DNA from: Antedon bifida
Taxonomy: Eukaryota > Echinodermata > Crinoidea > Comatulida > Antedonidae
Direction of reading: 5' to 3'
NCBI GenBank assembly: GCA_963402885.1
Contig: OY727103.1
Coordinates: 3,882,501-3,946,500 of the forward strand
Length of the DNA stretch: 64,000 nt
The notes below the pieces were generated by a model. It ran no database searches. It had not been told where the DNA came from and was given only the letters and a program-made list of their open reading frames with translations. Of the stretch, positions 1 through 64,000 are shown piece after piece (positions within the stretch are counted from its first letter, which is position 1; every line of letters begins with the position of its first letter). The position numbers and the translations under genes were made by a program.

Positions 1-936
1 TAACCACTAACGTAACAAAAATCAACCACTAACGTAACAAAATTTAACTACTAACGTAATAACAGTTTAACCACTTACGTAACAAACTTCATTAAACACT
101 AACGTAACAACATGTAACCACTAACGTAACAACAGTTTAACCACTTAATTACGTAACAAACTTCATTAACCACTAACGTAACAAAATGTAACCACTAACG
201 TAACAAAATGTAACCACTAACGTAACAACAGTTTAACCACTAACGTAACAAACTTCATTAACCACTAACGTAACAAAATGTAACTACTAACGTAACAACA
301 GTTTAACCACTAACGTAACCAACTTCATTAACCACAAACGTAACAAAATGTAACTACTAACGCAACAACAGTTTAACCACTAACGTAACCAACTTCATTA
401 ACCACTAACGTAACAAAATGTAACCACTAACGCAACAACAGTTTAACCACTAACGTAACAAAATGTAACCACTAACGTAACAACAGTTTAACCACTAACG
501 TAACCAACTTCATTAACCACTAACGTAACAAAATGTAACCACTAACGTAACAACAGATTAATCACTAACGTAACAAACTTCATTAACCACTAACGTAACA
601 AAATGTAACCACTAACGCAACAACAGTTTAACCACTAACGTAACAAAATGTAACCACTAACGTAACAAACTTCATTAACCACTAACGTAACAAAATGTAA
701 CTACTAACGTAACAACAGTTTAACCACTAACGTAACAAACTTCATTAACCACAAACGTAACAAAATGTAACCACTAACGTAACAAACTTCATTAACCACT
801 AACGTAACAAAATGTAACTACTAACGTAACAACAGTTTAACCACTAACGTAACAACAGTTTAACCACTTACGTAACAAACTTCATTAACCACTAACGTAA
901 CAAAATGTAACTACTAACGTAACAGTTTAACCACTA
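1..936. repeat. Degenerate satellite array, 20-24 bp units
   Basis: The stretch consists of head-to-tail variants of a short unit with the core CCACTAACGTAACAA, joined by alternating linkers such as ATGTAAC, CAGTTTAAC and CTTCATTAAC. Neighbouring units combine into a longer higher-order period of roughly 65-70 bases. The array starts before the window. No coding potential is visible. It lies where exon 1 of the first transporter copy would be expected. Confidence 0.93.
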
Positions 937-937
937 A

Positions 938-1116
938 AGCGTGGTTCCCACTAGCGACGCAACGCAAGGACGTAACGCAACGCAAGTGAATTGACCAATC
1001 ACAAGCGATGGCTTATTCGCTTGTGATTGCTAACTGTCTATAACTTCGCTTGTCATTGGTTAAAACGCTTGCGTTGCGTTTACGTCCTTGCGTTACGTTC
1101 TAGTGGGAACCACGCT
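938..1116. mobile_element. Foldback MITE with TAA target duplication, inserted in satellite
   Basis: The ends are perfect inverted copies of AGCGTGGTTCCCACTAG, and the subterminal GACGCAACGCAAGGACGTAA-like sequence is also inverted. The element is flanked by TAA on both sides (935-937 and 1117-1119), and removing it restores an intact satellite unit. A 3-bp TWA duplication is typical of PIF/Harbinger elements, so I infer a Harbinger-type non-autonomous element. Diverged relatives occur many times in this window (3505, 8443, 15174, 21160, 27860, 36717, 44552, 53491, 62483). Confidence 0.88.
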
Positions 1117-1117
1117 T

Positions 1118-1200
1118 AACGTAACAACAGTTTAACCACTTACGTAACAAACTTCATTAACCACTAACGTAACAAAATGTAACCACTAACGTAGCAACAG
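1118..1200. repeat. Satellite continuation after the MITE
   Basis: The same CCACTAACGTAACAA units resume directly after the MITE target duplication and end near a GTAGCAACAG variant at about 1200. Confidence 0.88.
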
Positions 1201-2258
1201 TAGAAAATATTAAGATATGTTTGAACTTCTTTTAAGTTGGAAATCTCTCAGTTTTAATCCTGTGTGTTTTTTAGTCGATTGAAATAGTAAAGTACATGTA
1301 ACGATACACCACTACGACGTTTATATATTTTTTTTATTACAGTATTAATTAATACAAACGTTGAGAACCAACTGTCAGTAATAAAGTTTATTTGTATATT
1401 ATGTGTTTATAATAATGTAAAATCTGTAGCCAAATATAATTGCCATCATGAGAATTTTAAAATTAAAAATAAACTTTAGACTTGAATTGTCTAAGACGGC
1501 GACTGTTTTCTGTTATCTTACAAAATACCTATATCTCACCTCTGCAGTCACAAATTTCTTTGTTATGAGTGTACTTGCCTTTGTGTTATTACGCCTGAGG
1601 GAATAAACACTTGTGGAAGAGAGATTGGAATGTTCCATTCATCGCCAAGCAATACGTTACGTAAACGTATATTAAATCTATCAAAATAGTATTTAAAGAA
1701 AATCGGCTTGTCTTCAACATTATGGTGCTGTACTCGAGCTGTTTAAATAATTCGGAGGAGATAGGTAAATGCGAAGCTCTTCTTCTTCTTCTTGTTAACG
1801 TTTTTCGTCTTCCGACATTACGCTTTCCACAAGTTGTTTCCATTTTTGTCTGTTTATGGCAGGTATTTTTCAAGATAGACATCCATTAGACAGTGTATAC
1901 CACGATCGGAAAACACCCTTATTTGGGGCAAATCGTTGAACCTAAATTCGTTTTAATCGTCAATAATTAATGATCTAACTCAACTTAATTAGTAAACAGG
2001 GTTACATCACTCAGGTGGTTAAAATGAGTACCGAAAGAATGAACCAACTTTATACCACCATCGAGTAAACATTTTAGAAGTAACTCGCGATTTACCGAAT
2101 TTTGCCCTTACGTAAATATATGTAACACCATTATTTCCAGTTAAAGAGAGCTGACGAACAAACAGACAAACATGACTGAACTCAATTCCTAGATTTCCAA
2201 CATTCGAAACAAAAAAGAGTTTTTAATGTTTAAGATTTGTTTTAATATTTCCCCTGTT
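1201..2258. other. Unassigned AT-rich stretch between inverted satellite patches
   Basis: No recognisable exon of the transporter family is present. A minus-strand ORF of 97 codons (1589-1882) has a basic, low-complexity N-terminal part encoded by GAAGAA repeats and no family I recognise. Around 2020-2130 there is a block also found in intron 6 of units 5 and 8 (about 30425-30525 and 47155-47265), so it is a dispersed repeat. The stretch may be the interior of a mobile element whose ends are the satellite patches on either side. Confidence 0.45.
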
Positions 2259-2325
2259 AAACTGTTGTTACGTTTGGTTAATGGATTGTTACATTAGTGC
2301 TTGATTTTTGTTACGTTAGTGGGTG
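2259..2325 (-). repeat. Inverted patch of the 1-1200 satellite
   Basis: Read on the minus strand this gives CACTAACGTAACAAAAATCA and, at its other end, CGTAACAACAGTTT, both diagnostic of the satellite at 1-1200. The opposite orientation of the two patches, about 1.06 kb apart, is what a foldback element with subterminal repeats would leave. Confidence 0.75.
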
Positions 2326-2340
2326 ATACAACTCGTTTTG

Positions 2341-2580
2341 TTTAGTTTTCTGAGTTATGTCATGAGGTCAGTTTCTGAGATTTTGATAAACATTGAAACT
2401 AAACTAAAACAACACCAATTTCGGTTAAGTTTTCATTTTGTAAATATACAGTACAGGAAAAATTTGCTTATTTGTGTTTAAGTTTTCGTTCTCCAGAACA
2501 CAATTTCGGTCCTTGCAAACAAGTTTAGTTTTCTGAGTTACGTTATGGTCGGTTTTGATTGATAAACATGGAAACAATAA
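2341..2580. repeat. Local direct duplication in intron 1 of unit 1
   Basis: Two related blocks begin with TTTAGTTTTCTGAGTTA, at about 2341 and 2524, and both run on to GATAAACAT.GAAAC. A TTCGTTCTCCAG element also recurs, near 2485 and again at the exon 2 acceptor. These are diverged direct repeats of about 60 bases. Confidence 0.55.
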
Positions 2581-2664
2581 ATATAATTTTTCTAAATTAT
2601 TATTTTAACATGTTCTACACATTATAGTGATTAGATGTTCTATGTTTACGATTTCGTTCTCCAG

Positions 2665-5600
2665 ATACCAACCTATGATTGGGACGACCAAACACAACAG
2701 CAAATACTTGGATCGTTTTATTACGGTTATATAATAGGCGGACTGCCGGGCGGTTGGTTTGCTGGTAAAATTGGCGGGAAACGATCAATGTTAATAGTTC
2801 TTCTGTTGCAAAGTTTGTTGTGTGCCATGATCCCGTGGACTGCAGACGTTGGAACCAGTCTGCTGATCATTGTACGAGTTTTACAAGGCGTCACAGAAGT
2901 TAGTGTACAAGATATTTTCAATTTTGTACTACAGTATTTTGACAAGGACGGTAACGTTTACGCACTATTTACACACTCACACACGAAAACCTTTCAGAAG
3001 ACAATGGCTATAGTGCGTCAAACAACATTACGCAAAACACCCAATAAACAATGAAAAGAATGTGATGTGTGTCGTGCGTACAATACGTTTACGCATTATT
3101 TACCGTAACAACACTACGATATATATTGTTATAACGATAACGTTTCAGACGACAATGGCGATAGTACGTAACACGTACGTTACATAACACAAACAAAAAA
3201 CACACACAAAACGTAAAACACAATAAAATGACTATATGATGTGTTGCGTAACGGTAATACGTTTCTGGAAACGTTATCATTTTAGATATTTTACTTTCAG
3301 GGATTAACCATGCCGGCGATATACATCACTTTAAGAAAATGGATTGTTCCGTCTGAACGGAGTACATTAGTATCTATTGCATGTTCTGGTAAGTTCAACT
3401 CATGGCGTAGCAGAAAGCTATGGCCTAGATAATGAGATTAGATTGAGGAAGTCATCCTGTAAGAAGGACGTATACGTAACACATGTGAGTTGACAGTATT
3501 AATAATCTATCGCTTGTGATTGGTCAACTTACTTGCGTTGGGCTTACGTCATCGTTAGTCCCAGATAGTAGGAACCAATGTTAAAGTTTAGAAAAAAGAA
3601 ATCTCTCTTTATTCACACATCCAAATCTGTTTCCCGCCTTGTAGAGGTCATTACTGACATTATAAAAGCTAAAAAGGATCAATGTGGGAACAGAAGGGTA
3701 TTTAGAACGAGGGTGAAATCGAAACCTGATGTATATACCGTTTACTTTCTTTAAAGGCTCGTGTATAGCTGAAGTTTTCTGTTACCCACTATCTACGTGG
3801 ATTTCTGACTCTTCCCGTTTAGGTGGATGGCCATCATCATACTACATTTTCAGTAAGTTTTTATTCTTCACCTCAAATCAATAAGCACTACTAGTTTTTC
3901 ACCATCAAACTTTTTTCTAAACAACCACTTTCTTCTTGTTTTTAGGTACCGTTGGTGTTTTATTCGCAATAATATTCAAAACTTTCATTTACGACGACCC
4001 AGTTGACGATCCTTATGTTACAACAAGGGAAGTTGAATATTTGAAAAGTTTTCAATTTGACGAAAATAAGGTAAAGTTTCAAGTAATAAGGTAATGATGA
4101 TGATGCATTGTTATAATCGTCGTAAAGCTTCGTTCTTGACGAAAGCGCACAGCAAGTTCACCAATCATGACGCGATTTTTCCGAATACGATTGTAGCGCC
4201 CGACCCATGAATTGCGCCTGCGTCGTTCAGTGCGCGAGTCCCAAGTGGGAAACAATATATTAAGGAGACTGGTGTAGTACACTGTTGAGTAATTACTCCT
4301 TCATTTATCCTGCTGTGATTAATGCAATCTAACAACAGGATGCTGCACTTCAGGGATCAAAGGACTATCTGTGGCTGCGACACGATTAGTTCCAACAGAC
4401 ACAGAGCGCGCCGCGGAGAATAATGTACAGTTACTGTTGGTATTTGTCGCAGCCAGACATAAGATCAAAGGACTGTTACGAGTTCCTATCTTGGCAAGGT
4501 GAGCTCCGTGTACCGTGGTTAGATTGCCTTGCTGTGATCAAACTGTACTTCTTTGTAGGACATACCGGTTCCATGGTGTGATATGTTGACATCAACTGCA
4601 GTGTGGTCTCTCATCTTTGCTTACACGGCGTACTGTTTCAGTTTTTACTTCATACTTATGGAAGAACCAATTTTTTTATTTCTATTAGGATTTAATACAA
4701 CAAAGGTAAGTGAACTCTTTTTATTTATTTATTTATCCGTTTTCCACCTAACCTTCAGAATTTGACGACAGCATAGAAGATTAAAAACTATTGTTCCAAC
4801 TATAAACTAAAACCTAGGAAAACACCAAAATAACATTTCTCACTTTTATGTCATTTACACAATAATTATGTCCATTTATTTATTCAGGGTTTCTACAGTC
4901 GCTTTTGATTTTTACTTCTTTTCTACATCCCACCTCTAGACCGAAATCAGTTTCATACGTATAATACTTGAGCTCACAATTTCGTATTATGTTGACAAAA
5001 ATCAAAACGCCGACTTAAGGGCCTTTCACACCTGTTCCGGCACGGTTCCGGTCCGACGAATCGAACATCACTGTTTCGTTTTCACGACGCTCCACGCGGC
5101 TATGCGCCAATCGATATGCGCGTAGCCGCGTGAAAACGAAACACTGACGTTCGATTGGATTTTACGTCGGAACAGGTGTGAAAGGCCCTTTAAACAAGAC
5201 AATAACTACTATACTGGGCAAGTCTACTAGCTCTGGTGTGGATGTCGCTTAGCATGTGTTTTGACCTGTTTTATTTGACGTCATCCTTCGGTGGTGCAGT
5301 TAATTTTAATTTCTAGAATTAAACATAGAAAGTAACCTTATCGGACTATAACATTTTGTCTTGTACTTCTAGATTGCAATTTTAACATCAATTCCACCGA
5401 TTCTGGAATTTGCAGTTACGCTGCTGTCTGGTGTGGCTGCTGACGTCATCATTCGGCGGGAATACATGAATGTTCTAAATACTAGGAAGTTTTTTATGAT
5501 TTCACGTAAGATTTAAATCATTACTCGTTTTTCTTTATAAACAACGGTGCTTTATAATTTTTATAATCTTACGTAAGATGGAACGTTTAATTTTTTTATT

Positions 5601-6459
5601 TTTTTTTATGTTCGTACCTTGATTAATATAGCTCCACTCACTCAGGCTTGCCTTTTGGAGATTCACACCTTCTTTTGCGTTATATTTTTTATTATACAGA
5701 AATATTTCGAAATAGAAATGTTGACATTCTTTTATGATTATCTGAAGAAATGTTATGATTTGTAGGCCTACGTTACATGTTTACGTTTCATTGTTGTTAT
5801 TGATTTTGTTTCTGCTTTTGAAGGAAATAAATGTTTATTTTGATTGATAGGTTTGCATTGCTTTGCAACTAACTTCGGCCTGAATATATCTCTTTCTCTC
5901 TTGAATTAAAGTATTTTAAACTTTGGTACGAATTTCCATGACTTTTTTTTGTAGATATGGGAATACCTGCCCTGTGTCTGTGCTGTATTGGATTCTTTGA
6001 AAACCATGCAATCGAGGTTATACTTCTTACAGTCGCATTTGCATTTGGTGGAATATATGCGACGAGCACACTTACAAACATAATGGAGATATCAAAGGAA
6101 CACTCACAAATAATCGTAGGAATGGTGACAACTGGATCTGCTGCGGTTGGTTTTATTGGTCCACTTATTCTTGGAGCTTTGATCAAAGAAGATGTAAGTA
6201 TTAAGTTTGATTGAAAACATCCATCCATCACGCGTCCTGTTTACGAGTTTAAATCTGAGTTTTTTTGTTTGGTTTTTTTTTTCAGAATACAGCCAATCAG
6301 TGGTCTTTGATGTTTAGAATAATTGCTGCTTTCCATATTTTTGCAATGATTTTCTTTCTAATATTTGCAAAAGCAGAGCAACAAGAATGGTCACATGGAA
6401 ATATTACAAAACAAGAGATGAAAGCATACAACACTATACAAGATGAAAGTGGTGACTAA
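2665..6459 (+). CDS. Unit 1: SLC17-family (sialin/VGLUT-like) transporter, exons 2-9, exon 1 not found
   Basis: Exons by comparison with the other copies: 2665-2898, 3301-3388, 3757-3852, 3946-4070, 4559-4705, 5373-5505, 5955-6193 and 6286-6459, all with GT donors and AG acceptors. Together they encode 411 residues plus stop. Seen: the TM2 signature WDDQTQQQILGSFYYGYI, then GGLPGGW and GGKR, TM4 RVLQGVTEGL, the PSERS loop and the C-terminal HSQIIVGM. Known: SLC17 proteins are 12-TM organic-anion carriers of lysosomal, vesicular or plasma membranes. The N-terminal exon with TM1 is missing between the satellite and exon 2, so the gene is 5'-truncated unless exon 1 lies before the window. It is the most diverged 5' member of the array, with LPGGWFA where the others mostly have LPSGWLA. 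The substrate is unknown. Confidence 0.8.
3505..3578. mobile_element. Half-MITE (Harbinger-like family) in intron 3 of unit 1
   Basis: The sequence ATCGCTTGTGATTGGTCAAC followed by CTTGCGTTG and TAGTAGGAACCA matches the right half of the MITE at 938-1116. No intact left end is visible. Confidence 0.6.
5018..5189. mobile_element. Palindromic MITE, second family, TTA target duplication
   Basis: The terminal inverted repeats AGGGCCTTTCACACCTGTTC match exactly at both ends, and the interior is a long imperfect palindrome (TCGAAC..GTTTCGTTTTCACG..). TTA flanks both ends (5015-5017 and 5190-5192). It sits in intron 6 of unit 1. Decayed relatives lie at 39611-39768 and 50712-50870. Confidence 0.88.
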
Positions 6460-7195
6460 ATGAGAAACGAATGAAGAAGTATTCCGTCCACAAATGCCAC
6501 ATACTACTATTTCAACTACAATCTAAATTGTCTAACTCCTTGCATTTCGCATAACACTAAATCTCCTTACCACAATAAAATATTTTATATTAATAAATAA
6601 TAACTGAGTCAATGTCATGAGAAAGAGTCCTTTTGTTTATATTTTTGTGATTTTAATAGTAACCGCATTAGTATTATCAGGCTACTAAATCTATATAAGA
6701 TAAGAAATCCATTTGGTCATGTTGACACTCAATTTTTTACCTTTTAATGAAATGGCGGCCGGTTATTAAAATTGCCACAAATTTTATATAAAATGTGCAT
6801 AAAATCCTGAGATCTAAATTAGATAGGCACTCTGAGAGTGCAAAACTGGGTGTTCACATATAGCTATGAAACCATCCTTTTAAAATCTTATGAAAATCGA
6901 GCAAGACCTTTTTGAGTAATTCTGCATTACTCCATGTGCTAACTAACAAATATAGAAAAAAAAAGAAACAAGCAAACACACAAGTGACACGCGATCGACC
7001 AGTTAGTAAAAAGATCGATGCACCATCTTGGTCATTCAAAGTCAAATTTACGTTAAAATCATCATAATCTGTTTTTGACCCATTTTTTATTATGAGTTAG
7101 TGATCCGTAAAAATGGGGATCTTTGGTCACTCAAGGTTACTAAAAGGTAAAGACCACTACTAATAAGATTAATAATAATAATAGGTGGCCTTCCT
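6460..7195. other. Unit 1 to unit 2 intergenic region
   Basis: It holds the unit 1 3' flank with an AATAAA at 6574-6579. From about 6740 it carries the conserved upstream block of the array (CGCAAATTTTATATAAAATG-like sequence and the CGATCGACCAGTTAGTA motif), which also precedes units 3, 4, 5 and 8. The block has no ORF shared in frame with conserved start and stop, so the minus-strand ORF there is not treated as a gene. Confidence 0.65.
6574..6579 (+). terminator. Candidate polyadenylation signal AATAAA, unit 1
   Basis: A canonical AATAAA lies 115 bases after the unit 1 stop codon, followed by an AT-rich stretch. Confidence 0.5.
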
Positions 7196-7201
7196 TATAA
7201 A
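7196..7201 (+). promoter_or_regulatory. TATA box of unit 2
   Basis: TATAAA lies within CCTTATAAATTCAACCGAATAT, 48 bases before the start codon. The motif and its surroundings are kept at 45-48 bases from the ATG in units 2, 3, 4, 5 and 8, which implies a very short 5' leader. Confidence 0.55.
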
Positions 7202-7243
7202 TTCAACCGAATATATCAGCAACGAATACGAATCACTTTCAAA

Positions 7244-10200
7244 ATGAAACGATATTTTGTAGCAGTAACGTGCTGTTTATCATGGATTTGTGTTTACTGT
7301 ACCAGATTGAACATGAACATTACCATTATAAGCATGGTAAACAAATGGAACACCACAGAAGAACAGAAATCAAATCATAATGCGACAACGATTTCAGATG
7401 ACAGTGCAACACATTTGGTAAGTGTCCTAGTGGCGTTACTTTCCATATACGCTCATAACCCAGTTAAGTTAGTTTTAAAGTCCAATTTCTCACGTTTTTT
7501 TAGATCTAATAAAGGTCACAAACAACATATAAATGTAAAAATAAACACTGAGATAACGTTTTTCGTCTTTAAACGGTTAAAAATGTGAAAAATATTACTC
7601 CATGGTCGATTCTAATAATTTTAGCGGCCCGCTATAAATCCCAACATGCATTGCCCGCAAATTGGTATTTTAGCCTACAGCTAGCGTACTGTGTCGTACG
7701 TTACCGATGTATCTAGCTAGGCCGCTACTAAACTAAGCCTAGCTAGGCTAGGCCTAAAGACCGTTCACGAGAGGACATTCACCGGGAGCTACTTAGGTAG
7801 TGCATTGTTTCTCTATTTTTATCATAATTTACCATAAAACGTACATTTAAGACAAGGAATAACCTGGTTTAATGTTTTTTAAAGTAATATTATATGCATT
7901 ATTATTTTCAAAACGTCACAAATAGGGAATGGGTCTTTAAGATAAGAGTTACTTTAGGTCAAAGTTTAAGATTTTAATATACATGACAACTGGAACAAAA
8001 AATCTAAATCTCGGAGAAATTATTATTTTAAAACATTTTGTCATACACATTGTGCTATGTTCTGTGTATACGATTTTGCTTTATAGATACCAACTTTTGA
8101 TTGGGACGACCAAACCCAACAACATATACTTGGATCGTTTTATTACGGTTATATAATAAGCGGACTGCCGAGCGGTTGGTTGGCTGGTAAAATTGGCGGA
8201 AAACGATCAATTGTAATAGTTCTTCTGTTGCAAGGTTTACTGTCTGCCATGATACCTTGGGCTGCCGGCGTTGAAACCAGTCTTCTGACCATCGTACGGG
8301 TTTTACAAGGCGTCATAGAAGTTAGTGTCTTTATTGGCAGTTCAATTATTTTGCACTGTATGGAGAAACGATTGTTTTTTTTCAATGGGTCGCCAATACC
8401 ATTGGCTATTGACTAGGATGTGTAACGCCATAACGTTACAATTTGGTTCCCACTAGGACGCAGCGCGCGCAAGTACGTAAGCGCAACGCAATTAATTTGA
8501 CCAAGTTACACGCGCGCTCTGGATTTCCCAAACTCTCGTTTGTCATTGGTTAACAACCTTTGTTACGCATACGTTATTGCTACTATTGATAGGGCGTAAA
8601 AACGTACGTTACGCAACACACAACCAAAAAGAAAAAATTGTGCTGCGTAACGGTAATACGTCGTTTAAATGGTAGTACGTGTTTTTTTTCAACCGCTATA
8701 AAAATTATTTATATTTCCAGGGATTACTCATGCCGGCGGTTTATATCACTTTAAAAAAATGGATTGTTCCGTCTGAACGGAGTACATTATTATCTATTGC
8801 ATATTCTGGTAAGTAAGTGTACAAGAAAAAGTTTTTTTGCGTGTTTTTATTGTTCACTATTATTACAGTTTAATAGTGTAGACAGAGCTTAAAGATGTAT
8901 TGTCCCTCAAAAACATGAAAAATGAAGATTAATTAAATCAGATTTTGAATATGTTATTTTGTAGTTTTAATAAAGTTTATCACCTCCATAGAAAAAAACC
9001 CGAAAAAAAAATGTTTTCACTTATAAAATGACAAAATAAATGGTTAAATTCAACCAACAATCCATTGGCTGGCAGCCAATTTGACCATTTGTTTGCTTTA
9101 AATTACATTTTTCAGGTAAATACATTTTTTTTCCGATACAATTTTTGGTCAAAGTGGATAACTATTATGTTACATTAAAATGGAATATTCAACCAAATTT
9201 TTTTAAAGAATTATTTTTTCAGTGGGACAATACATCTTTAAGAAAGCAAATTTTCTTCTTTGTTGAACATAATGCTTGGACTTAATAGTACATCGTAAGT
9301 AATTTTTACCAATCACGACACGATAGGTCATCCAAACTGTCGCTTATGATTGGTCACTTGTGGGAATCAAGCTTAAAGCTACTGAAAAAAAATGTTTAAC
9401 GTTTGAAAACTGTATGTTTGTTTTCTAAAGGCACGAGCATAGCTGAAGTTTGCTGTTATCCTTTATCTATGTGGATTTCTACTTCTCCCAGTTTAGGAGG
9501 ATGGCCGACGTCATATTATACTTTCAGTGAGTTTAACCTAACAATATTAATAATAATAATAATATAAACACTATTTAAAGAGAATAAAGAGAATAGGACA
9601 GTACTTTAGTGAGCCGGGTTAAATAAAATGTAAACACATTAACAAGATAACAGAAAAAACGTGATTAAATATCAACTATCGCATATATTATACTGCAAAT
9701 GATGATTGTTGATTAAATAAAATTGAATTGGCATTTTAACTAAAACATACTCCTAAACTATCTCGTCAGTTCGCAAATAATATTCTTTTTGTATTTTTGG
9801 TAAAGTAAATACTTACAGTTGAGAGATTGTTTCTGGTTCCACTTTACAATAATAATAAGCGGGTTGCTTCTGAATGTGACTTATCAAACCCAAACATACT
9901 TTCTTTAGAAATATTTAAATGATCATTAATATTTTGATGTATATTAATATATGCATTTTCTCATAATAGCAACCATTTCTTCTTCGTTTTAGGTACCATT
10001 GGTGTTTTATTATCAATAATATTCATAGCTTTCGTTTTTGATAATCCTGTTGACGATCCTTATATTTCAACACAGCAAGTCGAATATTTGAAAAGTTTTG
10101 AAGTTAAAGACTCTAATAAGGTATTATAATGGGAGGAGTCAAGCTGACATGTTTGTAATCAGCGTCTGAATTGAGTCATGTGTTAATGAATATTCATTAA

Positions 10201-12338
10201 TCTGTAGTTGAGTTAAATCATCGATCATTCGGTGATAAACACATTTTAAATGCAAACGTTTTTTTAATCAGGACATACCGGTTCCATGGTGTGATATGTT
10301 GACATCAACTGCAGTGTGGTCTATCATTTTTGCTTACACGGCGTACAGTTTCAGTTTTGGTTTTATTCTTACTGAAGGACCAAATTTTTTATTGATATTT
10401 GGATTTGATCCAACAATGGTAAGGAAAACTCTTTTTATTTCATTTACTCCATGTTTTTCCAAACAGCGAATATAGGCTACCTGTTAACTCCGTTCAAGCA
10501 TGTAGGTATAAAAATAAAAAGTCATTTATGTAAACGTGTTTGGTATCAACATTTAGGGATTTTTAAGCGGAAAGCAGTTTGATTGCGCAACTATTATATC
10601 ACAAAAGATAGCACTGCGCATGCCAAAGTTATGTGTTAGTTTGTGCATATTTGAGAATCTCGCCTCCTATACGATAGAGGGCTGACTGGAGGCGGCGGCT
10701 GACCTTGTCAAAAAAGTCCGCGCAGCGCGCTGTCGACACACAAGGCTTGACTTTGAAAACACCATGGCGATATCCTGTTCACGCGCTACAATACATTCGA
10801 CCTCTTTCCTTCTAATGTACAACCTATCTCTGGCCTGCCGGCCTTACCAAATGCATTATTACGTTGTTCAGATACCAACAGTAAACACTATCACTATAAA
10901 TATATGATTCTGTAACAGAAGAGTAACTAGCACCATCACATTCACATCGGGACGCGCGCAACCCACGGACGATAGCGCAACGCAATTGATTTGACCAATC
11001 ACAAGCGACAGATTATATGAACTGCGCTTGTTGTCCACTCATACGGTGGCGGAGTGAAAAATATCACTGACAAAATATCGGAATATAATATATTGAAAAA
11101 AAGACGTCATAGGCTGTGTTTCCGCAGCCAAAAATTAACCGATAATTAACCGATAAACTGCCTTTGGAAACGGGGTTTAACATATTTCACTCGAGAAAAA
11201 TTAACCGATAATTATCTCATTCAAATCGGATAATTATCGGATAAATGGGATCATTGTTAACCTTTGACATGAAGGACAATGTGTTGCAATAATGTTATTG
11301 GACATCTGGTTGTTCGGTAATGACTGATCATGAGCACACTATTGGCACATTAACCGATAATTTTGTTTTGGCTGCGGAAACACGGCCAATGAAGAGCAGA
11401 AAGTATTATTTTTCCAAGGCAGAAACCATAAATAATAATAAGGAATGAATTAATGATAAAATAACCTAAATATTTCTAGAAACTAGGCGTATACTATTTT
11501 TTTTCTGTATTTCTAGATCGCAATTTTAACATCAATTCCACCAATTCTAGAATTTATAGTTACGCTGCTGTCTGGTGTGGCTGCAGACGTCATCATTCGG
11601 CGGGAATACCTGAATGTTCTGAATACTAGAAAGTTTTTTATGATTTTACGTAAGATGAAATTGTTCATTTTGTGGGGTTTTTTTAAATTATTAAATGCAT
11701 TCTTAAATTGTGACTGCTTCTTTCATTTTGTTGACGATTACATTTACATTTACTAACTATGGCCTGCCTATTATATCACCTGTTTTATTTAAAATATTTC
11801 AAAATTAAAAGGAATTTCCATGACTTATTTGTAGATATGGGAATACCTGCTATTTGTCTATTTTTCATTGGATACTTTGAAAACCATGCAGCCAAGTGTG
11901 TTATACTCCTTACAGTGGCGTTTGCTTCTACAGGAATGTATACGACGAGCACACTTACAAACATAATGGAGATATCAAAGGAACACTCGCAAATAATCGT
12001 AGGAATGGTGACAACTGGAGCCGCTGCGGTTGGTTTTATTGGTCCACTTATTCTTGGAGCTTTGATCAAAGAAGATGTAAGTATTAAGTTTGATTGAAAA
12101 CACCTCATCACGCGTCCTGTTTACGAGTTTAAATCTGAGTTTTTTTGTTTGTTTTTTTCCCCAGAATACAGCCAATCAGTGGTCTTTGATGTTTAGAATA
12201 ATTGCTGCTTTCCATATTTTTGCAATGATTTTCTTTCTAATATTTGCAAAAGCAGAGCAACAAGAATGGTCACATGGAAATATTACAAAACAAGAGATGA
12301 AATCATACAACACTATACACGATAACAATGAAAAGTAA
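7244..12338 (+). CDS. Unit 2: SLC17-family transporter, complete nine-exon gene
   Basis: Exons: 7244-7417, 8087-8320, 8721-8808, 9431-9526, 9993-10120, 10272-10418, 11517-11649, 11835-12076 and 12165-12338, giving 471 residues. Introns follow phases 0,0,1,1,0,0,1,0. Start choice: the MKRYF start is shared by all copies with exon 1 and opens directly into TM1, which carries the family arginine (CTRLNMNI). A lumenal loop follows with sequons NTT and NAT, then TM2 HILGSFYYGYI and TM4 RVLQGVIEG. The Arg and the second acidic residue that matter in VGLUT/sialin TM4 are kept. The TM7 arginine typical of VGLUTs is not (Tyr in AYSFSF), so a glutamate-carrier role is not supported. The family exports organic anions by proton- or potential-driven transport; the substrate here is unknown. 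Exon 6 ends in DPTM, as in unit 4. Confidence 0.88.
8443..8597. mobile_element. Decayed Harbinger-like MITE, intron 2 of unit 2
   Basis: TTGGTTCCCACTAGGACGCA at the left, and the internal motifs GCGCAACGCAATTAATTTGACC and TTTGTCATTGGTTAACAA, relate it to the MITE at 938-1116. The right end is degraded. The same insertion is present at matching positions in units 3, 4, 5 and 8 (about 15174, 21160, 27860 and 44552), so it predates their duplication. Confidence 0.7.
8888..9242. mobile_element. Foldback MITE, third family, intron 3 of unit 2
   Basis: The ends are inverted copies: CTTAAAGATGTATTGTCCC (8888-8906) and GGGACAATACATCTTTAAG (9224-9242). The interior is AT-rich and includes the inverted motif TTGGCTGGCAGCCAA. 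The element is shared by units 2, 3, 4, 5 and 8. In units 3, 4 and 5 the right end has been deleted, leaving GGGGGATAATGCTTGG. A similar half end occurs at about 56232 in the plexin 5' region. Confidence 0.75.
11112..11397. mobile_element. Foldback element, fourth family, intron 6 of unit 2
   Basis: The ends form an inverted repeat, GGCTGTGTTTCCGCAGCCAA at the left and its near-perfect complement ending in GCGGAAACACGGCC at the right. Several inverted ATTAACCGATAATT motifs lie inside. A copy sits at the equivalent place in unit 4 (23800-24085) and nowhere else in the array. I could not define a target duplication. Confidence 0.75.
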
Positions 12339-13925
12339 TAAGCAAATTCTCGTACGGTATTACGTCTAGCGACGGCAGCATATGACATTATACAAAATGA
12401 AAGCGGTGACTAATTTAACTAGAACAATTACTAACATTGAGAGTCAAAAATTGTACCATAGTGTAAAATAATTGATTAATTTTATGTTTTTATATATATA
12501 TTTTTTTATTCATAAAAGTATGTGTTCATAAAAAAAGGAATTTATTACCAAAAGTTTGAAGAACAAAAATCAACGACAAAGACTGCATTTCTACGCTAAA
12601 TACTTTGAAATATTGAAATGCTCAATATGGCCTGAAACGTGCGCAAAATTAATATAATTTTTTATTGCGCGTAAAACGACATTTAAATTTAACAGAAACT
12701 TGCTCCATATTATCAAGCTAAATGTACTTTGGTTCTGAATTTATGACCAATCAGAGAATTTCGCACGTAACTTTGCGCTGTGCGGCTCTGACGTCATAAA
12801 ACAAAGGTTGCTGCACATCACATAAAGGTCTATTTTCATTCAAAGTTACAAAATGTACTGGGTACAAGTTTTAGACAAACCTTCCAAACACAAGTTGCAG
12901 AAGGAAAGAATAATAATAATAAAAAAAGATCCTGATGCCGTATTGCATTTATGATATTCAGAACCATTCTAAACATGCTTGTACCACCTATCAAGAAGCC
13001 ACAACATGTTTTTCTACTTGAAAAGGTAGGCCTATATGGAAACATTAGTCATAATATAAACCAGAAAACAGCATGAGATAATAGGATCAATATACGCATT
13101 TAGCGGCCATTCAAAGTATGCTACTTGCTAGTATATAGAATTATTATGCAAAATAACAGTAATAAATCAAATTGTAACCTTTTTTGAATGGAAGCCTACG
13201 GGCCAATACCCCACTCTGCAACCTTAAAGCATTCATAGAGGCCGTTTAGAAGTCAACATTATGTCAATTGAATGTTGGCGGCCATTTCTTTCCCCTATTA
13301 GAATTTGTTGGGACTTTTAGTATGGTGTTCTGGGGACTTTGCATTGAAACAAATTCTGCTAAATAAAACAAATAATGAATGTTTTATATTCGTGTAATGA
13401 TACAAATAATGGCATTTGGTGAATGATGAAAGGTTAAGTATCTTTGTTACCTTTTAATGAAATGGCATTTTTTTTTTTAATTCCCGCAAATTTTATATAA
13501 AATGTGCATAACATCCTGAGATCTAAATTAGATCAGAGAGTGTAAAACTGGGTGTTCACATAGCTATGAAACCATCCTTTTAAACTCTTATGAAAACCGA
13601 GCAATAACGTTTTGAGTAATTCTGCTAAAACATATAGAAAGAAACAAGCAAACACACAAGTGACACGCGATCGACCAGTTAGTAATAAGATCGATGCACC
13701 ATCTTGGTCATTTAAAGTCAAATTTACGTTAAAATCATCATCATCTGTTTTTGTCCCATTTCAAAATGTAATTTCTGTGGTGTGACTCACGTACAACAAT
13801 GGCATGTGAGTTTCATTGTTTATGAGTTAGTGATCCGGAAGAATGGGTTACTAAAAGGTACAGCTAGGTCACTACTAATAATAGTAAAATAATAATAATA
13901 GGCGGCCCTCCAAATCGCATTACCT
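12339..13925. other. Unit 2 to unit 3 intergenic region
   Basis: Directly after the stop lies a remnant that matches the alternative C-terminus of unit 7 (GAAAGCGGTGACTAA near 12400). From about 12490 to 12940 is a segment shared only with the region after unit 4. From 12944 on, a block common to all intergenic regions leads into the conserved upstream block (13480 onward). No gene is seen. The near-identical minus-strand ORFs at 12836-13045 and 25515-25724 simply follow the duplication. Confidence 0.65.
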
Positions 13926-13931
13926 TATAAA
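13926..13931 (+). promoter_or_regulatory. TATA box of unit 3
   Basis: TATAAA lies 46 bases before the unit 3 start codon, in the same sequence context as for units 2, 4, 5 and 8. Confidence 0.55.
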
Positions 13932-13971
13932 TTCAACCGAATATCAGCAACGAATACGAATCAGTTTCAAA

Positions 13972-16900
13972 ATGAAACGATATTTTGTAGCAGTAATGTG
14001 CTGTTTATCATGGATTTGTGTTTACTGTACCAGATTGAACATAAACATTACCATTATAAGCATGGTAAACAAATGGAACACCACAGAAGAACAGAAATCA
14101 AATCATAATGCGACAACGATTTCAGATGACAGTGCAACAAATTCGGTAAGTGTCCTAGCGGTGTTACTTTCTATATTCGTTCATAACCCAATTAAGTTAG
14201 TTTTAAAGTCCAATTTCTCACGTTTTTTAGATCTAATTAAGGTCACAAACAACATATAATGTAAAAATAAACACTGTATGGTCCTACTGAGATAACGTTT
14301 TTCGTCTTAAACGGTTAAAAATGTGAAAAATATTACTCCATGGTCGATTCTAATAATTTTAGCGGCCCGCTATAAATACCAACATGCATTGCCCGCAAAT
14401 TGGTATTTTAGCCTACAGCTAGCTTACGGTGTTCGTACGTTACCGATGTATACTACTACTACTAAACTAAGCCTAGCTAGGCTAGGCCTAAAGACCGTCC
14501 ACGAGAGGACATTCACCGCGAGCTACTTGGGTAGTGCATTGTTTCTCTATTTTTATCATAATTTACCATAAAACGTACATTTAAGACAAGGAATGACCTG
14601 GTTTAATGTTTTTTAAAGTAATATATATGCATTATTATTTTCAAAACATCACAAATAGGGAATGGGTCTTTAAGATAAGAGTTACTTTAGGTCAAAGTTT
14701 AAGATTTTAATATACATGACAACTGGAACAAAAAATCTAAATCTCGGGGAAATTATTATTTTAAAACATTTTGTCATACACATTTTTTATGTTCTGTGTT
14801 TACGATTTTGCTTTATAGATACCAACTTTTGATTGGGACGACCAAACCCAACAACATATACTTGGATCGTTTTATTACGGTTATATAATAAGCGGACTGC
14901 CGAGCGGTTGGTTGGCTGGTAAAATTGGCGGAAAACGATCAATTGTAATAGTTCTTCTGTTTCAAGGTTTACTGTCTGCCATGATACCTTGGGCTGCCGG
15001 CGTTGGAACCAGTTTTCTGACCATCGTACGGGTTTTACAAGGCGTCATAGAAGTTAGTGTCTTTATTGGCAGTTCAATTATTTTGCACTGTATGGAGAAA
15101 CGATTGTTTTTTTTCAATGGGTCGCCAATACAATTGTCTATTGACTAGGATGTGTAACGCCATAACGTTACAATTTGGTCCCCACTAGGACGCAGCTCAA
15201 GTACGTAAGCGCAACGCAATTAATTTGACCAAGTGTGACACGCGCGCTCTGGATTTCCCAAACTCTCGCTTGTCATTGGTTAACAACCTTTGTTACGCAT
15301 ACGTTATTGCTACTATTGATAGGGCGTAAAAACGTACGTTACGCAACACACAACCAAAAAGAAAAAATTGTGCTGCGTAACGGTAATAAGTCGTTTAAAC
15401 GGTAGTACGTGTTTTTTTTTCAACCGTTATAAAAATTATTTATATTTCCAGGGATTAATCATGCCGGCGGTTTATATCACTTTAAAAAAATGGATTGTTC
15501 CGTCTGAACGGAGTACATTATTATCTATTGCATATTCTGGTAAGTAAGTGTACAAAAAAAAGTGTTTTTGCGTGTTTTTATGGTTAATATCACTATTATT
15601 ACAGTTTAATAGTGTAGACAGAGCTTACAGATGTATTGTCCCTCAAAAACATGAAAAATGAAGATTAATTAAATCAGATTTTGAATATGTTATTTTGTAG
15701 TTTTAATAAAGTTAATCACCTCCATAGAAAAAAACCCGAGAAAAAAGTAATGTTTTCACTTACAAAATAAATGGTTAAATTTAACCAAAAATCCATTGGC
15801 TGGCAGCCAATTTGACCATTTGTTTGCTTTAAATTACATTTTGTCAGGTTGAATACATTTTTTTTCCGATACAGTTTTTAGTCAAAGTGGATAACTATTA
15901 TGTTACATTAAAATGGAATATTCAACCAAATTTTTTTAAAGAATTATTTTTTCAGGGGGATAATGCTTGGACTTAATAGTACATCGTAAGTAATTTTGAC
16001 CAATCACGACACGATAGGTCATCCAAACTGTCGCTTATGATTGGTCACTTGTGGGAATCAAGCCTTAAGCTACTGAAAAAAAAAATTTAACGTTTGGAAA
16101 CTTTATGTTGTTTACTTTGTTTTCTAAAGGCACGAGCATAGCTGAAGTTTGCTGTTATCCTTTATCTATGTGGATTTCTACTTCTCCCAGTTTAGGAGGA
16201 TGGCCGACGTCATATTATACGTTCAGTGAGTTTAACCTAACAATATTAATAATAATAATATAAACACTATTTAAAGATAATAAAAAGATTAGGACAGTAC
16301 TTTAGTGAGCCGGGTTAAATAAAATGTAAACACATTAACAAGACAACAGAAAAAACGTGATTAAATATCAACTATCGCATATATTATACTGCAAATGATG
16401 ATTGTTGATTATATAAAATTGAATTGGCATTTTAACTAAAACATACTCCTAAACTATCTCGTCAGTTCGCAAATAATATTCTTTTTGTATTTTTGTTAAA
16501 GTAAATACTTACAGTTGAGAGATTGTTTCTGGTTCTACTTTACAATAATAATAAGCGGGTTGCTTCTGAATGTGACTTATCAAACCCAAACATACTTTCT
16601 TTAGAAATATTTAAATGATCATTAATATTTTGATGTATATTAATATATGCATTTTCTCATAATAGCAACCATTTCTTCTTCGTTTTAGGTACCATTAGTG
16701 CTTTATTATCAATAATATTCATAGCTTTCGTTTTTGATAATCCTGTTGACGATCCTTATATTTCAACACAGCAAGTCGAATATTTGAAAAGTTTTGAAGT
16801 TAAAGACTCTAATAAGGTATTATAATGGGAGGAGTCAAGCTGACATGTTTGTAATCAGCGTCTGTTGAGTCATGTGTTAATGAATATTCATTAATCTATA

Positions 16901-18449
16901 GTTGAGTTAAATCATTGATCATTCGGTGATAAACACATTTTAAATTCAAACGTTTTTTTAATCAGGACATACCGGTTCCATGGTGTGATATGTTGACATC
17001 AACTGCAGTGTGGTCTATCATTTTTGCTTTCATGGCTTACACTCTCAATTTTTTCTTTATTCTCACTGAAGGACCAATTTATTTATTGATATTTGGATTT
17101 GATCCAACAAAGGTAAGGAAAACTCTTTTAATTTTATTTACTCCATGTTTTTCCAAACAGCGAATATAGCTGTTAACGTCGTTCAAGCATGTAGGTATAA
17201 AAATAAAAATAAAATGTCATATGTAAACGTGTTTGGTATCAATATTTAGGGATTTTTAAGGGGGAAGCAAATATTTTGATTGCGCAACTATTATATCCCA
17301 AAAGATAGCACTGCGCATGCCAAAAGTATGTGTTTGTTTGTGTATATTTGAGACTCTCGCCTCCTATACGACAGAGGGCTGACTAGAGGCGGTGGCTGAC
17401 ATTGTCAAAAAAGTCCGCGCAGCGCGCTGCCGGTACGCAAGGCTTTGACTTTGAAAACACCACCATGGCGATATCTTGTTCCATTTTGGAACTAGAAAAC
17501 TCAGATCTTGATATCTGAGTTTTCTAGATCTAGAAAAGTCAGATATCTGACTTTTCTAGATCTGAGTTTTCTAGACACCCGAATATAACCTAGGACTAGG
17601 CGTATACTATTTTTTTCTGTATTTCTAGATCGCAATTTTAACATCAATTCCACCAATTCTAGAATTCATAGTTACGCTGCTGTCTGGTGTAGCTGCTGAC
17701 ATCATCATTCGGCGGGAATATCTGAATGTTCTGAATACTAGAAAGTTTTTTATGATTTTACGTAAGATGAAATTGTTTATTTTGTGTTTTTTTTTTAATT
17801 ATTAAATGCATTCTTAAATTGTGACTGCTTCTTTCATTTTGTTGACGATTACATTTACATTTACTACCTATGGCCTGCCTATTATATCACCTGTTTTATT
17901 TAAAATATTTCAAAATTAAAATGAATTTCCATGACTTATTTGTAGATATGGGAATACCTGCTATTTGTCTATTTTTCATTGGATACTTTGAAAACCATGC
18001 AGCCGAGTGTGTTGTACTTCTTACAGTGGCGTTTGCTTCTACAGGAATGTATGCGACAAGCACACTTACAAACATAATGGAGATATCAAAGGAACACTCA
18101 CAAATAATCGTAGGAATGGTGACAACTGGATCTGCTGTGGTTGGTTTTATTGGTCCACTTATTCTTGGAGCTTTGATCAAAGAAGATGTAAGTATTAAGT
18201 TTGATTGAAAACATCCATCCATCACGCGTCCTGTTTACGAGTTTAAATATGAGTTTTTTTGTTTGGTTTTTCCAGAATACAGCCAGTCAGTGGACTTTGA
18301 TGTTTTTAATGATTGCTGCCGTCCATGTTTTTGCAATGATTTTCTTTCTAATATTTGCAAAAGCAGAGCAACAAGAATGGTCACATGGAAATATTACAAA
18401 ACAAGAGATGAAATCATACAACACTATACACGATGACAATGAAAAGTAA
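13972..18449 (+). CDS. Unit 3: SLC17-family transporter, complete nine-exon gene
   Basis: Exons: 13972-14145, 14819-15052, 15452-15539, 16130-16225, 16689-16816, 16966-17112, 17629-17761, 17946-18187 and 18276-18449, giving 471 residues without internal stops. The 5' half (exons 1-5 and their introns) is almost identical to units 4 and 5. Exon 6 is of the other class, AYTLNFFFILTEGPIYLL, as in units 5 and 8. Exon 9 is of the QWTLMFLMIAAVHVF class. Intron 6 is much shorter than in units 2, 4, 5 and 8 because most of it is deleted next to the palindromic CTAG repeat. Family signatures and the TM1 arginine are as in unit 2. An AATAAA lies at 18692-18697. Confidence 0.88.
17491..17575. repeat. 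Palindromic TCTAGA minisatellite before exon 7, unit 3
   Basis: The stretch is built from nested palindromes of AACTCAGATATCTGAGTT and AAGTCAGATATCTGACTT joined by TTTCTAGATCTAGAAA. It lies about 55 bases before exon 7. Units 5 (30622-30696) and 8 (47351-47488) carry shorter and longer versions; units 1, 2, 4 and 6 have none. Confidence 0.85.
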
Positions 18450-19911
18450 TAAGCAAATTCTCGTACGGTATTACGTATAGCGACGGCAGCATATGACATT
18501 ATACAAGATGAAAGCGGTGACTAATTTAACTAGAATAATTACTAACAATGAGAGTCAAAAATTGTACCATAGTGTAAAATAATTGATTAATTTTATGTTT
18601 TTATAGTCTGATACTTAAATAATAAATAATAAATTTATTTTTGTTATGTACATAGTACCGGTATATTCTCAATCTGTGGATATTTATCTGAAATAAAAGA
18701 ATGAATGAACTATATTATTCAGGAAAAAGGTACATTTTACAAAGTACAATACAAATAAACATTTTAGTTGAAATGTTAATTAAGCTAAATATTAATGTAG
18801 AGAGTCATTATTAACTTTGTATGCATTTTTTTAATGTATTTTAACATTATATAGCTCATATTAAGGGGAAAACGTCCTTATTTAATTAATTTGATTAAAA
18901 TCTACTTAATATAGTAATTATACTATATACGAAATGCATTTATGATATTCAGAACCATTCTAAACATGCTTGTACCACCTATCAAGAAGCCACAACATGT
19001 TTTTCTACTTGAAAAGGTAGGCCTATATGGAAACATTAGTCATAATATAAACCAGAAAACAGCATGAGATAATAGGATCAATATACGCATTTAGCGGCCA
19101 TTCAAAGTATGCTACTTGCTAGTATATAAAATTATTATGCAAAATAACAGTAATAAATCAAATTGTAACCTTTTTCGAATGAAAGCCCACGGGCCAATAC
19201 CCCACTCTGCAACCTTAAAGCATTCATAGAGGCCGTTTAGAAGTCAACATGTCAATTGAATGTTGGCGGCCATTTCTTTCCCCTATTAGAATTTGTTGGG
19301 ACTTTTAGTATGGTGTTCTAGGGACTGTGCATTGAAACAAATTCTGCTAAATAAAACAAATAATGAATGTTTTACTTGTGTAATAATACAAATAATGGCA
19401 TTTGGTGATGAAAGGTTAAGTATCCTTGTTACCTTTAATGAAATGGCATTTTTTTTTTTAATTTCCGCAAATTTCATAGAAAATGTGCATAAAATCCTGA
19501 TATCTAAATTAGATAGGCACTCAGAGAGTGTAAAACTGGGTGTTCACATAGCTATGAAACCATCCTTTTAAACTCTTATGAAAACCGAGCAATAACGTTT
19601 TGAGTAATTCTGCTAAAACATAGAAAGAAACAAGCAAACACACAAGTGACACGCGATCGACCAGTTAGTAATAAGATCGATGCACCATCTTGGTCATTTA
19701 AAGTCAAATTTACGTTAAAATCATCATCATCTGTTTTTGTCCCATTTCAAAATGTAATTTCTGTGGTGTGACTCACGTACAACAATGGCATGTGAGTTTC
19801 ATTGTTTATGAGTTAGTGATCCGGAAGAATGGGTTACTAAAAGGTACAGCTAGGTCACTACTAATAATAGTAAAATAATAATAATAGGCGGCCCTCCAAA
19901 TCGCATTACCT
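18450..19911. other. Unit 3 to unit 4 intergenic region
   Basis: It contains an AATAAA at 18692-18697 and a segment (about 18606-18935) shared only with the flank after unit 7 (about 41982-42315), so the two units had the same kind of 3' end. From 18936 it continues into the block common to all intergenic regions and then the conserved upstream block. No gene is seen. Confidence 0.6.
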
Positions 19912-19917
19912 TATAAA
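19912..19917 (+). promoter_or_regulatory. TATA box of unit 4
   Basis: TATAAA lies 46 bases before the unit 4 start codon, in the context shared with units 2, 3, 5 and 8. Confidence 0.55.
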
Positions 19918-19957
19918 TTCAACCGAATATCAGCAACGAATACGAATCAGTTTCAAA

Positions 19958-22900
19958 ATGAAACGATATTTTGTAGCAGTAATGTGCTGTTTATCATGGA
20001 TTTGTGTTTACTGTACCAGATTGAACATAAACATTACCATTATAAGCATGGTAAACAAATGGAACACCACAGAAGAACAGAAATCAAATCATAATGCGAC
20101 AACGATTTCAGATGACAGTGCAACAAATTCGGTAAGTGTCCTAGCGGCGTTACTTTCTATATTCGTTCATAACCCAATTAAGTTAGTTTTAAAGTCCAAT
20201 TTCTCACGTTTTTTAGATCTAATTAAGGTTAAAAACAACATATAATGTAAAAATAAACACTGTATGGTCCTACTGAGATAACGTTTTTCGTCTTAAACGG
20301 TTAAAAATGTGAAAAATATTACTCCATGGTCGATTCTAATAATTTTAGCGGCCCGCTATAAATCCCAACATGCATTGCCCGCAAATTGGTATTTTAGCCT
20401 ACAGCTAGCTTACGGTGTTCGTACGTTACCGATGTATACTACTACTACTAAACTAAGCCTAGCTAGGCTAGGCCTAAAGACCGTCCACGAGAGGACATTC
20501 ACCGCGAGCTACTTGGGTAGTGCATTGTTTCTCTATTTTTATCATAATTTACCATAAAACGTACATTTAAGACAAGGAATGACCTGGTTTAATGTTTTTT
20601 AAAGTAATATATATGCATTATTATTTTCAAAACATCACAAATAGGGAATGGGTCTTTAAGATAAGAGTTACTTTAGGTCAAAGTTTAAGATTTTAATATA
20701 CATGACAACTGGAACAAAAAATCTAAATCTCGGGGAAATTATTATTTTAAAACATTTTGTCATACACATTTTTTATGTTCTGTGTTTACGATTTTGCTTT
20801 ATAGATACCAACTTTTGATTGGGACGACCAAACCCAACAACATATACTTGGATCGTTTTATTACGGTTATATAATAAGCGGACTGCCGAGCGGTTGGTTG
20901 GCTGGTAAAATTGGCGGAAAACGATCAATTGTAATAGTTCTTCTGTTTCAAGGTTTACTGTCTGCCATGATACCTTGGGCTGCCGGCGTTGGAACCAGTT
21001 TTCTGACCATCGTACGGGTTTTACAAGGCGTCATAGAAGTTAGTGTCTTTATTGGCAGTTCAATTATTTTGCACTGTATGGAGAAACGATTGTTTTTTTT
21101 CAATGGGTCGCCAATACAATTGTCTATTGACTAGGATGTGTAACGCCATAACGTTACAATTTGGTCCCCACTAGGACGCAGCTCAAGTACGTAAGCGCAA
21201 CGCAATTAATTTGACCAAGTGTGACACGCGCGCTCTGGATTTCCCAAACTCTCGCTTGTCATTGGTTAACAACCTTTGTTACGCATACGTTATTGCTACT
21301 ATTGATAGGGCGTAAAAACGTACGTTACGCAACACACAACCAAAAAGAAAAAATTGTGCTGCGTAACGGTAATAAGTCGTTTAAACGGTAGTACGTGTTT
21401 TTTTTTCACCCGTTATAAAAATTATTTATATTTCCAGGGATTAATTATGCCGGCGGTTTATATCACTTTAAAAAAATGGATTGTTCCGTCTGAACGGAGT
21501 ACATTATTATCTATTGCATATTCTGGTAAGTAAGTGTACAAAAAAAAGTGTTTTTGCGTGTTTTTATGGTTAATATCACTATTATTACAGTTTAACAGTT
21601 TAATAGTGTAGACAGAGCTTACAGATGTATTGTCCCTCAAAAACATGAAAAATGAAGATTAATTAAATCAGATTTTGAATATGTTATTTTGTAGTTTTAA
21701 TAAAGTTAATCACCTCCATAGAAAAAAACCCGAGAAAAAAGTAATGTTTTCACTTACAAAATAAATGGTTAAATTTAACCAAAAATCCATTGGCTGGCAG
21801 CCAATTTGACCATTTGTTTGCTTTAAATTACATTTTGTCAGGTTGAATACATTTTTTTTCCGATACAGTTTTTAGTCAAAGTGGATAACTATTATGTTAC
21901 ATTAAAATGGAATATTCAACCAAATTTTTTTAAAGAATTATTTTTTCAGGGGGATAATGCTTGGACTTAATAGTACATCGTAAGTAATTTTGACCAATCA
22001 CGACACGATAGGTCATCCAAACTGTCGCTTATGATTGGTCACTTGTGGGAATCAAGCCTTAAGCTACTGAAAAAAAAAATTTAACGTTTGGAAACTTTAT
22101 GTTGTTTACTTTGTTTTCTAAAGGCACGAGCATAGCTGAAGTTTGCTGTTATCCTTTATCTATGTGGATTTCTACTTCTCCCAGTTTAGGAGGATGGCCG
22201 ACGTCATATTATACGTTCAGTGAGTTTAACCTAACAATATTAATAATAATAATATAAACACTATTTAAAGATAATAAAAAGATTAGGACAGTACTTTAGT
22301 GAGCCGGGTTAAATAAAATGTAAACACATTAACAAGACAACAGAAAAAACGTGATTAAATATCAACTATCGCATATATTATACTGCAAATGATGATTGTT
22401 GATTATATAAAATTGAATTGGCATTTTAACTAAAACATACTCCTAAACTATCTCGTCAGTTCGCAAATAATATTCTTTTTGTATTTTTGTTAAAGTAAAT
22501 ACTTACAGTTGAGAGATTGTTTCTGGTTCTACTTTACAATAATAATAAGCGGGTTGCTTCTGAATGTGACTTATCAAACCCAAACATACTTTCTTTAGAA
22601 ATATTTAAATGATCATTAATATTTTGATGTATATTAATATATGCATTTTCTCATAATAGCAACCATTTCTTCTTCGTTTTAGGTACCATTAGTGCTTTAT
22701 TATCAATAATATTCATAGCTTTCGTTTTTGATAATCCTGTTGACGATCCTTATATTTCAACACAGCAAGTCGAATATTTGAAAAGTTTTGAAGTTAAAGA
22801 CTCTAATCAGGTATTATAATGGGAGGAGTCAAGCTGACATGTTTGTAATCAGCGTCTGTTGAGTCATGTGTTAATGAATATTCATTAATCTATAGTTGAG

Positions 22901-25017
22901 TTAAATCATCGATCATTCGGTGATAAACACATTTTAAATGCAAACGTTTTTTTAATCAGGACATACCGGTTCCATGGTGTGATATGTTGACATCAACTGC
23001 AGTGTGGTCTATCATTTTTGCTTACATGGCGTACAGTTTCAGTTTTGGTTTTATTCTTACTGAAGGACCAAATTTTTTATTGATATTTGGATTTGATCCA
23101 ACAATGGTAAGGAAAACTCTTTTTATTTCATTTACTCCATGTTTTTCCAAACAGCGAATATAGGCTACCTGTTAACTCCGTTCAAGCATGTAGGTATAAA
23201 AATAAAAAGTCATTTATGTAAACGTGTTTGGTATCAACATTTAGGGATTTTTAAGCGGAAAGCAGTTTGATTGCGCAACTATTATATCACAAAAGATAGC
23301 ACTGCGCATGCCAAAGTTATGTGTTAGTTTGTGCATATTTGAGAATCTCGCCTCCTATACGATAGAGGGCTGACTGGAGGCGGCGGCTGACCTTGTCAAA
23401 AAAGTCCGCGCAGCGCGCTGTCGACACACAAGGCTTGACTTTGAAAACACCATGGCGATATCCTGTTTACGCGCTACAATACATTCGACCTCTTTCCTTC
23501 TAATGTACAACCTATCTCTGGCCTGCCGGCCTTACCAAATGCATTATTACGTTGTTCAGATACCAACAGTAAACACTATCACTATAAATATATGATTCTG
23601 TAACAGAAGAGTAACTAGCACCATCACATTCACATCGGGACGCGCGCAACCCACGGACGATAGCGCAACGCAATTGATTTGACCAATCACAAGCGACAGA
23701 TTATATGAACTGCGCTTGTTGTCCACTCATACGGTGGCGGAGTGAAAAATATCACTGACAAAATATCGGAATATAATATATTGAAAAAAAGACGTCATAG
23801 GCTGTGTTTCCGCAGCCAAAAATTAACCGATAATTAACCGATAAACTGCCTTTGGAAACGGGGTTTAACATATTTCACTCGAGAAAAATTAACCGATAAT
23901 TATCTCATTCAAATCGGATAATTATCGGATAAATGGGATCATTGTTAACCTTTGACATGAAGGACAATGTGTTGCAATAATGTTATTGGACATCTGGTTG
24001 TTTGGTAATGACTGATCATGAGCACACTATTGGCACATTAACCGATAATTTTGTTTTGGCTGCGGAAACACGGCCAATGAAGAGCAGAAAGTATTATTTT
24101 TCCAAGGCAGAAACCATAAATAATAATAAGGAATGAATTAATGATAAAATAACCTAAATATTTCTAGAAACTAGGCGTATACTATTTTTTTTCTGTATTT
24201 CTAGATCGCAATTTTAACATCAATTCTAGAATTTATAGTTACGCTGCTGTCTGGTGTGGCTGCTGACGTCATCATTCGGCGGGAATACCTGAATGTTCTG
24301 AATACTAGAAAGTTTTTTATGATTTTACGTAAGATGAAATTGTTCATTTTGTGGGGTTTTTTTAAATTATTAAATGCATTCTTAAATTGTGACTGCTTCT
24401 TTCATTTTGTTGACGATTACATTTACATTTACTAACTATGGCCTGCCGATTATATCACCTGTTTTATTTAAAATATTTCAAAATTAAAAGGAATTTCCAT
24501 GACTTATTTGTAGATATGGGAATACCTGCTATTTGTCTATTTTTTATTGGATACTTTGAAAACCATGCAGCCAAGTGTGTTATACTCCTTACAGTGGCGT
24601 TTGCTTCTACAGGAATGTATACGACGAGCACACTTACAAACATAATGGAGATATCAAAGGAACACTCGCAAATAATCGTAGGAATGGTGACAACTGGAGC
24701 CGCTGCGGTTGGTTTTATTGGTCCACTTATTCTTGGAGCTTTGATCAAAGAAGATGTAAGTATTAAGTTTGATTGAAAACACCTCATCACGCGTCCTGTT
24801 TACGAGTTTAAATCTGAGTTTTTTTGTTTGTTTTTTTCCCCAGAATACAGCCAATCAGTGGTCTTTGATGTTTAGAATAATTGCTGCTTTCCATATTTTT
24901 GCAATGATTTTCTTTCTAATATTTGCAAAAGCAGAGCAACAAGAATGGTCACATGGAAATATTACAAAACAAGAGATGAAATCATACAACACTATACACG
25001 ATAACAATGAAAAGTAA
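19958..25017 (+). CDS. Unit 4: SLC17-family transporter, chimeric between unit 3-like and unit 2-like halves
   Basis: Exons: 19958-20131, 20805-21038, 21438-21525, 22124-22219, 22683-22810, 22960-23106, 24205-24328, 24514-24755 and 24844-25017, giving 468 residues. Exons 1-5 match unit 3; exons 6-9 and the 3' flank match unit 2 (AYSFSFGF, DPTM, TTGAAAV, FRIIAAFHIF). The switch lies inside intron 5. Exon 7 has lost nine bases relative to every other copy, removing residues PPI after ILTSI in a membrane segment; the frame is kept but the segment is shortened by three residues. Exon 5 ends SNQ instead of SNK. All splice sites are canonical, so the gene is probably expressed, though the TM8-like deletion could affect folding. 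Confidence 0.86.
23800..24085. mobile_element. Foldback element, fourth family, intron 6 of unit 4
   Basis: This is the duplicate of the element at 11112-11397, with the same inverted GGCTGTGTTTCCGCAGCC ends. Confidence 0.75.
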
Positions 25018-26611
25018 TAAGCAAATTCTCGTACGGTATTACGTCTAGCGACGGCAGCATATGACATTATACAAAATGAAAGCGGTGACTAATTTAACTA
25101 GAACAATTACTAACATTGAGAGTCAAAAATTGTACCATAGTGTAAAATAATTGATTAATTTTATGTTTTTATATATATATTTTTTTATTCATAAAAGTAT
25201 GTGTTCATAAAAAAAGGAATTTATTACCAAAAGTTTGAAGAACAAAAATCAACGACAAAGACTGCATTTCTACGCTAAATACTTTGAAATATTGAAATGC
25301 TCAATATGGCCTGAAACGTGCGCAAAATTAATATAATTTTTTATTGCGCGTAAAACGACATTTAAATTTAACAGAAACTTGCTCCATATTATCAAGCTAA
25401 ATGTACTTTGGTTCTGAATTTATGACCAATCAGAGAATTTCGCACGTAACTTTGCGCTGTGCGGCTCTGACGTCATAAAACAAAGGTTGCTGCACATCAC
25501 ATAAAGGTCTATTTTCATTCAAAGTTACAAAATGTACTGGGTACAAGTTTTAGACAAACCTTCCAAACACAAGTTGCAGAAGGAAAGAATAATAATAATA
25601 AAAAAAGATCCTGATGCCGTATTGCATTTATGATATTCAGAACCATTCTAAACATGCTTGTACCACCTATCAAGAAGCCACAACATGTTTTTCTACTTGA
25701 AAAGGTAGGCCTATATGGAAACATTAGTCATAATATAAACCAGAAAACAGCATGAGATAATAGGATCAATATACGCATTTAGCGGCCATTCAAAGTATGC
25801 TACTTGCTAGTATATAGAATTATTATGCAAAATAACAGTAATAAATCAAATTGTAACCTTTTTTGAATGGAAGCCTACGGGCCAATACCCCACTCTGCAA
25901 CCTTAAAGCATTCATAGAGGCCGTTTAGAAGTCAACATTATGTCAACTGAATGTTGGCGGCCATTTCTTTCCCCTATTAGAATTTGTTGGGACTTTTAGT
26001 ATGGTGTTCTGGGGACTTTGCATTGAAACAAATTCTGCTAAATAAAACAAATAATGAATGTTTTATATTCGTGTAATGATACAAATAATGGCATTTGGTG
26101 AATGATGAAAGGTTAAGTATCTTTGTTACCTTTTAATGAAATGGCATTTTTTTTTTTAATTCCCGCAAATTTTATATAAAATGTGCATAAAATCCTGAGA
26201 TCTAAATTAGATAGGCACTCAGAGAGTGTAAAACTGGGTGTTCACATAGCTATGAAACCATCCTTTTAAACTCTTATGAAAACCGAGCAATAACGTTTTG
26301 AGTAATTCTGCTAAAACATATAGAAAGAAACAAGCAAACACACAAGTGACACGCGATCGACCAGTTAGTAATAAGATCGATGCACCATCTTGGTCATTTA
26401 AAGTCAAATTTACGTTAAAATCATCATCATCTGTTTTTGTCCCATTTCAAAATGTAATTTCTGTGGTGTGACTCACGTACAACAATGGCATGTGAGTTTC
26501 ATTGTTTATGAGTTAGTGATCCGGAAGAATGGGTTACTAAAAGGTACAGCTAGGTCACTACTAATAATAGTAAAATAATAATAATAGGCGGCCCTCCAAA
26601 TCGCATTACCT
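25018..26611. other. Unit 4 to unit 5 intergenic region
   Basis: It is a near-identical duplicate of 12339-13925, containing the remnant alternative C-terminus, the unit 2/4-specific segment, the common block and the conserved upstream block. No gene is seen. Confidence 0.65.
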
Positions 26612-26617
26612 TATAAA
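26612..26617 (+). promoter_or_regulatory. TATA box of unit 5
   Basis: TATAAA lies 46 bases before the unit 5 start codon, in the conserved context. Confidence 0.55.
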
Positions 26618-26657
26618 TTCAACCGAATATCAGCAACGAATACGAATCAGTTTCAAA

Positions 26658-29600
26658 ATGAAACGATATTTTGTAGCAGTAATGTGCTGTTTATCATGGA
26701 TTTGTGTTTACTGTACCAGATTGAACATAAACATTACCATTATAAGCATGGTAAACAAATGGAACACCACAGAAGAACAGAAATCAAATCATAATGCGAC
26801 AACGATTTCAGATGACAGTGCAACAAATTCGGTAAGTGTCCTAGCGGCGTTACTTTCTATATTCGTTCATAACCCAATTAAGTTAGTTTTAAAGTCCAAT
26901 TTCTCACGTTTTTTAGATCTAATTAAGGTTAAAAACAACATATAATGTAAAAATAAACACTGTATGGTCCTACTGAGATAACGTTTTTCGTCTTAAACGG
27001 TTAAAAATGTGAAAAATATTACTCCATGGTCGATTCTAATAATTTTAGCGGCCCGCTATAAATCCCAACATGCATTGCCCGCAAATTGGTATTTTAGCCT
27101 ACAGCTAGCTTACGGTGTTCGTACGTTACCGATGTATACTACTACTACTAAACTAAGCCTAGCTAGGCTAGGCCTAAAGACCGTCCACGAGAGGACATTC
27201 ACCGCGAGCTACTTGGGTAGTGCATTGTTTCTCTATTTTTATCATAATTTACCATAAAACGTACATTTAAGACAAGGAATGACCTGGTTTAATGTTTTTT
27301 AAAGTAATATATATGCATTATTATTTTCAAAACATCACAAATAGGGAATGGGTCTTTAAGATAAGAGTTACTTTAGGTCAAAGTTTAAGATTTTAATATA
27401 CATGACAACTGGAACAAAAAATCTAAATCTCGGGGAAATTATTATTTTAAAACATTTTGTCATACACATTTTTTATGTTCTGTGTTTACGATTTTGCTTT
27501 ATAGATACCAACTTTTGATTGGGACGACCAAACCCAACAACATATACTTGGATCGTTTTATTACGGTTATATAATAAGCGGACTGCCGAGCGGTTGGTTG
27601 GCTGGTAAAATTGGCGGAAAACGATCAATTGTAATAGTTCTTCTGTTTCAAGGTTTACTGTCTGCCATGATACCTTGGGCTGCCGGCGTTGGAACCAGTT
27701 TTCTGACCATCGTACGGGTTTTACAAGGCGTCATAGAAGTTAGTGTCTTTATTGGCAGTTCAATTATTTTGCAGTGTATGGAGAAACGATTGTTTTTTTT
27801 CAATGGGTCGCCAATACAATTGTCTATTGACTAGGATGTGTAACGCCATAACGTTACAATTTGGTCCCCACTAGGACGCAGCTCAAGTACGTAAGCGCAA
27901 CGCAATTAATTTGACCAAGTGTGACACGCGCGCTCTGGATTTCCCAAACTCTCGCTTGTCATTGGTTAACAACCTTTGTTACGCATACGTTATTGCTACT
28001 ATTGATAGGGCGTAAAAACGTACGTTACGCAACACACAACCAAAAAGAAAAAATTGTGCTGCGTAACGGTAATAAGTCGTTTAAACGGTAGTACGTGTTT
28101 TTTTTTCACCCGTTATAAAAATTATTTATATTTCCAGGGATTAATTATGCCGGCGGTTTATATCACTTTAAAAAAATGGATTGTTCCGTCTGAACGGAGT
28201 ACATTATTATCTATTGCATATTCTGGTAAGTAAGTGTACAAAAAAAAGTGTTTTTGCGTGTTTTTATGGTTAATATCACTATTATTACAGTTTAACAGTT
28301 TAATAGTGTAGACAGAGCTTACAGATGTATTGTCCCTCAAAAACATGAAAAATGAAGATTAATTAAATCAGATTTTGAATATGTTATTTTGTAGTTTTAA
28401 TAAAGTTAATCACCTCCATAGAAAAAAACCCGAGAAAAAAGTAATGTTTTCACTTACAAAATAAATGGTTAAATTTAACCAAAAATCCATTGGCTGGCAG
28501 CCAATTTGACCATTTGTTTGCTTTAAATTACATTTTGTCAGGTTGAATACATTTTTTTTCCGATACAGTTTTTAGTCAAAGTGGATAACTATTATGTTAC
28601 ATTAAAATGGAATATTCAACCAAATTTTTTTAAAGAATTATTTTTTCAGGGGGATAATGCTTGGACTTAATAGTACATCGTAAGTAATTTTGACCAATCA
28701 CGACACGATAGGTCATCCAAACTGTCGCTTATGATTGGTCACTTGTGGGAATCAAGCCTTAAGCTACTGAAAAAAAAATTTTAACGTTTGGAAACTTTAT
28801 GTTGTTTACTTTGTTTTCTAAAGGCACGAGCATAGCTGAAGTTTTCTGTTATCCTTTATCTATGTGGATTTCTACTTCTCCCAGTTTAGGAGGATGGCCG
28901 ACGTCATATTATACGTTCAGTGAGTTTAACCTAACAATATTAATAATAATAATATAAACACTATTTAAAGAGAATAAAAAGATTAGGACAGTACTTTAGT
29001 GAGCCGGGTTAAATAAAATGTAAACACATTAACAAGACAACAGAAAAAACGTGATTAAATATCAACTATCGCATATATTATACTGCAAATGATGATTGTT
29101 GATTAAATAAAATTGAATTGGCATTTTAACTAAAACATACTCCTAAACTATCTCGTCAGTTCGCAAATAATATTCTTTTTGTATTTTTGGTAAAGTAAAT
29201 ACTTACAGTTGAGAGATTGTTTCTGGTTCCACTTTACAATAATAATAAGCGGGTTGCTTCTGAATGTGACTTATCAAACCCAAACATACTTTCTTTAGAA
29301 ATATTTAAATGATCATTAATATTTTGATGTATATTAATATATGCATTTTCTCATAATAGCAACCATTTCTTCTTCGTTTTAGGTACCATTAGTGTTTTAT
29401 TATCAATAATATTCATAGCTTTCGTTTTTGATAATCCTGTTGACGATCCTTATATTTCAACACAGCAAGTCGAATATTTGAAAAGTTTTGAAGTTAAAGA
29501 CTCTAATAAGGTATTATAATGGGAGGAGTCAAGCTGACATGTTTGTAATCAGCGTCTGTTGAGCCATGTGTTAATGAATATTCATTAATCTATAGTTGAG

Positions 29601-31568
29601 TTAAATCATTGATCATTTTGTGATAAACACATTTTAAATTCAAACGTGTTTTTATTCAGGACATACCGGTTCCATGGTGTGATATGTTGACATCAACTGC
29701 AGTGTGGTCTATCATTTTTGCTTACATGGCTTACGCTCTCAATTTTTTCTTTATTCTCACTGAAGGACCAATTTATTTATTGATATTTGGATTTGATCCA
29801 ACAAAGGTAAGGAAAACTCTTTTAATTTTATTTACTCCATGTTTTTCCAAACAGCGAATATAGCTATAGCTATATTTCAAGCATGTAGGTATAAAAATAA
29901 AAATAAAATGTCATATGTAAACGTGTTTGGTATCAATATTTAGGGATTTTTAAGTGGGAAGCAAATATTTTGATTGCGCAACTATTATATCCCAAAAGAT
30001 ACCACAGCGCATGCCAAAAGTATGTGTTTGTTTGTGTATATTTGAGACTCTCGCCTCCTATACGACAGAGGGCTGACTAGAGGCGGCGGCTGACATTGTC
30101 AAAAAAGTCCGCGCAGCGCGCTGCCGGCACGCAAGGCTTTGACTTTGAAAACACCATGGCGATATCCTGTTCACGCGCTACAATACATTCGACCTCTCTC
30201 CCCCTAATTTACAACCTATCTCTGGGGCGGATTGCAATATAAAGACTTTGTCTTAGGCTTAGATCTAAGCCCCTCGCTATACAATCTTTGGTTTCAGAGC
30301 CATATAAAGAGTTACGACATTGAAAATTAAAAGCCATTTTTGTGTCAAAGAATTCGCACACTGAGGGTGCGCGCATCTCTTTTGTATAGCGTTTTCCTAT
30401 AGTTCATGCATTATTTTTAGATTTTTAGTTAAAATCAGTATCGAAAGTACGAACCAACTTTATATACCATCGAGTAAACATTCTAGAAATAACGCGCGAT
30501 TAACCAAATTTTTCCCTTACGTAAATTTATATATAGATTAGTAAGAAAAAGTATAATACTGTGTAGTATTTCAAATATGCTACCCTCTAATAATAATGGA
30601 GCGATCCATTTGATGATCTGGGTTTTCTAGTTCCATTTTGGAACTAGAAAACTCAGATCTTGATATCTGAGTTTTCTAGATCTGAGTTTTCTAGACACCC
30701 GAATATAACCTAGGACTAGGCGTATACTATTTTTTTCTGTATTTCTAGATCGCAATTTTAACATCAATTCCACCAATTCTAGAATTCATAGTTACGCTGC
30801 TGTCTGGTGTAGCTGCTGACATCATCATTCGGCGGGAATACCTGAATGTTCTGAATACTAGAAAGTTTTTTATGATTTTACGTAAGATGAAATTGTTTAT
30901 TTTGTGGGTTTTTAAAAAAATTATTAAATGCATTCTTAAATTGTGACTGCTTCTTTCATTTTGTTGACGATTACATTTACATTTACTAACTATGGCCTGC
31001 CTATTATATCACCTGTTTTATTTAAAATATTTCAAAATTAAAAGGAATTTCCATGAATTATTTGTAGATATGGGAATACCTGCTATTTGTCTATTTTTCA
31101 TTGGATACTTTGAAAACCATGCAGCCGAGTCTGTTATACTTCTTACAGTGGCGTTTACTTGTGGAGGAATGTATACAGGCACACTTACAAACATAATGGA
31201 GATATCAAAGGAACACTCACAAATAATCGTAGGAATGGTGACAACTGGATCTGCTGTGGTTGGTTTTATTGGTCCACTTATTCTTGGAGCTTTGATCAAA
31301 GAAGATGTAAGTATTAAGTTTGATTGAAAACATCCATCCATCACGCGTCCTGTTTACGAGTTTAAATCTGAGTTTTTTTGTTTGGTTTTTCCAGAATACA
31401 GCCAGTCAGTGGACTTTGATGTTTTTAATGATTGCTGCCGTCCATGTTTTTGCAATGATTTTCTTTCTAATATTTGCAAAAGCAGAGCAACAAAAATGGT
31501 CACATGGAAATATTACAAAACAAGAGATGAAATCATACAACACTATACAAGATGAAAGTGGTGACTAA
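26658..31568 (+). CDS. Unit 5: SLC17-family transporter, complete nine-exon gene
   Basis: Exons: 26658-26831, 27505-27738, 28138-28225, 28824-28919, 29383-29510, 29660-29806, 30749-30881, 31068-31306 and 31395-31568, giving 470 residues. The 5' part to exon 4 is almost identical to unit 4. From within intron 4 on, diagnostic bases match unit 8 instead. Exon 8 is of the FTCGGMYTGTLTN class, one residue shorter than in units 2-4, and exon 9 has EQQKWSHG and ends QDESGD. Intron 6 carries a dispersed repeat block (about 30233-30525, related to 2020-2130) and the palindromic CTAG repeat. The family assignment rests on the same signatures as unit 2; the substrate is not known. Confidence 0.88.
30622..30696. 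repeat. Palindromic TCTAGA minisatellite before exon 7, unit 5
   Basis: This is the shortest version. It opens with the hairpin TTTTCTAGTTCC/GGAACTAGAAAA, followed by one AACTCAGATC..GATATCTGAGTT palindrome and TTTCTAGATC. Confidence 0.8.
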
Positions 31569-32837
31569 ATGAGAAACGAATGAAGAGTTTATTTCGTCCA
31601 TATATATACACTGTACGGTGATACACTGAAAATTATTTAATTAATTTTTGAAACGATAAAGATGAGAAAATCTGTGAGAATGAGAATATATATATATATA
31701 TAAATCCAAAGGCAAATTACTGAAAAATGAAAATGCTGTGGGTATCAGTGGCTGGATCTCAATGGAGATACAAAATAAAAGCGAAAAGCTAAATCAAAAC
31801 GAGAAGTAAAACAGCCAGAAAAGTTAGCAGAGCTTTCGGGCAACACTAGCCCTTCATCAGTGCAAGTGAAGGAATTTGGATAACGTCATAGTATAAAGCT
31901 GGCAAGTGCTGCCTGGGTGGACAGGAATAAAAGAAATATAACAAAGGGAGCCAGGGTGGAGTCTGAATAAGAGTAGAAAACAAAGAAGGTAGCTTGGTAG
32001 AGATATAAACAATTTTGGAATGAGACTAAAAAACAGCATAAATGGTGGTTAATATTGAAACTTAAATTTTGGTAGTCAATGGAATAATTTTACCGATCTG
32101 GGAGTATGTTCCTATATATATATATATAGATTGATGTTATGTTGTTTTTTTCCTTTTGTGAGTGCTTATTTTTAATTATGTGATTAAGATCTACTTGAAA
32201 CAGTAAATATACTAATGAAATCACATTGGAAAAAAATAAATGAATAAACTTTTTGTTGTTATTCTTAAAAGTACACCAATTACCCTTCCCCACAATTAGA
32301 AGATTTACGGTATTTTATGCAACATTGTAGTTTATATATATATACATGGACAGTGTACATTAATAGTACCCGATATACACTCTCTGCTGTAAGCCTATCA
32401 CGTCTTCTAATAGCAACTATCGAGTAACATCCTTATTTGGGTGCCATTGTTGTAAGTGACGTCATTTTAAAGTAACAATTTTAAATTGGGCCAAAAGCAG
32501 ATAAAGAAACACATTTTAGTCGTAAATTTAACATTGAATGACCAGTGATAGGACATCTCCCCTCCCTGCAATTTGTAACTTCGTTTGACTTGTCAGACAA
32601 GAGTTGGTACACTGTCAGGGAATGTTCATGGAATTACAAGGTTTAAACAGAATTTAAGTTTATATACACAGTAGGTAGGCGAACTTGAAATGCATTTATT
32701 TTAAAGGATGGTAAGTTTTATTGTTTGTCACAACAATAGCCTACAATTAAGTTCAATGCCTCAGGATCATAGTACTTATGCTGTAGTCCTTAACCGCATT
32801 CCTTAAAAACTCGACTGTCAAAATAGTCACTTTTAAA
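31569..32837. other. Unit 5 to unit 6 intergenic region with inserted element
   Basis: About 31690-32110 is foreign to the other intergenic regions, lies between two TATATA microsatellites and carries the hammerhead-like core. From about 32140 to 32790 nothing recognisable is seen. The region before unit 6 lacks the conserved upstream block and TATA box of the other units; only a weak trace (CGCATTCCTTAAAAACTCGA at about 32797) resembles it. Confidence 0.55.
31824..31860 (-). ncRNA. Hammerhead-ribozyme-like core in a retroelement relic
   Basis: On the minus strand the order is CTGATGA (31860-31854), one A, stem GGGC, 7-base loop, GCCC (down to 31838), GAAA (31837-31834), mini-stem GC-TCT-GC, then TAA. 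This matches the conserved hammerhead core: CUGAUGA, stem II, GAAA, short stem III and a UA cleavage position. Penelope-like and related retroelements are known to carry such motifs with very short stem III. The bases flanking the core do not form an obvious stem I (CACTTGCA upstream, ACTTTTCT downstream), so this copy may be inactive. Confidence 0.55.
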
Positions 32838-35800
32838 ATGAAACGATATTTTGCAGCAGTAACGTGTTGCTTAGCATATATTTGTATTTTCTGTACCAGA
32901 TTGAACCTCAACATTACCATTATAAGCATGGTAAAAACATGGAATGCCACCACAGAAGAACAGAACTCAAATGAGACAAAGATTTCAGATGACAGTGCAA
33001 CCAATTCGGTAAGCCTTCTTCGGTACGACGTCTGTTATCATTAAACTTAAGTATGTTATGATCGGTGTCTGAGATTTACTTAACCACGGAGAAATACTTA
33101 TTTCTCCATGACTTACCTAAATCTAATTTATACTCATATAAGGATTATTTGCTTATTCGTGTTTGTTCTGTAGTTACCAACTTTTGATTGGGACGACCAA
33201 ACACAACAGCAAATACTTGGATCATTTTATTACGGTTATATAATAAGCGGACTGCCGGGTGGTTGGTTGGCTGGTAAAATTGGCGGAAAACGATCAATTG
33301 TAATAGTTCTTCTGTTGCAAGGTTTACTGTCTGCCATGATACCTTGGGCTGCCGGCGTTGGGACCAGTCTGCTGACAATCGTTCGGGTTTTTCAAGGCGT
33401 CATAGAAGTTAGTGTCTTTATTACTAGTTCGATATATAAAACATTCACTATTTTTATGACACGGAGAACCGAATAAAATACTAAGTTTTTCAAAACCAAT
33501 ACCAATTATGACCAAGATGTTTACGTACTATTTACATACATAATTATTTACCTCAAAACGATAACTGGCGACAGGGCGTAAAGACGTACGTTACACAACA
33601 CACACTCAAGAGAAAATGTCCCGGATGTGTTGCGTAAACGGTAATACGCCGATCACGCACTAGTGACGTAAACAACCCTTACTTACTTTCAGGGATTAAT
33701 CATGCCAGGGATATACATAACTTTGAGAAAATGGATTGTTCCGTCTGAACGGAGTACATTAGTATCTATTGCATATTCTGGTAAGTATTTATTAAACTAA
33801 TTGCTCTCTGGTTTGATGACTTTGTTCATGAACGTAAGCTCTTATCGTCGCTTGTGATTGGCCCAAATATGGTAGTGATATGCCCAAACATGGGTACATC
33901 ACTTTTTCTTTATCACATAAAATTTGATGATGTAGACAGAGCTTAAGACCATTCACTGACATTAAAGCTAAGTTAACACAAGAATGGACCAAATCATTTC
34001 AGAACAATTGTTCTCAATGAGTGGTTTACGCGTTTGGCATTTTTATAAAGAAAATTCAAATGAGTTACTGATCAAGTAACGTTTGAAAACTGTGTGTTGT
34101 TTTCTATGTTGTTTACTTTACTGTTTTTTTACAGGCTCGTGCATAGGTGAAGTTTGCTGTTACCCTTTATCTACGTGGATTTCTACTTCTCCCAGTTTAG
34201 GAGGATGGCCGACGTCATATTATACTTACAGTGAGTGGCTATACAAGTCCTATTACTACTACTACCGTATTCTATAAAAGTCTGTGTTCACTGTGGATGT
34301 AGTCTACTGTCTAAACATAAGGCCGCCGCCTCGCCTGTACGTTTCATCTCTATGTACTTTCATCAGGCCAAACATGAAACATGGACTGTTTCTCGAGAGG
34401 GTTAGGACAAATAGAAATATTATACGACTAAAAACTTTCTTTGAGAGTGTGAGTACTTAGTTACAATGATTTACTTAGGTTTACATAAACGACAACCTTG
34501 GAAATATCCAAAATTATTCATTCGACTGCTGCTTATTAAAAAACATAACAGTTTGACGTTTTTGCGTTATCAAAGAAAAAGAATGAAACGCTTGACAATG
34601 TTTTCTCTTATTAATACAATTTGTTTTAAAATTACCTCGTAATTACCTTCTTCATTGCATTCTTGTTGTAGGTTCTCTTTGTGTTCTTTTGGCAATAGTA
34701 TGCATAGCTTTCGTTTACGACGACCCAGTTGACGATCCTTATGTTTCAACAAGGGAAGTTGAATATTTGAAAAGTTTTGAACTCGAACAAAATAACAAGG
34801 TAACGTCGTTAGATGACGGGAACAAACGATCATTGGTTATCAATTCTGTAATAAACACAATATAAACAAATATTTAATATAATTATATTCTAAACACCTT
34901 TTAATTAAATTCAATCGCAGAAAACTGTTTCCTCCAAACGAATACGGTTTGAAATTGTAATGAATAGTTATTCACTTCGGCCAAAAATTGAACCAAACAA
35001 TTTACCTGCTACCGTAATTTTAAGGGATGGAAATTACATTGTTTTAATATAACAAATATTATAAGGAAACCAAATTTGTTATCTGGGAATCATTATTTTT
35101 TTTATGGGGGTTAAACTTGCCAATTATAAGTTGTCAATATTTACTTTGATAATGTTCTCAACTCAAGAAAGAATTCCAAAATACACAGCAGTACGTGCTG
35201 GTAGTCTATGAGTGCAATTTATACCTGGATAAACCAACAATAGCCCGTGCTCTCCAGAGAGAAGGCGTTACGAATAGTTAAACATTCTTAGAGCACTCCT
35301 CTACCACAATAGACCAGTCCACAGTCACGCCCTCATGTGGAAATGTCCCAAGTCTTTTCAAGTTCAAGTTTATTTATTCACACAACAAAGCATATACAAC
35401 AATACAATTATAAAAGTTACAAGTAGCACCTAGCGAGCAACCTCAAAACGTTCTTCCATAATATTGACCAATTAATAATGAATTATACTTGATAAAACTC
35501 TTTTTCTATTCAGGATGTACCGGTTCCGTGGTGTGATATCTTCACATCAACTGCAGTGTGGTCGATAATCGTTGCTTACACGGCATTCAATTTCAGTTAT
35601 TTTTTTATACTTACTGAAGGACCAAGTTATTTACTGATATTAGGATTTAATATAACAAGTGTAAGTGGAACTCTCTAGGTCTCTCTTTGTTTTGTATATA
35701 CGCTTTTCATTTAGCCTAGCTCCTATCCGGAGTTTACACGGTGACGTAGAGCGTCGCACCCCGCTGCCCACCCCCATCACATGTCAATCATAGTCCCGAA

Positions 35801-35925
35801 GAAGTTCCATGTGTGGGCCTCCTATAAAACCTTTTCCTTCTATTCCATATCTCATCCTTCGCTGCTATTAACTTTATCCTAATCTATCATATGACATCGT
35901 CACATTGTAAGATACATAAAAAGAA

Positions 35926-35956
<31 letters not shown>

Positions 35957-37132
35957 GATTGCAATTTTAACATCAATTCCATCAATACTAGAATTTATAG
36001 TTACGCTGCTGTCTGGTGCTTGTGCTGACGTCATCATTCGGCGGGAATACCTGAATGTTCTAAATACTAGAAAGTTTTTTATGATTTTACGTAAGATGAA
36101 ACTGTGTTATGTCTTTTTTAAATTATGAATGCATTTATTATCATTGAAAATATATAATATATAATCACAATATAGATTATTATAGAATTAGGCCTATAGA
36201 TTATTATAGAATTCGATCGTTACACAATAACTCTATTCAGTAATTATTATTAGATTATTATTATTATTATAATATAAACTAAATTATTGAAACCATCAAT
36301 ATTAGTCATTTTTTTACAAACTAAATATCCATCCATGACCAAATGAATGAATGAATACAACACTCGAGTTTTGATTTATGCTTCCCTAAGTTGTTACAAT
36401 TGTCATGACTTTTGTAGATATGGGAATACCTGCCATGTGTCTATTTTTCATTGGATACTTTGAAAACCATGCAGCCGAGTGTGTTGTACTTCTTACAGTG
36501 GCATTTTCTTGTGGAGGACTGTATACAGGCACACTTACAAACATAATGGAGATATCAAAGGAACACTCGCAAATAATCGTAGGAATGGTGACAACTGGAG
36601 CCGCTGCGGTTGGTTTTATTGGTCCACTTATTCTTGGAGCTTTGATCAAAGAAGATGTAAGTATCAGAGGGATGATTGGATGCACATGAAAACACGTAGT
36701 GTGTATGTGTGTGCCGCTTGTCACCGCTTGCGTTGCGTCTACGTCCTTGTATATTCTCCCAAAGCTTTACGGTGCGCTTCCATCCTTGCGTTGCGTAAAG
36801 TAGGAACCAAGCTTTATAATATTATTAAATTTGTTCCACTAGGACCAATCACAAGCGATGGATTATTCGGACTGTCTCTTGTCATTGGACAACTATCTTG
36901 AGTTCAAATCTGATCAGTTTTAAAGAGCATGATATTTGTTTGTTGTTTTTTTTTTCAGAATACAGCCAATCAGTGGTCTTTGATGTTTAAAATAATTGCT
37001 GCTGTCCATATTTTTGCAATGATTTTCTTTCTAATATTTGCAAAAGCAGAGCAACAAGAATGGTCACATGGAAAAATTACAAAACAAGAGATGAAATCAT
37101 ACAACTCTATACACGATGAAAGTGGTGGCTAA
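32838..37132 (+). CDS. Unit 6: divergent SLC17-family transporter, complete nine-exon gene
   Basis: Exons: 32838-33008, 33174-33407, 33693-33780, 34135-34230, 34672-34799, 35514-35660, 35958-36090, 36418-36656 and 36959-37132, giving 469 residues. It is the most diverged full copy: MKRYFAAV start, CLAYICIFCTRLN in TM1, a shorter lumenal loop with one codon fewer in exon 1, LPGGWLA, SCIGEV, LLAIVCIAFVYDD, SGACADV and FSCGGLYTGT. Introns 1 and 2 are much shorter than in units 2-5 and lack their MITEs. Its upstream region also differs, so regulation is probably different. TM1 Arg and TM4 Arg/Glu are kept. A short intron 3 segment near 33850-33945 resembles the MITE at 63540. A candidate AATAAA lies at 37345-37350. 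Confidence 0.87.
36717..36900. mobile_element. Rearranged Harbinger-like MITE fragments, intron 8 of unit 6
   Basis: CGCTTGCGTTGCGTCTACGTCC, CTTGCGTTGCGT..AGTAGGAACCAAGCTT and CAATCACAAGCGATGGATTAT belong to the 938-1116 family but occur in scrambled order, suggesting two nested or recombined copies. Confidence 0.65.
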
Positions 37133-37790
37133 AATCCATTCATAGAAGTACTGATGAAGAAATCAATACGTGGCGACTATAGAATGGACCCGAGACCTGG
37201 CTTTCGATTTTTGAAAATGAAAGATGTATACATATATGTATTTACATTATTTATTTATTGTTTTTTAATTATTTATAAATAGAATAATATATTATAATTG
37301 TCTTATTTAATCTTGTAATGTTTGTTAAAAGTGGAAAAGACATAAATAAATAAAATAATGTTGTAATAATTTTTGTTGCTAATTTCTTTTGTTAGTTATG
37401 TTTAATAACTTTGTATATAAATTGTGACGAGATAACAATTTATTTATTTTTGATAAAGTTTGTTAGTATTAACTTTTAATGAGAGTAAAGATATAAGGAA
37501 GAAAAGCAAAGAGATTATATTGAGCGGCTGTTACAGTATGGTGGACAACACCAGAGAAGATTGACATTACTTTCACTCTTCCCTGACAACACTAAATATT
37601 TTAAAGTCAATAAGCGCCTTCAGACTACCACGTTTCGATAACTAATTGCGAAATAAAACTATATATTTTAATTATCTTTAGTGGCGTCATTTAAACATAC
37701 AGTAGAATTCAAATTAAGACCACTCAAAGTATCTCTTTAATATAGATTGGCCTTCGTTTATTTAACCTGAAAGTGTCTTTTGAATAAGAG
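37133..37790. other. 3' flank of unit 6
   Basis: This AT-rich sequence contains a candidate polyadenylation signal (AATAAA at 37345-37350). No gene is seen. It is duplicated after unit 8 (48363-49020). Confidence 0.6.
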
Positions 37791-38696
37791 TGTCAATAAA
37801 GATGTTCTCAGAATAGATGTGTCCCGGCTCCTCAATAAAGATATCCTCAGAATAGGAATGTCCCCTAAATAAGGATGTCCTCAGAATAGGAGTGTCCTCT
37901 CAACAAGGATGTTCTCAGAATAGGAATGTCCCCTCAATAATGATGTCCTCAGAATAGGAATGTCCCCTCAGTAATGATGTCCTCAAAATAGGAATGTCCT
38001 CTCAATAAGGATGTCCTTAGAATAGGATTGTCCCTCCATAAGGATGTCCTCAGAATAGGAGTGTCCCCTCAATAAGGAAGTCTTCAGAATAGGAGTGTCC
38101 CCTCAACAAGGATGTCCTCAGAATAGGAATGTCCCCTCAATAAGGATGTCCTCATAATAGGAGTGTCCCTTCAATAAGGATGTCCTCATAATAGGAGTGT
38201 CCCCTCAATAAGGATGTCCTCAGAATAGGAGTGTCCACTCAACAAGGATGTCTTCAGGATAGGAGTGTCCCCTCAACAAGGATGTCCTCAGAATAGGAAT
38301 GTCCCCTCAATAATGATGTCCTCAGAATAGGAGTATTCCCTCAACAAGGATGTCCTCAAAATAGGAGTGTCCTCTCAATAAGGATGTCCTCAGAATAGGA
38401 GTGTCCCTTCAATAAGGATGTCCTCAGAATAGGAGTGTCCCCTCAACAAGGATGTCCGCAAAATAGGAATGTCCTCTCAATAAGGATGTCCTTAGAATAG
38501 GATTGTCCCTCAATAAGGATGTCCTCAGAATAGCAGTGTCCCCTCAATAAAGATGTCCTCAGAATAGGAGTGTCCCCTCAACAAGGATGTCCTCAGAATA
38601 GGAATGTCCCCTCAACAATGATGTCCTCAGAATAGGAATGTCCCCTCAATAAGGATTTCCTAAGAAAAGGAGTGTCCTCTCAATAAGGTTGTCCTG
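37791..38696. repeat. 34-bp minisatellite, about 26-27 units
   Basis: The unit is close to AATAAGGATGTCCTCAGAAT followed by AGGAGTGTCCCCTC, with point variants (AATAAT/AACAAG, AGGAATG, CTCATAAT). The paired array at 49021-49790 is exactly 136 bases, or four units, shorter when measured between matching flanks. It has no open frame of note. Confidence 0.95.
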
Positions 38697-38700
38697 AAAT

Positions 38701-39000
38701 CACAAAACTACAACTGATTCAGAATACTGCTGCACCTTTTTCACTAGGACCAAAGCATTTGCCAATATAACTCTAATCCTCAAAAATCTCCACTGGCTTT
38801 CTATCCAAGAAAGAATTAATTTAAAGAGTCTGTTGACTATTACAAGAGTTTGAACTCAACTTCGTTATACTACATAGATGAGCTTATCACGCCATATTAT
38901 CCTCCTAAGTTAATGTTTTAAAATCCGCCACTGTTTTCTATGGCAACAGTCCATTTATATTTTCATCTGTTCGTCTTTGGAATGATCTGCCACATCTTTT
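38701..39000 (+). mobile_element. LINE reverse-transcriptase 3' relic
   Basis: Conceptual translation across several stops and frameshifts gives KLQLIQNTAA, then ILKNLHW with SIQERINFK after a shift, then pieces ending in FGMICH (normally LWN.LP). These are the hallmarks of the C-terminal end of LINE (CR1/L2-like) reverse transcriptases. It is 5'-truncated, decayed and non-functional. It lies where exons 1-2 of pseudogene unit 7 should be, and an identical relic precedes unit 9. Confidence 0.75.
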
Positions 39001-39610
39001 TTCTTCTTATTTTGGTAGGATGAGTAGACAGTTTTCACTCGAGCTCCTGTGAAAACTATACCAGTCAGCTCTCATAGGAGAGGTTTAAAGTGCTGGAGAA
39101 CGGAGTGGTGTAAATGATTCCTCATTAGCCTTGAACCTCTTATTTCACTTCATGAAAGGAACATCATAAAAACTGTCAATAAAATTCGTCAAGATCCCGA
39201 TCACCTTCTAAATAAATTCTTTAAGCTTAGCCAGACAGGTAGACTGATCACCCTGTCCTTGATATGTTGCGTAAACGGTAATAAGTCGTTCACACACAAG
39301 TGACGTAAAAACCCCCTTATTACTTTCAGGGATTATTCATGCCAGCGATATACATCACTTTAAGAAAATGGATTGTTCCGTCTGAACGGAGTACATTAGT
39401 ATCTATTGCATATTCGGGTAAGTATTTAAAATGTAAAAGAAAGCTAATCGCTTTCTGGTTTGATGGCTTGGTTCCCATTTGGACGCAACGCAAAGTTAGA
39501 GTAAAATAAGGATGTCTGACAACAAATTCGGAACAATCGTTATCAATGAGCTAGTTGAATGATTTAAGCGATCGACATTTTTGATAAAGAAAATTCAGAA
39601 TTACTGAATA

Positions 39611-39768
39611 AAAGGTCTTTCACAACTGTTCTGGCACGGTTCCGGTCCGGCGAATCGAACAACATGTTTCGTTTTCACTATACGCTCCACACGGCCAGTT
39701 ATGCGCCAATCGATATGCGCCGCGTGAAAATGAAACATTGACGTTCGATTGGATTTTCCGGCGCCTTA
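39611..39768. mobile_element. Decayed MITE of the 5018 family
   Basis: GGTCTTTCACAACTGTTCTGGC at the left and CCAATCGATATGCGCCGCGTG inside match the element at 5018-5189. The right terminal repeat is lost. Confidence 0.7.
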
Positions 39769-39891
39769 ACCACCGTTAACGTTGGAAACCGAGTGTCGTT
39801 TCCCATTTTTTTCTTTACAGGTTCGTGCATAGCTGAAGTTTGCTGTTACCCTTATCTACTTCTCCCAGTTTAGGTGGATGGGCGACATCAT

Positions 39892-40221
39892 TTGTTTTTG
39901 TCTTTTATGGGCTCGTCTCACTTTTATTTCAGTTTACAGTACAAATTATTTCAATATATACAAGTTCTCTATATAAGGCATATAGTATGTATATTCTCTT
40001 GTATTATTAAAATTAAAAACAAAGGTCATGTTCTCCATTTTTCTTGTCACATGCAAATGACGCGTACATATTTGTGATTATTGTTAAAACGTAGTATATT
40101 TAAGAATGAATAAAAAAAAAATGTACAATTATTAAAAACATTTACTTATGACCTACATACAATATATATACAGACATGATGAATACTGCGGATTTCATAT
40201 AAATTATTAAAATTATCTAAC
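39892..40221. mobile_element. 330-bp insertion in exon 4 of unit 7 with 9-bp flanking repeat
   Basis: CGACATCAT (39883-39891) is repeated at 40222-40230, and joining the two sides restores the exon order. The insert is AT-rich with no clear terminal inverted repeats and no ORF of note. A 9-bp duplication is the length made by Mutator-like transposases, but without termini this is only a suggestion. Confidence 0.6.
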
Positions 40222-41905
40222 CGACATCATATTATACTTACAGTAAGTTAATATTAACACACACCTATAAAAGTACTATTAGGCCTATTACTCAATAAAT
40301 GTATAATGTTCACTAATGCCACTACAGTCTGTTTCATCTATCCATCTAGTTTCATAATCTATAGAAAAACGCCAAACATGAAAAGACTATTTGTCAGTAA
40401 CTGTTAAAAAATTATAGTAGAGTGGTACAGTCATTTCTCAAGCAGGTTAACAGAACAGAAAGAAAGAACAGTAAATAGAAAGAAAAGTATAATAACTCCT
40501 ACAAAGCAAGTTATACAATATTATTTCAATTAGGCCTAAGCCTACATATGAAAGACAACTTTGGCAATTCAACCAAATCAGTCATTCTTAGGCTGGTTAT
40601 TGTTATGTAGGACTACTGGCTTTGAATGTTTTTGTTAAATAAATTGTAATGAAATCTTATTGATACAAAACAACCACGTCAACCACCTTCTAAGCAACCA
40701 TTGCATTCTTGTTGTAGGCTCTCTTTGTGCTCTTTTGGCAATAATATGCATAGCTTTTATTTATGACGACCCAGTTGACGATCCTTATGTTTCAACAAAG
40801 GAAGTCGAATATTTGAAAAGTTTTGAACTCGAACAAAAAAAGTCTTTCATTTGTACATAGTTGTACAATAAAATAAATAAAATGACAATAAAAGTACTAT
40901 CGTATCGTAAATTCAATTTAAAAAATTGTCATTCGACAGACTAAAAAGAATATAAGTTTTACCTTTAGTAACACCTTTTAAAAAAGAAATTATTACCTGA
41001 TCGGTAAATTTAAGAAAGAAATGAGTAAACCGGGAGAAACCCCATTGTGTGACAGGAAGACTAGTGTGTTTTTATTTTTAAAACTATGACTTAATTCATT
41101 CTTGGTTTTTTTTTATAAACAACGTTTAACATTAAAAAAACAAAAACATTTTTGCATCACAATGCTTGCTATAGAATCCAATATAATTGTATTGCATAAC
41201 AAAAACTCAAATCATTTATAACTGGGCTGTTATTTTACAACCTAAATTATTGCAACCAAAATACATCATTGCCAAGTTCTATTTATTTTGGTGATTATTA
41301 CTTTTCCTAGGTTTTTCCATTGCATTCCATAATTTGGCCTATTTTCTTTTTTATGCCTATTTGTTACAATTTCCATGACTTATATGTCGATTTGGGAATA
41401 CCTGGTATGTGTCTATTTTTCATTGGATACTTTGAAAACCATGCAGCCGAGTGTGTTATACTTCTTACAGTGGCGTTTGCTTCTACAGGAATGTATGCGA
41501 CGAGCACACTTACAAACATAATGGAGATATCAAAGGAACACTCACAAATAATCGTAGGAATGGTGACAACTAGATCTGCTGTGGTTGGTTTTATTGGTCC
41601 ACTTATTCTTGGAGCTTTGATCAAAGAAGATGTAAGTATTAAGTTTGATTGAAAACACCTCATCACGCGTCCTGTTTACGAGTTTAAATCTGAATTCATT
41701 TGTTTGGTTTTTCCAGAATACAGCCAGTCAGTGGACTTTGATGTTTTTAATGATTGCTGCCGTCCATGTTTTTGCAATGATTTTCTTTCTAATATTTGCA
41801 AAAGCAGAGCAACAAGAATGGTCACATGGAAATATTACAAAACAAGAGATGAAATCATACAACACTATACACGATGACGTTATACAAAATGAAAGCGGTG
41901 ACTAA

Positions 41906-43294
41906 TTTAACTAGAACAATTACTAACATTGAGAGTCAAAAATTGTACCCTAGTGTAAAATAATTGATTAATTTTATGTTTTTATAGTCTGATACTTAAA
42001 TAATAAATAATAAATTTATTTTTGTTATGTACATAGTACCGGTATATTCTCAATCTGTGGATATTTATCTGAAATAAAAGAATGAATGAACTATATTATT
42101 CAGGAAAAAGGTACATTTTACAAAGTACAATACAAATAAACATTTTAGTTGAAATGTTAATTAAGCTAAATATTAATGTAGAGAGTCATTATTAACTTTG
42201 TATGCATTTTTTTAATGTATTTTAACATTATATAGCTCATATTAAGGGGAAAACGTCCTTATTTAATTAATTTGATTAAAATCTACTTAATATAGTAATT
42301 ATACTATATACGAAATGCATTTATGATATTCAGAACCATTCTAAACATGCTTGTACCACCTATCAAGAAGCCACAACATGTTTTTCTACTTGAAAAGGTA
42401 TATGGAAACATTAGTCTATATAAACCAGAAAACAGCATGAGATAATAGGATCAATATACGCATTTAGCGGCCATTCAAAGTATGCTACTTGCTAGTATAT
42501 AAAATTATTATGCAAAATAACAGTAATAAATCAAATTGTAACCTTTTTCGAATGAAAGCCCACGGGCCAATACCCCACTCTGCAACCTTAAAGCATTCAT
42601 AGAGGCCGTTTAGAAGTCAACATTATGTCAATTGAATGTTGGCGGCCATTTCTTTCCCCTATTAGAATTTGTTGGGACTTTTAGTATGGTGTTCTGGGGA
42701 CTTTGCATTGAAACAAATTCTGCTAAATAAAACAAATAATGAATGTTTTATATTCGTGTAATGATACAAATAATGGCATTTGGTGAATGATGAAAGGTTA
42801 AGTATCTTTGTTACCTTTTAATGAAATGGCATTTTTTTTTTTAATTCCCGCAAATTTTATATAAAATGTGCATAACATCCTGAGATCTAAATTAGATCAG
42901 AGAGTGTAAAACTGGGTGTTCACATAGCTATGAAACCATCCTTTTAAACTCTTATGAAAACCGAGCAATAACGTTTTGAGTAATTCTGCTAAAACATATA
43001 GAAAGAAACAAGCAAACACACAAGTGACACGCGATCGACCAGTTAGTAATAAGATCGATGCACCATCTTGGTCATTTAAAGTCAAATTTACGTTAAAATC
43101 ATCATCATCTGTTTTTGTCCCATTTCAAAATATAATTTCTGTGGTGTGACTCACGTACAACAATGGCATGTGAGTTTCATTGTTTATGAGTTAGTGATTC
43201 GGAAGAATGGGTTACTAAAAGGTACAGCTAGGCTATAGGCCTATTAATAATAAAATAATAATAATAATAGGCAGCCCTCCAAATCGCATTTCCT
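41906..43294. other. Unit 7 to unit 8 intergenic region
   Basis: It matches the flank after unit 3 (18520-19911), including the AATAAA-bearing segment near 42076, and then the conserved upstream block shared with units 2-5. No gene is seen. Confidence 0.6.
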
Positions 43295-43300
43295 TATAAA
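43295..43300 (+). promoter_or_regulatory. TATA box of unit 8
   Basis: TATAAA lies 46 bases before the unit 8 start codon, in the conserved context. Confidence 0.55.
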
Positions 43301-43340
43301 TTCAACCGAATATCAGCAACGAATACGAATCAGTTTCAGG

Positions 43341-46300
43341 ATGAAACGATATTTTGTAGCAGTAATGTGCTGTTTATCATGGATTTGTGTTTACTGTACC
43401 AGATTGAACATAAACATTACCATTATAAGCATGGTAAACAAATGGAACACCACAGAAGAACAGAAATCAAATCATACTGCGACAACGATTTCAGATGACA
43501 GTGCAACACATTTGGTAAGTGTCCTAGCGGCGTTACTTTCCATATTCGCTCATAACCCAGTTAAGTTAGTTTTAAAGTCCAATTTCTCACGTTTTTTAGA
43601 TCTAATTTATAAGGTCAAAAACAACATATAATGTAAAAATAAACACTGTATGGTCCTACTGAGATAACGTTTTTCGTCTTTAAACGGTTAAAAATGTGAA
43701 AAATATTACTCCATGGTCGATTCTAATAATTTTAGCGCCCGCTATAAATCCCAACATGCATTGCCCGCAAATTGGTATTTTAGCCTACAGCTAGCGTACG
43801 GTGTTCGTACGTTACCGATGTATACTAGCTAGGCCTACTAAACTAAGCCTAGCTAGGCTAGGCCTAAAGACCGTCCACGAGAGGACATTCACCGCGAGCT
43901 ACTTAGGTAGTGCATTGTTTCTCTATTTTTATCATAATTTACCATAAAACGTACATTTAAGACAAGGAATGACCTGGTTTAATGTTTTTTAAAGTAATAT
44001 ATATGCATTATTATTTTCAAAACGTCACAAATAGGGAATGGGTCTTTAAGATAAGAGTTACTTTAGGTCAAAGTTTAAGATTTTAATATACATGACAACT
44101 GGAACAAAAAATCTAAATCTCGGGGAAATTATTATTTTAAAACATTTTGTCATACACATTGTGCTATGTTCTGTGTATACGATTTTGCTTTATAGATACC
44201 AACTTTTGATTGGGACGACCAAACCCAACAACATATACTTGGATCGTTTTATTACGGTTATATAATAAGCGGACTGCCGAGCGGTTGGTTGGCTGGTAAA
44301 ATTGGCGGAAAACGATCAATTGTAATAGTTCTTCTGTTTCAAGGTTTACTGTCTGCCATGATACCTTGGGCTGCCGGCGTTGGAACCAGTCTTCTGACCA
44401 TCGTACGGGTTTTACAAGGCGTCATAGAAGTTAGTGTCTTTATTGGCAGTTCAATTATTTTTCACTGTATGGAGAAACGATTGTTTTTTTTCAATGGGTC
44501 GCCAATACCATTGGCTATTGACTAGGATGTGTAACGCCATAACGTTACAATTTGGTTCCCACTAGGACGCAGCGCAAGTACGTAAGAGCAACGCAATTAA
44601 TTTGACCAAGTGTGACACGCACGCTCTGGATTTCCCAAACTCTCGTTTGTCATTGGTTAACAACCTTTGTTACGCATACGTTATTGCTGCTATTGATAGG
44701 GCGTAAAAACGAACGTTGTGACGAAATTGTGCTGCGTAACGGTAATACGTCGTTTAAACGGTAGTACGTGTTTTTTTTTCAACCGTTATAAAAATTATTT
44801 ATATTTCCAGGGATTAATCATGCCGGCGGTTTATATCACTTTAAAAAAATGGATTGTTCCGTCTGAACGGAGTACATTATTATCTATTGCATATTCTGGT
44901 AAGTAAGTGTACAAAAAAAAAGTGTTTTTGCGTGTTTTTATGGTTAATATCACTATTATTACAGTTTAATAGTGTAGACAGAGCTTAAAGATGTATTGTC
45001 CCTCAAAAACATGAAAAATGAAGATTAATTAAATCAGATTTTGAATATGTTATTTTGTAGTTTTAATAAAGTTAATCACCTCCATAGAAAAAAACCCGAA
45101 AAAAAAGTAATGTTTTCACTTATAAAATGACAAAATAAATGGTTAAATTCAACCAAAAATCCATTGGCTGGCAGCCAATTTGACCATTTGTTTGCTTTAA
45201 ATTACATTTTTTCAGGTAAATACATTTTTTTTCCGATACAATTTTTGGTCAAAGTGGATAACTATTATGTTACATTAAAATGGAATATACAACCAAATTT
45301 TTTTAAAGAATTATTTTTTCAGGGGGACAATACATCTTTAAGAAAGCAAATTTTCTTCTTTGTTGAACATAATGCTTGGACTTAATAGTACATCGTAAGT
45401 AATTTTGACCAATCACGACACGATAGGTCATCCAAACTGTCGCTTATGATTGGTCACTTGTGAGAATCAAGCTTAAAGCTACTGAAAAAAAATGTTTAAC
45501 GTTTGGAAACTGTATGTTGTTTACTTTGTTTTCTAAAGGCTCGTGCATAGCTGAAGTTTGCTGTTATCCTTTATCTATGTGGATTTCTACTTCTCCCAGT
45601 TTAGGAGGATGGCCGACGTCATATTATACTTTCAGTGAGTTTAACCTAACAATATTAATAATAATAATATAAATAATAATATAAACACTATTTAAAGAGA
45701 ATAAAGAGAATACGACAGTACTTTAGTGAGCCGGGTTAAATAAAATGTAAACACATTAACAAGATAACAGAAAAAACGTCCGATTAAATATCAACTATCG
45801 CATATATTATACTGCAAATGATGATTGTTGATTAAATAAAATTGAATTGGCATTTTAACTAAAACATACTCCTAAACTATCTCGTCAGTTCGCAAATAAT
45901 ATTCTTTTTGTATTTTTGGTAAAGTAAATACTTACAGTTGACAGATTGTTTCTGGTTCCACTTTACAATAATAATAAGCGGGTTGCTTCTGAATGTGACT
46001 TATCAAACCCAAACATACTTTCTTTAGAAATATTTAAATGATCATTAATATTTTGATGTATATTAATATATGCATTTTCTCATAATAGCAACCATTTCTT
46101 CTTCGTTTTAGGTACCATTGGTGTTTTATTATCAATAATATTCATAGCTTTCGTTTTTGATGATCCTGTTGACGATCCTAATATTTCAACACAGCAAGTC
46201 GAATATTTGAAAAGTTTTGAAGTTAAAGACTCTAATAAGGTATTATAATGGGAGGAGTCAAGCTGACATGTTTGTAATCAGCGTCTGTTGAGTCATGTGT

Positions 46301-48362
46301 TAATGAATATTCATTAATCTATAGTTGAGTTAAATCATTGATCATTTTGTGATAAACACATTTTAAATTCAAACGTTTTTTTATTCAGGACATACCGGTT
46401 CCATGGTGTGATATGTTGACATCAACTGCAGTGTGGTCTATCATTTTTGCTTACATGGCTTACACTCTCATTTTTTTCTTTATTCTCACTGAAGGACCAA
46501 TTTATTTATTGATATTTGGATTTGATCCAACAAAGGTAAGGAAAACTCTTTTAATTTTATTTACTCCATGTTTTTCCAAACAGCGAATATAGCTATAGCT
46601 ATAGTTCAAGCATGTAGGTATAAAAATAAAAATAAAATGTCATATGTAAACGTGTTTGGTATCAATATTTAGGGATTTTTAAGTGGGAAGCAAATATTTT
46701 GATTGCGCAACTATTATATCCCAAAAGATACCACAGCGCATGCCAAAAGTATGTGTTTGTTTGTGTATATTTGAGACTCTCGCCTCCTATACGACAGAGG
46801 GCTGACTAGAGGCGGCGGCTGACATTGTCAAAAAAGTCCGCGCAGCGCGCTGCCGGCACGCAAGGCTTTGACTTTGAAAACACCATGGCGATATCCTGTT
46901 CACGCGCTACAATACATTCGACCTCTCTCCTTCTAATTTACAACCTATCTCTGGGGCGGATTGCAATATAAAGACTTTGTCTTAGGCTTAGATCTAAGCC
47001 CCTCGCTATACAATCTTTGGTTCCAGAGCCATATAAAGAGTTACGACATTGAAAATTAAAAGCCATTTTTGTGTCAAAGAATTCGCACACTGAGGGTGCG
47101 CGCATCTCTTTTGTATAGCGTTTTCCTATAGTTCATGCATTATTTTTAGATTTTTAGTTAAAATCAGTATCGAAAGTACGAACCAATTTTATATACCATC
47201 GAGTAAACATTCTAGAAATAACGCGCGATTAACCAAATTTTTCCCTTACGTAAATTTATATATAGATTAGTAAGAAAAAGTATAATACTGTGTAGTATTT
47301 CAAATATGCTACCCTCTAATAATAATGGAGCGATCCATTTGATGATCTGGGTTTTCTAGTTCCATTTTGGAACTAGAAAACTCAGATCTTGATATCTGAG
47401 TTTTCTAGATCTAGAAAAGTCAGATATCTGAGTTTTCTAGATCTAGAAAACTCAGATATCTGAGTTTTCTAGATCTGAGTTTTCTAGACACCCGAATATA
47501 ACCTAGGACTAGGCGTATACTATTTTTTTTCTGTATTTCTAGATCGCAATTTTAACATCAATTCCACCAATTCTAGAATTCATAGTTACGCTGCTGTCTG
47601 GTGTAGCTGCTGACATCATCATTCGGCGGGAATACCTGAATGTTCTGAATACTAGAAAGTTTTTTATGATTTTACGTAAGATGAAATTGTTTATTTTGTG
47701 GGTTTTTAAAAAAATTATTAAATACATTCTTAAATTGTGACTGCTTCTTTCATTTTGTTGACGATTACATTTACATTTACTAACTATGGCCTGCCTATTA
47801 TATCACCTGTTTTATTTAAAATATTTCAAAATTAAAAGGAATTTCCATGAATTATTTGTAGATATGGGAATACCTGCTATTTGTCTATTTTTCATTGGAT
47901 ACTTTGAAAACCATGCAGCCGAGTCTGTTATACTTCTTACAGTGGCGTTTACTTGTGGAGGAATGTATACAGGCACATTTACAAACATAATGGAGATATC
48001 AAAGGAACACTCACAAATAATCGTAGGAATGGCGACAACTGGATCTGCTGTGGTTGGTTTTATTGGTCCACTTATTCTTGGAGCTTTGATCAAAGAAGAT
48101 GTAAGTATTAAGTTTGATTGAAAACATCCATCCATCACGCGTCCTGTTTACGAGTTTAAATCTTAGTTTTTTTGTTTGGTTTTTCCAGAATACAGCCAGT
48201 CAGTGGACTTTGATGTTTTTAATGATTGCTGCCGTCCATGTTTTTGCAATGATTTTCTTTCTAATATTTGCAAAAGCAGAGCAACAAAAATGGTCACATG
48301 GAAATATTACAAAACAAGAGATGAAATCATACAACTCTATACACGATGAAAGTGGTGACTAA
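43341..48362 (+). CDS. Unit 8: SLC17-family transporter, complete nine-exon gene
   Basis: Exons: 43341-43514, 44196-44429, 44811-44898, 45539-45634, 46112-46239, 46389-46535, 47543-47675, 47862-48100 and 48189-48362, giving 470 residues. Exon 1 ends in THL as in unit 2; exon 4 begins GSCIAEV as in unit 1. Exons 5-8 resemble unit 5, with changes TLIFFF in exon 6, GTFTNIM and GMATTG in exon 8. The last part of exon 9 and the whole 3' flank switch to the unit 6 type (YNSIHDESGD), so the gene is a chimera. Exon 5 has FDDPVDDPN in place of FDNPVDDPY. Family signatures are intact; the substrate is unknown. Confidence 0.88.
44552..44704. mobile_element. Decayed Harbinger-like MITE, intron 2 of unit 8
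   Basis: It has the same position and type as the element at 8443-8597, beginning TTGGTTCCCACTAGGACGCA. Confidence 0.65.
44984..45342. mobile_element. Foldback MITE, third family, intron 3 of unit 8
   Basis: Both inverted ends are present (CTTAAAGATGTATTGTCCC and its complement), as in unit 2. Units 3-5 have lost the right end. Confidence 0.75.
47351..47488. repeat. Palindromic TCTAGA minisatellite before exon 7, unit 8
   Basis: This is the longest version, with successive AACTCAGATC..GATATCTGAGTT, AAGTCAGATATCTGAGTT and AACTCAGATATCTGAGTT palindromes joined by TTTCTAGATCTAGAAA. It lies about 55 bases before exon 7. Confidence 0.85.
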
Positions 48363-49020
48363 AATCCATTCATAGAAGTACTGATGAAGAAATCAATCCG
48401 TGGCGACTATAGAATGGACCCGAGACCTGGCTTTCGATTTTTGAAAATGAAAGATGTATACATATATGTATTTACATTATTTATTTATTGTTTTTTAATT
48501 ATTTATAAATAGAATAATATATTATAATTGTCTTATTTAATCTTGTAATGTTTGTTAAAAGAGGAAAAGACATAAATAAATAAAATAATGTTGTAATAAT
48601 TTTTGTTGCTAATTTCTTTTGTTAGTTATGTTTAATAACTTTGTATACAAATTGTGACGAGATAACAATTTATTTATTTTTGATAAAGTTTGTTAGTATT
48701 AACTTTTAATGAGAGTAAAGATATAAGGAAGAAAAGCAAAGAGATTATATTGAGCGGCTGTTACAGTATGGTGGACAACACCAGAGAAGATTGACATTAC
48801 TTTCACTCTTCCCAGACAACACTAAATATTTTAAAGTCAATAAGCGCCTTCAGAATACCACGTTTCGATAACTAATTGCGAAATAAAACTATATATTTTA
48901 ATTATCTTTAGTGGCGTCATTTAAACATACAGTAGAATTCAAATTAAGACCACTCAAAGTATCTCTTTAATATAGATTGGCCTTCGTTTATTTAACCTGA
49001 AAGTGTCTTTTGAATAAGAG
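48363..49020. other. 3' flank of unit 8
   Basis: It is nearly identical to 37133-37790, with a candidate AATAAA at 48575-48580. No gene is seen. Confidence 0.6.
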
Positions 49021-49790
49021 TGTCAATAAAGATGTTCTCAGAATAGATGTGTCCCGGATCCTCAATAAAGATGTCCTCAGAATAGGAATGTCCTCTCAAT
49101 AAGGATGTCCTTAGAATAGGATTGTCCCTCCATAAGGATGTCCTCAGAATAGGAGTGTCCCCTCAATAAGGAAGTCTTCAGAATAGGAGTGTCCCCTCAA
49201 CAAGGATGTCCTCAGAATAGGAATGTCCCCTCAATAAGGATGTCCTCATAATAGGAATGTCCCTTCAATAAGGATGTCCTCATAATAGGAGTGTCCCCTC
49301 AATAAGGATGTCCTCAGAATAGGAGTGTCCACTCAACAAGGATGTCCTCAGGATAGGAGTGTCCCCTCAACAAGGATGTCCTCAGAATAGGAATGTCCCC
49401 TCAATAATGATGTCCTCAGAATAGAAGTATTCCCTCAACAAGGATGTCCTCAAAATAGGAGTGTCCTCTCAATAAGGATGTCCTCAGAATAGGAGTGTCC
49501 CTTCAATAAGGATGTCCTCAGAATAGGAGTGTCCCCTCAACAAGGATGTCCGCAAAATAGGAATGTCCTCTCAATAAGGATGTCCTTAGAATAGGATTGG
49601 CCCTCAATAAGGATGTCCTCAGAATAGCAGTGTCCCCTCAATAAAGATGTCCTCAGAATAGGAGTGTCCCCTCAACAAGGATGTCCTCAGAATAGGAATG
49701 TCCCCTCAACAATGATGTCCTCAGAATAGGAATGTCCCCTCAATAAGGATTTCCTAAGAATAGGAGTGTCCTCTCAATAAGGTTGTCCTG
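49021..49790. repeat. 34-bp minisatellite, about 22-23 units
   Basis: It has the same unit as the array at 37791-38696. It is four units shorter, with the missing units near its start. Confidence 0.95.
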
Positions 49791-49794
49791 AAAT

Positions 49795-50100
49795 CACAAA
49801 ACTACAACTGATTCAGAATACTGCTGCACCTTTTTCACTAGGACCAAAGCATTTGCCAATATAACTCTAATCCTCAAAGATCTCCACTGGCTTTCTATCC
49901 AAGAAAGAATTAATTTAAAGAGTCTGTTGACTATTACAAGAGTTTGAACTCAACTTCGTTATACTACATAGATGAGCTTATCATACACCATATTATCCTC
50001 CTAAGTTAATGTTTTAAAATCCGCCACTGTTTTCTATGGCAACAGCCCATTTATCTTTTCATCTGTTCGTCTTTGGAATGATCTGCCACATCTTTTTTCT
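49795..50100 (+). mobile_element. LINE reverse-transcriptase 3' relic, duplicate
   Basis: This is the duplicate of 38701-39000 with the same stops and frameshifts, so it was already dead before the duplication. Confidence 0.75.
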
Positions 50101-50711
50101 TCTTATTTTGGTAGGATGGGTAGACAGTTTTCACTCGAGCTCCTGTGAAACTATACCAGTCAGCTCTCATAGGAGAGGTTTAAAGTGCTGGAGAACGGAG
50201 TGGTGTAAATGATTCCTCATTAGCCTTGAACCTCTTATTTCACTTCATGAAAGGAACATCATAAAAACTGTCAATAAAATTCGTCAAGATCCCGATCACC
50301 TTCTAAATAAATTCTTTAAGCTTAGCCAGACAGGTAGACTGATCACCAGCTGTCCTTGATATGTTGCGTACACGGTAATAAGTCGTTCACACACAAGTGA
50401 CGTAAACACCCCCTTATTTACTTTCAGGAATTATTCATGCCAGCGATATACATCACTTTAAGAAAATGGATTGTTCTGTCTGAACGGAGTACATTAGTAT
50501 CTATTGCATATTCGGGTAAGTATAATTTAAAATGTAAAAGAAAGCTAATCGCTTTCTGGTTTGATGGCTTGGTTCCCATTTGGACGCAACGCAAAGTTAG
50601 AGTAAAATAAGGATGTCTGACAACAAATTCGGAACAATCGTTATCAATGAGCTAGTTGAATGATTTAAGCGATCGACATTTTTGATAAAGAAAATTCAGA
50701 ATTACTGAATA

Positions 50712-50870
50712 AAAGGTCTTTCACAACTGTTCCGGCACGGTTCCGGTCCGGTGAATCGAACATCAATGTTTCGTTTTCACTATACGCTCCACACGGCCAG
50801 TTATGCGCCAATCGATATGCGCCGCGTGAAAATGAAACATTGACGTTCGATTGGATTGTCCGGCGCCTTA
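50712..50870. mobile_element. Decayed MITE of the 5018 family, duplicate
   Basis: This is the counterpart of 39611-39768 within the duplicated segment. Confidence 0.7.
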
Positions 50871-50992
50871 ACTACCGTTAACGTTGGAAACCCGAGTGTC
50901 GTTTCCCATTTTTTCTTTACAGGTTCGTGCATAGCTCAAGTTTGCTGTTACCCTTATCTACTTCTCCCAGTTAGGTGGATGGGCGACATCAT

Positions 50993-51314
50993 TTTTTTTG
51001 TCTTTTATGGGCTCGTCCCACTTTTATTTCAGTTTGCAGTACAAATTATTTCAATATATACAAGTTCTCTATATAAGGCATATAGTATGTATATTCTCTT
51101 ATTATTAAAATTAAAAACAAAGGTCATGTTCTCCATTTTTCTTGCAAATGACGCGTACATATTTGTGATTATTGTTAAAACGTAGTATAATTATTTAAGA
51201 ATGAATAAAAAAAATTTACAATTATTAAAAACATTTACTTATGACCTACATACAATATATATACAAACATGCTGAATATTGCGGATTTCATATAAATTAT
51301 TAAAATTATCTAAC
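50993..51314. mobile_element. Insertion in exon 4 of unit 9 with 9-bp flanking repeat
   Basis: CGACATCAT occurs at 50984-50992 and 51315-51323, around the same insert as in unit 7. It was therefore inherited from the common pseudogene ancestor. Confidence 0.6.
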
Positions 51315-53059
51315 CGACATCATAATTATACTTACAGTAAGTTCAATATTAATAACACACACCTATAAAAGTACTATTAGGCCTATTACTCAATAAATGT
51401 ATAATGTTCACTAATGCCACTACAGTCTGTTTCATCTATCCATCTAGTTTCATAATCTATAGAAAAACGCCAAACATGAAAAGACTATTTGTCAGTAACT
51501 GTTAACAAATTATAGTAGAGTGGTACAGTCAATTCTCAAGCAGGTTAACAGAACAGAAAGAAAGAACAGTAAGTAGAAAGAAAAGTATAATAACAAAGCA
51601 AGTTATACAATATTATTTCAATTAGGTTTAAGCCTACATAATAAAAGACAACTTTGGCAATTCCACCAAATCAGTCATTCGTAGGCTAGTTATTGTTATG
51701 TAGACTACTGGCTTTGAATGTTTTTGTTAAATAAATTGTAATGAAAGCTTATTGATACAAAACAATTACCACGTCAACCACCTTCTAAGCAACCATTGCA
51801 TTCCTGTTGTAGGTTTTCTTTGTGCTCTTTTGGCAATAATATGCATAGCTTTCATTTATGACTACCCAGTTGACGATCCTTATGTTTCAACAAAGGAAGT
51901 TGAATATTTGAAAACAAAAAAGGTAAAGTCTTTCATTTGTACATAGTTGTACAATAAAATAAATAAAATGACAATAAAAGTACTATCGTATCGTAAATTC
52001 AATTTTAAAAAATTGTCCTTCGACAGACTAAAAAGAATATAAGTTTTACCTTTAGTGGCACCTTTTAAAAAAGAAATTATTACCTGATCGGTAAATTAAA
52101 GAAAGAAATGAGTAAACCGGGAGAAATCCCATTGTGTGACAGGAAGACTAGTGTGTTTTTATTTTTAAAACTATGACTTAATTCATTCTTGGTTTTTTTT
52201 TATAAACAACGTTTAACATTAAAAAAACAAAAACATTTTTGCATCACAATGCTTGCTATAGAATCCAATATAATTGTATTACATAACAAAAACTCAAATC
52301 ATTTATAACTGGGCTGTTATTTTACAACCTAAATTATTGCAACCAAAATACATCATTGCCAAGTTCTATTTATTTTGGTGATTATTACTTTTCCTAGGTT
52401 TTTCCATTGCATTCCATAATTTGGCCTATTTTCTTTTTTATACCTATTTGTTACAATTTCCATGACTTATTTGTAGATATGGGAATACCTGCTATTTGTC
52501 TATTTTTCTTTGGATACTTTGAAAACCATGCAGCCGAGTGTGTTATACTTCTTACAGTGGCGTTTGCTTCTACATAAATGTATACAGGCACACTTGCAAA
52601 CATAATGGAGATATCAAAACAACACTCGCAAATAATCGTAGGAATGGTGACAACTGGATCTGCTGTGGTTGGTTTTATTGTTTCACTTATTCTTGGAGCT
52701 TTGATCAAAGAAGATGTAAGCATCAGGGAGGATTGGAGGCACATGACCACGCGTAGGGCATGTGCCGCCGCGTGAGGAAAAATAACGTAAATGTAAAATA
52801 ACGTAGAATCAGACAGATGTGGTAGTACTTGAAGTAATGTTAAATAGTCTTTGAACAGACTTACATTACTCGTGACGTTGATGTTGTGTTCGATTGAAAA
52901 CAAATAATAATCTCTGATAATACTGATCGATATTTTTATATCAGTACCATGATCACATTCAAATCCTTTTAAGACCAGGTTATTATTATTATTATTTATT
53001 CAGGCAAAATATAATACAAATCAACACATTAAACAAACACAACACAAGAAGAAAATATA

Positions 53060-53412
53060 AAATCATAGTCACATAGCTGCCAGGAAAGCACACAAGCAGC
53101 CTAAGCCACTGTCATCTTAAATCATAGTCACATAGCTGCCAGGAAAGCACAAAAGCAGCCTAAGCCACTGTCATCTTAAATCATAGTCACATAGCTGCCA
53201 GGAAAGCACAAAAGCAGCCTAAGCCACTGTCATCTTAAATCATAGTCACATAGCTGCCAGGAAAGCACAAAAGCAGCCTAAGCCACTGTCATCTTAAATC
53301 ATAGTCACATAGCTGCCAGGAAAGCACAAAAGCAGCCTAAGTCACTGTCATCTTAAATCATAGTCACATAGCTGCCAGGAGCACAAAAGCAGCCTAAGCC
53401 ACTGTCATCTTA
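53060..53412. repeat. 59-bp tandem repeat, six units, intron 8 of unit 9
   Basis: Six near-identical units begin AAATCATAGTCACATAGCTG and end GCCACTGTCATCTT. The last unit has a small internal deletion (CCAGGAGCAC). It sits just after an AT-rich TTATTATTATTATTTATTCA tract, possibly the tail of a retroposon. Confidence 0.95.
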
Positions 53413-53490
53413 AATTTTCATAAATCATTTTAGATAGAATTATGTGGTGACATCAAATCTAACACACAACACTATAGCATATTACTTTAT

Positions 53491-53633
53491 TTCTACTTAG
53501 ACGCAGCGCAATGACGTAAGCGCAAGGCAATGACGTAGGCGCAACGCAATGACGTAGACGCATAATTGGTCAAATTACTATAGCGGTACGCTTACGTCCT
53601 CACGTTGAGTCAACAAAGTGGGAACAACGTTTT
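53491..53633. mobile_element. Decayed Harbinger-like MITE, intron 8 of unit 9
   Basis: The left end ACTTAGACGCAGCGCAATGACG, with three tandem GCAATGACGTA motifs, and the right end GTGGGAACAACGTTTTACG match the 938-1116 family with decay. Confidence 0.65.
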
Positions 53634-54856
53634 ACGCGGATAACAAATCTTCCTCAAATTGAATCAGTTTTAAAGAGCATGTTTTTTTTTTCAGAATACA
53701 GCCAATCAGTGGTCTTTGGTGTTTAGAATAATTGCTGCTGTCTCCAATTTTTTGCAATGATTTTCTTTCTAATATTTGCGAAAGCAGAGCAACAAGAATG
53801 GTCACATGCAAATATTACAAAACAAGAGATGAAATCATACAACACTATACAAGATGAAAGTGGTGACTAAATTAGAAACGAATGAAGCGTTTATTCGGTT
53901 ACACAAACGTCACAGTCAATGTTTAACTATCGTCTCTCTGAAACAAAAAGTTCGCTAAAACTCTGCGAACGGACGGACCGGTGATGGTTTTTACATTACA
54001 GTAACGTTATGGCTACACCGATAAATTAATTCCGTTTAGTTAGGCTAGGCAATCATTCTTATTGTATCTAACTTATTAAAATGAATCTATCTATTATGAA
54101 AATGTTGGTTTGAAGATGTCTTCGGTTTGCTTGAGCCCTCTATAATTATAACAACTTTTTTCTAAATACCGATAGTTAGCATTGGTGTTTCAAAAGAAGA
54201 TAACTGTACTGGTGTATGAAAAAATAAATTAATAATACTATTTAAAATTCAAATATTTAAAATTGAATACATTGCCAGAATGGCGAGAGGTTATTTGGTC
54301 GGTCACGTGTGTTTGTTTCTTTCTAAAGTGTATATTTGTTTGTTAGCAGGATTACCCAAAAAGGGTTACTTCATCGTCTTTAAAACTGGCAGTTGGCGAT
54401 CGAGACCGGAATCAATTGGCTTTTTAAAAACCGTATTAAAAAATCGGGGTTTTGTTTATGTGGACCCGCTTTGATATAAAATACTGTTATTTCAAAATAC
54501 GGTACTTAAATGTGTATTCTCAGCAAAAACAGGTCCTTATGTTATTGTTTGTCAGTATTTGCTTGTTTTAAATTTATTTTATTCTTGTTCTTTAGGCTAC
54601 ATGATTAAAAAAATATTTATAACAAATGTGCAATTTGTTCTCTTGTTGTGTTGTTTTTAAAATGTTTGTTTTACGCTCCTAACCTGGAAAAATTCAAACA
54701 ATTAAATCTATTCGACGTAAATCATCCAAAGGGAACGACTGAGGTACGTAGATAACGGCTTTAACCTTCCTCATCATGTTTTAATTGAGTAAACCCTCTA
54801 ATTTGAATAACTTGCTCATTTCACGGTTGAGTGATATTGCATAAGAGGTGCTTTGA

Positions 54857-54885
54857 TGACGTAATGCTGTCCTTCAACAGCCAAT
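54857..54885. promoter_or_regulatory. Candidate promoter elements (CRE-like and CCAAT) before plexin
   Basis: TGACGTAA (54857-54864) is followed after 16 bases by CCAAT (54881-54885), and a candidate leader ends near CCAAAG/TGAGTA at about 55034. No TATA box is evident. This rests on motif match only. Confidence 0.2.
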
Positions 54886-55053
54886 CAATGCAAACAATAC
54901 ATCTTCTTCACTTCAATAACTGACACATTCGCTCGAGCGTCCCCAACTACTGGCTGGCCATCTTATATCTTTCTCAGTTTGTATTTATCCGGACTCTTTG
55001 GTGAATGTTATGAACTCAATAAAATACCAAAGTGAGTATAAAATATATTTATG

Positions 55054-55317
55054 TTATTTATATCGTAGGCAAATAGGCTGTAGTGTGAATACCTCTTTGG
55101 TTGGTACCATCAGGTAGGTTCTCCCCCAGCAGGGCCCAGTCTCCCAGGCAAAGATGATGTTGCAGCAACAATTTTCATTTGGAAAGTTTGATAAGCACAA
55201 GTTGATATCGGATCTTAATCTAAGTAGGTAGTCATAGTTGTGTACTGCATTTTTGGCACAAATGGTCCCTCCTGTTTGTACCAAACTCACACTAAATAAA
55301 TACCATGGAGAAGACAA
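55054..55317 (-). other. Unassigned exon-like minus-strand ORF, cysteine-containing
   Basis: This open frame of 87 codons is more GC-rich than its surroundings. It has a plausible acceptor inside its start (minus-strand TTTATTTAG near 55288) and a possible donor GAG/GTATTC near 55090. The translated core has clustered cysteines and tryptophans (NENCCCN, FAWETGPCWG). I do not recognise the family, and no neighbouring exon was found. It could be an exon of an overlapping gene, an old insert, or chance. Confidence 0.2.
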
Positions 55318-55418
55318 AAAAAAGAAACATCAAGATAGGAAACATTCTTAGACTGTATGCGACGAAAGTGTACACTATTTATTATTATTTTAAGTAAAGT
55401 TAAATTTCTATCAAAATA

Positions 55419-55640
55419 ATGAGCTCTCACTCTACCACTCCCCAACCAAATACCAACCCCACCCAACCAACCCCCAACATCCCCACCCAACCAATGATCC
55501 CCAACCAAACACCAACCTACAGCACCACACCCCCAACACCCCACCCTACCAATGATCCCCAATCCCCAACCAAACACCAACCTACAGCACCACACCCCCA
55601 CATCCTACCACCTCCTCCACCACTCTTTACAACCCAGCAC
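55419..55640. repeat. C/A-rich low-complexity DNA
   Basis: It is made of irregular repeats of CCCAACCAAACACCAACCTA and ACAGCACCACACCCCCA. The Pro/Thr-rich plus-strand and Gly-rich minus-strand frames across it follow from composition and are not counted as genes. Confidence 0.85.
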
Positions 55641-55945
55641 AAGGCAAAGATAAATTTCAAGACCAATTTTGATAGATTTAAATGAAAATACAATTAAACC
55701 TATTTCTATTAGTGCCCACTAAAAGTGGATAATTCAATTAATTTGAGATAATTTGAACTTAAAGATACCAGTAATATTGTTCATATATTCATCGATCGAT
55801 AAAGATAAATTACCCTCCTAAATGAATATGAGTTACCTGATTTAATGTCACATAATACTGTAGTTGTTTACTTAGCCAAAAAATGAGATTTTAGAAAAAT
55901 AGTTAACCTGATACAGTAAAACTGTAATTTAAAGGAAAAAAAAGC

Positions 55946-56171
55946 AACCAGAAGCCCATTTTCTGGAAGTCAATGTTGTTCAGGTTAAATTCAAATAATG
56001 AATTAAAAAAGTTATAAGCAAAATCATTACTATTGTACATTTATTTATTAATTTAAAAAAGTCAACCAGAAGTCCATTTTCTGGAAGTCAATGTTTTTCA
56101 GGTTAAATTCAAATAATTAATTTAAAAAAAATGTTATAAGCAAAATCATTACTTTTGTACATTTATTTATT
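55946..56171. repeat. 118-bp tandem duplication
   Basis: The two blocks start AACCAGAAG.CCATTTTCTGG, at 55946 and 56064, and run to GTACATTTATTTATT, with about 10% differences. Confidence 0.85.
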
Positions 56172-56327
56172 GGCAAAAGTGTATAACTTAAAACTACAAA
56201 ATAGCCTATTCAATGTTTTTTTAAATGTTTTCTGGGACAATACATCTTTAAATCTGACAATATACTGTTATGTTTCAAGGACAATAATGATTTTGATAAA
56301 ATGTTATAATTTTTTATTTTCTTCTAG

Positions 56328-57186
56328 AAATACATTATGTACAACATTAAATTGAAACAGAGAAGTACAACAGCATTGAAAAAACTGAACATGTTATTTG
56401 TTACATTACTATTTTGTGCTAGTGTTCCTTCAGTGTATAGTCGAAATATTATTGCGTTTACAACTCGGGAAGGAGATCTTAATCACATAATAGTGCACAA
56501 TCAAACTGGTAGAGTATATGTTGGTGCTGTGAATGGAATTTTCCAACTTAGTAATAATATGCAATTTGAATTTGAGTATAAAACAGGACCACAGTTAGAA
56601 AATGTTAAATGTTTGCCTGAGAAAGAATGTAGTTATTTTGAAGCGGCAAAAGATAATATTAACAAAATTCTGCTGATTGACTACGAAAAACAATTTCTGT
56701 TGGAGTGTGGAAGTGCAATACAAGGCACGTGCAAGATCCACTCTTTGACTATGATAAATCCAATTGAAGATCACATCTATTCGTCGGATAATATAGAATA
56801 TGATTTCGTTGCGACAGAAGGATCCGTCGTAGCGTTCTTTGGACCCGCCCCACCTAACCAAGAACAAGATTCAAGTTTAGGACTATACGTCGGTGCAACG
56901 CGGCAAACTGAACGACCGGATGAATATATAACTCAAAAGGCGGTCTCGACGAAGCGGTTACATCTGACAAACGGACGCTACAACTTTCAGTACGCGTATT
57001 ATGACGATTCTTCTATGGTGCATTCGTACATTGACTTGTTACCAACTTACGCTGACGAGTATAAAATCAACTACGTACATGGGTTTAGTCATGACGGATT
57101 CAGTTACTTCTTGACCGTTCAGAGGAGATCGGTATCATCAAATTCATACGAGACACGTATTGTAAGAATATGTCAAAGTGATAGAG
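56328..57186 (+). CDS. Plexin, first coding exon (signal peptide and N-terminal sema domain), gene continues past the window
   Basis: A polypyrimidine tract and acceptor (TTTTCTTCTAG) end at 56327. The first ATG is at 56337 and the exon ends at 57186 before GTAAGA, in phase 1, giving about 283 residues of the N-terminus. A second Met at residue 19 directly precedes a hydrophobic signal peptide (LFVTLLFCASVPSVYS) and may be the real start. Seen: TGRVYVGAVNGIFQLS, a CLPEKEC pair, KILLIDYEKQ, LLECGSAIQGTCK, VNYVHGFSHDGFSYFLTVQR-like text (INYVHGFSHDG) and RIVRIC. These are the diagnostic blades of a plexin sema domain, the extracellular semaphorin-binding module of these single-pass guidance receptors. 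The HSYIDLLP and HGFSHDG text leans towards plexin B of invertebrates, but class is not settled. PSI/IPT domains and the cytoplasmic GAP must lie downstream. Confidence 0.9.
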
Positions 57187-59680
57187 GTAAGACAAAATAA
57201 TTTAATTGATCATCAATATCATAAATTTTATTTGCATTTTAAATTTACATCACATATGGTATTGAAAAAAAAAACCAACTTGCTGTGAGCTTCTTTTAAT
57301 ATTATCCTGATTATCAAGCTATGGTGGGTAAACCTGTCCCCTAAAATCAAAAAGATATTAGCAGCAAAAAAAGTAGTACTGTATTTGTCACACACAGCTA
57401 ACTTTATAAAAATGTCATCATCTTTGGTATTGTGAACTTTTAATAATTATCAATATCATCAAGGGCCCCAGCTATGGAAGGTACTGTAACAAATATATTA
57501 GCATAGTCAAAAAGTAGAATTCTTCAAGCCAAGAATTGAGTTTGCTTTGGAGCATGTCAAATTGATTCTACTGCAGTTACTGCAGTAGCTACATTTTATT
57601 TAGCAAACATTTTCTGGGTAATCATACACACACTTTTATAATTATAGTGACTGTCTAAAATAAAATCATATATTATTAGAGTAAAAAGGTGAGTTACTGC
57701 AGTAAATGCAGTAAAATAATTTTGATATGTAAGGATTAATTGCATAGACAGCTTTTGTACAAAACATTCTTCATATCCACATAAAACATTCCAGATTGTA
57801 AATGAGTGTAAACCATTTGGACGTGGTTGTTTCTGATTTATTTCACCAAATTTGTTCGCCAAAGTGATGTAATTAAGGACGTAAATTTAATTGCCTGGCC
57901 AGAAGATATATAACTGTTCGTGCTATTTTTATGAGGAACTGACGTTACTAATAAGTTGTGATATATTATGTACATGGAAATGTTAGTACCATTCTATTCA
58001 TTTATCCTACAGTACAAATTACATGGAAATATTAATTGATTTAATTAGGACTTTGTGTCGCATTTTTTAAGAGAGTTAATCAATTCAGGGTACAGATACT
58101 ACCAGAGTGAGGTACGGGATATTTTAGGTTGTGTTTTATCAATTTTTGAAATATAAATAAATTCAGCATTGTAATGGAGGCTGGAATTTTTTTAATGGCC
58201 TAGAGTAGGCCATTATCATTTACACAGAATACTGTTTATTTAGGTTTCTCTGTTTTAAAAGTTTTTTTTTAAAATATAATATAAAATAGGTTCAAAATTT
58301 ATAATGGATTGTGAACATTTTATTTTCTTAAGTTTATAATATGGCAAATATATCATAAACAAAATAGTATTCAGAGATGAAAATCCATTTTGCTAACTGT
58401 AGGTTTTTAAATTTCAAATTTGAATTTGACCGATATTTAAATTGTTTGCCAAAGTCCTTGGCATAGTGTTTACTTATTGTTTACTGCACATCCTATCCAA
58501 ACTGTTGACAACAATTTATCCAATTGTAAAATTCTATGACAAATTCTATGAGCCTTTAGCCTTTGTAGGTGTTATAAGATTTGCTGAGGTCAATAGAGTG
58601 TGTGACGCTACTCTCATTCAAGCCTACTTTCTCAAAACGTCATACACAATTTAAATATTTACGAGAGTCCGTCACATTTTCTTTATGTAATTGTCTCTTA
58701 TGTTCGGTGATGTGTAATTTATAATGATACAGTATTTCAAATGATTAAACCACAGACATTTCTTAAACATATTGCTTTAATATTTTCTTAGCTACAGTAC
58801 AGGTACGATACTGTATAATAGATTTTAAATATTTTGGGATAAAAACCATTTTTTAAATTCTTTTACTGTAAATACACTGATTTTTGTAAACTTCATTTTC
58901 ATACATACAGACATCCAGTTTGACAGCAAAACACAATATTTGACATTGGTTCCAATAAAATGATATATAGATATCACCCTCACAGCAGAAATGAACCATT
59001 TGATATTGTGTGTATTCTTTCAGTGTTATATTTACTACTGTAAGTCATGTTGTATATGTATCTTAAATTTCATAGGTTAATTAAAGAAATGGAAATTTAA
59101 TACGAAATGGATCATGTCAGTTGTTTTATTACAGATTCAATGTTCCTCTTTGGATATTTTATATGAAAAGAGGAGAGGTTCTCATCAGTTTCCCAGTATT
59201 TATTCTATAAAAGAATATAATTAAATAAAACAGGTACAAATAGAATAGGTTCACAGAAACGAATGAATGATATTTTTAAATAAAACGAGGTACAAACTTT
59301 TTATATACTGTAATAACAAATATTAATTATTTGTCTCAATTTGCAAAAACTCTTCAAATAGGTAGTGTACATTGAATTATAGCGTAGTAATCAGTTTTAT
59401 TAATTTAAAAATCATAATTTGTATTGAAAAAGAAACAAAATTGTGCCATGGTATACAGGTAGTAGTAGTCCATGACCATGACAAGTTTTTAATTTAACCT
59501 TGTGCTGCAAATATCAGTCCCACTGTTAAAAAAAAAGTATTTTCTTGTCTATATGATCACGTCAGGAGGGGATTTAGGGGGCTATTGATAAATTGAAATC
59601 TTGTTTTTTTAACCTTTAAAGGCAATTGTGTTTACCAATCCATTGGTATATTGTAGCTATAAAGAGAGCTATTCACATAC

Positions 59681-59731
59681 ATCACGCGAGATATCACGCG
59701 AAATATCACGCGAGATATCACGCGGGATATT
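59681..59731. repeat. 12-bp tandem repeat, about four units
   Basis: The motif ATATCACGCGAG is repeated with single-base variants (AAATATCACGCG, GATATCACGCGG). It is CpG-bearing within AT-rich intron. Confidence 0.8.
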
Positions 59732-61399
59732 TGCATTTGAAATACCATTGAAGCAATAGTTTGATATTATAATACCTTTAATATGACCAAATATAATCCC
59801 ACCACTTAATTTAGGCCAAATTCAACTGCAAGTGAAATCTGAGTATAATCCCACCTTCTACTGTAATGTATAATTTCATATTATAAGTTTCTACAGTTTT
59901 TAATCCTAAAAAAACCAATTAATATATTTGTAGAAAATATGGATATATAAAATTAGAAAAAATGATAATATTTTATAGGAGCTACTAATTTTGAAACATT
60001 GTTTTCTACACACTTTCACATAAACCTAAAATATTGTACATGTACACGAGTCTACAAATATTTAAACTGAACTGCATTCAATGTATGCTTTCATTGCGGA
60101 CTGTTTTTATTTGTCATCAACACAAAGTTTCAAGTTTCATTGTTTCTACGCACTGTGCTGTTTCTATTCAACGCATTCAAGGCCAGCCAGTATTTATTTT
60201 GGTTGGATTGCGAGTTTTTGTTTACAATTATTTTCTGAATCTTCACTGAAGCATTAAGATAGTAATTTAAATATGTGGGTATTTTTCCAATGGACATTCT
60301 GGTCGATAAAATATTTTTAAACTACAAAAGAAGTCTGGATTCTCACCTCAGACCTCCCCCGACCACGACCTCCCCACTTTCCTGAACACCAACATTTAGG
60401 TGACCTACAATTGATGTATTTCAAACTATTTTAAGCATGCATAATCTACTGAATATTGCACTTGGCATTCATTTGCAATTGATTGAACACATTAAAGCCT
60501 ACAGCCTCGTGTGCTTTACAAGTAAAGAATAAGCATTAAAAAGAAAAATGTAGTGAGGTTTGAGAAGCAGTTTGAAGATATCAATAGAAATGAACAACTT
60601 TCCAGGAGCTGCAAAAATGCTAAATGTATTGTGGATTTATTTATTTATATAACCATAATTATAAAAGGAGTGAACCTGCTAGCATAAACCAATTTTATAC
60701 GGAAATTTACCAAGAACATCATGAAATATACAAAATATTATTTAAAATTAATATACTGTAGGCCTGCAATTAAAAACTTTATGTACAATAACAGAAGCAA
60801 AAACTGATAATACTAAAATGTGACATCATGATACTGTATATTGTGCCCTATATAAAAGATTATTTAAAATTCCATTATTTGTTGAATAATACAAAAATAA
60901 CTATTTTAGTTAACTTTTTTCCGGTGGAGAAGGGAGTAACTATTAACTATTAAAACTAGAAAATAGCCAATTCAAATTTTATTTTCTATTTTATTCATCT
61001 TTATTTTTTATGTTTTGGGGGACAATCCATTCATATAAATAATACCTTAATTAAACTATTTATGGGTATGCTATAGTATGTACAGTAAGTAAAGGTCATT
61101 TCACATCTGAACTATACATAATATCTGGCTTCTCCACTAATAAAATTAAATTACAATCAATATTTGTGTATTAATTTGTATCAGATGATTGCACACTATC
61201 AAATTGCTGTATCTTTCAATATCAGATTTGTTTATTCTGTCACAAACATGATTCAGGATTTGAATTGTGTGTTGCTTTGTTTGTTTTATTAAATTAAGGG
61301 GAAATTGAGAATATACGGTATTTGGTTTACAGTACCTGTATTCAATCTTTAATTAGCATGGTACCACATACTCATCAGTATTTACATTTTCTATTCTAT

Positions 61400-61655
61400 A
61401 CAGGTTTTTATATGGCGCCCTACAAAGAACAGAGCGTCTAACAATACTTAGTAATTAATTAAAAAGAAAAGTTTTAAGTTGACATTTAAATAGAGGTGCC
61501 GAATTTGCTCCTCTCAGATCGACAGGAAGCGCGTTCCAGATCTGCGGAGCGGCGACAGAAAAAGCATTGTCAACCAGCTTTCTGATTAGATCATGGAACG
61601 AAAAGTCGGGTGGGATCATTAGAGGAGCGAAATCGGCACCTGTAATTTTGATCAT
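61400..61655 (-). mobile_element. 5'-truncated LINE, C-terminus of reverse transcriptase and 3' tail
   Basis: The minus-strand ORF (61655-61455) contains VDNAFSVAAPQIWNALPVDL followed by FKCQLKTFLFN and a stop. This is the very conserved end of CR1/L2-like LINE ORF2 proteins. After the stop comes GGGCGCCATATAAAAACCTG, the kind of 3' end these elements have in echinoderms and fish. Only the last 65 or so codons remain, so it is dead on arrival. It lies in antisense within the plexin intron. Confidence 0.85.
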
Positions 61656-62482
61656 TGTTTTCTCATAACCATTTTAAAATCATCTTTAACAATACTAGAT
61701 CAACCATCATTAATAATAACTTTCATCAGTAGGATTTTTAAATAGGGTGGAAAGGAGGGTGGAGATTACTACAGTAACTACATACAATTTTAGTTTGTTT
61801 CAATGTACAGGTAGAAGGCATCACTATAATAAAAAGTTGTGTATGATTACACAAAAAAGCCTTAATTTAAACAGGTTTAAATGGTAAACAAAATGTATTT
61901 ACTGCAATAATAACTGTAGTAGAATAATGTTGACATGATCCATAAAGATCTGTCTCACTACCATATTTGGGTATATCACTACCATATTTGGGCACATCAC
62001 ACCATTTTTGTCAAACTTTTGAATTTAAAATAAAAGAAATCAATGAATTTGTTTATTAGTTGAAAGGACACTGAGAGCATACTAGTAATAGATATGCATA
62101 GTACAATCATTATACAACCTATTAGTGATACTGGTTTGGCAGACAGGATGACACTAATTGTTGATAACTTAGAATTGAGACAATTTGCATCTACTTTGGC
62201 TTGTGGCTAGAACCTGATAATAATGCAGAAAGACAAATAGTATAAAAGTCACAATGATGTGTGGGTAATTAAAGTAAACGAGTTTATCGATCAACAAATG
62301 TAACAGACACACAAATAAAACAATGGTTAATGGTTATGAATTATATAAAGCGTAAGAAAAACAAACAAAATCTAACACGTCTTGAAACGTTGTGAAATTG
62401 AAAGAAAAGGGAGAAAAGGGAAGTCCATTCCAGCACCTAAATCGAGGTATGCCTCTTGTTGCTAGATAAGGGTTCAAACTAA

Positions 62483-62600
62483 TGCTTGGTTCCCACTACG
62501 ACGCAACGCAAAATTTGACCATTCACAAGCGATGGGTTATTCAAGCTTCGCTTTTGATTGGTCAACTCTCCTGCGTTGCGTCTCTAGTAGGAACCACGCT
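62483..62600. mobile_element. Short Harbinger-like MITE with TAA target duplication
   Basis: The ends TGCTTGGTTCCCACTACGAC and CTAGTAGGAACCACGCT are inverted, with TAA at 62480-62482 and 62601-62603. It belongs to the family of 938-1116 with a shorter interior. Confidence 0.85.
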
Positions 62601-63539
62601 TAATGTACAGTTAGCACTCGGTCCTATCAGAACTGGAGTGACTCAACTTATCCTAGTTGAAGCTATAAAATGGTAGGCAAGAATGAAAACCATTCACTAA
62701 ACTTATTTAATAGCTCCGTGGTATTATAAGCCAAACTGAGATCATAAATTCAAGCACTTAATACGTTGTGTATTCAGCTTGATGCCCAGTTTATCAATAC
62801 AGTCGACTAAGCCCATTATCATTCATAATTCCTGTGCTAAGTCTGTGTACTTAAAAAACAGATAGATACTGCAAAGCATTAGCCATTGATGAGAAATCTG
62901 TATCTAAAGACTTTCAAACTGTGTACTGTAGTACATAAAATTCACATATCAAAGAGATATCCAAACAAAATTTCATATTAAAATAATAATAATTAAAAGC
63001 ATTTATAATGTGGCATATATCCAATCAATGATTGCTTATATGCGCAGTACATACATGTATAAAACCATTGTAAGAAAGCAGGTTAAAATATCATTAAGGT
63101 CGACAACAATTAAAACTATAGTAATTAAAACTGAATATTATAGAATTCATTTGTTGCAGGTTTAATATATTATTGGTTAATAAAGCTAGAAGTAAACTCC
63201 TTAGTTTAAGTAGTTTATTATTTATATTTTTATTTCTTATCTATTGGTCCTGAGAAATTCTTGGATTGATTGGATCATCATGTTAAAATATTGAGAATAG
63301 ATTAACAAATATTTCTTATTGTAACTTTTACACATATTATTTGGAAAGCCACTTGACAATATCAGTTCCTCGAATTGAAATCTGTGGCCAACAACTGTGG
63401 CTACTATACATGGAAATGGAATAAGCATTGCCTACTCTACAAGGACCCTATTTATAATTCATCAACAACAGGAACCATTTTGTTATCCCTCCAGGAATGG
63501 TTTGAATGTCCTTTTCTCATAAATTGAAACATGTATTAA

Positions 63540-63682
63540 GCTCTGTCTACACTATCAAACTAGTGTGATGTGCCCAAATGGTAGTGATATGCTTAAATAC
63601 GGTAGTGATATGACATCATCATGTCCATATATGGGCACATCACATTATTTGTTTGTCATTTTTTTGATAGTGTAGACAGAGC
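63540..63682. mobile_element. Foldback MITE, fifth family (GCTCTGTCTACACTATCAAA ends)
   Basis: The 20-base terminal inverted repeats are GCTCTGTCTACACTATCAAA and TTTGATAGTGTAGACAGAGC (one extra T inside the right arm), with inverted ATGGTAGTGATATG and GGGCACATCAC motifs inside. The flanks ATTA(A) and ATTA suggest a short AT-rich target duplication. Remnants occur at 61945-62030, in intron 3 of unit 6 (33850-33945) and beside the intron 3 MITE of units 2-5 and 8 (GTGTAGACAGAGCTTA). Confidence 0.85.
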
Positions 63683-63938
63683 ATTATAAAGGATATAGTC
63701 ATACAAATGACATCAACATGTCTAGTTAAAGAGTAGTGTAAAATAATAGAATGTCGCTTAAATGTCTTTAGGTTTAAATAAAGGAAATATAAGAATGAAG
63801 GAACAGGAACCAATGAAACATGAATGATGCACGCTTTTTCCAAAGTAGGCCTACTAACATCTATTGTGACAATGCCGACATGATATTCCGGTTATATCAT
63901 ATTTCATCTTTTATTGTTTTCTCACCATTATTCAAACG

Positions 63939-63961
63939 AAAAAAAAAAAAAAAAAAAAAAA
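63939..63961. repeat. Poly(A) tract, 23 bases
   Basis: An uninterrupted run of A. No retroposon body could be assigned to it. Confidence 0.8.
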
Positions 63962-64000
63962 TCAACTTTATAAAGTCTCATAAAGTATCATAGTATTCCG

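Follow-up and report, generated by a model that had tools for sequence, protein, structure and literature searches.

A tandem array of seven intact putative SLC17-type carrier genes and two pseudogenes within a genome-wide radiation in an echinoderm

The window analysed here, a stretch of 64,000 nucleotides, holds a tandem array of an SLC17-type gene, in which nine units (U1 to U9) lie head-to-tail on the plus strand between positions 2665 and 53861. Seven units are intact, with GT-AG introns and neither a frameshift nor an internal stop; nine coding exons make up each complete unit, and the splice sites and start are retained in all seven live units. The features are as follows (window coordinates).

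1-6459 in the window, exon 1 outside, plus strand: U1, intact, nine exons, 470 aa
-241 to -65 (C16:3882260-3882436), plus strand: U1 exon 1
2665-2898, 3301-3388, 3757-3852, 3946-4070, plus strand: U1 exons 2-5
4559-4705, 5373-5505, 5955-6193, 6286-6459, plus strand: U1 exons 6-9, including the stop codon
1-937: satellite with a repeat of ~70 bp, within U1 intron 1
7244-12338, plus strand: U2, intact, nine exons, 471 aa; TATAAA 48 bases 5' of the ATG
13972-18449, plus strand: U3, intact, 471 aa; TATAAA 46 bases 5' of the ATG
13972-14145, 14819-15052, 15452-15539, 16130-16225, 16689-16816, plus strand: U3 exons 1-5
16966-17112, 17629-17761, 17946-18187, 18276-18449, plus strand: U3 exons 6-9
19958-25017, plus strand: U4, intact, 468 aa; a chimera
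26658-31568, plus strand: U5, intact, 470 aa
32838-37132, plus strand: U6, intact, 469 aa
39327-41878, plus strand: U7, pseudogene; exons 1-2 missing, frameshift, TGA
43341-48362, plus strand: U8, intact, 470 aa; body resembling U3/U5, 3' flank resembling U6
50431-53861, plus strand: U9, pseudogene; the U7 lesions plus further frameshifts and a TAA

These exon models agree with the original prediction of nine head-to-tail units sharing a nine-exon plan, two of them (U7 and U9) dead. The prediction had also called one unit 5'-truncated and counted six with all nine exons. The truncation proved wrong and the count is seven, because exon 1 of U1 lies just outside the window; position 2665, given as the start of the array, is a real exon boundary but belongs to U1 exon 2 and is not the start of the gene. 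A tiny additional U3 exon (15956-15985) was dropped, since it introduces a stop and the frame is open without it. We found no extra array copy in the 9.2 kb upstream flank, the 9.6 kb downstream flank or positions 54001-64000, and no Rfam match at gathering scores within the window. MFS genes matched by PF07690 lie further upstream, 17-28 kb from the window, and were rejected as array members, with no SLC17 unit in the 9.2-kb flank; one of them, L005, we take from its open reading frame to be monocarboxylate-transporter-like in appearance.

A U3 query against the PDB returned sialin, which transports sialic acid in lysosomes, as the best match (E=2.5e-68, residues 3-450), followed by VGLUT2 (3.3e-57), with matches to sialin and VGLUT2/3 at E values of 1e-52 to 1e-68. 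The full-length matches to sialin and VGLUT2 support the predicted SLC17 identity. U3 scored 321.6 bits, under the cut-off of 626.45, with NCBIfam TIGR00894 (Na-dependent phosphate cotransporter subfamily). The available text of PMC11649914 gives an Arg in TM1 together with an Arg and a Glu in TM4 as the conserved hallmark of SLC17, and these residues are present in all seven intact units, as had been predicted (sialin R57, R168 and E175); sialin E171, by contrast, is replaced by Q in every unit.

Genome-wide, we counted 63 exon-2-type matches, 7 of them in the array, which indicates from sequence matches that the array belongs to a genome-wide radiation made up of many SLC17 clusters. The mitochondrial code is of the echinoderm type, in support of an echinoderm source. 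In the tree, the seven units form one clade (100/100), and a 100/100 branch splits 25 radiation rows from the species' own sialin-like gene (C9:603-607 kb), human sialin and VGLUT2. Rooting on VGLUT2 groups the own sialin-like gene and the radiation against human sialin (95/91), with a long radiation stem and three outside rows. Lineage-specific co-orthologs would give this pattern, on which the tree's own long-branch check is unsure. The nine-exon plan common to the units is not specific to the array but largely that of the own sialin gene, whose exon sizes of 88, 96, 128, 133 and 242 recur in the array (150 against 147 for a sixth), and of other clusters.

The unusually short N-terminus noted in the original prediction is real and extends to the radiation genes modelled, in which two residues precede the position matching sialin Arg39. 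An in-frame stop lies 5' of the start ATG with no intervening Met in all 23 models with a first exon (in U2, 32 codons before the ATG), and an acceptor site may lie between this stop and the ATG. The DNA pattern of the MKRYF start is too unspecific for counting, with 126 matches on the forward and 124 on the reverse strand as opposed to 104 and 87 in the control. We rejected the idea that the own sialin gene needs an upstream exon to supply its ATG: an in-frame ATG lies 16 codons before its Arg39 place, across an acceptor-like CAG. Exon loss behind the short N-terminus of the radiation is therefore just a possibility. At the other end of the protein, a relaxed KQEMKSYxx(I/L/M)-like tail pattern is found in all seven units and in 18 of 26 radiation rows; rows C1_3, C13b_1 and C14d carry other tails. 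TATAAA is absent from the 120 bases 5' of the U6 ATG.

The original prediction had proposed a separate substrate class from the lack of the VGLUT TM7 Arg. The lack itself is confirmed in all seven units (Y in six, F in one), but a separate class does not follow from it: the absence is not distinctive because this residue is also missing from human sialin, which has Tyr301, and from the sialin-like gene of the species, which has Asn. A distinct class in substrate or coupling is better argued from the change of Glu171 to Gln together with variation at pocket sites. Among the 10 sialin pocket sites listed in the available text of PMC13207226, 7 vary across the seven units versus 131 of 436 aligned sites (p=0.0099), and 4 vary across the five recent units versus 44 of 436 (p=0.012). 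The variation falls mainly in TM7, where the stretch 297-307 was picked once the alignment had been seen; sites 54, 301 and 305 vary in U1 or U6 only, and site 411 sits in a gapped stretch. These sequence differences suggest that the copies handle different small organic anions, and we favour substrate diversification among them, to which dN/dS lends little support. On coupling, E171 and E175 of sialin have both been tested, with double mutants reported in the accessible part of PMC11116495, from which an effect of E171Q by itself cannot be read off.

The sequences show that selection maintains the live reading frames. Among U2, U3, U4, U5 and U8, no frame-shifting indel occurs in 1416 exon columns, while seven introns, over 2650 columns, hold 32 indels, of which 24 are frame-shifting; at the intron rate, 12.8 would be expected in the exons (P=2.7e-6). 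Across all seven live units dN/dS is 0.62 (463 codons, U1 exon 1 included; deficit of N, p=0.00013), while the five recent units give 1.2, with no departure from neutral (p=0.31). Exons 6, 8 and 9 of U3/U5/U8 show 20 N versus 1 S (p=0.025, one of many subsets and uncorrected), and positive selection was not established across the 29 subset rows, which were counted without U1 exon 1 (all-seven value then 0.61). Because dN/dS in the recent units is about neutral and the subset excess is uncorrected, constraint may have relaxed after duplication among the recent copies.

The main alternative to diversification is a dosage array: every copy would transport one and the same substrate and the number of copies would multiply expression, the TM7 differences being drift. 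The U3 protein is 93.2-96.6% identical to U2, U4, U5 and U8, the 140 bases 5' of the ATG are identical among U3, U4 and U5, and the near-neutral dN/dS of recent copies fits as well; yet the published pocket sites are richer in variation, and the most diverged live copies, U1 and U6, differ from U3 at 22% and 18% of residues with frames still intact, so we regard this alternative as possible but rather unlikely. That the units are instead relaxed genes of little function heading for death would account for two dead units in nine and for the recent-copy dN/dS; we consider it improbable given the missing frame-shifting indels, the overall dN/dS and the splice sites and start kept in every live unit.

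The array also holds the following duplicated blocks and minisatellites.

6734-17481: two-unit block U2+U3, 96.5% identical to 19426-30172
19426-30172: two-unit block U4+U5, duplicate of 6734-17481
37934-41670: minisatellite and pseudogene block, 95.9% identical to 49023-52754
37793-38695: 34-bp minisatellite 5' of pseudogene U7
49023-49789: 34-bp minisatellite, same repeat, 5' of pseudogene U9

The aligned blocks, which measure 10.9, 5.1 and 3.8 kb and are 94-97% identical, lie far beyond chance. U4 resembles U3/U5 from exon 1 to intron 5 and U2 from exon 6 to exon 9. Beyond the absence of exons 1-2, U7 and U9 have in common a frameshift (residue 181), a TGA (residue 265) and two deletions (176-180 and 252-258), which indicates that their lineage was duplicated after its death, minisatellite included; exon 9 of the U7 pseudogene matches U3 at 162 of 162 bases. 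The sequence comparisons thus show recent turnover, with duplication of the U2-U3 dimer to U4-U5, chimeric units and exchange between live and dead copies, and the predicted expansion under recent turnover is supported by tree, mosaics and block duplications alike. The units were generated by repeated unequal exchange, which produced the dimer duplication, the chimeric U4 and U8 and the dead copy duplicated with its minisatellite. That fewer genes are in fact present, displayed in the assembly as haplotypes or as repeats expanded in error, is very unlikely: from exon 1 to intron 5, U3 and U4 differ at only 8 of 2994 aligned bases and U4 and U5 at 16, but adjoining near-identical units diverge strongly further 3', U1, U6 and both pseudogenes are clearly diverged, and the array lies on a 19.35-Mb contig of a 27-contig assembly.

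Together, these data make it probable that the locus is a local array of sialin/VGLUT-type SLC17 carrier genes, seven intact and two dead, within an echinoderm genome-wide radiation. The proteins would be alternating-access facilitators of organic anions, in which the arginines of TM1 and TM4 (U3 R21 and R129) hold the carboxylate. Loss of the first proton-sensing Glu (sialin E171, U3 Q132) and retention of the second (E136) would make proton coupling less strict than in sialin; VGLUT2 carries the same Q...E pair. The TM7 pocket residues would differ among copies because these take different anions, and sorting, since the N-terminal tail is almost nil, would depend on a C-terminal YxxPhi-type signal. 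In a more speculative extension, to which we give little weight, the array would be a repertoire of anion carriers that keeps diversifying, as live/dead exchange shuffles TM7, TM10 and TM12 blocks into many pocket variants. No longer bound to strict proton coupling or to a sorting signal at the N-terminus, these would take up or export a diverse set of environmental or defensive anions; the exchange basis for this reading is the U7 exon 9 match to U3.

The array suggests an extensive radiation of SLC17 in an echinoderm. In literature on SLC17 or sialin with echinoderms or expansion, we found no published account of such a radiation among the matches listed, which is not proof of absence. Its members carry natural variants at residues singled out by structural work on sialin (E171, S61 and the TM7 pocket), and such natural sets could separate the determinants of substrate choice from those of proton coupling in SLC17.

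Among known systems, human sialin (SLC17A5, PDB 8dwi/8u3d) matches U3 over its full length at 32.3% identity. Besides the hallmark residues it shares Tyr119 with the array, which differs from it, in addition to E171, by S61 to N, H183 to Y, H298 to Y/F and N430 to T, by 2 rather than 38 residues before the Arg39 place and by its KQEMKSYxx(I) tail. The species' own sialin is closer to human sialin (52.4% identity); it keeps E171/E175, H183 and H298 and has a longer N-terminus than the array proteins. VGLUT2 (SLC17A6, PDB 8sbe; 27.4% identity, full-length match) carries the TM7 Arg (R322) where the array has Tyr or Phe, and also has a longer N-terminus, the match beginning at 69 of 7t3o. Local SLC17 expansions are described in the available text of PMC2824716, in which we found no mention of sea urchin or Strongylocentrotus: five genes in Drosophila, and eight plus two in 'B. 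fluviatilis' (as printed), which we take to be the amphioxus B. floridae. These are likewise lineage-specific local duplications of sialin-like genes, with fewer copies than here.

Splice-aware alignment of a hand-built model of unit U3 to both strands of the window revealed nine units (U1-U9) of one SLC17-type (sialin/VGLUT-like) carrier gene, head to tail as predicted and all on the + strand (scores 759-2366); the top score on the opposite strand was 86. Within the window, six units are complete, with nine exons and an uninterrupted frame, and U1 starts at exon 2. A whole-genome search placed an exon 1 match whose end lies 57 bases upstream of the window; with the flank sequence included, U1 proved to be complete, encoding 470 residues, with its first exon at -241 to -65. 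The 5' truncation of one unit in the original prediction was thus a window-edge effect, and its count of six nine-exon units holds inside the window but becomes seven intact genes (U1 to U6 and U8) once the flank is counted. U7 and U9 are, as predicted, dead: both pseudogenes lack exons 1 and 2 and have one frameshift, one TGA and two deletions in common, with extra lesions in U9. Over 3.8 kb, the two blocks share 95.9% identity, with their 34-bp minisatellites included; because lesions and minisatellite block are alike, the block was copied after gene death. A 59-bp tandem repeat (6.1 copies, 98% match; 53060-53415) lies between the two most 3' exon remnants of U9.

In the recent units (U2, U3, U4, U5 and U8), seven introns (intron 6, with a non-homologous stretch, was excluded) contained 32 indels across 2650 columns, of which 24 had lengths not divisible by three; across 1416 exon columns there were two indels, one of 9 and one of 3 bases. 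No frame-shifting exon indels were seen versus 12.8 expected at the intron rate (P = 2.7e-6, approximate because gap runs were counted once per alignment position). dN/dS was 0.62 across all seven intact units (182 N, 97 S; deficit p = 0.00013) and 1.2, not different from 1, among the recent five. The array is real, well formed and under selection.

U2 and U3 (6734-17481) are 96.5% identical to U4 and U5 (19426-30172) over 10.9 aligned kb, reflecting a dimer duplication. From exon 1 to intron 5, U4 has 8 differences from U3 in 2994 aligned bases, 16 from U5 and 77 from U2; over the stretch spanning exons 6-9, U4 has 6 differences from U2 in 2058 bases. U8 joins a U3/U5-like body to a U6-like 3' flank, and the dead U7 matches U3 in exon 9 at all 162 bases compared. 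The dimer duplication, both mosaics and this identity support the predicted recent turnover, and the array was shaped by recent unequal exchange and conversion, dead copies included.

Downstream of the array, an ORF at 56328-57200 is similar to plexins and MET (Plexin A in the PDB, E = 7.6e-35; no Pfam match at 0.001). On the same contig, long open frames 17-28 kb before the start of the window contain three MFS matches (L003, L005 and L006; C16:3854543-3865170); the L005 ORF matches Pfam MFS_1 and looks monocarboxylate-transporter-like. The mitochondrial code read from COX1 on C27 (AAA = Asn, ATA = Ile, AGR = Ser, TGA = Trp) is the echinoderm code; the AAA and ATA positions are Asn and Ile in other animals.

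The array is a known type of carrier gene expanded in tandem, and part of a larger, genome-wide radiation. The U3 protein and human sialin gave at least 95 and at least 94 genome matches, respectively. By hand count, at least 63 of the 94 sialin matches were exon-2-type (query span 51-63 to 134 or beyond): seven from the array, one from the sialin-like gene of the species itself ("own sialin"; C9:603-607 kb) and 55 elsewhere (lower bounds), on C1, C7, C9, C10, C11, C12, C13, C14 and C15, many clustered. The lowest-scoring ones could represent other MFS genes. Sequence from parts of 11 cluster regions yielded 23 gene models, not all of them complete or in frame, whose exon sizes are mostly those of the array. 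In a 28-row tree (four models excluded), the seven array units formed one clade adjoining rows C14a_2 and C11 (100/99). All 25 radiation rows were separated by a 100/100 branch from the other three, namely own sialin, human sialin and VGLUT2. With VGLUT2 as root, the radiation grouped with own sialin to the exclusion of human sialin (95/91), the pattern that would follow from an origin of the radiation in the echinoderm sialin line; long branches leave this placement unsure.

SLC17 exon matches at C7:8.86-9.01 Mb repeat every ~59.1 kb (8910448/8969553, 8929944/8989045, 8946706/9005807), which suggests a large tandem segmental duplication or assembly doubling. Very similar SLC17 genes also occur, as two pairs, on different contigs (C13:18077438/C14:10010849, end branches 0.03 and 0.07; C1:14215554/C10:10077955, 0.009 and 0.055), reflecting either recent inter-chromosomal movement or an assembly matter.

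All seven intact units retain sialin R57, R168, E175 and Y119 (human SLC17A5 numbering), with E171 replaced by Q and S61 by N. Published work proposes E171 and E175 as proton sites of sialin (PMC11116495; PMC13207226; PMC11649914). Across 26 radiation rows this pair is D/Q in 15, Q/E in seven (the array) and Q/R, E/E, D/K and D/E in one each. At the ten sialin pocket residues named in PMC13207226 (Y54, R57, Y119, H298, Y301, N302, F305, Y306, S411 and N430), 7/10 sites vary among the seven units versus 131/436 aligned sites (Fisher p = 0.0099), and 4/10 versus 44/436 among the recent five (p = 0.012). In stretch 297-307, chosen after looking, 6/11 sites vary among the recent five (p = 0.0002). 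We favour, as yet unproven, a diversification of the pocket among array copies. The predicted separate substrate class had been argued from the lack of the VGLUT TM7 Arg, a feature that does not discriminate.

At the C-terminus, a relaxed pattern, K[QKH][EV][MI]K[SA]Yxx(hydrophobic), occurs in 7/7 units and 18/26 radiation rows (five others end ahead of the tail and three have other tails). The tail is a candidate sorting signal. The unusually short N-terminus of the original prediction extends to other radiation genes: an MKR/MKQ start immediately precedes TM1, and all 23 models with a first exon have an in-frame stop upstream with no intervening Met. TATAAA lies 40-48 bases upstream of the ATG in 6/7 array units. 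The N-terminus of own sialin comes either from a further 5' exon, spliced in at an acceptor-like site, or from an ATG located 16 codons upstream, and human sialin carries 38 residues ahead of Arg39, a position preceded by two residues in the array proteins.
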